NCBI GenBank assembly: GCA_025403435.1
Contig: CM046353.1
Location: forward strand, 14,122,836 to 14,186,835
DNA length: 64,000 bases
DNA from: Artocarpus heterophyllus
Taxonomy: Eukaryota > Streptophyta > Magnoliopsida > Rosales > Moraceae
Reading direction: 5' to 3'
The notes below the pieces were generated by a model. That model was not told the origin of the DNA, ran no database searches, and saw nothing but the letters and a program-made list of their open reading frames with translations. The number at the start of each line of letters is the position of its first letter. The stretch's first letter is position 1. Below are positions 1-64,000 of the stretch, piece by piece. The position numbers and the translations under genes were made by a program.

Positions 1-1
1 T

Positions 2-793
2 GAAGCTGGTGGAGCTTGGGGAAATAAAGATCAAGAAGCTGGCTGGAAAGGACCGAATTCAACCACACAAGCTGGCTCGTGGGACACAGGAACCGACTCA
101 AGTCCTGGTCATGGTGGAAGTTGGGGAAACAACTCTAAGTCACCTGGTGCTTCAGGAGGGGCTCAGTGGGGAAGCTCGAATAATACCGATCAAAATGGGG
201 GCTGGAAAGGACAAAATTCTGGCAGTTGGAGCAAAGGAACTGGCTCTAGTTCTGGAGCTGCAGGTTGGGGAAATAAAGATCAAGAGGCTGGATTGAGAGG
301 ACTGAATTCAACCGCAACTGACTCAAGCATTGGCAAAGGTGGTGGAAGTTGGGGAAACAATTCCAAGTCACCTGGTGCTTCTGGAGGGGCTCAGTGGGGA
401 AGCTTGAATTCTACCGATCAAGATGGTGGCTGGAAGGGACAAAATTCCGACAGTTGGAACAAGGGAACTCGCTCAAGCACTGGAGGAGGTGGAAGTTGGG
501 GGAATGATGGGAAATCCACTGGTGCTTCTAGAGGGTCCCAGTGGCCAATGTCAACTCCTATCAATCAAGAGGGACCGAGTGCTCAAGACACAGGTTGGAA
601 TAAAGGAACGGGCTCGAATACCGCAGGTGGTGTAAGTTGGGGAAATAGTGGGAAAGCAACTGATGCTTCTACTAATGAAGACGGTGGCTGGAAAGGTCCA
701 AGTTCAACTGTGAAAGCCGGAGGCTGGGGCAACCAAGGATCAGATGGGAGCAATGAAGGTTTGGGGGCGGATGGTGGTAGTAAATCAACCTGA
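2..793 (+). CDS. C-terminal GW/WG-repeat tail of a KTF1/SPT5-like (RDM3) type protein, 5' partial
   Basis: The reading frame is open from the window edge to a TGA at 791-793 (263 residues). It is almost entirely Gly/Ser/Asn/Thr with 18 Trp, about 14 of them in WG or GW pairs, in repeats such as GGSWGN, GGAQWGS and GGWKG. A block of about 73 residues is present at least twice (near 115 and near 333). In plants, GW/WG platforms of this kind bind ARGONAUTE4-clade proteins in RNA-directed DNA methylation. In KTF1/SPT5L the repeats run to the C-terminus, whereas in NRPE1 a DeCL domain follows them; none follows here, so KTF1/SPT5L is preferred. The NGN/KOW domains needed to prove this lie outside the window. 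Oddity: just after the TGA, another frame continues with the same WG style to 854, so the annotated end may be wrong or the allele shifted. The family is fairly sure, the exact member less so. Confidence 0.62.
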   Translation, partial: EAGGAWGNKDQEAGWKGPNSTTQAGSWDTGTDSSPGHGGSWGNNSKSPGASGGAQWGSSNNTDQNGGWKGQNSGSWSKGTGSSSGAAGWGNKDQEAGLRGLNSTATDSSIGKGGGSWGNNSKSPGASGGAQWGSLNSTDQDGGWKGQNSDSWNKGTRSSTGGGGSWGNDGKSTGASRGSQWPMSTPINQEGPSAQDTGWNKGTGSNTAGGVSWGNSGKATDASTNEDGGWKGPSSTVKAGGWGNQGSDGSNEGLGADGGSKST

Positions 794-854
794 CTTTTGG
801 GGTAAAGCAGCAGACAAGTTTTGGGGGAGTGGTGGCGACAAGGGAGGATGGTGA

Positions 855-2640
855 CCACTGCAAATTCTGTTTTTGGTTACCTTATAACTAGTGAATGTAA
901 ATAATGTTCTTTTCTCTCACTTAGGAAGGGGCCTAGCACCTTTTTAAGGCCGAGTCCCGGTGTCGGGTAATGGGCAAAACTAGTCTTTTTTTGAGGTTCA
1001 TAGACTGAAGAATCCTCTACATGACTACGTCTTCGCTACTGTTAATGTTTGCCTATATGACTACTGTTAATGTTGCCTTTGTACATTTCGGGAATCTCAA
1101 TCTCTTTGGCTAATGGCCTGGTTTGATTTTCAAAAATATGTTTTCTCATGTTCTTTAAGGATTTTCTTGAGCGGAAAGACTTGTTGATGATGGAAACCAG
1201 ACAATTAGCATGATCGTACAGTTGGCTTGTGCCGGCTGTACGAACAATAAGGGATATTGGGTGCGTTTGGTAACCTTGTTTCAACTACATAGTTGGAAAA
1301 GTAAAAATAGACTACAGTATAAAGCTTTTACATGTTACAATAAAATTGTATTAACTATTAGTTTTATTTGTGTTGCCAAGCAAACTCATTATTAGTTGAA
1401 CAGTGCATGTCGTTAAATATCACGGTCTTGGATAATTATAATCACTCAATGAAGGATGTTTTGATGTTGGCTTCACTAATTTTCATGACATGAATCAACA
1501 ATATATTCACTTCTTAAATAAAAGAAAATGAAAGAAAATGAAAATTTTAGAGTAAATTCTATCGTTGAACTCTGAACTATTTACTTTTTGTATAATGCAT
1601 TTTGAACTTTCAATTTTGGCAGAATATATACTAAACTTTAAAATTATTAACAATTAAGTTTCGATAATTACTTTTAACTCACATGTGAATTTTGTAGTTA
1701 AAATTGTCAATGTTTTTTAACGCTTGTTAGCTATTAGACCTTAATTGTCAATAATATCAAAATTTAAGGTGTATTTTATCAAAATTAAAAGTTTGGAATA
1801 TATTATGCAAAAAAACTAATAATTTAGAGTGCAACAACGTAATTTACTCAACTATTTATTCACCTCAAAATACAGACGTATGAATCTTGTGAACTCTCAA
1901 CTCTCCCTAATAATAATAATAATAATAATAAACCTACACTAAAAAAAAGATATATATATCTACTTTAAAAAAAAAATCTCTAAATTACCAGATTTTCCCC
2001 CCGGGGGCAAGTGATCTTATATTTCAAAGCCTTTTAACTCACTGCCCTCTAATGTAAGAACTCTATTTTTTTTTTTAATTTTAATAGGCGTGAAAATATT
2101 AGAACTAACCACTAAATTCTCAAGCAAACCTTCTCATTTTTTTAGGAAGCAAACCTTTTCATTTAAAATAAAAAAGAAAGGAAATTTCCAAAAATATGTA
2201 TATTACTTTATGAATAAATAGCAAGACCAATTTAACCCAGACGTTCAAACAATTAAAAAAAAAATGATAAAACAAACAAACTAACTGGCCACTAAAATTT
2301 GATCATTCTTTTAAGGGCTAATTGTTTTTGTTTTCTTTTTCCCGGATGCAAATGTTTCATTTTTTAATAATTTAGAAAGATATTGCCATTTTTTAAATTA
2401 AAAGAAAAATAAATTATACATAAGTTACCTAGATGAGATGGAAAAGAGCAAAGGTTGTTCAATGATTCATGCCCTTCATTTATTTTTTGAGGGGCCATGC
2501 CCTTCATTTATAAAATAAGTTGATGAGAGATGAGAAGTAAAAGAAAAAAAAAATTATTCTCTAGTTATTTTGAAAAGTTTTTTTTTTTTGAAAGAAAAAA
2601 AAGAAGAAGAGGTTTTCAAGCTCAAAAAAAAAAAAAAAAA
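855..2640. other. Intergenic: 3' region of the GW-repeat gene, then AT-rich DNA
   Basis: The first few hundred bases are probably the 3' UTR and downstream region of the GW-repeat gene. The rest is AT-rich with homopolymer runs and a (TAA)n microsatellite at about 1909-1932. No gene or element was recognised. Confidence 0.5.
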
Positions 2641-2966
2641 GTTTTCTTGTAACAGAAAATAAATGTTTAGCCATTCTGGTCTTCCACGTCCACGTCCTCA
2701 TCTGAGACATATTAATGATAATCACTTTCAAATATTTTCTCATCCATTTTTCTCCACGCCCAAACATCCCATTAATCTTTTTTCGCGGATCAAATCAAAA
2801 CGAAACCAAATGAAAATCACATCTTCATCATCTCCGATCCTTTAACAATTCCTCTCACAATCACATTCTCTCTCACTTCCCTTTCTAGTCTACTAGGGTT
2901 CGCAAATCCAATCCAATTTCTGCTCTGAATTTCCCCCAATTCCAATCATCATCATCAACAGTAACA
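2641..2966 (+). promoter_or_regulatory. Upstream region and CT-rich leader of the PP2A B' gene
   Basis: Upstream of the ATG at 2967 the sequence changes to a pyrimidine-rich, CT-repeat leader (about 2840-2940), typical of plant 5' UTRs. There is no in-frame ATG between it and the start codon. No clear TATA box was found, so the transcription start is not placed. Confidence 0.4.
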
Positions 2967-5900
2967 ATGTTGAACAAATTCATGAAACGAGGTCACCGGA
3001 AATCGAAGCCGGAATCCGCCGACTTCGGCTGCGGCCAGCCGTTCAACACCGTCACCGTCAACCACGCCTCTCGGACGACGGCCACAACCACCACCACCTC
3101 CTCCGCCGTCAACAATCTCAACAACTCCGAATCGCATCCCGTGGGTCCGTCGCCGGCGCCGCCTCCCAACCCCGGCGTGATCGAGATCCTCCCTTTCATC
3201 CGAGACGTCCCAGTTCCGGAGCGCCCGGCCCTGTTCCTCCGCAAGCTCCAGGTTTGCTGGTTCCAATGCGACTTCTCCGACATCCTCAAGGGCGTCCGGG
3301 AGAAGGAAATTAAGCGGCAGACGCTTCTCGAGCTCGTCGATTTCATTCAATCTGGTTCCTGCAAATTGAACGAGTCGATGCAGGAGGAGCTGATCCGGAT
3401 GGTCTCCGTCAATGTCTTCCGGTGCTTGCCTCCCGCCCCGCACGAGAACACGGGCTCCGAAGCCGCCGATCCCGAGGACGACGAGCCGTTTCTGGAGCCT
3501 TCTTGGCCGCATTTGCAAATCGTGTACGAGATTCTATTGAGGTACCTTGTTTCCTCCGAGACAGATACTAAGATCGCTAAGAAGTATATTGATCATGTTT
3601 TTGTGTTGAAGTTACTTGATTTGTTCGATTCCGAGGACCCGAGAGAGCGAGAGTATTTGAAAACCATTCTTCACCGTGTTTATGGGAAATTTATGGTGCA
3701 TCGACCTTTTATTAGGAAGGCAATCAATAACATATTCTATGGGTTTATATTTGAGACCGAGAGGCATTCTGGGATTGCTGAATTGTTGGAGATTCTTGGG
3801 AGTATTATTAATGGTTTCGCATTGCCAATGAAAGAGGAGCATAAGTTGTTTCTCTCTCGAGCGCTTATACCACTGCACAAGCCGAAATCGATAGCACCTT
3901 ATCACCAGCCTTTGTCTTATTGCATCACGCAGTTTGTTGAGAAGGATTACAAGTTGGCAGACATGGTCATTCGAGGGCTATTGAAGTATTGGCCCGTCAC
4001 GAATTGCCAGAAGGAGATTCTATTTCTTGGAGAGTTGGAAGAGGTTTTGGAGGGTACTCAAACCGTGGAGTTCCAGAGATGCATGATTCCTCTTTTCAGA
4101 CAAATTGGCCGCTGTCTCAACAGCCCACATTTCCAGGTTCATAAACAAGTTTGTAGCTTTTTTGCTTAATAGAAACGCCTCTTTTTCGTTTTGTGTTCAT
4201 GGGCACACTTGGCATGTTCAAATATCTGTGTCATGCCAAATTCATATTTTCACTTCAATTTGGATAAAAGATTATTTTCAGAGTGGATAGGTTTATTGTC
4301 ACTTAAGATGCATTATGTTATAAATTCTGTCCTTTTCTTTTGAAGCAGTACTTGTACCCAATTCTCAAGTGTTATTTAATCCCTCTGTAGCGGACGATGC
4401 TTCCTTAGATCCTCTGCTTGTTTATTAGATCGGTGCCCATCCAGGTCTATGGGCTGTGAGAACAGCAACTTTTGGAGTACCTTGAAACAGCTTTAAGTAA
4501 TTTATACAAGGATACTTTTTAACACAATTTAACATCTACAAGTAATGAAGTAGCCTACTCTGATTGTTGCATTATGAGGATTTTGACACATGAAATCTGC
4601 CCAACTTCTTGGCTAATTCTACAAAAGGCAATGATACTTTGTGTGTCCGCTCATACCAGCACGTGTGTTTGTGAAGATGCATTTTGCGTGTTTCTAGCTC
4701 TGCATACATCTTGGTGCATGGATTACGTAGTGTACACTATTCCTTTGCGTACAAGTCACAGCTTGACCTAGTAGGTTCTTGAAATTAGTTCATAACATGA
4801 TTTCAGGTGTGAAGTTTAAAGTGTACTGTATTTTGTTCGCACGGCAGATTTCTATTCAAACTCCTGGATTTTTTGAATTTGTCAAGTGAAGTCAGTTTTT
4901 TTATGTACTTGTTTCACCGTCTTTTGGGTTGCGAATCCCATATGTTTTCCATGTCATATCTTATTTCATTTTTTTCAGTTTACGTTTTGCACCTCCATGC
5001 TGACAGTAAATTATACTTATATTACTTTTATTTTTGTAATTTAGTTTACTTTTTAGTTCTTATTTGTCATCCTTTTAAGTTTTTCATGTGCACTAATTGC
5101 AAACATGATTTCTTTAGAGTTGTGTGCTCTTGTTGCGCATTCTTTTAGGAAAAGATTATAAGATTTGTTTGAATGACCATTGTTAGTTTACTAATATAGC
5201 GAGGGTTTGATAATCTTTGGCTAGGGCTTCTTCTTCTTCGTCTGTTGTTGTTGTTGCTAGACAACCTAAACTCATGGGAATGAGACCAGATAAGTGGATA
5301 TTTTTTGAGATATTGTTAAAACCTGGAATCTATTAGCCATCAGAATTGAATCATGATGGAACTTTGGTCTATACCAATACTGGCACTGTAGTATGATAGC
5401 AGAGAGGAATGTTAAGATTATAGATTGGTAAGAAAAGCAAGGACAGTGGCTTGTGTGAGTAAGAAACAGAAAAAACACACACACACACATGCAGGTTATC
5501 ATTATTATTATTTTTTGCTATGTGCTTAAATCTACAAGAAATTCTGGGGGTGTTTGTTACCCTGAAATTTTAGACCAAAAGAAAAGGTTGGGGAAAAAAA
5601 TATTGGAGCTTTGGTGAATCCTTGTGTAAGGAATCACAAAAGAAATTGGACCAGTATTTTCTTCCAACTTGACTTTATTTTAATAAAATATCTGGTGTGA
5701 CTAATTTCCATAGAAGTCATAAGTTGCTTATTGTCTCCTATTTTTGCGGGCATTTATGGTGTCACCTATAGTGGGTCAATGTACAAAAATACCTGTATGT
5801 TTCTTGCAATGTCATTTAATGGCTTTGCTGCACATATCTGTGTTAATAATAATACTGTCAGACTTGTTTCAGTTGTGGAGAACTTTTCCTGATGCTTTGT

Positions 5901-6869
5901 TAAGTCTCCATTATTTGCTTGCATACCACAATTTGTAACCCATTCTACGGTGTCAATAACCTTGCAAATTCCATACTATTTTTTTTTAATATTATTCGAA
6001 GACATTCCCTGTTTTTAATCTTGTATTGTTTTGTAAGCTTTTGCACAACATAAATTGTAACCTATTGCACAGTGACTAATATTGGTTTTCTTTGTTTCTT
6101 TTTTCTTTTCTTTTATTTTGAGGGTTCTAATACTACCTTCTGTGTGTGAACTTAAATGTTTTAGAAGAAAGAGAAGGAAAAGGTATGGTTGGCTGTATGC
6201 TATACCAGTTTCCTTCTATGCTATTTTTGAAATGGATGACTTAATTTCATTTCAAAATATTTTGACAGTTTTGTAGCGTCTCATATAAACAATTGAAGAT
6301 GTTTTCCACCTTCTTGATATTTGTTACCATGAGTTATAGTAGACTATTGATACATTGAGAGAGAGTAACTGCTTTTCTTTTCATTCGCAGACGTATTTCT
6401 GTTTGCAGTCTTACAATGCTTTTATGTACACCTGCCTTTCTTCCACGCTGATTTAATTATGTATAACTGAATGGTGTTAGTCAAAGACATTAGTGTTGCA
6501 GTCATGGTTGATATGATTTGCTAATACAAGTATGTCTGGCAGGTTGCAGAACGAGCCCTTTACCTTTGGAACAATGAACACATTGTAAGCTTAATTGCAC
6601 AGAACCGAAACGTGATACTTCCGTTGATTTTCGAAGCATTGGAGAAAAACATTCGAGGTCACTGGAACCAGGCTGTAAACGGGCTGACGGCAAATGTGCA
6701 AAGGATGTTCCAGGAGATGGACCTCGAATTATTTGAGGAGTGCGAGAGGCAGTACTTGGAGAAAGAGACCAAGGCCAGAGATTTGGAAGAGTTGCGAGAA
6801 TTAACATGGAAGAGACTGGAAGCAGTGGCAGCACAAGCTCAGCTTGAGGAAATGGTATTGGTTAACTGA
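2967..6869 (+). CDS. PP2A regulatory subunit B' (B56 family), two exons, 498 aa
   Basis: Exons are 2967-4136 (390 codons, ends CAG before GT) and 6543-6869 (starts after AG, 108 codons plus TGA). The join is phase 0 and reads [16 protein letters not shown], which fits the conserved B56 core without a gap. B56 subunits are HEAT-like solenoids that bind the PP2A A/C core and select substrates and location. Residues 1-75 are a variable Thr/Ser/Pro-rich N-terminus that starts with a basic stretch (HRKSK). The conserved core follows, with recognisable blocks [82 protein letters not shown] and VEKDYKLAD. The last 50 residues are charged and likely helical. The N-terminus resembles the plant B' alpha/beta group; the isoform is an inference. 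The length is normal and no break was seen. Confidence 0.93.
4137..6542 (+). other. Intron of the PP2A B' gene (2406 bp)
   Basis: GT at 4137-4138 and AG at 6541-6542. The intron is T-rich and contains a (CA)n run near 5476-5488 and poly-T tracts. Retention would end the protein 10 codons into the intron (TAA at 4167-4169) and remove the last 108 residues. No element or nested gene was recognised. Confidence 0.85.
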
Positions 6870-8268
6870 TTATTTTCGGTAGAGATGATTGATATTTGTT
6901 TCCACTTTGGTGGCTATTCTTTTTTTCTTTTTTTTTTTTTTTGTCCCCCTTGTTTTTGACATTGAGGTCTTAAATTCTTGTTAAGGCTATAACTGACGTA
7001 ATATAGAAAGGAGAAGAATATATGTATGCTTTTTTGTAACAAGGAATTCAAAATGTCCTTTTGCTGCTTATTAACAGTCAAATGGAAATCGATGGATTAT
7101 TTTGTTTCTCGCTTTGTTTCACGGAATAAAAAACCACATCTTTACGTTCATTTTTCTTTTCCATTCATATTGTGCTTGATCAATGTTCCCTTCCCTGTTT
7201 ACACATACATGGGCTTCACGATAATGATTTTTTTAATCATTACAATGATTAATGACTATGCTTCTTGCTCTTGAAATGTGGGATCCCTCCTCCAATTTGC
7301 AGGCACATTGATGACTGAACTTTTTGTGATTGACAGATTACCCCATGAATGTTTAATTTTGCAACTTTTTTTTCTCTAGATTTAGAAGTATTGTCGGGTT
7401 TTTACAAATTGATTACTGCTATCAAAATTAAAATTTGGAGGAAACAGCTCTCCAGGGTCAAAATGCATTCTTTTTAAGAGACTGAAATTTTGAATGTTGA
7501 TTTGAAACATCATGCCACACACATGAAGGCATGACATGTACGTGCATACATACATACATATTCAATTTTACATCATTGGTCAAGGTGTGGGCATCCTAAT
7601 GAGGTAATTTGCCACAGTTATAACCTTGCGTAGCAAGTAACAACTTCCCAATTCAACCAACGGTGGTGGTAGCATGGTGCAAAAGACGTCTTACTTGAGG
7701 CCTTTGTTGTTACTATGTCTTAGGTTTGAGTCATGCTTGGTATAAGGTTTTGTCATTTACAAATTATACGACAGACTATGCTCTTAATAGCAGACTCCTA
7801 AAGCTTAGGGTTTGTTGAAAATCTAAGGTCATGATCTTATCATCCCAACCTTGATTTTATCCTTAAATACTGGATCCGGGTGTGAAGACATTATCAATCC
7901 CTTTTTTTACTCATTAGGAAAAAAAAGAAAAGAAAAAAAAACCTCCTAATTCAGGGATAAAAGCGTCAATAGCATTTCAAGCATTAATTTGCCGATTTGA
8001 CAGAACATCCAACCCGTTGAAGTTTTTGAAACCTCAGTTATTTTCATTTATTAGCTTGTAACCCTGCGATTAGAGTTTGGAAGTCACTGATTTTGTATTC
8101 ATGCAGGCGAGTACATTTGGATCAAGCAAAAGGCAAACTATAATTGGTATATCCGCTTACGTTAGGGGCCCCATTATATGTCAGAGCATTACGTAGTTTC
8201 ATCCGACATAGAGACATGTCCATGTTAACCACCTTGATATTATCATTGAAAGAAGGGAAAAAAAATAT
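6870..8268. other. 3' region of the PP2A gene and intergenic DNA
   Basis: Probably begins with the 3' UTR: T-rich sequence and an AATAAA-like stretch near 7125. Apart from the possible SINE remnant listed separately, no gene or element was recognised. Confidence 0.45.
7660..7930 (+). repeat. Possible tRNA-derived SINE remnant
   Basis: Sequence near 7670-7680 (TAGCATGGTGC) resembles a pol III A box. GGTTTGAGTC at 7723-7732 resembles a B box, at roughly tRNA-like spacing. An A-rich tract follows at 7918-7942. No target duplication was identified and the boxes are imperfect, so this is a weak call. Confidence 0.25.
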
Positions 8269-9149
8269 ATTATTTTCATTTTTATTCCCCAAACTATGCC
8301 ACCTTACTGCCCTCAACTTTTAAAACATATCATTTAATTCTTTAAATTTTGTTTCATTAATAAATATCTCTTTTCATTTAACTCTATTAGTTTTTGCATA
8401 GTTTTTGTAGAATATTTTTATATTTTCCCTTTAAAACCATGTCACTTATATTGTTTTACCCCAGACTTTCAAAATGTAAGATTATTCCCCACAAGTTTTT
8501 TTGTTAGCAAATAATCTCCTTTTGTCCAATTTTGTTCGACTTTGCAAGTCATTTTTTTTTTCTAATTTTGGGAGAAAAAACCAAACATAAAAAAGAGTTT
8601 AAGGTAAAAAAAAGAGCATTATTTTTTACAATAGGTCATTCTAACCAATAAAAGAGCTTAAGGAGAAAAAAATACAAAATTCCTTAAAAGAATAGAGCTC
8701 TTGAAATTTTTTTAAGAACACAATTTCTTGTGAAGCCTCCCTTGAATTTTTTTTTTGTATTTGTATTTGAATGGCATGCTGTAAAAAATATTCATGTAAA
8801 CCATGGGTATATGGATTGCCTTAATGTGGATGTCTCTTAAAGTTGAAAGAAAAACAAATCAATTTTTTAAGCTAAATAAAATTGGATAGAAAGGGTTATT
8901 TTGCTAACGAAAAAAAATAAAGGACGTAATAACACATTTTAAAAATTGAGGGGAGCAAAATAACATAAGTGACATTGTATAAGGTAAAATATAAATAATA
9001 TTCTACAAAAACGGTCCAAAAACAAAGTTGGATGTAAAGAAAATGCTTGCTAACAGGAACAAAGTTTAAATAGATTAAATAATACGATTTAAAAGTTGAG
9101 AGTAAAGTGACATAAATGATATTGTAAGGGACTAAATGTAAAAATAATT
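8269..9149. mobile_element. Foldback-type element with ~265-bp inverted repeats
   Basis: The left arm (about 8269-8533) and the right arm (about 8878-9149) are imperfect reverse complements along their whole length. Paired landmarks are CCTCAACTTTTAAA with its complement near 9090, TTTTTGTAGAATAT with ATATTCTACAAAAA near 9000, and GTTAGCAAA/TCCAATTTT with AAAATTGG near 8880. About 340 bp of AT-rich spacer separates the arms and no ORF is present. Long inverted arms with no coding capacity fit a non-autonomous MULE-like or foldback transposon. Outer ends are approximate and no clear target duplication was found. Confidence 0.65.
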
Positions 9150-9684
9150 AAAAAAAGAACAAGAAAAAAAATCCCAAAATGAAAGTAAAATGGTCGATTC
9201 ATATACAAGGTTCTGAATGTGATGTGGCATCCAAAATTCCACCTCAGCCGCCCATATTCTATCCTTTTGTGAAATTTTCTTCCCTTTTAGCATCTTTTGT
9301 ACAATACATGAAGCGTTAGCCCCTATCACAAAAATCCACCAATTAGACTTCGAATCTGCTTACCTTTTAGTCAAAAAGTGCGCCTCAAATAAATTAGTTA
9401 TGCATCCTAGTGAGAACAGACCTAAAACCTATTTAATAAATAAATGGAAAGAGATATAAAAAATAAAAAAAAAAAGTCCTTTGTAGACCCCACAAAATGG
9501 GCGTCGCAATTTTTTCGATCACACTCCATGTCCTTTTTTGCTTTTCAAACAACAATAATGCAATATAAAACAATGGGGGACCAGAAAAAACATAACAAAT
9601 TGTGAAATTTCTATTTTTTTTTCTTTTTTTTTTATGTACTCTTCATCTAATTATGAAATTTCATCAATTCCTTTTTTCAAACGT
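9150..9684. other. Downstream region of the pectate lyase gene
   Basis: This AT-rich sequence lies 3' of the minus-strand pectate lyase stop codon and presumably includes its 3' UTR nearest 9684. Nothing else was recognised. Confidence 0.4.
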
Positions 9685-12600
9685 CTATAACGATGATAAT
9701 AACAATGGTAATGACAATAAGGCACCACAGTTGGTGATGGGATACATGAGCAAAATAATGCCAAGAGACGAAAAGATTGCAAATGAAGCCGACGGGGTGG
9801 AGGGTCTTGCTGATGCTCCGCCCCCGAATACCATTCCAAAGTAGTCGCCGCTGCTTGAGGCCCCTTGGCCGGACGCCCCGGTGGTGGTCTCGGTGCCGCC
9901 GCCGCCGAATCCGGGGTACGATATCTTGTCCCTACCATAAATTTATGATCAAAGGATTATTATAATTCTTGAACAGACAGGAGTGATGAAATATATGATT
10001 CAACAAAAAATAAATAAACAACTTCTTTAAATCACAAGCTCCGAGACACCAATAAATAAATATACGAATAAAAGAGGCGGAATTAAGCAATTATCAACTG
10101 AATGGCAATTTAATTAGGAGAGCTCTAAGCGACTCAGGCTTCAGTGATGGGGTCTCCACAGGATAATCACATAGGTCCCACATGGCAGCTACGTTTTTTT
10201 TTTTTGTTCCTATTCAAATAAAATATCTTTGAATTATAGGCTAAAATATTATAAGCTTGAGGGGCAGAATCGAATATGACATGCCAGAGCAAAACTATTA
10301 CAATGTGGGTCCCACTTGAAGAAAGTAGCAAAATTATTAGTTTGAAAATGGCATAGACTCTCTCAAGTGACGGAAGGCTCTGCAGGACCAGATTAGGGGC
10401 CAAACTTCCTCCAACGGAGAGAGACAATCCAAAGTCTGAAATAATGTAAATATTATTTTGGGAGGATGAAAATATCTTGGACTAAAACCATCGGAATCAG
10501 AATCACGAGTTTCTATAACTGTTTGAAATCATAGGAAAGTATTCAAAACTCATATTGTCTTTTCCATAATACAAACATGAGAAGACCAAAAAATTTGGGT
10601 TAACGTTCCACTTAAAGTTTACTTAAGTTTACGAACGAGAGTTCTTTATTTAACCTCATAGAGCTATAATTCCGTCACTCAAGAAGACCCTCTAATGAGA
10701 TTTAAGTAGATCTTTATTAATACGACGGTGTTATAATCCGATAAGATTAAATAAAGGTACTCCGGTCTCACTCTCTCTGTTTAGTCTCTTTTGCCAAGAC
10801 TTGCAATTAAGCAGTATACTTGATTAGAGAGCATAGCAGAGACCAGTAAAAAGTCACAAGGCGAACCCCAGGTAGGGGTGGTAAAAGCACAGAATTGCAA
10901 TAGACAAAAGAGGTAAAGAAAACAGTGGAGAAAGCAAATGGGACTTGGTGAAAGCACCGGTTCCTATACCGTACCCTCTGTGGCTAGTTGTCTCGTCTAA
11001 GTCCAGATCATATCACTATCAGAAGAGGGGTCCAATTGTTCAGATGAAATATGGGAATGGCCCACTTGCCATGGCTGGAAAGCAGATAGGAGGGAATAAA
11101 AACCCATTCACATTCTCCATACAACTAAGATCACTTGGTAAATAAATTTAAATTTAATTATTTAAATTAGTATTTGAGTTAGTGATTTAAATTGTTATTT
11201 GAATTGAAGTTTGAATGTACATTTAAGTTTTAATCTGAGTATGAAATAAAATTAAAATTTATGTTTAGAAAAGGTAGTAAAAATAATTTTTGATTTATTA
11301 TCAAATTTAATAAAAACTTAATGTTAATGATCCTAGAAAATATGCAATATGGATTTTAATTTATTTCTCTTTATTAAGAACACAATGAAAAAAAAATCAT
11401 CTCAATTGGATAACAAATGAAGAATTTATGATTTTTTTCTTAAGATATAGGAGAAAGAATTTTAGTTTTTACTGTAGCAGAAATATCCGAGTATCAAAAA
11501 ATTAAGGGGAGTCAGAACTCTGAAAACTTAGATTCTTGATATACAAAAGATTCAAATTTTAGGAGAAACAAATAAGTATCTAAAAAATTCTTAATACTTA
11601 AATCTAAATTTGAATATAAAGAATTCAAAAAATTCTCTAAACAAACATACACTGGTCACCACACAACAAATCACGACTTGGTTGGTTTTCCTAACATCCT
11701 ACAAACTCAAATTCACCAATAAAAGAAGCCCCATGTGCTCAATTTCCACTTTCTCTGTACTGACACATGCATCTTTCTTTTTCTTCTTTTTTGTTTTTTT
11801 TTCTGTTTTTTTAAAAACCATGAATAACCACAAAGCAAGACCCCTAAATCATAGAACAAGAAATTTTAATTTCCTGATAGAACATGACTTAAATTAATAT
11901 TTTGAACTAAATTAATAATGTGCTCAAAAAAATTGAATGAATGTAGTAAATACTAAAAAAAACTATTACAAATTAAATAATAACTATTAATTCGTATTTT
12001 CTTTGTTTCTTCCTCCATATATAGTATTATATCTCAATATTTATTTGAGTTTCTAAACTTAAAAGATGGATACAAACAGAAAAAATGACATAATTAAATA
12101 TAGTTAAAAGTAATAACAATTAGAGCAATTAAAAGCGATTAAAGGTGTAAAGGAAATTTTTTTACACATAAATGAAGTTATTAGTAGATTTTAAAAGGAA
12201 TTAAATAAAGAAAAATTAGGATAAAATGATAATTACAAAAATTAATGAAACCATTTGGATCCAAGGGGAACTAGATGAAACCATTTGCAACCCTCAAGCC
12301 TAAATTAGCTCCGTCCCTGTATATGATTATTTGTTCTCCACCTTTAGCAAGTGAATGAAAATAACAAGGACGGAGCCAAGAGGGGCTCAAGGAGCTGCAA
12401 TCCCCCAACCCAAATGGCTTAATTTATTTTCTTTTTACGAATTACTATCTTTTCTCATTCGTAATTTAACTTTTTCCCTTCTAAAATATTCTACTTTCAA
12501 ACTTTTTAAAGAATGTGTTAAAATTTTCATTTAAACGCTTAGCTTTTACTTCAATTATACCCCATTATTTCAAGTTTTTTGCATCTATTATTTCAATGTT

Positions 12601-15600
12601 AAAGAACCCAAATAAACAATAACGAGGATACAATAATACATACGTTTATATATTGGGGAAAAAAAAAGAAAGAAAAAAACACATAACAATTAATAGAGAA
12701 AGTTATAAAAAGATGACTATTAAAAAAATATAATTATTATACTGCTAATTTTAGTCCAAAAATTTGATTTAACTCAAGCCTCTTGAAAAATCTTGCTCCG
12801 TCGTTCTCTGTCTCCCACTTTTTTTTTTACTGTTTGTCCCTTTATTTTGTTTGTTTATGTTAATTTATGCATATATTCATTACTTCTTATTCTACATATG
12901 TAGACTTTAATCGCAATATATCTCAATTTTTATTTTAGTTTTTAATTTTAAATAATAAATTGGAGAAATTAAAAAACTTACCTAAAAGATTTAAATTAAA
13001 GTAAAAATTAATGATGTAAATGAATTTTTTTAGTTAAAAAGAAAAAAATATGGTAAAATAATGATTTTTAAGAAAAATTAATAGAGCCACTTGGACCTAA
13101 GGAGAGCTGCAACCCCCTAAGCTCATGCTACCTCCATCTAAATGTCTTTCCTACTCCTTTTGTTATCATTTCCCTAACTTTTTATTTTCAAACATAAAAA
13201 ACTACATATAATTATTGAATGCTTGATTTAGATCAAAATTTTGATCTACCTTAACCCTCCTAGGAAATTTTATGTGATTATATAGGGAACTGAAATGGAT
13301 AATGCTCAAATATTATATTGTAAGGGTTAATTACATAATTATACCTTATTTTTTAACTATTTTTTAATTTGTCTTTTTGTTTATTAAAACTACAAAGATA
13401 TCCTTAAAATTTTAAAACCTTATTTCAATTTCATTCCATGAATAAAAAAAATTAGACAAAACAACATGACTAAACTTAAATTGTTATGATAAATATTTTA
13501 ATATTAAAAACATAAAAAAATCTTGAAACAAAACATCAAATTCAAAAAAAAGAACTTAAATTTTATGACTTTTTAAATTGTAAAATATATATTTTTAATT
13601 TTTTTAAAAAAATATATATTTTATAAATAAATTAAGTTTAGTTAAAGATATATTTATCTTATCTCCATATTTGTTAAGTCAAAATAGTCTAAAAAAGATA
13701 AAATTAAAATAATTTTTTTAAATTTAAAAAATATCTTTATAATTTTTTAAAATATAAACATAAATAAAAAATAATAAAAACTAAAAAGTATAATTAAGAG
13801 TGTAATTTTATCCTACGTTATAAAAGAAAAGAACAAAATTAGAGAGTAAAGCATACTATGGCTGTTACTACTCATCATCGATGGTGAAGCTGGCCATAAA
13901 TCCCCGCAAGGTCAAATTAATCCCCACTAAAGAGTGACCGGATCGGCCGGTCAAGTCTAAGGTGCATATACTATTTGCACAATCCCAAGGCAATTTAAAT
14001 AAAAAATGCAAAAAGGGCCAAAAGGGTAAGCGAATAAAGAAAGAAAGAAAAGTAACTTTGTCCTGGAAGGACAGAGAGGAAAGACTGGGACTATTGAACT
14101 GGAAGGCTGTTGCCTGCTTGGCGTTGTTGAGCAAGATTCTCAAACACCAATACCCCGCGTGATCACGTGCACCCATGAAAAAAGAAAAAAGAAAAAAAGA
14201 AAAAAAACCAAAGTAAACCCATTTTCTATTGTCATTTTCCTGAATCTTCACACCAAGGTTCTGACAAGTAGAGGGAAAAAAAACGGTGGGACAAAGGAAG
14301 GTATATTTAATATTTATAGGGTGTTTAAAAAGATGATAGAAATTAATGGTGAAAACTATTTTTGTTGTAACATGTAAGAGTTTTATACTGTAATATATTT
14401 TTTTATTATTATTGTAACATGTGAAAGTTTTATATTATTTATAACTGAGATTATGATGAGAACTGAGTGGTTCCTATCATCACTAAACATCGCCTTAAAC
14501 ATTCCTAATTCAGATGTCAATTAGAAATTATGAAGAATGCAGAACGAAGACATTGGTGAAAAGACGAAAATACCCTTGGCTGTGACCGTTGGAGGGGTTA
14601 AGTGGGTTACCTGGGGTCGCCAAAAACGCCGGCATTAGAGGTGAGCTGGTCGATGAGGGCGGCGGATTTGGGCTCGATGCTGGAGGCCTTGGCGTATTGA
14701 GCGCTCATTCCGTCCCCCGACGGCACGAAGAATGCCCCATTTACCATTATGTCCCCCTCCGTCCGCCAATTCCAGTCCTCCCATTTCCCCTCTTCTGTGT
14801 CCACGCGCCTCGTCACCTGAACTAACAAACACACAGCCAAAGTTAAAACGCTCCGTCAGTTCAGGTGTTCGTACAGCACACGCGCTGACATTGCGCGTGT
14901 GAATGTGTACAGAATAATAAATCAGTTTCACGATATTGGCTGCTCTCGTGGACACCAGCGTCACTTTCACGGTTCACCCTTTTTGAATTATTGCACGAGG
15001 CTTCTTCAGTGACTTCATTTCCATGCAATTTTTTTAGCCTTTTTCTTTTTTGTCTCATAGGGTGTTTCAAAGGTTTAAACTTAGTAAAGTATAAAACACT
15101 TAAAGTCTTACACTTTTTAAAATTTAAACCAATAATTTAAACTATTTTTTCAAACCCTACCAAATAAGTGAAAAAAAAAAATCTTCAAGTCAAATTTTAT
15201 TAAAGTTTTAAGCTGCTGTAAATTGCGGAAAGCCAAGCAAACCATTACCAAGGCAAAGTTTCAAGTCAAAAATTGACATTAAAAAGCCAAATAATAGCTC
15301 CCAAGTCCCAATGTGCAAAAATTGAAGAGACGTGATGTGACCAAGGCGCCTCAAAAGTTTTATGACCCAACAACCGCCTTTATATCATCCAACCCAACGC
15401 CTAGCGTCAAACCACCGCCACCCGCCAACCTCAACAGCGGCGCGTAAACGCACGCGCCGTCATGCAAATGGGGACAACTCTACCTGCAAACTCCAATCCA
15501 CAACAATTCCGAATTTCAAACAGAAGACAAAACGACACCATAAAGCAATCATTCCGCTTAAAGGGACTCCATTTTTAATCTTCAACACCCACCCTAAAAA

Positions 15601-17235
15601 CAACGAGAAAATAACAAAGCCAAACTAGGCAAAACAAACATTTTACCTCCTTGGCGTTCTCGTTGGCCGGAGCAATATATCGATTCCCCTGACTGTTAAT
15701 GGTGGGGTTAGCACTCCCACCAATGGCGTACATCTCCCACTGCGTGAAATCGTTATTCGCCACATGAAAATACCCGAGTCTGCACCGTGGCATACGCTGC
15801 ACCAGCGCCTCCCCAAAGTGATTAAACGCGATCGTCACCTGCATTCCCGAGTCCGGCAGGTACCCATCATTATGCCCCAGCAGCATAACCTCATCATGAT
15901 GAGAAAAATGGTTGTTCGTGATCGTAATACCAGTGGACCCCATTATCGCATCAATCAACCCATCGGTACAGTAGGACAGTGTGCAATGATCAATCCAGAG
16001 CTTGCGAGACCCGTAGATGGAGATCCCGTCGCCGTCGGATTTCCCTCTCCATCCGACGTGCGTGGGACTCGAGGCGATGTCGGCGTTTCCCGAGGGCTTG
16101 CAGTGGTGGACGTGGACGTTGTGGATTATCACGTTGGAGATGTACTGGAGAGTTATGCAGCCGTTGCCGACGATGTGGACGTTGGCACCTCGGCCGTCGA
16201 TTGTCTTGAAGCTGTTCACGATCAGCTCGTGCTTCAGCTTGATGGTCATGTCGGCCGAGAAGATGATCCAGAGTGGCTCCGTCTGGATGACGGCGTGTCG
16301 GAGAGTGCCTGGTATAATATTAATGAATGAATATGAATAAAGTCAAAGCTACTAATTAAGGTAACGATATGATAAAAGTATTAACTCTCCGGGGCCCTCG
16401 TACCCGGGACTGGGCGGGCTGGGTCGCCGTCGGACGAGTCCGTCACGATATAGGTCTGGCCGCCTTTTCCGCCCAGCGCGTCGCGGCCGAACCCGATTCC
16501 ACAATCGGCCAGGCGTTGGCGGTTTGAGGCCCAGTTTGGATCGCAGCGCCAGCAGTCGTCGACGGGGTTTCCGGTCAGGCATTGTTGCACTTGGTCGTTC
16601 TGGCGGGTGGAGAGGAGGTTTCTGCGTGTGATTGAGGCATTGACGGACCTGCGAGAAGGGGAAAAGAAAGTCTGTTTTGTTAAGAGAGAAAAGCCAAGAT
16701 GGGGTTTTGTTTTTTGAGGATTGTGAAAGGTGAAATGGGGAAGGAGAACAGAGGAATGCTCTGTTCTGTTTGGTTAGTGGGAAAATGAGAGGAATGCAGA
16801 GAAAATGAGGTCGATTAAAACATCGGAATTTTTCTTTTTTTGGTGTTGCTTGAAGTGGAAATGCTTGAGAAAATTATTTGAGAGATGAGGAGGAGGATTT
16901 ATGTATTTTGGGGCTTTGAGGAACAGAGCGAGATGCCTGAGTTCTAACATGGAAAATATCTCGAAATGAAAATGACCCATTATCCAAAACTGTGCAAAGA
17001 GCAAAATGCAGATGGGGTTTTTTGTTTTTGTTTTTTTTTTTTTTTTTTTTCCTTATGTGTGTGCTAGTGAAAGAGCAAAACCCATTTATTACCTTTGAAC
17101 TTCCTCAACGACGGCTTCAGGGTTCGGGTGTTGATGAGGGAGGGTGAGATTGTTGAAGCTAAGAGAGGCAGCTTTGACAATGGTGAGAATTAGAACAAGG
17201 CATAGTAAGAGAATGTAGGTAGTGGTGGTAAGCAT
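9685..17235 (-). CDS. PMR6-like pectate lyase (polysaccharide lyase family 1) with GPI-anchor-type tail, five exons, 500 aa
   Basis: Exons on the minus strand: 17235-17093, 16648-16404, 16308-15647, 14816-14611 and 9931-9685. All introns are GT-AG and phases match at each join (1503 nt in total). The enzyme cleaves de-esterified pectate by beta-elimination in the cell wall. Residues 1-23 form a signal peptide. A pectate-lyase N-terminal segment follows ([17 protein letters not shown]). The catalytic beta-helix shows [32 protein letters not shown] and [16 protein letters not shown], the last containing the catalytic Arg region. Exon 5 adds a Gly/Ser/Thr-rich linker and a hydrophobic C-terminus, as expected of a GPI-anchor signal; GPI-tailed pectate lyases of this type include PMR6 of Arabidopsis. 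For exon 2 I chose the donor at 16403-16402, because it restores PGTLRHAV; reading through adds unrelated residues. Exon 5 is far away (4.7 kb) but joins exactly in frame as ...[16 protein letters not shown]. Confidence 0.88.
9932..14610 (-). other. Intron 4 of the pectate lyase gene (4679 bp), repeat-bearing
   Basis: Donor GT at 14610-14609 (CCCCAG before GTAACC) and acceptor AG at 9933-9932. The intron is far longer than the other three (444, 95 and 830 bp). It is AT-rich and contains the repeat fragments listed at 12000-13140. No separate gene was recognised. Short open stretches near 10167-10427 and 10945-11145 have no recognisable motif. Confidence 0.75.
12000..13140. repeat. Degenerate repeat copies carrying the GGACGGAGC end motif
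   Basis: Two similar stretches are read best on the minus strand. One runs from about 12320 down to 12000, the other from about 13140 down to 12700; both have Cys/Thr-coding-free AT-rich bodies and share ATTAATTTTT and ATCATTTTA-like blocks. The terminal motif GGACGGAGC occurs at about 12368 (+) and, in inverted form (GCTCCGTCC), at about 12310 and 12796. This looks like nested or tandem old transposon ends. The family was not identified. Confidence 0.35.
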
Positions 17236-17470
17236 TCTTGAAGGGACTGATAATTATGAAAGGTTTTTTGGGTATTTGTTCTTCTTGTTTGTTTTTGTAA
17301 ACTACTTTTTTTTTTTTTCCTTTTCTTTTCCTTTCTTTTTGCTGCCTCCGTAAAGGACACACTGTTCCTCCTTGGGAGATAGCTGTCTTCCTCTTGAATG
17401 CTCGCCCAACAACTTAGGACCAAGCTGCAAAGAAATTGGGAAAATGTGATGCGGTTTATATAATGAGAAC
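17236..17470 (-). promoter_or_regulatory. 5' leader and TATA box of the pectate lyase gene
   Basis: On the minus strand TATATAAA lies at 17462-17455, about 220 bp before the ATG (17235). This would place the transcription start near 17425-17430. The 5' UTR between is rich in GA/CT tracts. Confidence 0.5.
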
Positions 17471-20113
17471 AAGATTACAATAATTCCATAGCCCCAAGCG
17501 GCGCCAAATTTGTAGTGGGAACTCAGTTAACTTTATTTTAAGGGTTTGGAGGATTTCGTTTTTGTAAATCAGAGGAAGAGATCAAAGTGGGGTGGCTGAT
17601 TGAGACTTGAGAGAAATTGAGAGAAGTTGAGAGAGAAATGTCTTTCTCTGACCTTCCTCTCAAATTCTCCCTTGCAGATTCTCTCAAAATCTTACATTCC
17701 TACCTTGCATGTTAATTATTCTAGGAAGTTAAAAACAAGAAAAGAAAATAAATGTGTGTGAGAGAGAGAGGAGGAGGCTTATCCAAAATGCTAAGCTCCT
17801 CTTTTATTTTGTCTTATTTTATTTTATTTTATTTTATTTTTTTATTTCTTCTTCTCAAAATGGGCTGCGGATTAAGGATTCTTTGCTGCAAGAACGAAAG
17901 TATTCCAAGGACCAAGTGTACACAAAAGTCTTATTTTGCTTTCTGTTTTGGTTAGATAAAGATTCATGGGTTTAGAGATTAATCGAGGATATATTCTTAT
18001 AGACCTTTGCCTTTCTGCAGTAATTTTCTATTTGCTAATGAAGATTGAAGCCTAGATTAGCCCTTAATTTCATAAAGTGTATCTTTTTGTATTGTACAAG
18101 AAAAGAAGCAATCAAGTGATCAAGTAAGATGAAAAGGTGTTGGGAAAACGATAAAGATTCTGGTTTTTTTTTTTTTTTCTTTGGTGACTAATCCTCTGCT
18201 TTTGAAAATGTTTTTAGGAAAACAACCAAGCAAAAATACTGTTTATTACATATTTTATTTACCATAATTTCAACTCAAATCGCTGCCTCACTACAAGGAA
18301 GGCGATTTGGAAAAGGAAAAAAAAAAAAAAGTGACAATTATATGCCTCTCTATTTTATGGGGTTGAACTTCAGCAAAACATCCATGCAATATCTATTATA
18401 ACCAAGTAAAAAAATGAAGCTGTGTAGCATATATAAGATTTATCAACATATATAGAATCATTGAAGGCAAACAAAAAGAACCCAAAAAATAATAATAATA
18501 ATAGTACAAGATGATGCATCAATTTCATTTGTATGGACGTGGCATCCTAAATTATTCTGAAGACAACTTGTCTTTATAGATAAATTAGTGAAATCCAACA
18601 AACGGGAATTTTTAAATACAGCTTTAAATTAAGTTTAATAGATAGATAAATAAATAAATAAATAAACATCTATTCGCCCATAAAAAATGAAGAAGAAGGA
18701 TATTTAGACCTTTCCATTAAAAAAAAAAAGTTAAAATACATCAATGAATATTACAAAACTGTAGAGTATACCGGACCAGAAGAGAAAAATTTTTTCAACA
18801 AGAGCATACGAAGGCCAGAATCTTGCTATTCACCAGTTTCCCCTTTTTCTTTTTTCTTTTTTTTTTTTTTCCTTTGATAACCCCTCGTTTCCCTCTCTTT
18901 TCAAAGGTTTTTCTTTCTTTCCTTTTAAAGGAAAGTTTCCGTTTCTAGTAATTACGTATATGTAATAAGATTTTTGAAATTCCTTTCTTCTCTCTGCCTT
19001 AAATACACCGACGAAAAAGGTAAAGGTCGTGGTGGTGACATGCTGTACATGCATTATTAATTCCCCTTTTAGTTTCGGTGAAAAATTAAATTTTATTTTG
19101 ATTATTGACATTTAAAACGCCTAAGACTGAGTCTCGTATCCATTAATTAGTCTAAATTAGTTCTTCAGTCTCACAATTAGGACCTTGATTAAAAACCTAT
19201 GATTTACCTTTTATGTCATACATTTTAGGTTTATTTAAATACTATACCTTATATTTCTAATCTCATCAAAAGTATACTTTTTGATTATACTTAATATATA
19301 AAACTTATACTTTTTTCTAATCAATCTTTAATTTGGACATAACAAATTGTTGGAAATGGTTGCAAATTGAAAAATAAGATAGCTTTAACAACTTTAAAAA
19401 AACAGTACACTAAGGTTTTATGACTTAAAAAATATATAGAATGCTTTTAAAAATAGAATTTTGTGTGTTTTTGTTTCTGTTTTCTTCTTATTCTTTAAAA
19501 GTTTTATTTTTATTTTTTTACCTTTTGCTTAAAGGTAACTTAGTTATTTAAGGTCATAGTTAACTACTGATTGAGGTAAGATATATATTTGTGTATTAAA
19601 TTTTAAAGGTATACGTTCAATGAAATAAAAAAAAAAACAGAAGGTATAATTTTTATTTAACCTAAAGTAGAGGTTATAAAAAGATAAAGATCCCTTTAAA
19701 AAAACATGTAAGACTATATACGACTTAGTGAAAATTATATAGGAGAAGGAGGGAATTAGACTATCATTTATTGGGAATAAAAATAAATAGACCAAAATAT
19801 AACAATATTTAGTAAATAGCTCACTTAGATTAAAACGAAGTTTATTTTAGCTTAAAATGACATAGAAAAAAACACAAAACAACAAGATAAGGAAAAACAA
19901 AAATGAAAATAAAAAGAAGAAGGAAAAGACAAAAAAGGAAGAGGTAAAGTTAAAAATTCAAGTGTTTAAAAAGAGCACATGATTCAAAAAATGCTATATA
20001 CTTAAATATTTTTAAAAGTGTGCTATTTGTTTACAATAAAAATTGAAACTGTGTTATTGAGTGTAATTTATATTGTAATTTTATATTATGACGTAATTAT
20101 TAAGAGGAAAGTC
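17471..20113. other. Upstream intergenic DNA, AT-rich
   Basis: Contains simple repeats: (ATTTT)n near 17815-17840, (AATA)n near 18645-18667 and several homopolymers. No gene or mobile element was recognised. Confidence 0.5.
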
Positions 20114-20575
20114 TAAGAGTCTGTTTGGAATGGCTTTTTTAAGCAGCTTTTGGCTTATAAGCACTTTTAGGAATGTTTAGATGGCCCTTTCCAATTAACT
20201 TATGGTTTTTATAAGCATAGGAAAAGTCAAGCCAAGAATGCTTTTTTCGCAATAGCTTGTTTTAAGCAATTTTTGGCTCATAAGGACTTTTTGGGACTGT
20301 TTGGATAGTCCTTTGCAATCAACTTGTGGCTTTTATAAGTATTTATTAAAAAAAAAAAAAAGGAGGTTAAGCCAAAGGTGCTTGTGAAAAAAGCACTTAT
20401 GAAAAGTTTTTTACTTACATTTTTTACTTTTTATTTAAGAAGAAAAAATTAATAATTTCATTCATACCCCTGAATGACATTACATACCAATAAGAGCTTT
20501 TGACTTATTTAGCTAAAAATGTTCAAAACTCTCCTAAAATTAAAAAGCACTTTTTTATATGCCATCCAAATAACA
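20114..20575. mobile_element. Possible hAT-type MITE with internal duplication
   Basis: The left end (GTCTGTTTGGAATGGC) resembles the reverse complement of the right end (ATGCCATCCAAATAAC). AAAGTGCTTTT-type sequence sits inside both ends. A segment of about 110 bp near 20150-20240 is repeated near 20265-20345. There is no coding capacity. No 8-bp target duplication was confirmed, so the ends are approximate. Confidence 0.4.
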
Positions 20576-20862
20576 ACTAAAAAACCCTAGCATATGCTTC
20601 TTTCTTTTACTGTTTAAAAGTAAAAGCACAAGCCCTAAACATGCTATGAGTCGTCATTTTTTTTTTTTGGAGAAAAGCACAAAAATGCCCTTTTAAAAGA
20701 GCACCTTTTCAAAATTGCCCTCCTAAAAAACTCCTTTCAAAAATGTCCCTTTACTTAAAAAAGGTGATTTATTAAAAAACTAAGTTACCTTTCTTTAATT
20801 AGAAAATATGATTCATTAAAAGTCCAAATCACCCTCCTTCTCACTCATTCATGTAGTAGATT

Positions 20863-20958
20863 AGTCCTGTTACCGATGGGGGTTACCAAAGCGGAACCTG
20901 GTAAGTGCCAAAGAGGGAACCTAGCTGGTTCCATCATATTTTCTTTGAAACAAGGAAA
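20863..20958. repeat. Left part of a degenerate ~90-120 bp tandem repeat (host sequence)
   Basis: Shows the unit elements GGAACCTGGTAAGTGCC, GGAACCTAGCTGGTTCC and TTTTCTTTGAAACAAGGAAA. The same elements continue after 52882 and after 55356, so the array was split by the insertions between them. Confidence 0.7.
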
Positions 20959-20963
20959 TACCA

Positions 20964-23258
20964 TGTAACACCCCTAAGTGTGTTAACAGTTTTTAATAAA
21001 TAAAAATAAAGATAAGAAAATATAAATAAAACAACAAAAGAAATTTGCCTGGGACTTAATTGAAAACTCTTAAAACAAAACAAAATATAAACAACAATTT
21101 AAACCACAGTTTAATGCAGCACCATAAATTTAATAATACAAAACTGTCATCATCATCATTCCAACCCTCAACAATTCTTAATACAGTCACAGAAAAGTAA
21201 CATTCGATGCTTATATTATCATGATGGACATTCTTAGCAAGCAAATCCAACGTTACACAGCTATATAGCTTCCCCAACTATTTTATCATCGCCACCTCAC
21301 ACTTGGTGAGTCCTGAAAATATAAAAATATAGGAAAATGAGCGACAACATGCTCAGTAGGGAAAACATTACACACCTTTAGGTTTTTTTTTTTTTACCAT
21401 TGCCATATTGAAACCTGCATGGTTAGTTCATAATCATTATTCATCAATATTATCATGTTCAATTCCGATTGATATCTTATGATCATTATTACCAAGTTCT
21501 ATACATATATAGATACACATATTTACTCAAGATTCAATTATACTCATCTATATCCACCGTGTAATAGAATATCATATCATTCAACTCAACGAAACCCAAA
21601 TGGGTGCGCTTGACCACCCTCCAAACATTCCAAGGGTGTTCCGGTGAGGGGACATCAAGCCCCGAGTCCTCACCAAGTCGATTCCTATACAGTGCGTTCT
21701 GGGACTTTCGACCCAAGGGAGCGTCATCACCTCCCCCCTATTTTACCTTTTAGGGTATTCGTGCCCAAGGACGTAACCGTCGCCCTCTTCACGTCTCACC
21801 ATTTTTCTATATTCAATCATTATTTATAGAGTCAGTTTTCCTAACCATGCTTCTCAATTTACAACAACATGTGTCAGATCATTATGTTCTTCGTTGTATA
21901 ATACAAGACGAGTTCTACATTATCATGTTATAGATATAATCATATACATTCAAAATATCATATACATATCTTGCAACATAAAAAACCAAATTTTAATTTA
22001 CCAAAACCTCACAAAAGATAAGTAATAGAATCCCTACCTCTTGGTGAATACCATGCTAATAACTTCTAGCTCACGATATCAAGATCACCACGTAATCTCC
22101 AAGTACTTCGTTATCCTATGACACATAAAATTACCATACTTTAACTTAATTCCTAATCCATAGTCATACTGATTACCATCTATTCTGCTATTCTTTTTAG
22201 TGTGCCATAATCATTTATATTAAATATTTGGAACATTTTATAACACAAAACGGTTAAAACCATATGAATTTGGACTATCTGATCAGCCTGCCAATTGGTA
22301 TAGTCCGGCCTGTTGATCGAGGCAAAATCTAGAAAACTCCAGCTTTCAGTTTTGAAAGATTTTGAGCTTTAAAGCTCAGTTCGACTTGTTTTAACAAATC
22401 CTAGAACATGAAAAATACACAGAAACCATAAATTATCATACCAATAGAACATATAAATCTTTTTCTCCAAATTTTTAGGCATAAAACGTGTTTAAAATTC
22501 TCAAACGTTGATTTTTATAGAACTTTACAAAAACGTGATCTAAATAGGAAATTGTTCAAACCCAAAACAAACAGAACTCAATTTGCATGCATATAAAAGC
22601 ACAAACCCAAATCACGAAATGAAGAACACTTACAAAATCTGAACATAGTAACTTGGAATAAAGGGGTAGAGAAGAATTTGGGTTTTTGGTTAGAAACTCT
22701 ACCTTGTTTCCTTGAGAAATTGTTATTAGGCTTGACTTTTTGCTTGAGGAAAGAGATCCTGAGTTGAGATGAAACTTTTGATCAGATTGAAAAGGTGAAG
22801 GAGAGAGAAAAAATAGAAAGAGGGAGAGAAAGGGTGAATGGTGTGAAATGTGGGGGGAAAATGAGTTATCTGATATGTTTTAGGAGTTGGTGGCTTTGGG
22901 CATGTGAATGAATAGTCTTATTGGGAGACTCAAAAAAAGAAAGAAAAGAAAGGGGATAAGGCCTTTGTGGGGAACCAAAGCATGTGACTTGTTTGATTCA
23001 AGTCTTATCTTTTATTTATTTATTTATTTATTTGTTTGTTTGTTTTGTTTTTAACCATTATACATGAAATACAATAAAAGAAGGTCTACCATGGCATTTG
23101 GTAAATATACTAAAAAGTATAGGAAATTTTTAAAAATTCTAAAAATAAGTAGAATTAAATATTGTAAAATAGATTTTAAATGAAACAAATTTTTAATTGG
23201 TATACTAATAATTAATTTAATTACCTTAATACCCGTTAGAGAAATAACGGGTGTCACA
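20964..23258 (-). repeat. LTR of family A (3' LTR of the outer element), 2295 bp
   Basis: Starts TGTAACACCCC and ends GGGTGTCACA on the plus strand, the usual TG...CA form. On its right the element's polypurine tract follows. It pairs with the LTR at 50660-52877, to which it is similar along most of its length. Confidence 0.85.
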
Positions 23259-23271
23259 ACTCTACCCCCTT
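23259..23271 (-). other. Polypurine tract of element A
   Basis: On the minus strand AAGGGGGTAGAGT lies directly before the 3' LTR, where plus-strand DNA synthesis is primed. The next 25 bp (ATTTCATCCTCGAAATTTC on the plus strand) match the same position in the gag-pol elements, showing that families A and B are related. Confidence 0.7.
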
Positions 23272-25732
23272 AAATAAATTTCATCCTCGAAATTTCAAAT
23301 CTAATCATACTAGTAAAAATCATAATTCTGTTATGATATCCACTTCTGACTCTAAACCGTCAATGTTGTTTGTCCCTAAATATGAGTTATTGTATCTCCC
23401 TTCATTTGCTTGGAGTATTAACCTTACTCCAAATACTAAATACTTCAACAACAGTATTTCTGACTTGTTCCAAATTCACAACATCGTATTATGGTTTAAC
23501 ATTTTGATCAAAGAATACACATGCTAATCATACCATTTTCTAGTCTTTCACTATCCTTCGACTATGATTTACAATTACATTCAGGATATTGTTTGAGAAA
23601 TTCTACATACTTCATCTTTGAATTCTTTTTCCTTTCTGAGCAAAGAAAAGTCAAGAATGATAAATTTTATATTCTAATTAATAAACTAAAACATAATCAT
23701 AAAATATATAACACAAGTGCTTCTATTCAAAATCATACATTAAACTTATATATATATATAGATATTACAGGGAGTCTCGTAATTATAGCCAACTCGACAG
23801 GTTTTTTTTTCTCATTAAATATCTACCTTCATGACACTCAAACATTTCATCCACATAACACACTTATATTTTCTACAAAGTATCCCCACAATTGACTTTA
23901 ATCTTCTACAAAACATTAACAGAATACTACACATTATAAACATGAGACAGATATGTTTTGAGAGCATAAGACACTCCGTATACCAGCTATCCATATAATG
24001 CATGCTTATAGAATACAAAAAATCGATAAACAAAAGATCGGACCTTAAGTGGGATGCATTTCAAGAGCATTAAGTACTCCATATCCAGCCATCCCGGCAT
24101 TAGGCTTAATGAATCTAAAAGTTTTAACAATAGCATACCACAAGAAATACAAGATGCAAGGTAAACGATTATTCATGACATGCGAAATACGGACACATAT
24201 GCCTACATGCCATAGATAAAAACAAAAGATTACAGATGGAGATTCAAATCAATTGGCCGCTCCCAGCTTTCCCTTTCCCATTCAAGCTTGGATGTTGCAG
24301 TGTTGGATTCCAGATGTATGATTTGATTTGCATCTTATCTATCAATTTCTCAGCTGTTGAAGCAGTAACGAAGATTTGTCTCTCCGATTTTGCAATGATG
24401 TTTTCTTCCACAACGTAATCTACAAATTTCAAACGGCCATCATAAAAACCATTTACATTTAGTACTCTCAAGGGTTTGGAATGAAAGCCCAATAATTGCT
24501 TATAAGCAACTACGAATATTTCCTCAAGAGTACCTAGACCACCTGGTAATGCTATAAAAGCATCAGAATTATTGATTATAGCTTTAAGATTTATAGGGAT
24601 GCTCCTGACTCCTTTTTCCTTACCTATGGTTTCCTTATAAAGGCTTCCTTTAGCTAGAATATGAGGCCAAATTTCTACAGCTGTGGCGTCACTAGACCTA
24701 GCTGCTAACGTCATATTTTCCATCCTTTTTATACTACCACCCCTATAGATTATGTTAATCTTCTTGCGTGCTAGGACTTGCCTTAAGTGTTTTGTAGCTT
24801 CTACTTAGGTTTTTTCTTTTCCAAGGCTGAAACCATAAAAGACACAGACATTCTTTATTTTCTTGATGGACTAGGAGGTAGACATATTTGGTTTATATAA
24901 GTGATTGCTTTATGTCTGCTCCACTTAGACTTCAGGTTCTACATGAGATTTTAAGGATGAGGAATACGCAAAAAGGACTAAAGAGATAGACGAGTAGGAA
25001 ATGAAAAGGTAATCCAAAGATTTAAACAAAATCTTGTGCGGGTAAGAAAGTAAGATAAGGTGATTGATAGTTTACAGAAAATCTGATTCACTTTTTGAAA
25101 AAGATTAGACTCTAATTGTATAACTTTTGACAATTGAGAATAGGTTGACAGAAGACCCTCTTGACACAACTGTAGAACTTTTGACAAACATACATCGAGT
25201 CTAGAAATTCAATATAAATAACAAATACTATAAAACTTTTGAAATTTGAGACACAAATCTTGAAATATCTGTATAAGTTTTCAAAATTTAAACATGTTAT
25301 TGTATCATATGTGACGTGTCTGATAAGATAATATATTTTAGTATATATATTTAAGAAAACTATAAATTAAATGAGATACTAACACTGATTGTGTCAATCT
25401 AATAATCACAATTATTTCAAACACAAAGGCAAATATTCTGAGTAAAAGAAAAACATAAACTGTTGAATATCAACTGAAACTGTTTCAAATAAGCAAAAAC
25501 TAAACAACCTTTATAGAGCGATGACTTATTCCCCATCTAGTTTGCTTATGACTTGGCAAACAGAATCTAGAAATTTCATATTCCTGAGGCGTTGTCTTTC
25601 TGCATAGAATTTAGGCCAGAGTTTAAAAATAGCTCATTGAACATGTCCACTAGGGTGACCAAGAAGAGGAGGATGGATGCTATCCAAGTTCTCCTTTGAA
25701 AGTCCATCCATACAAAACCTTATTTTATCTTC
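23272..25732 (-). other. Left part of the family A internal region
   Basis: Holds the LOG pseudogene (24244-24870) and otherwise AT-rich sequence with no pol domains. At 25728-25732 is TCTTC, the left copy of the target duplication of the LTR-B insertion. The minus-strand frame of the small ORF at 28896 would have continued here, before that insertion, for about 30 codons from about 25727. Confidence 0.7.
24244..24870 (-). pseudogene. Intron-less LONELY GUY (LOG)-like cytokinin riboside 5'-monophosphate phosphoribohydrolase pseudogene
   Basis: The minus-strand frame matches LOG proteins from the N-terminal KNVCVFYG block (CVFCGS in the family), through IIYRGGSI (family LVYGGGS), to SDAFIALPGGLGTLEEIF, which holds the PGGxGTxxE signature, and then LNVNGFYDGRL. 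LOG enzymes release active cytokinin bases from their nucleotides. A TAA stop lies after GKEKT (about 24805). The conserved MHQRKAEMA segment with its catalytic Arg is replaced by unrelated residues, so the product would be inactive even from the ATG at 24723. Plant LOG genes usually have several introns; none is seen here, which suggests a cDNA-derived copy. It lies inside element A, in the element's sense direction. Confidence 0.8.
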
Positions 25733-28507
25733 TGTAACACCCCTATGTGGGGGTTAACAGTTTTAAATAAATAAAAATAATTTTAAATTTTATATCATTT
25801 AAATCAATTAAACAATACCCATGGGTCTTTAAACAACAAGAAAAATAAAAATAAACGTTTTAAATACAAACCACAGTTTTTAGTGTAGCACCAAATATAT
25901 ATAATTACAGTCATCATCACCATAGTACAATTCCCAAATAACTTAACACAGCCATGAAACAAAATAATACAACTCTTACATGTTGTAGATAAGTTACAAA
26001 TAAACAAGGTCTTCTAACACGAAAACAGCAGGAATGTTTTCGCCTATTCCTCTTCAGATATGTTGCACTGAGTTCCACTTGAGATATGAAGATATGATAG
26101 GGATGAGCATCGACATGCCCAGTAGGGAAATCATGACTCACCTTATGGTTTATCCATTACCACATTAAAAACTGCATGGTTAGTAGGTTACATCATATTC
26201 CAGATTATGAGGTTTATTATGATCACATCTTGTGGATACCATAGTTAATCATTACCAAGTTTCATAATTACACATTTACACAAATATTACCAATCATCAT
26301 TGTTCTTAGGTATCCATGTTAAATGGAGTATCACTCAACTCATCGAAACCCAAATGGGCGCACTTGATCACCCTATAAACATTTCAAGGGTGTTCCGGTG
26401 AGGGGACATCAAGCCCCAAGTCCTCACCAAATCGATTCCTGTACAGTGTGTTCTGGGACTTTCAACCCAAGGAAGCGTCATCACCTTCCCCCTATTTTTC
26501 CTTTTAGGGTATTCGTGCCCAAGGACGTAACCGTCGCCCTTTTTACATCTCACTATTCCTTTGTATTCAATTTATATTTATAGAGTCAATTTCCTAACCA
26601 TGCTTCTCAATTTAGAACATATGTCAAATCATTATATTTATCGCTATACAATATACATAGTTTACAACATAAAACAATCAAATTTAATTTACCAAAAACC
26701 TCACAAAAGATGAGTAATAGAATCCCTACCTTCAAAGCTTAACAACAAACTTTTATTCTCGGAATTAATTAACGTTAGCTCCACATATCCTTGACCCTAA
26801 GGCATGCATAAGGACAATTAAAACTAAAGCACAACGTATAATCACATTCATAAGTGAATTATGTGTAAACCCGTCTACTAGTGCCATTAAAGTATTTTTA
26901 TGCAATTGTTCTTTAAATACCAAGTAATCAATTTTTATGTTTTAGTCTCTAATAAGAATTCATAAATCATTTAGGATAGTATTAGAAAGGTTGTAAGACA
27001 TTAAGAGACTAGAAGGTGAGCAAAGTTGGGTTTTTGGTTCAAGTTAACAGCTAGTATACCATGGCAACTTGGTGGTATATTTTTGTAAAAAGGCGGGTTC
27101 ACTATCTACAATTAACACACGGGTTAATAGGTGGTTTACTTAAGATAGACGGGTGGTTTATTACTACTGGCAGGTTTACTAGTTTCTAATCCGAAAATTG
27201 AAAAATTCATAGAAATTAAAATACAACTCCGATTTAGGCTCATGATAGCTCATTGGAAAGCTTAGGATGTCTACTTTTTAAATATGCAAACCAATTTACA
27301 AAATTCATTTTCATTTAACTCCAGAATTTTAAGAAATAGCCACTGCCCATAGAGGTATTATAAAGTTTATGGGATGTCAAATTTTTCTTTAACTTAAAGC
27401 ATATTATCCTTGTTTAAAATCTCAAAACCATTCCAAAATATGTAACATCCATTATATAATCACAATAAACATATTCTCATGAGTTTTATACCAAAATCAT
27501 TATCAAATTATATCTCTAGCTTTTCTTGTAAATAATGATGAAAACATGCTTAAATTTGCTCTTTAAGCTCAAAACATTAGAACACCAATCTTAAAGTTAT
27601 GGAAACCGGTTTTAAACATTCCTAACATGTTTCTAACATTGTCATCAAACCAAAATAAAAGTTGGTTGTGGGTTGTAACTCAAGACTCAAGTTTTTATTC
27701 ATAAATGTTTAAGGATGCATGTTAACATAACTAGAAATTTGCATGAATTTTGAACACGAAAATTATGCATTAAACATGGAGAAAATACATACTAAAAACT
27801 AAGTTTAGATTAAAGAAAACCTACCTCAAAACTTCTTTGAAAAGCACCAAAGTTCGGGTTAACAATCAAGCTTGAATTAACTCTAAAACCGCCTCGATCA
27901 TGGTTGGGAATTATAATTGTCTTGGCCACAAAGAGAGCTTTGTGCTCTATGTCTTTAGTTAGAAATTTGAAGTGAGAAAGGGAGAGAATGAGAACTAGAG
28001 AAGAAGGTGGTGATAGTTAAATAAAAAGATATCAAAATGCTTAAGAGAAATGGGATGTTTACGGGGGAAAGTTGTAAGAAGAAACAAAAGAGTCTTAAAG
28101 GAAAATATCATCTTGTCTCCCATGGAGACTTTTAGCAAATCATGCCAACATAATTGAGGGGACAATTGGAGTGAATTATAGAAGAAGATAAGGAAATAAT
28201 TAAATAGGTGGTTGAGAAAATATCTCCATGTCTTCTATGAATTGAGGGAAAATAATTCAATGTCCCCTTCATATACCTTTGGCAAAATGAGAAGAAGGCT
28301 ATATAATTGAGCAATAATTTAGGGAGACAAGATTGGTAGAAGTAAGTGTTGGTAAATTTTGAATGTTTCTTAGGAAGACTTGGTAAGAAAATACTAAAGT
28401 GGCATTTTTTTTTTTTAATGATCATAAACAACTTAGTAATTTTAAATAGTCACATTTTATTCATTAAATTTTACAAAATCATGCCCGTTAAAAATACGGG
28501 TGTTACA
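25733..28507 (-). repeat. LTR of family B, copy 1 (2775 bp), flanked by TCTTC on both sides
   Basis: Runs from TGTAACACCCC to CGGGTGTTACA on the plus strand. TCTTC at 25728-25732 and 28508-28512 makes it look like a solo LTR inside element A. The other two LTR-B copies have TCTTC only on their right side, which marks this copy as the one that keeps the original left junction. Confidence 0.85.
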
Positions 28508-28896
28508 TCTTCTCTATTCGTAGACATATAACTAGGTGAAGTATATTTACCGTTACAATTTTGTCTTCCACATTTGTTACAAGTGACCGCGATGGCATAA
28601 ACCCTTCTTTTCATCGCACTACGACTGGTACCTGTTTCTAGTAAACCGACATCTTGACTGAAGTCACTCGGAGGGATCTTCCCCTCTATCAACATTCTCA
28701 CATCATAAAGGATGCCAAAACGCATAAGAATCCACAACTGAGTGATCCTAGCCTTGTATTTCTTTCTGAGAATCTTTTGGGAGAGTGATGGGAAATACTT
28801 TCTCAGGTGTTGGTACTTTGGGTCCATGATAAAATGAAAGAAGAGAAAATAGAAAGGAAAAATTAAGACAACAAGTTGCAGAATCCTAGAATTCAT
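28471..28896 (-). CDS. Small ORF of element A (141 aa), copy 1, truncated by the LTR-B insertion
   Basis: I do not recognise this protein. It has a hydrophobic N-terminal stretch (residues about 6-23), then MDPKYQHLRKYF, a basic region, and a Cys group CNKCGRQNC near residue 110. The last 12 residues are read from the LTR, so the original protein was longer. Removing the LTR and one TCTTC continues the frame from position 25727 leftward for roughly 30 codons. If the first Met is not used, the Met at residue 24 is a likely start. It could be a captured host gene fragment or an element-specific protein. Confidence 0.45.
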   Translation of the reverse strand: MNSRILQLVVLIFPFYFLFFHFIMDPKYQHLRKYFPSLSQKILRKKYKARITQLWILMRFGILYDVRMLIEGKIPPSDFSQDVGLLETGTSRSAMKRRVYAIAVTCNKCGRQNCNGKYTSPSYMSTNREDVTPVFLTGMIL

Positions 28897-30438
28897 TCTC
28901 CTTTTAGAGAGAAAGAAAAATTTCTAGAGAAAAAGAAGAGGATTTGCGATTCAGAGAGAGAATAACAAATTAAAAGAGAAAGTAAGCTTGGAGAAATAAG
29001 CTCCTATGCACAGTAGACGTATATGTAAACAATGATTAAACCACTGTAGATGACATGTATAAAGGCCACATGGGAGAGACAATGTGAGTCAAACTAATTC
29101 AAGACTTGGACTAGGCCCAAATGTTCTAGGCTAAAATGGGCCGAGTTGTTTCAGGCCTTAACACATTTGGAACGAGTTAAATAACAAGCATGAATTTGAA
29201 ACTCAACTTATACAAATCTTAAGCCTAATTTGAAGGCCGCTTAAAACACAATTGACCAAAATAAATGACAAAACCCAATTTAATAAAAATCATAAGTTCC
29301 CTTGAATGTTATCCAAATCATTTCATAACAAAATCCTCTTATAACTTAAATAATTTGTTTTAATCAAAACATTATTGAACAATACAAACACTCCAATCTT
29401 ATCCTTTCTACTCAATATCTGTTAATATAGATCTATCATTAATACTACCAAGAGTTTTGAATATAACTAGTCTTAAAATCAATGTATTTTCTATCTTCCA
29501 ACATAGACCATATCAAAGAGCAAAGACCATTTATATTATTACTTAAAGACATCTACTATCCTCACAATCCTACTTATACAAGCTTTAATTTTCTCATATA
29601 ACAAAACCTCAAGTGACCACGAGAGTCACATTTTAGCATCTAAAGATTAAACCTTTCATTATAAAGATCCAAAATCATCAATGATGCCCTAAATATTATG
29701 ATTTACTTAATGAAACTTCTTTTCACACTATATTTATTCATAAAGATCATTGACTTCACTTAAACACAAGGTACGCAATAAAATATTCTAACCTTGAAAT
29801 TTAAGTATTATTTGCCTTTACACAATCTCAATAGACCAAAAATGAACATTTATCCCTCTTAAGATTCAATACCATGAATTTGTAACTTATCTCATATTGC
29901 TCAAGTAAATGGAACCTATAAGAAAATTTACCGAGACTTAAACACTCTGTCAAGTACACGCATAATCACTAGATAGGTTTAAATCAATTATGAAGAATTT
30001 AACATATCCAGGCCAAACTTTGAAATCAACAATTCAAACCTTATATTTTTCATTATTTTTCACAAGATAAACGGCCCTTGAATCCTCGTATCTATACGAA
30101 TTTCTCATCATTCTATACGAATTAGAAATGCTTATAGATCCTAGCATTATACGAATTTCTCATAAGCATTCTACATATAAACATATTCCTTATAATTATT
30201 ATTCCTACATAACCATTAATACTTTCATTCTACATAATCATTGCAGTCACATAACCGTTAATATTTCCATTCTAGGGTCTTTCCATATTACATCTTCATA
30301 GACTGTATAAATCAACCTGAAGGTTCATTTTGATGATGATATTGAAAATTAAACTTCAAAACCATCTCAAAAATAGATTTTTAAAGTGGTGCCGCACTCT
30401 CTAGGTTAACAGAACCTAGACTCTGATACCAAAAATTA
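28508..30438 (-). other. S1: right part of the family A internal region, copy 1
   Basis: 1931 bp of mostly noncoding AT-rich DNA. It carries the small ORF at its left end and, at its right end, a primer binding site complementary to initiator tRNA-Met (plus-strand 30419-30431), next to the chimeric LTR. No gag or pol sequence is present. Confidence 0.75.
30419..30431 (-). other. Primer binding site of S1 (tRNA-Met type)
   Basis: The minus strand reads TGGTATCAGAGTC, one base off the usual plant tRNA-iMet complement, 7 bp from the LTR. Confidence 0.75.
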
Positions 30439-30936
30439 TGTAATGCCCTAAGTGAGGGTTAATAGCTTTTAATAAATAAAAATAAATATAAAAATATAAA
30501 TAAAATATCAAAAGAAATTTGCCCGGGACTTAATTGAAAACTCTCAAAACAAAACAAAATATAAATAACAATAAAAACCACAGTTTAATGCAGCACCATA
30601 ATTTAATAATACAAAACTGTCATCATCATCATTCTAACCCTCAACAATTCTTAATATAGTCACATAAAAGTAACATTCGATGCTTACATTATCACGATGG
30701 ACATTTTTAGCAAACAAATAAGAAGAAGGCTATATAATTGAGCAATAATTTAGGGAGACAAGATTGGTAGAAGTAAGTGTTGGTAAATTTTGAATGTTTC
30801 TTAGGAAGACTTGGTAAGAAAATACTAAAGTGGCATTTTTTTTTTAATGATCATAAACAACTTAGTAATTTTAAATAGTCACATTTTATTCATTAAATTT
30901 TATAAAATCATGCCCGTTAAAAATACGGGTGTTACA
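30439..30936 (-). repeat. Chimeric A/B LTR, copy 1 (498 bp)
   Basis: The first ~280 bp match the left part of the family A LTR (compare 50660-50940). From about 30720 to 30936 the sequence matches the right end of LTR-B (28291-28507). The switch falls at GCAAACAAATAAGAAG, with a few bases shared by both parents. It lacks over 2 kb of LTR body. Confidence 0.85.
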
Positions 30937-30949
30937 GCTCGCCCCTCCT
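30937..30949 (-). other. Polypurine tract of the gag-pol element, copy 1
   Basis: The minus strand reads AGGAGGGGCGAGC, directly before the LTR end. It is the expected site for plus-strand priming. Confidence 0.7.
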
Positions 30950-31036
30950 ATAAAAATTTCATCCTCGAAATTTCGTACACTGATTACAATGTTAAAACAA
31001 ATGTGGATACTTTTCTCTCATTTCAGATTCAAGTTC

Positions 31037-31921
31037 CTATGTGGCTTCCTCCTCATCATGGTGTTGCCACATCACTTTCACCAGAGGAATTTCACGACGA
31101 CGTAATATTTTTATTTCATGATCCAGTATTTGAACTGGAATTTCTTCATAATTCGTATCTCCTTGAATTGGCACATCTGTCCACATGATCACATGTGAAG
31201 GGTCGGGTTCATACTTTCTCAACATCGATACATGAAACACATTATGTACATGAGACAATTGTGGTGGTAGGTCTAAACGGTATGCCAACATTCCAATGCA
31301 TTCCACAATCTCAAACGGTCTTGTATACCTTGGTGCTAACTTTCCTTTAACACCAAATCGAGATACACCTCGTTTTGGTTTCACTTTTAAGAACACAAAG
31401 TCTCCGATCATGAACTCTAAAGGTCGCCTCCTCTTATCTGCATAACTCTTTTGTCGACTTTGAGCTGTCTGAAGACGTTCGCGAATAATCTGGATCTTGT
31501 CCGTTGTTTCTCTGATAAACTGAGGCCCAAGTTCAAGACGCTCTTCCTTTTCAGCCCAACACAATGGAGATCTACAAGGTCTACCATATAAGGCCTCATA
31601 TGGAGTCATTCTAATACTTGCTTGGTAACTGTTGTTATATGCGAATTCAACATATGGCAGCTGTGCAGCCCAATTTGTTCCAAAGTCCAGCACACAAGCC
31701 CGAAGCATATCCTCGAGAATCTGAATGACACGTTCAGATTGTCCATCTGTTTGAGGATGAAAAGCTGTACTAAAATTCAATTGAGTTCCCAAGGCCCTCT
31801 GCAATCCTCTCCAAAATTTCGACGTGAAACGTGTATCTCTATCGAAAACTAGTGACATTGCAAAACTATTGACATTGGCACTCCATGCAATGTCACTACC
31901 TTTTCCACGTATAATTGACAT
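31037..31921 (-). CDS. G1 integrase C-terminal part and chromodomain (294 aa)
   Basis: Has the second and third integrase catalytic regions ([11 protein letters not shown] and QSERVIQ) and the GPY/F-like region, then [16 protein letters not shown] and a chromodomain-like end cut by a TAG. The first ~20 residues are out-of-frame read-through upstream of the frameshift. Confidence 0.85.
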
Positions 31922-33669
31922 AATTTTGAGACACTATAAGTAGTTCTGGTTGGGATGAAGTGGGCTGTCTTAGTTAAACGATCTACAATTACCCAAACGG
32001 CATCATGCCCTATTTGAGTCTTAGGAAATCCAGTAACAAAGTCCATTGTCACATGATCCCACTTCCATTCTGGAATAGGTAAGCTCCTCAACTCGCCTCC
32101 AGGCTTTTGATGTTCTGCTTTAACTTGTTGGCATGTCATGCACTTAGAGACAAAGGTTGCTACATCTCGTTTTATTCCTCGCCACCAGTATTGTCGTTTT
32201 AGATCCATATACATTTTTGTGCTTCCAGGATAAATAGTAAACTTTGAACGGTGAGCCTCATCTAGCACCGCATGCCTGAGATATGGATCCTTTGGAATAA
32301 CTAATCTTCCTTTGTAAAGTAAAAATCCTTCTGGCTCAATCTTCCATCCATCCAGTTGTTCTCCATTTTGTATTTGCTCCCAAACCCTACGTAATCCTTC
32401 ATTGTGCCATTGTCCTTGTTTTACTTTCTGAATTAACATAGGAGTTGCTATCACATTGAATAGGAAAGCTCTCTCGTCATCTTCATAATATTGCAAGTTG
32501 AAGTCGGCGATGGTGACTCGTCTCCAATCTTCCAATGCTAAACTGGCTATACGTCCGTTGTTCTTACGACTTAGAGCATCTGCCACGGCATTTGCTTTTC
32601 CAGGATGATATTGGATACTAAAGTCATAGTCCACCATGTACTCAGTCCATCTTCGTTGCCTTAGATTGAGATCCTTTTGAGTAAACAAATATTTCAGACT
32701 TTGATGATCTGAATATAGCTCGAACTTTGCGCCATATAGATAACATCTCCAAATTTTGAGTGCGAAAACCACAGCAGCTAACTCAAGATCATGTGTGGGG
32801 TAGTTCCTCTCATGGGGTTTCAACTGGCGTGAGGCGTAGGCAACTACTCGTCCATGCTGCATTAACACACAACCCAAACCATTTCCTGAGGCATCAGTGT
32901 ATACTGTGTAAGGCTCCTCGTTGTTAGGTATGATTAGCACAGGTGCACTAGTGAGTCTTCGCTTCAGTTCCTCAAATGCTTCTTCACATTTATCATCCCA
33001 CACGAACTTGACATTCTTCCTTGTGAGTTTTGTTAATGGAGAAGCAATCTTTGAAAAATTCTCTATGAAGCGTCGATAGTATCCAGCTAGTCTGAGGAAA
33101 CTTCGAATCTCCGACACGTTCTTTAGTCGTTCCCAGTTTAGCACTGCTTCAATTTTGGAGGGGTCCACTGAGATGCCTTCTTCAGAGACAACGTGTCCAA
33201 GGAACTTGACCTTCGTCATCCAGAAATCATATTTTTCTCTTTTTGCATAAAGACCATGTTCTCTCAACGTTTGTAGAGCGATCCTCAAATGCTCAGCATG
33301 TTCTTCTTCATTTTTAGAATAGATTAAGATATCATCTATGAAGACAATGATAAATTGATCTAAGTACGGTCGAAAGACATGGTTCATCAAGTCCATGAAA
33401 GCCGCTGGTGCATTAGTCAACCCGAAAGGCATGACAAGAAACTCAAAATGACCGTAGCGAGTCCGAAAAGCTGTCTTTGGAATGTCCTCTTCTCTTATCT
33501 TCAGTTGGTGATATCCGGATCGTAAGTCAATCTTTGAGAAATAGCAAGATCCTCCTAACTGATCGAACAACTCATCAATTCGGGGTAGAGGGTACTTGTT
33601 CTTGATAGTCAATCGATTAAGCTGGCGATAATCGACACAGAGCCTCAACGATCCGTCATGTTTCTTCAC
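31849..33669 (-). CDS. G1 reverse transcriptase - RNase H - integrase N-terminal fragment (606 aa)
   Basis: RT blocks: [31 protein letters not shown] and the catalytic FIDDILIYS. RNase H blocks: [20 protein letters not shown] and DALSR. Integrase zinc domain: HRSKF...KCMTCQQ, in which the second zinc His position reads Tyr (IYPG). The first integrase catalytic Asp is in MDFVTGFP. The frame is lost just before the second catalytic Asp, by a short duplicated insertion. Confidence 0.9.
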
Positions 33670-33714
33670 AAAAAGTACTGGAGCTCCCCAAGGTGATGTA
33701 CTTGGTCGAATAAA

Positions 33715-34545
33715 TCATTTTTCCAGTAATTCGTCCAACTGCTTCCTCAACTCCACTTTCTCAGCAGGTGCCATTCGATACGGAGCAATAGAAACAGGCG
33801 CTGCTCCTTGAGTTAGGTCGATGACAAACTCAATTTCTCTATTAGGCGGAAGTCCGGGCAATTCATCTGGAAAAACATCTGAAAATTCATCCACCACAGG
33901 AGTGTGAGAGGATAGGTCACTCTTCTTTAGTTCTCCATTTGAAGCAAAGATCGTCCCAAGATTGGTGAAATTCCTTCGTCCTCCAATACAAGCCTTTAGC
34001 ACCGGGGCTGGAGTCACTGTTCCTGTTTTTGCCTGAAATTTGATGACTTGTCCATTCTTGGTGAATAAAGAGACACGTTTCCTATGGCAATCTACTATTG
34101 CCTGGTATTTAGTTAGCCAATCCATTCCTAAGATTACATCAAACTCTGTCATAGTTATTACATATAGGTCAGCCGATAGTTTATGTTCTCCTATAACAAT
34201 ACACACTGATTTACAAATTATGGATACTTCAGCTATCCCGCCCATTGGTGTACTAAGGGTTAATGATGAACTACATGTCTCAGTTTCTAATTGTAGTACG
34301 GAAGCAAATAACATAGATATAAATGAATGAGTGGCACCAATGTCAAATAATACATGAGCCCAAGAATGAGACACGTGAATCATACCGTCTACAACTGAGT
34401 GATCAGCCTGTTTTGCTTGTCCAGCTGTAGCCGTAATTGCATAAGCTTGTGCTGGTGCTTTTCTTTTATCACTTTTTCCTCGGTTTCCTTGGCTACTACT
34501 AGCCTTATTATTATTTCTCCTAGAAAAATATGGCCTTTGATTCAC
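33715..34545 (-). CDS. G1 retropepsin-type protease fragment (276 aa)
   Basis: Holds the retroviral-type aspartic protease motif as FDIGATHSFIS, with Ile where Ser or Thr is usual, and the second block ILGMDWL. It continues into the start of RT (ELPGLPPNREIEF) before a TGA stop. Confidence 0.85.
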   Translation of the reverse strand: MNQRPYFSRRNNNKASSSQGNRGKSDKRKAPAQAYAITATAGQAKQADHSVVDGMIHVSHSWAHVLFDIGATHSFISMLFASVLQLETETCSSSLTLSTPMGGIAEVSIICKSVCIVIGEHKLSADLYVITMTEFDVILGMDWLTKYQAIVDCHRKRVSLFTKNGQVIKFQAKTGTVTPAPVLKACIGGRRNFTNLGTIFASNGELKKSDLSSHTPVVDEFSDVFPDELPGLPPNREIEFVIDLTQGAAPVSIAPYRMAPAEKVELRKQLDELLEK

Positions 34546-34734
34546 TGAGCCTTGTGGAGTCGGTTGGAAGTTCTGATTAGCATAGAAATTGGAACCCTGT
34601 GGCCGCTATTGGTAGTTGTATTGGGGCTGGAACCCTCAAGGTTGAGTTACTAAGACTTGGGAAGCTGGAGTGTTTTGCTGAGGTGCTCCACGATTTTGAC
34701 TCCCTCCCCAAACAGTGGACCCAAAATGACTTCC

Positions 34735-35196
34735 TTATGGCCTTGGTGCAAAGGATGATTGTGTAGGGCGGTTAGGGCAATTTCTCCTCAGATGTCCCAC
34801 TTGTCCACAGTTATGACAAGCATACGGTTGGAAACGACCACTGCCAGAAGATCCACCTCCAATAGTCACTCCACTATGCTGAATGGCTTGCCCTTGTGAC
34901 TTCTCTTTCTTACTTATTTTCCTTTGACGCCTGCTAGAACCCTTGTACTCTCCATAGGAGTTATTTAGTTCTGTCTCTGCCCGCTGTGCCGCAGCTACAA
35001 GATCAAGAAAATCTGTTGATGGAACAACAGCTATCATTTGTCTGATTTTCGGCCTCAGGTTATTTCTAAATTTTTCGCATCTTGCCATTGGATCCGATAC
35101 AGCCCTGGGATTGTAGCGAGACAATTCTATAAATTGAGCATGGTATTCAGCAACTGTTGTATCTCCCTGCACCAGGTTTTCAAATTCTCGCATCAT
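34735..35196 (-). CDS. G1 gag C-terminal fragment with CCHC zinc knuckle (153 aa)
   Basis: Contains gag core FENLVQGDTTVAEYHAQF, a basic stretch, and CHNCGQVGHLRRNC, a CX2CX4HX4C nucleic-acid-binding knuckle. It is in the same frame as the upstream block and ends in a TAA. Confidence 0.8.
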   Translation of the reverse strand: MMREFENLVQGDTTVAEYHAQFIELSRYNPRAVSDPMARCEKFRNNLRPKIRQMIAVVPSTDFLDLVAAAQRAETELNNSYGEYKGSSRRQRKISKKEKSQGQAIQHSGVTIGGGSSGSGRFQPYACHNCGQVGHLRRNCPNRPTQSSFAPRP

Positions 35197-35253
35197 TGCT
35201 TGCCTATGGCTCTGAGGAATATAGGTGTTGCGAAAAATGGTTTTGAACTGCTC

Positions 35254-35748
35254 CTATGTAAGATTCGGCACGTCATAGTCGTCTTTCTGAAGATCCCACC
35301 ATTCTTCGGCTTTACCCTCAAATATATATGTTGAAAAGCTAACCCAATACTCCCGTGGAATCCTCAAGGTGTCCAACTTCTTTTTGACTGCCTTTAGCCA
35401 TTGTTCTGCTATGACCGGGTTAGGTTCTCCACTAAATGTGGGTGGTTTCTGCTTCATAAACTCCTTCAACAGAGTTAGATGTCGTTGTTCGGGATCACGA
35501 ACCTCCACAGGTCTTTGCACATTTTGTAATGCTTGAAAAATTTGTCCTAAATTATTTACTTCTGGTGCAGCTGGCGGGGATTGTGATGCATGTCGTAGTT
35601 GCTCATCTTCTTGAGCTTGTTCCATCGGTTCCGGTTGCTCAACTTCTTGAGCATGTTCAACCGGTTGTGACAGCTCAGACGATTGCATTTGACGTCTTGG
35701 TGGCATAGTTTCTACTGGCTGCGAAAATTTAACTAGGATCAGTACCAA
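35254..35748 (-). CDS. G1 gag N-terminal fragment (164-aa frame)
   Basis: After a Gln/Glu/Pro-rich N-terminus it shows the retrotransposon gag core: PPTFSGEPNP, AEQWL and AEEWWDLQ. It ends at a TAG where the frame otherwise continues into the next gag block. 14 residues precede the more likely start MPPRRQ. Confidence 0.75.
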   Translation of the reverse strand: MVLILVKFSQPVETMPPRRQMQSSELSQPVEHAQEVEQPEPMEQAQEDEQLRHASQSPPAAPEVNNLGQIFQALQNVQRPVEVRDPEQRHLTLLKEFMKQKPPTFSGEPNPVIAEQWLKAVKKKLDTLRIPREYWVSFSTYIFEGKAEEWWDLQKDDYDVPNLT

Positions 35749-35837
35749 ATGATGATGACATTAACACCTAACTTTAAAACCATTTCCAAAGATTAATTTT
35801 TAAGGTGGTGCTATACCCCCTAGGTTAATCGAACCTA

Positions 35838-35850
35838 GGCTCTGATACCA
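35838..35850 (-). other. Primer binding site of G1 (tRNA-iMet)
   Basis: The minus strand reads TGGTATCAGAGCC, the standard plant initiator tRNA-Met primer site, 7 bp inside the 5' LTR border. Confidence 0.85.
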
Positions 35851-35857
35851 AAAATTC

Positions 35858-38597
35858 TGTAACACCCCTATGTGGGGGTTAACAGTTTTAAATAAATAAA
35901 AATAATTTTAAATTTTATATCATTTAAATCAATTAAATAATGCCCATGGGTCTTTAAACAACAAGAAAAATAAAAATAAACATTTTAAATACAAACCATA
36001 GTTTTTAGTGTAGCACCAAATATATATAATTACAGTCATCATCACCATAGTACAATTCCCAAATAACTTAACACAGCCATGAAACAAAATAATACAACTC
36101 TTACATGTTGTAGATAAGTTAAAAATAAACAAGGTCTTCTAACACGAAAACAGTAGGAATGTTTTCGCCTATTCCTCTTCAGATATGTTGCACTGAGTTC
36201 CACCTGAGATATGAATATATGATAGGGATGAGCATCGACATGCCCAGTAGGGAAATCATGACTCACCTTATGGTGTATCCATTACCACATTAAAAACTGC
36301 ATGGTTAGTAGGTTACATCATATTCCAGATTATGAGGTTTATTATGATCACATCTTGTGGATACCATAGTTAATCATTACCAAGTTTCATAATTACACAT
36401 TTACACAAATATTACCAATCATCATTGTTCTTAGGTATCCATGTTAAATAGAGTATCACTCAACTCATCGAAACCCAAATGGGCGCACTTGATCACCCTA
36501 TAAACATTTCAAGGGTGTTCCGACGAGGGGACACAGTGTGTTCTGGGACTTTCAACCCAAGGAAGCGTCATCACCTTCCCCCTATTTTTCCTTTTAGGTT
36601 ATTCGTGCCCAAGGACGTAACCGTCGCCCTTTTTACATCTCACTATTCCTTTATATTCAATTTATATTTATAGAGTCAATTTCCTAACCATGCTTCTCAA
36701 TTTATAACATATGTCAAATCATTATATTTATCGCTATACAATATACATATTTTACAACATAAAACAATCAAATTTAATTTACCAAAAACCTCACAAAAGA
36801 TGAGTAATAGAATCCCTACCTTCAAAGCTTAACAACAAACTTTTATTCTCGGAATTAATTAACGTTAGCTCCACATATCCTTGACCCTAAGGCATGCATA
36901 AGGACAATTAAAACTAAAGCACAACGTATAATCACATTCATAAGTGAATTATGTGTAAACCCGTCTACTAGTGCCATTAAAGTATTTTTATGCAATTGTT
37001 CTTTAAATACCAAGTAATCAATTTTTATGTTTTAGTCTCTAATAAGAATTCATAAATCATTTAGGATAGTATTAGAAAGGTTGTAAGACATTAAGAGACT
37101 AGAAGGTGAGCAAAGTTGGGTTTTTGGTTCAAGTTAACAGCTAGTATACCATGGCAACTTGGTGGTATATTTTTGTAAAAAGGCGGGTTCACTATCTACA
37201 ATTAACACACGGGTTAATAGGTGGTTTACTTAAGATAGACGGGTGGTTTATTACCACTGGCAGGTTTACTAGTTTCTAATCCGAAAATTGAAAAATTCAT
37301 AGAAATTAAAATACAACTCCGATTTAGGCTCATGATAGCTCATTGGAAAGCTTAGGATGTCTACTTTTTAAATATGCAAACCAATTTACAAAATTCATTT
37401 TCATTTAACTCCAGAATTTTAAGAAATAGCCACTGCCCATAGAGGTATTATAAAGTTTATGGGATGTCAAATTTTTCTTTAACTTAAAGCATATTATCCT
37501 TGTTTAAAATCTCAAAACCATTCCAAAATATGTAACATCCATTATATAATCACAATAAACATATTCTCATGAGTTTTATACCAAAATCATTATCAAATTA
37601 TATCTCTAGCTTTTCTTGTAAATAATGATGAAAACATGCTTAAATTTGCTCTTTAAGCTCAAAACATTAGAACACCAATCTTAAAGTTATGGAAACCGGT
37701 TTTAAACATTCCTAACATGTTTCTAACATTGTCATCAAACCAAAATAAAAGTTGGTTGTGGGTTGTAACTCAAGACTCAAGTTTTTATTCATAAATGTTT
37801 AAGGATGCATGTTAACATAACTAGAAATTTGCATGAATTTTGAACACGAAAATTATGCATTAAACATGGAGAAAATACATACTAAAAACTAAGTTTAGAT
37901 TAAAGAAAACCTACCTCAAAACTTCTTTGAAAAGCACCAAAGTTCGGGTTAACAATCAAGCTTGAATTAACTCTAAAACCGCCTCGATCATGGTTGGGAA
38001 TTATAATTGTCTTGGCCACAAAGAGAGCTTTGTGCTCTATGTCTTTAGTTAGAAATTTGAAGTGAGAAAGGGAGAGAATGAGAACTAGAGAAGAAGGTGG
38101 TGATAGTTAAATAAAAAGATATCAAAATGCTTAAGAGAAATGGGATGTTTACGGGGGAAAGTTGTAAGAAGAAACAAAAGAGTCTTAAAGGAAAATATCA
38201 TCTTGTCTCCCATGGAGACTTTTAGCAAATCATGCCAACATAATTGAGGGGACAATTGGAGTGAATTATAGAAGAAGATAAGGAAATAATTAAATAGGTG
38301 GTTGAGAAAATATCTCCATGTCTTCTATGAATTGAGGGAAAATAATTCAATGTCCCCTTCGGATACCTTTGGCAAAATGAGAAGAAGGCTATATAATTGA
38401 GCAATAATTTAGGGAGACAAGATTGGTAGAAGTAAGTGTTGGTAAATTTTGAATGTTTCTTAGGAAGACTTGGTAAGAAAATACTAAAGTGGCATTTTTT
38501 TTTTTTAATGATCATAAACAACTTAGTAATTTTAAATAGTCACATTTTATTCATTAAATTTTACAAAATCATGCCCGTTAAAAATACGGGTGTTACA
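35858..38597 (-). repeat. LTR of family B, copy 2 (2740 bp, internal deletion)
   Basis: Nearly identical to copies 1 and 3 but 35 bp shorter. The missing bases correspond to about 26416-26450 of copy 1. TCTTC follows on the right; the left side joins the G1 primer binding site. Confidence 0.85.
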
Positions 38598-38986
38598 TCT
38601 TCTCTATTCGTAGACATATAACTAGGTGAAGTATATTTACCGTTACAATTTTGTCTTCCACATTTGTTACAAGTGACCGCGATGGCATAAACCCTTCTTT
38701 TCATCGCACTACGACTGGTACCTGTTCCTAGTAAACCGACATCTTGACTGAAGTCACTCGGAGGGATCTTCCCCTCTATCAACATTCTCACATCATAAAG
38801 GATGCCAAAACGCATAAGAATCCACAACTGAGTGATCCTAGCCTTGTATTTCTTTCTGAGAATCTTTTGGGAGAGTGATGGGAAATACTTTCTCAGGTGT
38901 TGGTACTTTGGGTCCATGATAAAATGAAAGAAGAGAAAATAGAAAGGAAAAATTAAGACAGCAAGTTGCAGAATCCTAGAATTCAT
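38561..38986 (-). CDS. Small ORF of element A, copy 2 (141 aa)
   Basis: Differs from copy 1 at two residues (LAVL for LVVL; LLGTG for LLETG). Function unknown; also truncated by the adjoining LTR. Confidence 0.4.
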   Translation of the reverse strand: MNSRILQLAVLIFPFYFLFFHFIMDPKYQHLRKYFPSLSQKILRKKYKARITQLWILMRFGILYDVRMLIEGKIPPSDFSQDVGLLGTGTSRSAMKRRVYAIAVTCNKCGRQNCNGKYTSPSYMSTNREDVTPVFLTGMIL

Positions 38987-40529
38987 TCTCCTTTTAGAGA
39001 GAAAGAAAAATTTCTAGAGAGAAAGAAGAGGATTTGCGATTTAAAGAGAGAATAACAAATTAAAAGAGAAAGTAAGCTTGGAAAAATAAGCTCCTATGCA
39101 CAGTAGACATATATGTAAACAATGATTAAACCACTGTAGATGACACCTATGGAGGCCACATGGGAGAGACAATGTGAGTCAAACTAATTCAGGATTTGGA
39201 CTAGGCCCAAATGTTCTAAGCTGAAATGGGCCGAGTTGTTTCGGGCCTTAACACATTTGAAATGAGTTAAATAACAAGCATGAATTTGAAACTCAACTTA
39301 TACAAATCTTAAGCCTAATTTGAAGGCCGCTTAAAACACAATTGACCAAAATAAATGACAAAACCCAATTTAATAAAAATCATAAGTTCCCTTGAATGTT
39401 ATCCAAATCATTTCATAACAAAATCCTCTTGTAACTTAAATAATTTGTTTTAATCAAAACATTATTGAACAATACAGACACTCCAATCTTATCCTCACTA
39501 CTCAATATCCGTTAATATAGATCTATCATTAATACTACTAAGAGTTTCGAATGTAACTAGTCTTAAAATCAATATATTTTATGTCTTCCAACATAGACCA
39601 TATCAAAGAGCAAAGACCATTAATATTATTACTTAAAGACATCTACTATCCTCACAATCCTACTTATACAAGCTTTAATTTTCTCATATAACAAAACCTC
39701 AAGTGACCACGAGAGTCACATTTAAGTATCTAAAGATTAAACCTTTCATTATAAAGATCCAAAATCATCAATGATGCCCTAAATATTATGATTTACTTAA
39801 TGAAACTTCTTTTCACACTATATTTATTCATAAAGATCATTGACTTCACTTAAACACAAGATACGCAACAAAATATTCCAACCTTGAAATTTAAGTATTA
39901 TTTGCCTTTACACAACCTCAATAGACCAAAAGATGAACATTTGTCCCTCTTAAGATTCAATACCATGAATTCCTAACTTATCTCATATTGTTCAAGTAAA
40001 TGGAACCTATAAGAAAATTTACCGAGACTTAAACACTCTGTCAAGTACATGCATAATCACTACATAGGTTTAAATCAATTATGAAGAATTTAACATATCT
40101 AGGCCAAACATTGAAATCAACAACTCAAACCTCATATTTCTCATTATTTTTCACAAGATAAACGGCCATTGAATCCTCGTATCTATACGAATTTCTCATC
40201 ATTATATACGAATTAGAAATGCTTATAGATCCTAGCATTATACGAATTTCTCATAAGCATTCTACATATAAACATATTCCTTATAATTATTATTCCTACA
40301 TAACCATTAATACTTTCATTCTACATAATCATTGCAGTCACATAACCGTTAATATTTCCATTCTAGGGTCTTTCCATATTACATCTTCATAGACTGTATA
40401 AATCAACCTGAAGGTTCATTTTGATGATGACATTGAAAATTAAACTTCAAAACCATCTCAAAAATAGATTTTTAAAGTGGTGCCGCACTCTCTAGGTTAA
40501 CAGAACCTAGACTCTGATACCAAAAATTA
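38598..40529 (-). other. S2: right part of the family A internal region, copy 2
   Basis: Same layout as S1, with a PBS-like site at 40510-40522. The first ~400 bp are almost identical to S1 and S3, while the distal part shows clearly more substitutions. Confidence 0.75.
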
Positions 40530-41029
40530 TGTAATGCCCTAAGTGAGGGTTAATAGCTTTTAATAAATAAAAATAAATATCAAAAAATATAAATAAAACA
40601 TCAAAAGAAATTTGCCTAGGACTTAATTGAAAACTCTCAAAACAAAACAAAATATAAACAACAATAAAAACCACAGTTTAATGCAGCACCATAATTTAAT
40701 AATACAAAACTGTCATCATCATCATTCTAACCCTCAACAATTCTTAATATAGTCACATAAAAGTAACATTCGATGCTTACATTATCACGATGGACATTTT
40801 TAGCAAACAAATAAGAAGAAGGCTATATAATTGAGCAATAATTTAGGGAGACAAGATTGGTAGAAGTAAGTGTTGGTAAATTTTGAATGTTTCTTAGGAA
40901 GACTTGGTAAGAAAATACTAAAGTGGCATTTTTTTTTTAATGATCATAAACAACTTAGTAATTTTAAATAGTCACATTTTATTCATTAAATTTTATAAAA
41001 TCATGCCCGTTAAAAATACGGGTGTTACA
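40530..41029 (-). repeat. Chimeric A/B LTR, copy 2 (500 bp)
   Basis: Same A-to-B junction as copy 1, at about 40806-40813. A few substitutions and small indels separate the two, mostly in the A-derived part. Confidence 0.85.
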
Positions 41030-41129
41030 GCTCGCCCCTCCTATAAAAATTTCATCCTCGAAATTTCGTACACTGATTACAATGTTAAAACAAATGTGGA
41101 TACTTTTCTCTCATTTCAGATTCAAGTTC

Positions 41130-42014
41130 CTATGTGGCTTCCTCCTCATCATGGTGTTGCCACATCACTTTCACCAGAGGAATTTCACGACGACGTAATA
41201 TTTTTATTTCATGATCCAGTATTTGAACTGGAATTTCTTCATAATTCGTATCTCCTTGAATTGGCACATCTGTCCACATGATCACATGTGAAGGGTCGGG
41301 TTCATACTTTCTCAACATCGATACATGAAACACATTATGTACATGAGACAATTGTGGTGGTAGGTCTAAACGGTATGCCAACATTCCAATGCATTCCACA
41401 ATCTCAAACGGTCTTGTATACCTTGGTGCTAACTTTCCTTTAACACCAAATCGAGATACACCTCGTTTTGGTTTCACTTTTAAGAACACAAAGTCTCCGA
41501 TCATGAACTCTAAAGGTCGCCTCCTCTTATCTGCATAACTCTTTTGTCGACTTTGAGCTGTCTGAAGACGTTCGCGAATAATCTGGATCTTGTCCGTTGT
41601 TTCTCTGATAAACTGAGGCCCAAGTTCAAGACGCTCTTCCTTTTCAGCCCAACACAATGGAGATCTACAAGGTCTACCATATAAGGCCTCATATGGAGTC
41701 ATTCTAATACTTGCTTGGTAACTGTTGTTATATGCGAATTCAACATATGGCAGCTGTGCAGCCCAATTTGTTCCAAAGTCCAGCACACAAGCCCGAAGCA
41801 TATCCTCGAGAATCTGAATGACACGTTCAGATTGTCCATCTGTTTGAGGATGAAAAGCTGTACTAAAATTCAATTGAGTTCCCAAGGCCCTCTGCAATCC
41901 TCTCCAAAATTTCGACGTGAAACGTGTATCTCTATCGAAAACTAGTGACATTGCAAAACTATTGACATTGGCACTCCATGCAATGTCACTACCTTTTCCA
42001 CGTATAATTGACAT
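41130..42014 (-). CDS. G2 integrase C-terminal part and chromodomain (294 aa)
   Basis: Matches the G1 block at 31037-31921, with the same TAG inside the chromodomain. Confidence 0.85.
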
Positions 42015-43762
42015 AATTTTGAGACACTATAAGTAGTTCTGGTTGGGATGAAGTGGGCTGTCTTAGTTAAACGATCTACAATTACCCAAACGGCGTCATG
42101 CCCTATTTGAGTCTTAGGAAATCCAGTAACAAAGTCCATTGTCACATGATCCCACTTCCATTCTGGAATAGGTAAGCTCCTCAACTCGCCTCCAGGCTTT
42201 TGATGTTCTGCTTTAACTTGTTGGCACGTCATGCACTTAGAGACAAAGGTTGCTACATCTCGTTTTATTCCTCGCCACCAGTATTGTCGTTTTAGATCCA
42301 TATACATTTTTGTGCTTCCAGGATAAATAGTAAACTTTGAACGGTGAGCCTCATCTAGCACCGCATGCCTGAGATATGGATCCTTTGGAATAACTAATCT
42401 TCCTTTGTAAAGTAAAAATCCTTCTGGCTCAATCTTCCATCCATCCAGTTGTTCTCCATTTTGTATTTGCTCCCAAACCCTACGTAATCCTTCATTGTGC
42501 CATTGTCCTTGTTTTACTTTCTGAATTAACATAGGAGTTGCTATCACATTGAATAGGAAAGCTCTCTCGTCATCTTCATAATATTGCAAGTTGAAGTCGG
42601 CGATGGTGACTCGTCTCCAATCTTCCAATGCTAAACTGGCTATACGTCCGTTGTTCTTACGACTTAGAGCATCTGCCACGGCATTTGCTTTTCCAGGATG
42701 ATATTGGATACTAAAGTCATAGTCCACCATGTACTCAGTCCATCTTCGTTGCCTTAGATTGAGATCCTTTTGAGTAAACAAATATTTCAGACTTTGATGA
42801 TCTGAATATAGCTCGAACTTTGCGCCATATAGATAACATCTCCAAATTTTGAGTGCGAAAACCACAGCAGCTAACTCAAGATCATGTGTGGGGTAGTTCC
42901 TCTCATGGGGTTTCAACTGGCGTGAGGCGTAGGCAACTACTCGTCCATGCTGCATTAACACACAACCCAAACCATTTCCTGAGGCATCAGTGTATACTGT
43001 GTAAGGCTCCTCGTTGTTAGGTATGATTAGCACAGGTGCACTAGTGAGTCTTCGCTTCAGTTCCTCAAATGCTTCTTCACATTTATCATCCCACACGAAC
43101 TTGACATTCTTCCTTGTGAGTTTTGTTAATGGAGAAGCAATCTTTGAAAAATTCTCTATGAAGCGTCGATAGTATCCAGCTAGTCTGAGGAAACTTCGAA
43201 TCTCCGACACGTTCTTTAGTCGTTCCCAGTTTAGCACTGCTTCAATTTTGGAGGGGTCCACTGAGATGCCTTCTTCAGAGACAACGTGTCCAAGGAACTT
43301 GACCTTCGTCATCCAGAAATCATATTTTTCTCTTTTTGCATAAAGACCATGTTCTCTCAACGTTTGTAGAGCGATCCTCAAATGCTCAGCATGTTCTTCT
43401 TCATTTTTAGAATAGATTAAGATATCATCTATGAAGACAATGATAAATTGATCTAAGTACGGTCGAAAGACATGGTTCATCAAGTCCATGAAAGCCGCTG
43501 GTGCATTAGTCAACCCGAAAGGCATGACAAGAAACTCAAAATGACCGTAGCGAGTCCGAAAAGCTGTCTTTGGAATGTCCTCTTCTCTTATCTTCAGTTG
43601 GTGATATCCGGATCGTAAGTCAATCTTTGAGAAATAGCAAGATCCTCCTAACTGATCGAACAACTCATCAATTCGGGGTAGAGGGTACTTGTTCTTGATA
43701 GTCAATCGATTAAGCTGGCGATAATCGACACAGAGCCTCAACGATCCGTCATGTTTCTTCAC
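41942..43762 (-). CDS. G2 reverse transcriptase - RNase H - integrase N-terminal fragment (606 aa)
   Basis: Protein identical, as far as I can see, to the G1 block at 31849-33669, including FIDDILIYS and the Tyr at the second zinc-ligand position. It is likewise cut off before the second integrase Asp. Confidence 0.9.
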
Positions 43763-43807
43763 AAAAAGTACTGGAGCTCCCCAAGGTGATGTACTTGGTC
43801 GAATAAA

Positions 43808-44638
43808 TCATTTTTCCAGTAATTCGTCCAACTGCTTCCTCAAGTCCACTTTCTCAGCAGGTGCCATTCGATACGGAGCAATAGAAACAGGCGCTGCTCC
43901 TTGAGTTAGGTCGATGACAAACTCAATTTCTCTATTAGGCGGAAGTCCGGGCAATTCATCTGGAAAAACATCTGAAAATTCATCCACCACAGGAGTGTGA
44001 GAGGATAGGTCACTCTTCTTTAGTTCTCCATTTGAAGCAAAGATCGTCCCAAGATTGGTGAAATTCCTTCGTCCTCCAATACAAGCCTTTAGCACCGGGG
44101 CTGGAGTCACTGTTCCTGTTTTTGCCTGAAATTTGATGACTTGTCCATTCTTGGTGAATAAAGAGACACGTTTCCTATGGCAATCTACTATTGCCTGGTA
44201 TTTAGTTAGCCAATCCATTCCTAAGATTACATCAAACTCTGTCATAGTTATTACATATAGGTCAGCCGATAGTTTATGTTCTCCTATAACAATACACACT
44301 GATTTACAAATTATGGATACTTCAGCTATCCCGCCCATTGGTGTACTAAGGGTTAATGATGAACTACATGTCTCAGTTTCTAATTGTAGTACGGAAGCAA
44401 ATAACATAGATATAAATGAATGAGTGGCACCAATGTCAAATAATACATGAGCCCAAGAATGAGACACGTGAATCATACCGTCTACAACTGAGTGATCAGC
44501 CTGTTTTGCTTGTCCAGCTGTAGCCGTAATTGCATAAGCTTGTGCTGGTGCTTTTCTTTTATCACTTTTTCCTCGGTTTCCTTGGCTACTACTAGCCTTA
44601 TTATTATTTCTCCTAGAAAAATATGGCCTTTGATTCAC
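43808..44638 (-). CDS. G2 retropepsin-type protease fragment (276 aa)
   Basis: Same FDIGATHSFIS motif as G1 and the same terminating TGA, with a single Glu-to-Asp difference near the C-terminus. Confidence 0.85.
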   Translation of the reverse strand: MNQRPYFSRRNNNKASSSQGNRGKSDKRKAPAQAYAITATAGQAKQADHSVVDGMIHVSHSWAHVLFDIGATHSFISMLFASVLQLETETCSSSLTLSTPMGGIAEVSIICKSVCIVIGEHKLSADLYVITMTEFDVILGMDWLTKYQAIVDCHRKRVSLFTKNGQVIKFQAKTGTVTPAPVLKACIGGRRNFTNLGTIFASNGELKKSDLSSHTPVVDEFSDVFPDELPGLPPNREIEFVIDLTQGAAPVSIAPYRMAPAEKVDLRKQLDELLEK

Positions 44639-44827
44639 TGAGCCTTGTGGAGTCGGTTGGAAGTTCTGATTAGCATAAAAATTGGAACCCTGTGGCCGCT
44701 ATTGGTAGTTGTATTGGGGCTGGAACCCTCAAGGTTGAGTTACTAAGACTTGGGAAGCTGGAGTGTTTTGCTGAGGTGCTCCACGATTTTGACTCCCTCC
44801 CCAAACAGTGGATCCAAAATGACTTCC

Positions 44828-45289
44828 TTATGGCCTTGGTGCAAAGGATGATTGTGTAGGGCGGTTAGGGCAATTTCTCCTCAGATGTCCCACTTGTCCA
44901 CAGTTATGACAAGCATACGGTTGGAAACGACCACTGCCAGAAGATCCACCTCCAATAGTCACTCCACTATGCTGAATGGCTTGCCCTTGTGACTTCTCTT
45001 TCTTACTTATTTTCCTTTGACGCCTGCTAGAACCCTTGTACTCTCCATAGGAGTTATTTAGTTCTGTCTCTGCCCGCTGTGCCGCAGCTACAAGATCAAG
45101 AAAATCTGTTGATGGAACAACAGCTATCATTTGTCTGATTTTCGGCCTCAGGTTATTTCTAAATTTTTCGCATCTTGCCATTGGATCCGATACAGCCCTG
45201 GGATTGTAGCGAGACAATTCTATAAATTGAGCATGGTATTCAGCAACTGTTGTATCTCCCTGCACCAGGTTTTCAAATTCTCGCATCAT
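44828..45289 (-). CDS. G2 gag C-terminal fragment with CCHC zinc knuckle (153 aa)
   Basis: Same protein as the G1 block at 34735-35196, including CHNCGQVGHLRRNC. Confidence 0.8.
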   Translation of the reverse strand: MMREFENLVQGDTTVAEYHAQFIELSRYNPRAVSDPMARCEKFRNNLRPKIRQMIAVVPSTDFLDLVAAAQRAETELNNSYGEYKGSSRRQRKISKKEKSQGQAIQHSGVTIGGGSSGSGRFQPYACHNCGQVGHLRRNCPNRPTQSSFAPRP

Positions 45290-45346
45290 TGCTTGCCTAT
45301 GGCTCTGAGGAATATAGGTGTTGCGAAAAATGGTTTCGAACTGCTC

Positions 45347-45841
45347 CTATGTAAGATTCGGCACGTCATAGTCGTCTTTCTGAAGATCCCACCATTCTTC
45401 GGCTTTACCCTCAAATATATATGTTGAAAAGCTAACCCAATACTCCCGTGGAATCCTCAAGGTGTCCAACTTCTTTTTGACTGCCTTTAGCCATTGTTCT
45501 GCTATGACCGGGTTAGGTTCTCCACTAAATGTGGGTGGTTTCTGCTTCATAAACTCCTTCAACAGAGTTAGATGTCGTTGTTCGGGATCACGAACCTCCA
45601 CAGGTCTTTGCACATTTTGTAATGCTTGAAAAATTTGTCCTAAATTATTTACTTCTGGTGCAGCTGGCGGGGATTGTGATGCATGTCGTAGTTGCTCATC
45701 TTCTTGAGCTTGTTCCATCGGTTCCGGTTGCTCAACTTCTTGAGCATGTTCAACCGGTTGTGACAGCTCAGACGATTGCATTTGACGTCTTGGTGGCATA
45801 GTTTCTACTGGCTGCGAAAATTTAACTAGGATCAGTACCAA
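45347..45841 (-). CDS. G2 gag N-terminal fragment (164-aa frame)
   Basis: Same as the G1 block at 35254-35748, ending at the same TAG. Confidence 0.75.
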   Translation of the reverse strand: MVLILVKFSQPVETMPPRRQMQSSELSQPVEHAQEVEQPEPMEQAQEDEQLRHASQSPPAAPEVNNLGQIFQALQNVQRPVEVRDPEQRHLTLLKEFMKQKPPTFSGEPNPVIAEQWLKAVKKKLDTLRIPREYWVSFSTYIFEGKAEEWWDLQKDDYDVPNLT

Positions 45842-45950
45842 ATGATGATGACATTAACACCTAACTTTAAAACCATTTCCAAAGATTAATTTTTAAGGTG
45901 GTGTTATACCCCCTAGGTTAATCGAACCTAGGCTCTGATACCAAAAATTC

Positions 45951-48725
45951 TGTAACACCCCTATGTGGGGGTTAACAGTTTTAAATAAATAAAAATAATT
46001 TTAAATTTTATATCATTTAAATCAATTAAATAATGCCCATGGGTCTTTAAACAACAAGAAAAATAAAAATAAACATTTTAAATACAAACCATAGTTTTTA
46101 GTGTAGCACCAAATATATATAATTACAGTCATCATCACCATAGTACAATTCCCAAATAACTTAACACAGCCATGAAACAAAATAATACAACTCTTACATG
46201 TTGTAGATAAGTTAAAAATAAACAAGGTCTTCTAACACGAAAACAGTAGGAATGTTTTCGCCTATTCCTCTTCAGATATGTTGCACTGAGTTCCACCTGA
46301 GATATGAATATATGATAGGGATGAGCATCGACATGCCCAGTAGGGAAATCATGACTCACCTTATGGTTTATCCATTACCACATTAAAAACTGCATGGTTA
46401 GTAGGTTACATCATATTCCAGATTATGAGGTTTATTATGATCACATCTTGTGGATACCATAGTTAATCATTACCAAGTTTCATAATTACACATTTACACA
46501 AATATTACCAATCATCATTGTTCTTAGGTATCCATGTTAAATAGAGTATCACTCAACTCATCGAAACCCAAATGGGCGCACTTGATCACCCTATAAACAT
46601 TTCAAGGGTGTTCCGGTGAGGGGACATCAAGCCCCGAGTCCTCACCAAATCGATTCCTGTACAGTGTGTTCTGGGACTTTCAACCCAAGGAAGCGTCATC
46701 ACCTTCCCCCTATTTTTCCTTTTAGGGTATTCGTGCCCAAGGACGTAACCGTTGCCCTTTTTACATCTCACTATTCCTTTGTATTCAATTTATATTTATA
46801 GAGTCAATTTCCTAACCATGCTTCTCAATTTATAACATATGTCAAATCATTATATTTATCGCTATACAATATACATATTTTACAACATAAAACAATCAAA
46901 TTTAATTTACCAAAAACCTCACAAAAGATGAGTAATAGAATCCCTACCTTCAAAGCTTAACAACAAACTTTTATTCTCGGAATTAATTAACGTTAGCTCC
47001 ACATATCCTTGACCCTAAGGCATGCATAAGGACAATTAAAACTAAAGCACAACGTATAATCACATTCATAAGTGAATTATGTGTAAACCCGTCTACTAGT
47101 GCCATTAAAGTATTTTTATGCAATTGTTCTTTAAATACCAAGTAATCAATTTTTATGTTTTAGTCTCTAATAAGAATTCATAAATCATTTAGGATAGTAT
47201 TAGAAAGGTTGTAAGACATTAAGAGACTAGAAGGTGAGCAAAGTTGGGTTTTTGGTTCAAGTTAACAGCTAGTATACCATGGCAACTTGGTGGTATATTT
47301 TTGTAAAAAGGCGGGTTCACTATCTACAATTAACACACGGGTTAATAGGTGGTTTACTTAAGATAGACGGGTGGTTTATTACCACTGGCAGGTTTACTAG
47401 TTTCTAATCCGAAAATTGAAAAATTCATAGAAATTAAAATACAACTCCGATTTAGGCTCATGATAGCTCATTGGAAAGCTTAGGATGTCTACTTTTTAAA
47501 TATGCAAACCAATTTACAAAATTCATTTTCATTTAACTCCAGAATTTTAAGAAATAGCCACTGCCCATAGAGGTATTATAAAGTTTATGGGATGTCAAAT
47601 TTTTCTTTAACTTAAAGCATATTATCCTTGTTTAAAATCTCAAAACCATTCCAAAATATGTAACATCCATTATATAATCACAATAAACATATTCTCATGA
47701 GTTTTATACCAAAATCATTATCAAATTATATCTCTAGCTTTTCTTGTAAATAATGATGAAAACATGCTTAAATTTGCTCTTTAAGCTCAAAACATTAGAA
47801 CACCAATCTTAAAGTTATGGAAACCGGTTTTAAACATTCCTAACATGTTTCTAACATTGTCATCAAACCAAAATAAAAGTTGGTTGTGGGTTGTAACTCA
47901 AGACTCAAGTTTTTATTCATAAATGTTTAAGGATGCATGTTAACATAACTAGAAATTTGCATGAATTTTGAACACGAAAATTATGCATTAAACATGGAGA
48001 AAATACATACTAAAAACTAAGTTTAGATTAAAGAAAACCTACCTCAAAACTTCTTTGAAAAGCACCAAAGTTCGGGTTAACAATCAAGCTTGAATTAACT
48101 CTAAAACCGCCTCGATCATGGTTGGGAATTATAATTGTCTTGGCCACAAAGAGAGCTTTGTGCTCTATGTCTTTAGTTAGAAATTTGAAGTGAGAAAGGG
48201 AGAGAATGAGAACTAGAGAAGAAGGTGGTGATAGTTAAATAAAAAGATATCAAAATGCTTAAGAGAAATGGGATGTTTACGGGGGAAAGTTGTAAGAAGA
48301 AACAAAAGAGTCTTAAAGGAAAATATCATCTTGTCTCCCATGGAGACTTTTAGCAAATCATGCCAACATAATTGAGGGGACAATTGGAGTGAATTATAGA
48401 AGAAGATAAGGAAATAATTAAATAGGTGGTTGAGAAAATATCTCCATGTCTTCTATGAATTGAGGGAAAATAATTCAATGTCCCCTTCGGATACCTTTGG
48501 CAAAATGAGAAGAAGGCTATATAATTGAGCAATAATTTAGGGAGACAAGATTGGTAGAAGTAAGTGTTGGTAAATTTTGAATGTTTCTTAGGAAGACTTG
48601 GTAAGAAAATACTAAAGTGGCATTTTTTTTTTTTAATGATCATAAACAACTTAGTAATTTTAAATAGTCACATTTTATTCATTAAATTTTACAAAATCAT
48701 GCCCGTTAAAAATACGGGTGTTACA
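45951..48725 (-). repeat. LTR of family B, copy 3 (2775 bp)
   Basis: Full length, like copy 1, and without the 35-bp deletion of copy 2. The right side is followed by TCTTC at 48726-48730 and by S3. Confidence 0.85.
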
Positions 48726-49114
48726 TCTTCTCTATTCGTAGACATATAACTAGGTGAAGTATATTTACCGTTACAATTTTGTCTTCCACATTTGTTACAA
48801 GTGACCGCGATGGCATAAACCCTTCTTTTCATCGCACTACGACTGGTACCTGTTCCTAGTAAACCGACATCTTGACTGAAGTCACTCGGAGGGATCTTCC
48901 CCTCTATCAACATTCTCACATCATAAAGGATGCCAAAACGCATAAGAATCCACAACTGAGTGATCCTAGCCTTGTATTTCTTTCTGAGAATCTTTTGGGA
49001 GAGTGATGGGAAATACTTTCTCAGGTGTTGGTACTTTGGGTCCATGATAAAATGAAAGAAGAGAAAATAGAAAGGAAAAATTAAGACAGCAAGTTGCAGA
49101 ATCCTAGAATTCAT
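48689..49114 (-). CDS. Small ORF of element A, copy 3 (141 aa)
   Basis: Identical to copy 2 in protein sequence. Its last 12 codons lie in LTR-B, as in the other copies. Confidence 0.4.
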   Translation of the reverse strand: MNSRILQLAVLIFPFYFLFFHFIMDPKYQHLRKYFPSLSQKILRKKYKARITQLWILMRFGILYDVRMLIEGKIPPSDFSQDVGLLGTGTSRSAMKRRVYAIAVTCNKCGRQNCNGKYTSPSYMSTNREDVTPVFLTGMIL

Positions 49115-50659
49115 TCTCCTTTTAGAGAGAAAGAAAAATTTCTAGAGAAAAAGAAGAGGATTTGCGATTCAGAGAGAGAATAACAAATTAAAAGAGAAAG
49201 TAAGCTTGGAGAAATAAGCTCCTATGCACAGTAGACGTATATGTAAACAATGATTAAACCACTGTAGATGACATGTATAAAGGCTATGTGGGAGAGACAA
49301 TGTGAGTCAAACTAATTCAAGACTTGGACTAGGCCCAAATGTTCTAAGCTAAAATGGGCCAAGTTGTTTTAGGCCTTAACACATTTAGAACGAGTTAAAT
49401 AACAAGCATGAAATTGAAACCCAACTTATACAAATCTTAAGCCCAATTTGAAGTCCTCTTAAAACACAATTGACCAAACTAATTGACAAAACCCAATTTA
49501 ATAAAAATCATAAGTTCCTCTGAATGTTATCCAAATCATTGCATAACAACGAAATCCTCTTGTAACTTAAATAATTTATTTTAATCAAGACATTATTGAA
49601 CAATAAAGACACTCCTATCTTATCCTTAATACTCAATATTCGTTAATATAGATCTACCATTAATACTACCAAGAGTTTCGAATATAACTAGTCTTAAAAT
49701 CAATGTATTTTCTATCTTCCAACATAGACCATATCAAAGAGCAAAGACCATTTATATTATTACTTAAAGACATCTACTATCCTCACAATCCTACTTATAC
49801 AAGCTTTAATTTTCTCATATAACAAAACCTCAAGTGACCACGAGAGTCACATTTAAGTATCTAAAGATTAAACCTTTCATTATAAAGATCCAAAATCATC
49901 AATGATGCCCTAAATATTATGATTTACTTAATGAAACTTCTTTTCACACTATATTTATTCATAAAGATCATTGACTTCACTTAAACACAAGGTACGCAAT
50001 AAAATATTCTAACCTTGAAATTTAAGTATTATTTGCCTTTACACAATCTCAATAGACCAAAAATGAACATTTATCCCTCTTAAGATTCAATACCATGAAT
50101 TTCTAACTTACCTCATATTGCTCAAGTAAATGGAACCTAGAAGAAAATTTACCGAAACTTAAACACTCTGTCAAGTACATGCATAATCACTACATAGGTT
50201 TAAATCAATTATAAAGAATTTAACATATCTAGGCCAAATTTTGAAATCAACAACTCAAACCTTATATTTCTCATTATTTTTCACAAGATAAACGGCCCTT
50301 GAATCCTGGTATCTACACGAATTTCTCATCATTCTATACGAATTAGAAATGTTTATAGATCCTAGCATTATACGAATTTCTCATAAGCATTCTACATATA
50401 AACCCATTCTTTATAATTATTATTCCTACATAACCATTAATACTTTCATTCTACATAATCATCGCAGTCACATAACCGTTAATATTTCCATGTTAGGGCC
50501 TTGGAATATTACATTATCTTAGACTGTATAAATCATCCTGAAGGTTCATTTTGATGATGATATTGAAAATTCAACTTCAAAACCATCTCGAAAACAGATT
50601 TTTAAAGTGGTGCCACACTCTCTAGGTTAACCGAACCTAGGCTCTGATATCAAAAATTC
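48726..50659 (-). other. S3: right part of the family A internal region, copy 3 (original junction with LTR-A)
   Basis: The only S copy followed by a full family A LTR, so its right junction is probably the original one. The PBS at 50640-50652 carries one substitution (TGATATCAGAGCC on the minus strand). The distal part differs from S1 and S2 at many positions. Confidence 0.75.
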
Positions 50660-52877
50660 TGTAACGCTCCTAAGTAGGGGTTAACAGTTTTTAATAAATA
50701 AAAATAAATATAAATATATAAATAAAATATCAAAAGAAATTTGCCTAGGACTTAATTGAAAACTCTCAAAACAAAACAAAATATAAACAACAATTTAAAC
50801 CACAGTTTAATGCAACACCATAACTTTAATAATACAAAACTATCATCATCATCATTCTAACCCTCAACAATTCTTAATACAGTCAAAGAAAATTAACATT
50901 CGATGCTTACATTATCATGATGGACATTCTTAGCAAGCAAATCCAACGTTATACAGCTACATAGCTTCCCCAACTATTTTATCATCGCCACCTCACACTT
51001 AGTGAGTCCTGAAAATATAGAAATATAGGGAAATGAGCGACAACATGCTCAGTAGGGAAAACATTACCCACCTTTAGTTTTTTTTTTTTATCATTGCCAT
51101 ATTAAAACCTGCATGGTTAGTTCATAATCATTATTCATCAATATTATTATGTTCACATATTTACTCAGGATTCAATTATACTCATCTATATCCACAATAC
51201 AAAAGAATATCATATCACTTAACTCAATGAAACCCAAATAGGCACGCTTGATCACCCTCCAAACATTCCAAGGGTCTTTTGGTGAGGGGACATCAAGCCC
51301 CAAGTCCTCACCAAGTCAATTCCTGTCTAGTGCATTCTAGGACTTTCGACCCAAGGGAGCGTCATCACCTCCCTCTTATTTTACCTTTTAGGGTATTCGT
51401 GCTTATGGACGTAACTGCCACCCTCTTCACGTCTTACCATTTTTCTATATTCAATCGTTATTTATAGAGTCAGTTTTCCTAACCATGCTTCTCAATTTAT
51501 AACAACATGTGTCAGATCATTATGTTCCTCGCTGTATAATACAGGACGAGTTCTATATTATCATGTTATAGATATAATCATATACATTCAAAATATCATA
51601 TACATATCTTGCAACATAAAACAACCAAATTTTAATTTACCAAAACCTCACAAAAAATGAATAATAGAATCCCTACCTTTTGTTGAATACTATGCTAATA
51701 ACTTTTAGCTCATGACACCAAGTAAGCTCCAAGTACTTCGTCATCCTATGACGTATAACATTACTATACTTTCACTCAATTCCTAATCCATAGTCATACT
51801 AATTACCATATATTCTACTATTCTTATTAGTGTGCCATAATCATTTATATGAAATCTTTGAAACATTTTATAACACAAAACGGTGAAAAACATATAAATT
51901 TGGACTGTCCGATCAGCCTGTCGATTGGCATAGTTTGGCCTGCTGATCGAGGCAAAATCTAGAAAACTCCAGCTTTCAGTTTTTAAAGATTTTGAGCTTT
52001 AAAGCTCAGTTTGACTTGTTTTAACAAATCCCAGAACATGAAAAATACATAGAAACCATAGATTATCATACCAATAAAACATATAAATCTTTTTCCCCAA
52101 ATTTTTATGCATAAAACATGTTTAAAATTCTCAAACGTTGATTTTTACAGAACTTTACAAAAACGTGATCTAAATAGGAAATTGTTCAAACCCAAAACAA
52201 ACACAATTCAATTTGCATGCATATAAAAGCACAAGCCTAGATCACGAAATGAAGAACAATTACATAATCTGAACATAGTAACTTGGAATAAAGGGAAGGT
52301 AGAGAAGAATTAGGTTTTTGGTTAGAAACTCTACCTTGTTTCCTTGAGAAATTGTTATTAGGCTTGACTTTTTGCTTGAGGAAAGAGATCCTGAGTTGAG
52401 ATGGAACTTTTTGATCAAATTGAGAAGGTGAAGGAGAGAGACAAAATAGAAAGAGGGAGAGAAAGGGTGAGTGGTGTGAAATATGGGGGGAAAATGAGTT
52501 ATCTGATATGTTTTAGGAGTTGGTGGGTTTGGGCATGTGAATGAATAGTCTTATTGGGAGACTCAAAAAAAGAAAGAAAAGAAAGGGGATAAGGTTTTTG
52601 TGGGGAACCAAGGCATGTGACTTGTTTGATTCAAGTCTTATCTTTTATTTATTTATTTATTTTCTTTTTAACCATTACATGTGAAAGACAATAAAAGAGG
52701 GTCTACCATGGCATTTTGGTAAATATACTAAATAAGTATAGGAAATTTTTGAAAATTCTAAAAATAAGTAGAATTAAATATTGTGAAATAGATTTTAAAT
52801 GAAACAAATTTTTAATTGGTACACTAATAATTAATTTAATTACCTTAATACCCGTTAAGAAAATAACAGGTGTCACA
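50660..52877 (-). repeat. LTR of family A (5' LTR of the outer element), 2218 bp
   Basis: Starts TGTAACGCTCC and ends AGGTGTCACA on the plus strand. It is collinear with 20964-23258 but diverged by many substitutions and small deletions, for example near 51150 and 51720. The pair is therefore older than the LTR-B copies. Confidence 0.85.
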
Positions 52878-52882
52878 TACCA

Positions 52883-53360
52883 ACAGCCTCTGGTCGCTGA
52901 CGCGAGTATTGGAGCAAAACTTGGTATGTGTCGGTGCGAGAACTTACCTAGTACTATCATATTTTCTCTGAAACAACGCCTCTAGTTGCCTGGCATGGGG
53001 CATCAAAGCGTAACCTAGTATGTGACGGAGTAGGAACCTACCAAGTTCCATCATATTTTCTTTGAAAGAAAAAAAAAATACAACCAGCCTCTAGTCTCCA
53101 TAGCAAGGTACTAGGGCAGGAACATTCAAGGTTCCATAAAGGAACCTGTTAGAGAGGGAACATTCAAGGTTCCATCACATTTTATTTGAAACAAAGAAAT
53201 GTCAACCGCCTCAGGTTGCCGGTACGGGGTGCCTAAGTAGGAACCTATCAAGTTCCACGTATTTTCTTTGAAACAAAGAAATGCCAACTGCCTCTGGTCA
53301 TTGGCGTGGGGTGCCGAAGTGGAACCTGGTAAGTGATTGAGGGGGAACCTACTAGGTTCC
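52883..53360. repeat. Degenerate tandem repeat, middle part (host sequence)
   Basis: About four to five copies of a unit of roughly 85-125 bp with the landmarks CATATTTTCTTTGAAACAAAG, CCGCCTCTGGT, GTGCCGAAG and GGAACCT. The unit at 53345-53360 ends in a palindrome (GGAACCT, 2-3 bases, AGGTTCC). No coding potential. Identity of the repeat unknown. Confidence 0.7.
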
Positions 53361-55351
53361 TGTTAGACATGTATGCCCTAAGGAGTAAAAATGTAATACA
53401 TTTTTGGAGACATTTTTATCAATAAAGAATTTATTCATTTATATATACCAAATCTTGTCCTCTTTACGTTCATATTTGTTGAATGTATGATAAACAAATA
53501 ATAGTCTGAGACTGTCAGTCTAACCTTAAGAATTGGGCATATGATGGACTGATTATGCGAAAGACACGATTCTTAAGGTGACGGTCTAAAACATATGATC
53601 CGCAATCAAGGGAATAAAGTTGGGCGCTTTATTCATGTAAAGATTGTTATGTTGTCTATATCCCTTTTGGGAGATGGTTTGTCTTGACCATCGGAGTTGG
53701 ACTCCATGAATAGAAACATTGGCACGTTGTCATAGGTGACGATGTGTTGGATCAAGACATAAAGTGAATTGATTTGGATTAATAATTTTGTCTTAACAAA
53801 TCAATTCACTTTAGACAATCATTTGTATTGTATCTTAATCCTGAGATGAATAGTAGGCTGGTTGTCTCGACTTGTGTCTTTTGATGTGCCAAAGGGTGAC
53901 TCCCACATCTTTATAGTGGTATGCATGCTGGTATGTTTGAGGCATGACTCTTAATGGCGTAGACTTGTTATTCATAGATATGGAATCTATAGCTCCTCTT
54001 TAGGAGTAATGATATCCTCTTATATGTGTTGTCATGTAATTGGAAAACTGAAATGCTCAACCATTTGGATACATAGGTGTAACCGAATGGTATACTATCT
54101 TTGGATAGTAAGTTTTCTAATGGTGAGATAATGGAACATAAGATAAAAATAATCAGGAAGGTAAGATAGAACTTGTCCTTAAGCTGATTATAGATTATCA
54201 TATGGGGATAGGATACACTATGATATGTCATGGAGACTTAGCTATATGAGCTTCGTAATTCTATAAAGTTCGAGAGTGTAGCTCCAGGCTTTTAGTGGAG
54301 TAGCGTTGGAGTTGATTTTTGTGAAATTTATATCTGGGATATTGTGTTTCATAATTATCATGAGCTTGAACTTTATAGGTCTATTTTGGTTCCCTTTGCT
54401 AGCTCACAAAATCCTGTAACGACACGGCGTGCTTTTTCAATAATTGGTGACTTATGTCAGATTTATTAGATTGGTTTAAAATTTGAAAGAATTAAATAAT
54501 TCATGTCTGTTTATCGGTTGAATTAATTTTGTAAGAAATTAATACAAGATAAACTTGTTGAATTATTACGATCGGATAATTCTTGTCTGTTTATCGGTTG
54601 ATTTAATTTTGGATAAATTAGATCAAGATAAACTTGTAGAATTATTATGAATTGATTTATTTTCTTAGAGATTATCTTGATAAAGTTTGTTTTGATCAGA
54701 TAACTTCTCTATTGGGTTATTTGAATTAAAACTGAGACTTTATCCTTTAGAATCTCGGGTGGAAAATAAAAGATTCGCGGAGATATTTACACGGGAGTTT
54801 GGCCTGCCGAATGACGTGTTCGGCCTGCCGATCAGCGAGAGATAAGATTACGCGTTTTCACGCGGATCTTATCAGATATTGATCCAAACTTGATTCTGTT
54901 TCGAGTTTTTGAGACCTAATCTGATAAGGACTGACCCCAGGACCAATAGCTATAAAAAGGGAGTGAGTCCCATGATTTACTCAGATCAATTGAGAGATTA
55001 AGAGTGATACTCTTCTAGTGAGCATCTGAAAACTCCCTGAGAGCTTTTGTTCACAAATCACGAACACTAGCTTTGGGTTCTCTCTATTGGTTGGAAGGAG
55101 AGTCACCGATGGAAGAGCTGTATGTGTGAGCCCACACTCACTCCGGTTGTGGATAGAGAATAGCAAAGAAGACCAGTTGGTTGAGGCTCTTCTGAAACAT
55201 TACTTTTCTTCACAGATTGCGGAGGTTCTTCGGTACACAAAGGTTAGTAAGATCTGGTCAATTTATGCATATAGCATGTCAAACTTGTGTTTTGGAAAAA
55301 TACTCTGATGTGAAAAATTTTTAAATTCCGCTGCGTACCGTTTTTCTAACA
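53361..55351 (+). mobile_element. Copia-like solo LTR (1991 bp), TSD GTTCC
   Basis: Starts TGTTAGACATG and ends TTTTTCTAACA. GTTCC precedes it (53356-53360) and follows it (55352-55356), and the host repeat is restored when it is removed. It contains CCAAT (54942) and TATAAAAAG (54951-54959), a plausible LTR promoter on the plus strand. There is no internal region, PBS or second LTR, so it is a solo LTR. The copia-like label rests on the TGTTAG...TAACA ends and is not proven. Confidence 0.8.
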
Positions 55352-55356
55352 GTTCC

Positions 55357-55640
55357 ATCATAGTTTCTTTGAAACAAACAAATATCAACCGCCTTCAGTC
55401 ACTCGATGTGAGGTGCCGAAGCAAAACTTGGTAGGTTTTTTGGGGCAAAAAGCTACTAGATTCCATCATATTTTCTTTAGAACAAAGAAATGTCAATTGC
55501 CTCTGATTGCGAGGGCCAGGAACCTGTCAGGTTTTGGCCCGGAACTCACCAGGTGCCAATAGATTTTTTGGCAGAACCCACCAATTTTCGTCCTGAAACT
55601 TGCTAGGTTTTAAAGCAAGAAACCATTTCAAAAAAAAAAA
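55357..55640. repeat. Degenerate tandem repeat, right part (host sequence)
   Basis: Continues the unit seen at 52883-53360, with CATCATAGTTTCTTTGAAAC and CATCATATTTTCTTTAGAAC about 108 bp apart. It fades out in GGTTTT-containing variants before an A-run at 55628-55646. Confidence 0.65.
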
Positions 55641-56449
55641 AAAAACACCATGAAAATCACCACCATCTCTAACATTGCAGAATTGTGTATATGACCAAAA
55701 TTTAAGACTAATCCATGAAAACCAACAAAAACAAAATAAAGAGAATCAAAAACACAGAATTACAAAATCAAAACAAAGAGAATCAAAACATTTCCAAATC
55801 AAAAGGAACCGGTCATGTGTTTATGTTCATTAAGACAATCTCAGAATCAATTCTGTAAAAAAATGACCAATAGTACAAAAATTATTGTAGATGTATGCAA
55901 TTAATATTGTTCATCTGAGGAGATGTTTACGATTATTCCTTTTTTTCCACTTTTACGTGCTGTATTGATTTGGAATTTTGTGTTTCGACAAATTTTTACG
56001 GTTAATAGTCTGACAATCAAACATCACATAATAGTTTAAATGAAATTATATAACACCTGATATTCAATGAAATCATCTCATAAGAATGAACAAGAAGCAA
56101 ACTATAATTATTAACTCTATCTCACAAAACAAAAGAAAAAAATCGTACGACACAACATCAATTAATCAAGGAAACCACCATTGTAATAATCCAATGAAGC
56201 ATAATATCTTATTGACGGTAGAAAAAAAAAGTGTTACTCGAAGAACAAATTGAATCATGAATGGATGATAGGATAACTATATGATCATCAAAATAAATGG
56301 ACAAAAATAGCGAGTCTACTCCTTGATGCGGAGAATAAAAGAGAGGCAAAACCAAAAACGAAATGAAATGTAACTTTCGATGGCCGTTGTCTAAGTGTTA
56401 AACGATTGCCTCCACCATCCCTCCCCTAGTAAACTAGTCCTTCACGATC
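55641..56449. other. AT-rich spacer, nothing recognised
   Basis: No ORF with known motifs, no repeat ends and no RNA gene seen. Confidence 0.5.
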
Positions 56450-56454
56450 TTCAT

Positions 56455-59031
56455 TGTAACGCCCCTATATGGAGGTTAACAGTTTTTAATGAATTAAAAT
56501 AAAAATAAGAATACAAGTAAAACTTTAAAAACAAAGTTACCCGGAACTTAAATGAAAATTCTCAAATCAAAAATAAAAATATAAATGACAATTAAACCAC
56601 AGTTTAATGTAGCATCTTAAATTTAATAATGTAAACTTTCGTCATCATCATTTCAACCCTCAACGCATTTTAATACAGTCATAAAAAGTAACAATCGATG
56701 CTTACATTATCATGAAGAACGGTCTTAACAATTGAGGCAATCCTAACGTAATATAGCTATATAGCTTTTTCAACTATTTTCTTTGTAACCACGTCATACT
56801 TAGTAAGTCCTGAAAAGATGAAAATATAAGAGAATGAGCGACAACATGCTCAGTAGGGAACAACCATTACTCACCTTTAGGTTTTATCATTACCACATTA
56901 AAACTTGCAGGGTTAGTTAATGCTCACCATTATCCAAATTATGAGATTTATTTTGCTCATATTCAATGGATACCATAGTTAATCATTGTCGAGTTTCACA
57001 CATATACATATATACAAATATTACAGTTCATTATTATTCCTAGGTATCCACGTTCAATAGAGTATCACTTAACTCATCGAAACTCAATGGGCGCGCATGA
57101 CCACCCTTCAATCATTCCAAGGGTATTCCGGTGAGGGGACATCAAGCCCTGAGTCCTCACCAAGTCGATTGTTGTATAGTGCGTTTTGAGACTTTCGACC
57201 CAAGGGAGCGTCATCACCTCCCCCCTATTTTACCTTTTAGGGTATTCGTGCTCAAGGACGTAACCGCCGCCCTCTTCACGTCTCACCATTTCTCTATATT
57301 TAGTCATTATTTATAGAGTTAGTTTTCCTAACCATGCTTCTCAATTTATAATAACATGTGTTAAATCATTATATTCCTCGTTGTACCATACAGGACGAGT
57401 TTCACATCATCATGTTATAGATATAGTCATATATATATGTATATTCAAAATAAAATATACTAGCTTGCAACGTAAAACAACTAAATTTTAATTTATCAAA
57501 ACCTCACAAAAAATGAGTAAAAGAATCCCTACCTTCCAAGCTTATCAATAATCTTTTAATCTCAGAATTAATTAACGTTAGCTCCATACTCCCTTGGTCC
57601 TAAAGCGTGCATAAGGACAATTAAAACTAAAGCACAACATACGACCACATTCATAAATAAATCATGTGTAAATCCATCTTACTAGTGTGCCATTAAAGCT
57701 TTTATGCAAATTTCTTTTTGAATACCAAAGTAAAAAATTTTTGTCTTAACATAATATAAAATGTATACAAGTAATCTATATGTTTTAGTCCCTAATAAGA
57801 TTCATCAATCACTTAGGATAATATTGGAAAAGTTGCAAGACATTAAGGAATTAGTGGTGAGCAAAGATGGGTTCTTGGTTCAGGTTAGCAGCTGGTATAT
57901 TATGACAAACTAGCAGTATACTTTTGTAAAAATGATAGGTTCACTATCTACAATCATCACACAAGTTAACAGGTGGTTTACTTAACGTAAACGGGCAGTA
58001 TATTGCCACTGGCAGGTTTACTAGTTTCCAATTTGAAAATTAAAAAATTCATAGAAAATAAAATACAACTTCGATTTAGGCTTATGATAGCTCGTTAGAA
58101 AGCTTAGGATGTCTACTTATTAAATATGCAAACTAATTTATAAAATTTATTTTAATTTAATCCTAGAATTTCAAGAAATAGCCACTGTCCATAGAGGTAT
58201 TACAAAGTTTATGGAATGTTAAAGTTTTCTTTAACCCAAAACATATTATCCTTGTTCAAAATCTCAAAACCATTCTAAAATATGCAGCTTGCATTATATA
58301 ATAACAATAAACATATTCTCATGAGTTTTATACCAAAATTATCATCAAACCATATCTCTAGCATTTCTTGCAAATAAGGGTGAAAACATGCTTATGTCAA
58401 AATTTCTCATTCAAAACCATGAGATCTAAATTGTATAGCAAAATAAATGAGCAAATTCAATGTAAAGATGGTAGATAAAACTATATTAATTTTCTAAAAT
58501 TTTACCTTAAAATCTCATTGAAAACTTTAAGTCATCAATTCAAGGGATTAAAGCTCAAGTTCAACTTTAGCATGGAGACTTTTGAACGACATGGAGCTGG
58601 GTTTCTCAGGCTTAAAGAGCATAAGATAGAAGAAGAAGAAGAGAATGAGAGGAAGACATTTCATGGAGGAAGGGAAAGATAAGTGTTATATGGAAAAAAG
58701 AAAATGAATGCATGGTTTTTTTTATTGGAGGGACCGATTGAAGAAGGAAAATAATGGGAAGTGGGAGACAAGTAGGTGAAGCATTAAGTGCATTATGTCT
58801 CCTTCAGAGACTTTAGTTCATATAATGCCAAATGGCATTTTAGTAATTAATTTGATGTTCCAAGAGCGCTTCGGTAAATATACTAAATAGATATAGAAAA
58901 ATTTTAGAAAATTTTGAAGTAGGTAGAAATAAATAGGATGAAATAGATTTTAGATTAAACAAATTTTAGTTAGCACACTAATAATTAATTTAATTACCAT
59001 ATTACCTGTTAAGAAAATAATGGGTGTCATA
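56455..59031 (-). mobile_element. Solo LTR of the same Tekay-like superfamily (2577 bp), TSD TTCAT
   Basis: Starts TGTAACGCCCC and ends GGGTGTCATA, a mutated CACA. TTCAT flanks it at 56450-56454 and 59032-59036. Internal sequence is collinear with LTR-B (for example the TTAGCTCCATA and AATAGCCACTG blocks) but much more diverged, so it is an older insertion. No internal region is present. Orientation follows the other LTRs. Confidence 0.85.
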
Positions 59032-59036
59032 TTCAT

Positions 59037-61399
59037 CTTCATCACATGATCCTGAATTGGCAATCTCTAGCTCAAAACCATAACGATCCCAACCATCTTG
59101 TTCGTCGATTCCTCCTCCTCCTACAGATGATTGTCATTGTCATCGAATCCATACACAGGTGGTGGCGACGTGTTTTTTAAGGCCCTTGCTCTCTGGCATC
59201 TCCCTCACTTGTCGATTGAATCCCTTACTATTCCTCATCGATTTCAATGCCATAAGACCTCCAAACAATTTGTCATTGAAGAAAACTTAAGGCACCGAGG
59301 AACTCGGCCTATCTTAGACTAACTTGGTGAGATCTCAAAAGAGAGAGTTAAGGAGGTAGAGTAGAGAAGAGAGGAGAGAGTGGGGCGAAGAAAGGTGGAG
59401 GAGGCAGAGGGAGAGAGAGAAGGCAGATAGGAAGAGAGAGAGAGAGAATAGATGAGAGAGAGAGAAAGAATAGAGAAGGGGTAATATATTAGGGTTTGTT
59501 GTGATAAGGGTAAAAAGGTCAATTGAAAGATAATATTAAAGAGAAAATAAATATAAAAGTGGTGGTTTTGAAAACTCAAAAAAAGAGGGCAATGTTGATT
59601 AGGAGTGTTAATAAAAGGGCATTATGTGTAATTTTCTCTCTCCCTCTCTTTTTTTTTTTTTTGGGAGAAGTCGAGTCTTTTCCTTTAAAGCAAACTAATA
59701 AATTGGAAACTCATTTTAAGAGATTCATAGGTGAAAAATGAATTTTAACCTTAGAAAAACCAAAAAAAAAGTAGGTAATCTTCTTTTCTTTTTGGATGAT
59801 TGATTCTTGATTATTGTATCAATTACATTATTTGAGCATCTTTTCTAGCTCTTATTCTTCTCTATCTTGTGTTTGAAAACTGTAGTTAAAACTAAAACTT
59901 TTAAATTGAAAATTGTAGCATGTGAAAGCTTTATATTGTAACTCACTTTTTTTTATTACTATAACATACGAGAACTTTACACTGCAACAACTAAAAGTTT
60001 TGATTAAAACTAATTTTGTTAGACACTCTTGATAAATATAATTTTTTTAGAGGATTCACGTTTTTTCCCACTCTCACATTTTTATCATTTGGGAAATTAA
60101 CAAACCCATTCTCTCGTTTAGTTGGCCGGCAATTTTTTCTTAAGTGTTATTACCATAGTACGCTTTAGAACCTCACACGTTCTCATTGTAGATTTTAAGG
60201 CCTTTATTTATTTATTTATTTATTTTTGAATGCAAGGCCTTTATTGTTTTGGTAGTCTGTGTTTAAAGAAAACATTGTGTTAATGTTTTTCAGATTTAAA
60301 AATATAATTCTAATACATTTTAAGACAAGGTTTACAACTTACTCAATACTAAATTAATTAAATAAAACCATTGAAAATTGAAAGAAAAATTAAGTAAAAC
60401 TCATTAAATAAAACTATCTATGTGAGTTATTTTTTCTTAATTTTTATTTTTATTTCATTAATAGTTATGAAAAATTAATTTGGAGTAAATTTATTATAGA
60501 GGGACAAAAGTAATTTTTTGCCTGAAAACACTTTCAAAATATGGAATTACAATTTTTAAATTACAAAAAGACTATTTGAATACTATCATAGAGAATTATT
60601 TTTTTAAATTAGAAAAATAGTATTAAAGGTTAGATATCATACCTCACATCTTAACAAGTTTAGATCGACTCGAGTGGGTAGACAACATTGAATGACTAGA
60701 GAGCCAAGTTGACAATAGATCCATGGGACCCACCTCAACTAATTAAGGGAACTTTGGTATATATAGTTACTGAATTTTTTATCGGTGCTTTACAAGTATG
60801 CTGTCTTTTTAGACGGTAGATTAAAATATACAACATGAAAAAAACTCTTTGAAAAAAATACCACGATACCATTTTAGTTTTTTGATAATTTTATTTTTGT
60901 GAGTAGCATACAGTAAAAATTCTTTTGCAAGTAACAAATGTCAATCGACTATTCAATAATATAGCAGTGGACATAAATATTTCTTTTTTTCTCCTCTTGA
61001 ATTAGCCCATAAGTAGGGTACATAGGTATATTAAAAAGATTCTTGTAAAAGTATAATATTTCGAAGTTATTATTATGAGATTATAATAATTTCGGAACAT
61101 TTGTTAGTATAGTGGGGTGAATATAATCACTCAAAAAAATATCAAAGTTATATATGTGAATAATAATAATAATATTGAAAAAAGAAAACGACAAATATAT
61201 GAAGCAAAAAATTAATTTTGGCATTTTTTTAATTCAAGGGTACAAAATTCTCCATATTTTATATTTCCATCTATTTATATAACAAAAGAACTAACTTTGA
61301 CATATTTTTTAGGTTTAAGGTCTAAATTTATTATCATTTTTACCATGGGGGTTATTTCTATAGAGAAGATATATGAGATTAAAGTTAACAATTCTATTA
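59037..61399. other. Spacer with a GA-rich tract and simple repeats
   Basis: Contains a GA-rich microsatellite at about 59395-59470 and a (TTTA)n run near 60205-60225. A short segment at about 59905-60000 resembles 14350-14440 (ACATGTGAAAGTTTTATATT-type sequence). A 63-codon open frame at 59131-59322 shows no known motif and was not called. Confidence 0.5.
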
Positions 61400-61408
61400 T
61401 CCACAATT

Positions 61409-62430
61409 GGATTATTTTTATAATTCCCCTCCTGAATTATGTACTCTAATTCAAGTTGCCCTCTGAATTTTTGAAACCATTCAAAACACCCCGAATCTAT
61501 AACCATTTAAAACGTCTCTTCTATCTAGGTCCGTCTACAATTCTAACGAAAACACTGATGTGGTATGCCATTAACAATTTATCAAAGGTATTAAATTCTA
61601 ATTAAGTCATATAAAAAATATTAAATACTAAAAACATAATAAAAAGAAATTATAAAAAAAACTAAAAAATCCAAAAAAATTGTTGTCTTCTTCCTCTTGA
61701 ACAAATAAAAATTGCTTGCCCCAAATAACATCAAAAGCTCAAACTCCCTAAAACAAGACAAACAATAAATTCAAATTCAATCTCATTCAAACACCTCAAT
61801 AACAACAAATTGTTTTACTTTAAAGAAAAAAAAAATCTATTACACTTTATATACCCTATGAATGTTGCCTCTCCAGGGACCTCTGACCCCACCCTTGTGT
61901 GACCCAACGGTGTGACAACCCCTTCGGCGGCTCACCTCCTTCAGCACGACCCCCCTCGCCCACATGAATCCAGTTGTGGCTCTTTTCCTTAAGCTTGACA
62001 AGCCTACGAGCCTCTTATGGGTCACCTCCTCCGGCACTACAACCTTCGTCAAGATCCAAACAATGAAGGTGGGGTGGCAGCTGAATAAGGATTTTTTTTC
62101 CCTCTACTGGTTATTGAAAGGGGGTTGTTTTTGGGTTGGTAGGGACTAATTAGGAGTTAGGGTTTAGTTTTAGTTTTTTTAGTTTTGTAATTTCTTTTTA
62201 TTATGTTTTTAGTATTTAATATTTTTTATAGACAATCAGAATTTAATACCTTTGATTAATTGTTAATGGTGTGCCACATCAACATTCCCGTTAGAATTGT
62301 AGACAGACTTAAATAAAAGGGACATTTTGATTGGTTTTCTATAGATTGGAGGGCGTTTTGAACGGTTTCGAAATTCAAAGGACAACTTGAATAAAGGTAC
62401 ATAATTCAAGGGGAATTATGAAAATAATCC
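61409..62430. mobile_element. MULE-like non-autonomous element with ~270-bp terminal inverted repeats
   Basis: The left terminal repeat starts GGATTATTTTTATAATTCCC at 61409 and the right one ends with its near-complement (AATTATGAAAATAATCC) at 62430. The arms (61409-61680 and about 62160-62430) pair along their length, for example TGTGGTATGCCATTAACAAT with ATTGTTAATGGTGTGCCACA. Nine-base flanks TCCACAATT (61400-61408) and TCCATAATT (62431-62439) match at 8 of 9, the size of a Mutator target duplication. The middle is unlike the arms and has a GC-richer patch (61855-62060). No transposase was seen. Confidence 0.8.
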
Positions 62431-62439
62431 TCCATAATT

Positions 62440-63400
62440 TGATAAAAAAAGACCATTTATAGGAGAATTCTTGAGTTCAAGAACTACCTAATTATGTGAT
62501 AAAATTGGCTACAAAAACTAAGGCCGAAGAGAAAAGAAATTTAAAACTATTCATGAATTTATCCTTCTTTTTAACACATTTTTTTAACATTTTATCTAAA
62601 TGAATATCCAATTTTTATGGAACATTTTAATAGTTATCAAGTGCTTTTTGAGGGAACACGCATATCTAAATCACTATCAAAATTTATAATTTTTTTTTCA
62701 CATAATTAACACATTGTAGAAACATATTAATTATAAGCCTAGGATGCGAACAGGAAATTTATAGAGTACGTAGATTTACATCACGCCCTCACATATATAT
62801 GTTTATAAAAAAGGAACAATTAAAAATATTTGTTTTTTTATCTATACATACATATATAAAAGAGCCAAAATTACTTTGGACACTTCTGCTCCATTTGTCA
62901 CATACGACCTTTTCATTTTTTCTTTTACTTTTTGTTATCTTTTTTTTTTCCTTTTATTTTTCTAATTTTTTTTTCTTTTTTATGTTTGATTTTTCCTCTA
63001 AAACTCTTATACACTTTCGGATGTTTTTTTAAAACACATTTTTGTCCTCCAATTTGCTTCTTTTAAATGTGTCTTTATTTATCTAATTTTTTATTGTATG
63101 ACCTTTATTCTATCAAAATGACTCTTATAACTTTTTCTTAATTAATGTGCTTAAAAATTTTTTAAAGTCTATTTTTAAACTTTTTTTTTACTCAACTCTT
63201 TGAGCAATTATTTTCTGATAAATATCTTTCTCTAATTTATACTTGTGGCGATAATTTTTCTTAAATGTATCATATTTAAATATTCTTAAATATTTAAAAT
63301 GGTATACAAAAAGATAAAAATTAATGTTTAATATATAAAGTTAATTCATGACACTTAACTAGCATAAAAAAAAGAACAAAAAAAAATGTTTGTTACTCTG
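62440..63400. other. AT-rich spacer, nothing recognised
   Basis: T-rich sequence with homopolymers. No supported gene or element before the LTR that starts at 63401. Confidence 0.5.
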
Positions 63401-64000
63401 TGTAACACCCCTATGTGGGGGTTAACAGTTTTAAATAAATAAAAATAATTTTAAATTTTAAATTATTTAAATCAATTAAACAATGCCCATGGGTCTTTAA
63501 ACAACAAGAAAAATAAAAATAAACGTTTTAAATACAAACCACAGTTTTTAGTGTAGCACTAAATATATATAATTACAGTCATCATCACCATAGTACAATT
63601 CCCAAATAACTTAACACAGCCATAAAAAAAAAAATAATACAACTCTTACATGTTGTAGATAAGTTGTAATTAAATAGGGTCTTCTAACACGAAAACAGCA
63701 GGATTGTTTTCGCTTATTCCTCTTCAAATATGTTGCACTGAGTTCCACCTGAGATATGAAGATATGACAGGGATGAGCATCGACATGCCCAGTAGGGAAA
63801 TCATGACTCACCTTATGGTTTATCCATTACCACATTAAAAACTGCATGGTTAGTAGGTTACATCATATTTCAGATTATGAGGTTTATTATGATCACATCT
63901 TATGGATACCGTAGTTAATCATTACCAAGTGTCATAATTACACATTTATACAAATATTACCAATCATCATTGTTCCTAGGTATCCATGTTAAATTGAGTA
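63401..64000 (-). mobile_element. Start of another family B LTR, cut by the window edge
   Basis: Begins TGTAACACCCCTATGTGGGG and follows LTR-B collinearly to the window end, with scattered differences. Its right end, any internal region and any target duplication lie outside the window. Confidence 0.85.

Follow-up and report, generated by a model that had tools for sequence, protein, structure and literature searches.

Tandem retroelement units at one locus of Artocarpus heterophyllus are best explained, with a probability of about 0.55, as a layered array in which a segment (S) of an older element A had already been multiplied, probably in an older A tandem, before a second element, B, arrived, and in which recombination then spread the B block. 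The locus lies in the window, i.e., the whole 64,000-nt stretch that was analyzed (contig C27, positions 14122836–14186835), and the genome searched comprises 985 Mb in 334 contigs. The array occupies window positions 25733–50942 and consists of two and a half tandem copies of a unit of approximately 10.1 kb, in which LTR-B, S, a chimeric LTR of 0.5 kb, and gag-pol follow one another in a repeated order. It is enclosed by element A (20964–52877), which is older and carries TACCA at both ends. Neighbouring frames in the window correspond to a PP2A B56 subunit and a pectate lyase.

All features are on the minus strand. The left LTR-A (20964–23258), preceded by TACCA, is the 3′ LTR of element A and is followed by the left part of its internal region (A-left, 23259–25732), which ends in TCTTC and includes a LOG-like frame (24244–24723) matching named proteins of poplar and other plants. 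The first unit comprises a solo LTR-B (copy 1, 25733–28507), S copy 1 (28508–30438), chimeric LTR 1 (30439–30936), and INT-B copy 1 (30937–35857), the gag-pol region in several separate frames. S is the right part of the internal region of element A, up to the primer-binding side. The second unit comprises LTR-B copy 2 (35858–38597, 35 nt shorter), S copy 2 (38598–40529), chimeric LTR 2 (40530–41029), and INT-B copy 2 (41030–45950), and the remaining half unit LTR-B copy 3 (45951–48725) and S copy 3 (48726–50659). The right LTR-A (50660–52877), the 5′ LTR of element A, follows and is itself followed by TACCA. A sequence-only reading of this DNA had given the three LTR-B starts and the recurring order of the four parts; the starts were recovered exactly and the order was the same. 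This is not the plain tandem pattern LTR-INT-LTR-INT-LTR, because LTR-B, S, and a chimeric LTR stand between the INT-B copies. Comparison of the window with itself yielded one off-diagonal block of 15.1 kb (35855–50942 versus 25730–40812) with 98.2% identity, a value that is the mean over very unequal parts.

LTR-B runs from TGTAACACCC to GGGTGTTACA and is 2775 nt long (2740 nt in copy 2), and INT-B (4921 nt) has its polypurine side on the left and its primer-binding side on the right. Pfam matches are in the Ty3/gypsy order, i.e., gag with a zinc knuckle, RVP_2, RVT_1, RNase H, Integrase_H2C2, and SH3_Tf2-1, and are spread over five separate open pieces, with five pieces of equal lengths in the second copy; no Pfam match to the integrase core domain was obtained in the five open pieces. 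Ordinary B elements, with LTRs of approximately 2.8 kb and an internal region of 4.9 kb, are present at four other loci, and their internal regions are 97.5–97.7% identical to the local INT-B. Element A is distinct: A-left and S copy 3 match INT-B over only 109 columns beside the right LTR and 32 beside the left, and the open frame of S gave a single, uninformative match.

Element B inserted once in element A. TCTTC is found on both sides of the first LTR-B and on only the S side of the second and third, so that it precedes the first LTR-B and follows the last, and TACCA surrounds element A as a whole. Furthermore, nine relatives of element A were fetched, in two of which the match begins inside S; all of the seven tested lack B, and A-left continues directly into S with an overlap of 4–5 nt. 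The five letters at this empty site are TCTTC in two of the seven and one letter off in the rest. Insertion of B at TCTTC in element A, as proposed from the sequence alone, is borne out by the target duplication around the first LTR-B and by the empty site. The same holds for the proposal that the units multiplied by DNA recombination and not by transposition, since they carry S, which is element A DNA lying outside the target duplication of B. Transposition of the tandem as such was rejected because of this position of S and because units 2 and 3 have no target duplication of their own. The related explanation that the tandem was made during retrotransposition, as multi-LTR or read-through cDNA, and inserted in that form draws on tandem LTR elements of rice that lie within one target duplication (PMC11899658), and yet here S is carried by units 2 and 3, each B copy has two unlike LTRs (LTR-B and the chimera), and neither of these units is flanked by a target duplication. 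We regard it as extremely improbable; the anatomy contradicts such an origin for the B array, whereas it is possible for the older A tandem.

The chimeric LTRs join the head of LTR-A (276 nt) to the tail of LTR-B (approximately 222 nt) at an identical point in both units, and the motif AAAT at the join is common to LTR-A, LTR-B, and the chimera. Among the 40 matches listed (the best 40 of 2211 candidates scored), the junction was spanned by two, both local. The proposed join between the head of LTR-A and the tail of LTR-B is upheld by its presence at this locus only among the matches listed and by the shared AAAT. The chimera was also considered as a normal LTR produced by template switching and rejected, because the element has a complete LTR-B as its second LTR and because the chimera lies colinear with both S and LTR-A. 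Between the two chimera tails there is no difference (0/221), and each of the three LTR-B tails is set apart from them by two substitutions and by a T run that differs in length by 2 nt. The substitutions are private to the chimera tails, and one of them adjoins the join and could be its scar; the T run keeps the shorter state of copies outside the locus. These differences are as expected if the tails derived from the old left LTR of B, as judged from the sequences. The chimera heads differ by 7% from the head of the right LTR of element A itself and are for this reason not a recent copy of it. An extrachromosomal circle carrying the chimeric junction and reintegrated by homologous recombination would generate the same junction and order as a duplication in place, and no feature found in the sequence distinguishes between these routes; a circle alone does not, however, explain the older divergence of S described below, and this origin is considered quite improbable.

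The first LTR-B (25733–28507) is a single LTR between identical TCTTC duplications, with no internal region, as in a solo LTR. The three LTR-B copies differ by 19/2740, 16/2775, and 6/2740 sites (pairs 1-2, 1-3, and 2-3, the order used for all divergence counts). The 20 variable sites, polarized by four other full LTRs, comprise six derived jointly in copies 2 and 3, eight in copy 1, five in copy 2, and one in copy 3. The six sites at which copies 2 and 3, but not copy 1, are derived all fall in nt 81–359, with none in nt 360–2775, so that copy 1 switches lineage near nt 360: its part to the left is descended from the old left LTR, and the remainder belongs with copies 2 and 3. The solo LTR had been attributed to LTR-LTR recombination, and the variants switch lineage as that account predicts.

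Divergence along the unit is highly uneven. For its description, S was divided into nt 1–420, S-mid (nt 421–1575), and S-dist (nt 1576–1931), followed by the A head (276 nt). The INT-B copies differ at 7/4921 sites (0.14%; 99.86% identity), and the full S copies at 50, 69, and 87 of 1931. Within S, the first 420 nt show 2, 2, and 0 differences (0–0.5%), S-mid 46, 42, and 60 of 1155 (3.6–5.2%), and S-dist 2, 25, and 27 of 356; the A head shows 4–5, 19–20, and 17–19 of 276 in two alignments. At the end of S and in the head, unit 3 is approximately 7% from units 1 and 2 (44/632 for 1-3), whereas units 1 and 2 differ there by approximately 1% (2/356 and 4/276), and this portion is consistent with recent copying. 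S-mid in all pairs, and the end of S with the head in unit 3 versus units 1 and 2, are about 25–50 times more diverged than INT-B; for S-mid of units 2 and 3 versus INT-B, p = 3e-36, in a test that, like the other divergence tests below, assumes independent sites and uses segment bounds set after the data were seen. A segment scan, whose numbering runs on from S into the A head, placed the diverged stretch at nt 421–1620 (1-2), 541–2200 (1-3), and 421–2200 (2-3), so that S copy 2 departs from S copy 1 over nt 421–1620 and S copy 3 from approximately nt 541 to its end. The log-likelihood gains of 26.7, 56.0, and 87.6 exceed all shuffled maxima (11.6, 12.6, and 9.8; 200 shuffles for each pair).

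The copies that are the odd one out in the diverged stretch come in runs (45 versus a mean of 70 in 20,000 shuffles). At 14 sites in S-mid, S1 and S3 share a state where S2 keeps that of most dispersed copies; at 19 sites in S-dist and the head, S1 and S2 do so where S3 keeps that of most dispersed copies. As judged from these site patterns, S is a mosaic, and since the grouping changes from S1 with S3 in S-mid to S1 with S2 further right, additional exchange tracts are needed. Plain block amplification predicts equal divergence over the unit and was rejected as a complete account. The suggestion that a tandem unit formed and then amplified to three consequently stands in part only: the approximately 1% divergence of the end of S and the head between units 1 and 2 agrees with it, and the unequal divergence over the unit does not. 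In the earlier history as a whole, insertion, join, DNA recombination, and solo LTR are retained, and uniform amplification of one unit is not. The idea that S nt 1–420 was spared as unique captured host DNA was also rejected, since S is present from its beginning in dispersed copies of A. The same figures bear on an assembly duplication or a false haplotype join, for which the 99.86% identity of the INT-B copies might speak, the array being known here from the assembly. The three S copies are nevertheless distinguishable (3.6–5.2% apart in S-mid), the chimeric junction was not found elsewhere among the matches listed, and both target duplications are intact, which together make an artifact very unlikely.

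The diverged parts of S appear to be older than the stay of B at this locus. Both local INT-B copies share 47 substitutions in 4921 nt that are absent from five others, which suggests about 1% per lineage since B left its family, as an upper bound for its stay here. The LTRs of B (3′ versus 5′) diverge at approximately 10/580 sites (approximately 1.7%), eight in LTR nt 1–359 and two in the 221 nt of the tail, a comparison limited to 580 nt in which one of the ten differences is adjacent to the join of the chimera and may be its scar. The divergence of S-dist with the head between units 1 and 3 (44/632) exceeds this value (p = 9e-6), as does that of S-mid (p = 4e-4 for 2-3; p = 0.014 for 1-2). 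Because they are more diverged than B's own LTRs, these S and head copies would be either older than B or brought in by separate recombination. The two LTRs of element A differ at 140/2209 sites (6.3%), close to the depth of the S and head splits, and in age the splits seem closer to A than to B.

In an alternative account, the earlier history is true and gene conversion later altered S-mid, S-dist, and the A heads, the donors being A copies lacking B, whether dispersed, on the homologous chromosome, or on a homoeologue. Element A has many dispersed copies (at least 44 matches to S1 listed, three of them local, with 40 of 3102 candidates scored), a donor lacking B would be unable to convert B and perhaps also leave untouched the S sequence beside the B junction, and the S2 tract of approximately 1.2 kb (nt 421–1620) resembles a conversion tract. 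By contrast, a close donor for the old S variants was seen neither among the matches listed, where dispersed copies reach at most 93% identity to S1 and head matches outside element A at most 91% (contig C21, where the fetched stretch contains a truncated A-like LTR and no S), nor among nine dispersed copies compared, each of which is at least 5.4% from S2-mid and at least 7.0% from S1-dist. There are 11 variants that a single local copy shares with just one of the dispersed copies, and they are scattered. Trees that include the nine dispersed copies unite the three local copies in one clade for S-mid (support 0.994) and for the head (0.995); in the S-dist tree, such a clade has a support of only 0.201. 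A local source for the old variants fits these comparisons better than import from dispersed copies in the assembly, and the conversion account as a whole, with donors on the homologous chromosome or a homoeologue included, is considered somewhat unlikely.

A tandem of element A of the kind required by the layered history is present elsewhere in the genome: on contig C17, A internal regions alternate with single shared LTRs (LTR-INT-LTR-INT-LTR), with 92.6% identity between units and with flanks (ATTTA and ACTTA) that agree in four of five letters. At the locus itself the older A tandem is inferred, because self-comparison of the window revealed no middle LTR-A body and no second A-left between the units. 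In the layered history, element A would have inserted long ago with the duplication TACCA and, at or after insertion, would have formed a tandem of internal regions sharing LTRs, whose S copies and LTR heads then diverged. Much later, a single B inserted between A-left and S of what would be the leftmost unit, as its target duplication and empty site attest. A microhomology-sized join between the head of a middle LTR-A and the tail of the left LTR of B, preserved in the observed junction, may have created a repeat carrying B. Sister or allelic units could then have undergone unequal exchange and gene conversion, by which the chimera, INT-B, and LTR-B, together with the first approximately 420 nt of S, spread to neighbouring S copies, and the remainder of S would have stayed old or been swapped in tracts, as the divergence pattern suggests. 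Finally, the left LTR of B recombined with the next LTR-B to leave the solo LTR, as the flanking TCTTC and the lineage switch show. One workable path would begin with an A tandem of three internal regions, the first of which B enters; an exchange within S, between the unit carrying B and the last one, would produce unit 3, and a further unequal exchange would add unit 2 with its S-mid swapped, other orders being possible. The layered history leaves unexplained the end of the recent block near S nt 420–540 in units 2 and 3. The array is likely a by-product of double-strand-break repair with no selected function.

More generally, it is proposed tentatively, at slightly less than even odds, that an element landing in the tandem of another element spreads to neighbouring units by array recombination together with flanking host-element DNA, and so gains copies and a chimeric LTR without transposing; if so, such spread is recognizable by the contrast in age within the unit. 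Unequal divergence along the unit shows how the order of events can be read, and dating such arrays from a single segment misleads. The array adds about 25 kb and may offer homologies of 8–10 kb for further copy-number change.

Tandem LTR-retrotransposons are common in plants and have been reported in rice, Arabidopsis, almond, and cotton (Morales-Diaz et al., 2025, PMC11899658). According to that survey, the rice tandems at both loci studied in detail lie within one target duplication, 10 of 28 curated tandems have perfect 5-nt duplications, and an origin at the time of transposition was proposed as one option for them; the choice between complex insertion and chromosomal recombination was left open, and more complex structures were filtered out. 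The present array resembles these tandems in having tandem internal regions in a plant, here between the TACCA copies of element A, solo, single, and tandem forms occurring at one locus in the survey as well, and a tandem nested in another element is also known there (TLI2 in a MULE). The C17 tandem of element A is of this plain kind. In the survey's tandems, however, the units share one LTR, whereas here LTR-B, host-element DNA, and a chimeric LTR of two families separate the gag-pol copies, and the captured flank settles the matter in favour of recombination. With DNA from beyond the target duplication of the inserted element in its units, the array answers the survey's question for one locus. 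In the literature on tandem, nested, and chimeric LTR structures, in the parts consulted, no description was found of a two-family unit with captured host-element DNA and an internal age contrast, which is not proof of absence. For the maize centromeric retrotransposon repeats CRM1TR and CRM4TR, an illegitimate LTR join within one element or between nested elements has been proposed (Sharma et al., 2013, PMC3648361), followed by growth and homogenization through gene conversion, and recombinant monomers are described, as envisaged here; those repeats are LTR-UTR monomers in long arrays, whereas the present unit is 10 kb long, contains gag-pol, joins two diverged families, and has a low copy number. 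The maize P1-wr cluster likewise has tandem units with patchily shared polymorphisms, which were attributed to unequal crossover and gene conversion (PMC2686159), although its repeats are genes and those described here are retroelement units. Lastly, LTR-B copy 1 resembles the solo LTRs with identical 5-bp duplications that are ascribed to LTR-LTR recombination in two reports (PMC7251063, PMC2686159), from which it differs in that its partner LTR came from the same tandem array.

A plain tandem of the family of element A, the older LTR retrotransposon in which the array is nested, is located on another contig of the same genome (G000:C17:18874130-18889827) in the order LTR-INT-LTR-INT-LTR, with 92.6% likeness between units. 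The divergence among its own segments is uneven, at 2.2% in S-mid (nt 421-1575 of S, the right part of the element A internal region) and 7.7% in the first 420 nt of S. In the array, the recently shared part of the S copies carries a 138-codon open frame (48728-49141, minus strand), for which a single match is known, at 85% identity across half of its length.

A solo LTR akin to the LTRs of element A (56455-59031) has TTCAT on either side, and a B-type element comprising two LTRs and an internal region lies next to the array and extends past the window end (63401 to 72228 in window numbering); its internal region is 97.4% alike to that of element B, the nested Ty3/gypsy element, and the same middle part of LTR-B is missing from both of its LTRs. 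Self-comparison of the window additionally revealed two inverted repeat pairs, i.e., 61409-61676 with 62168-62430 (arms 83% alike) and 8295-8536 with 8875-9114 (arms 73% alike).

Element A also contains an uninterrupted LOG-like open frame (24244-24723, minus strand) with a Lysine_decarbox domain match, which is 46% identical to a poplar protein and 78% to one other protein; a YgdH/LOG domain has been reported from Ty3/gypsy elements in Citrus and poplar (PMC9289625).
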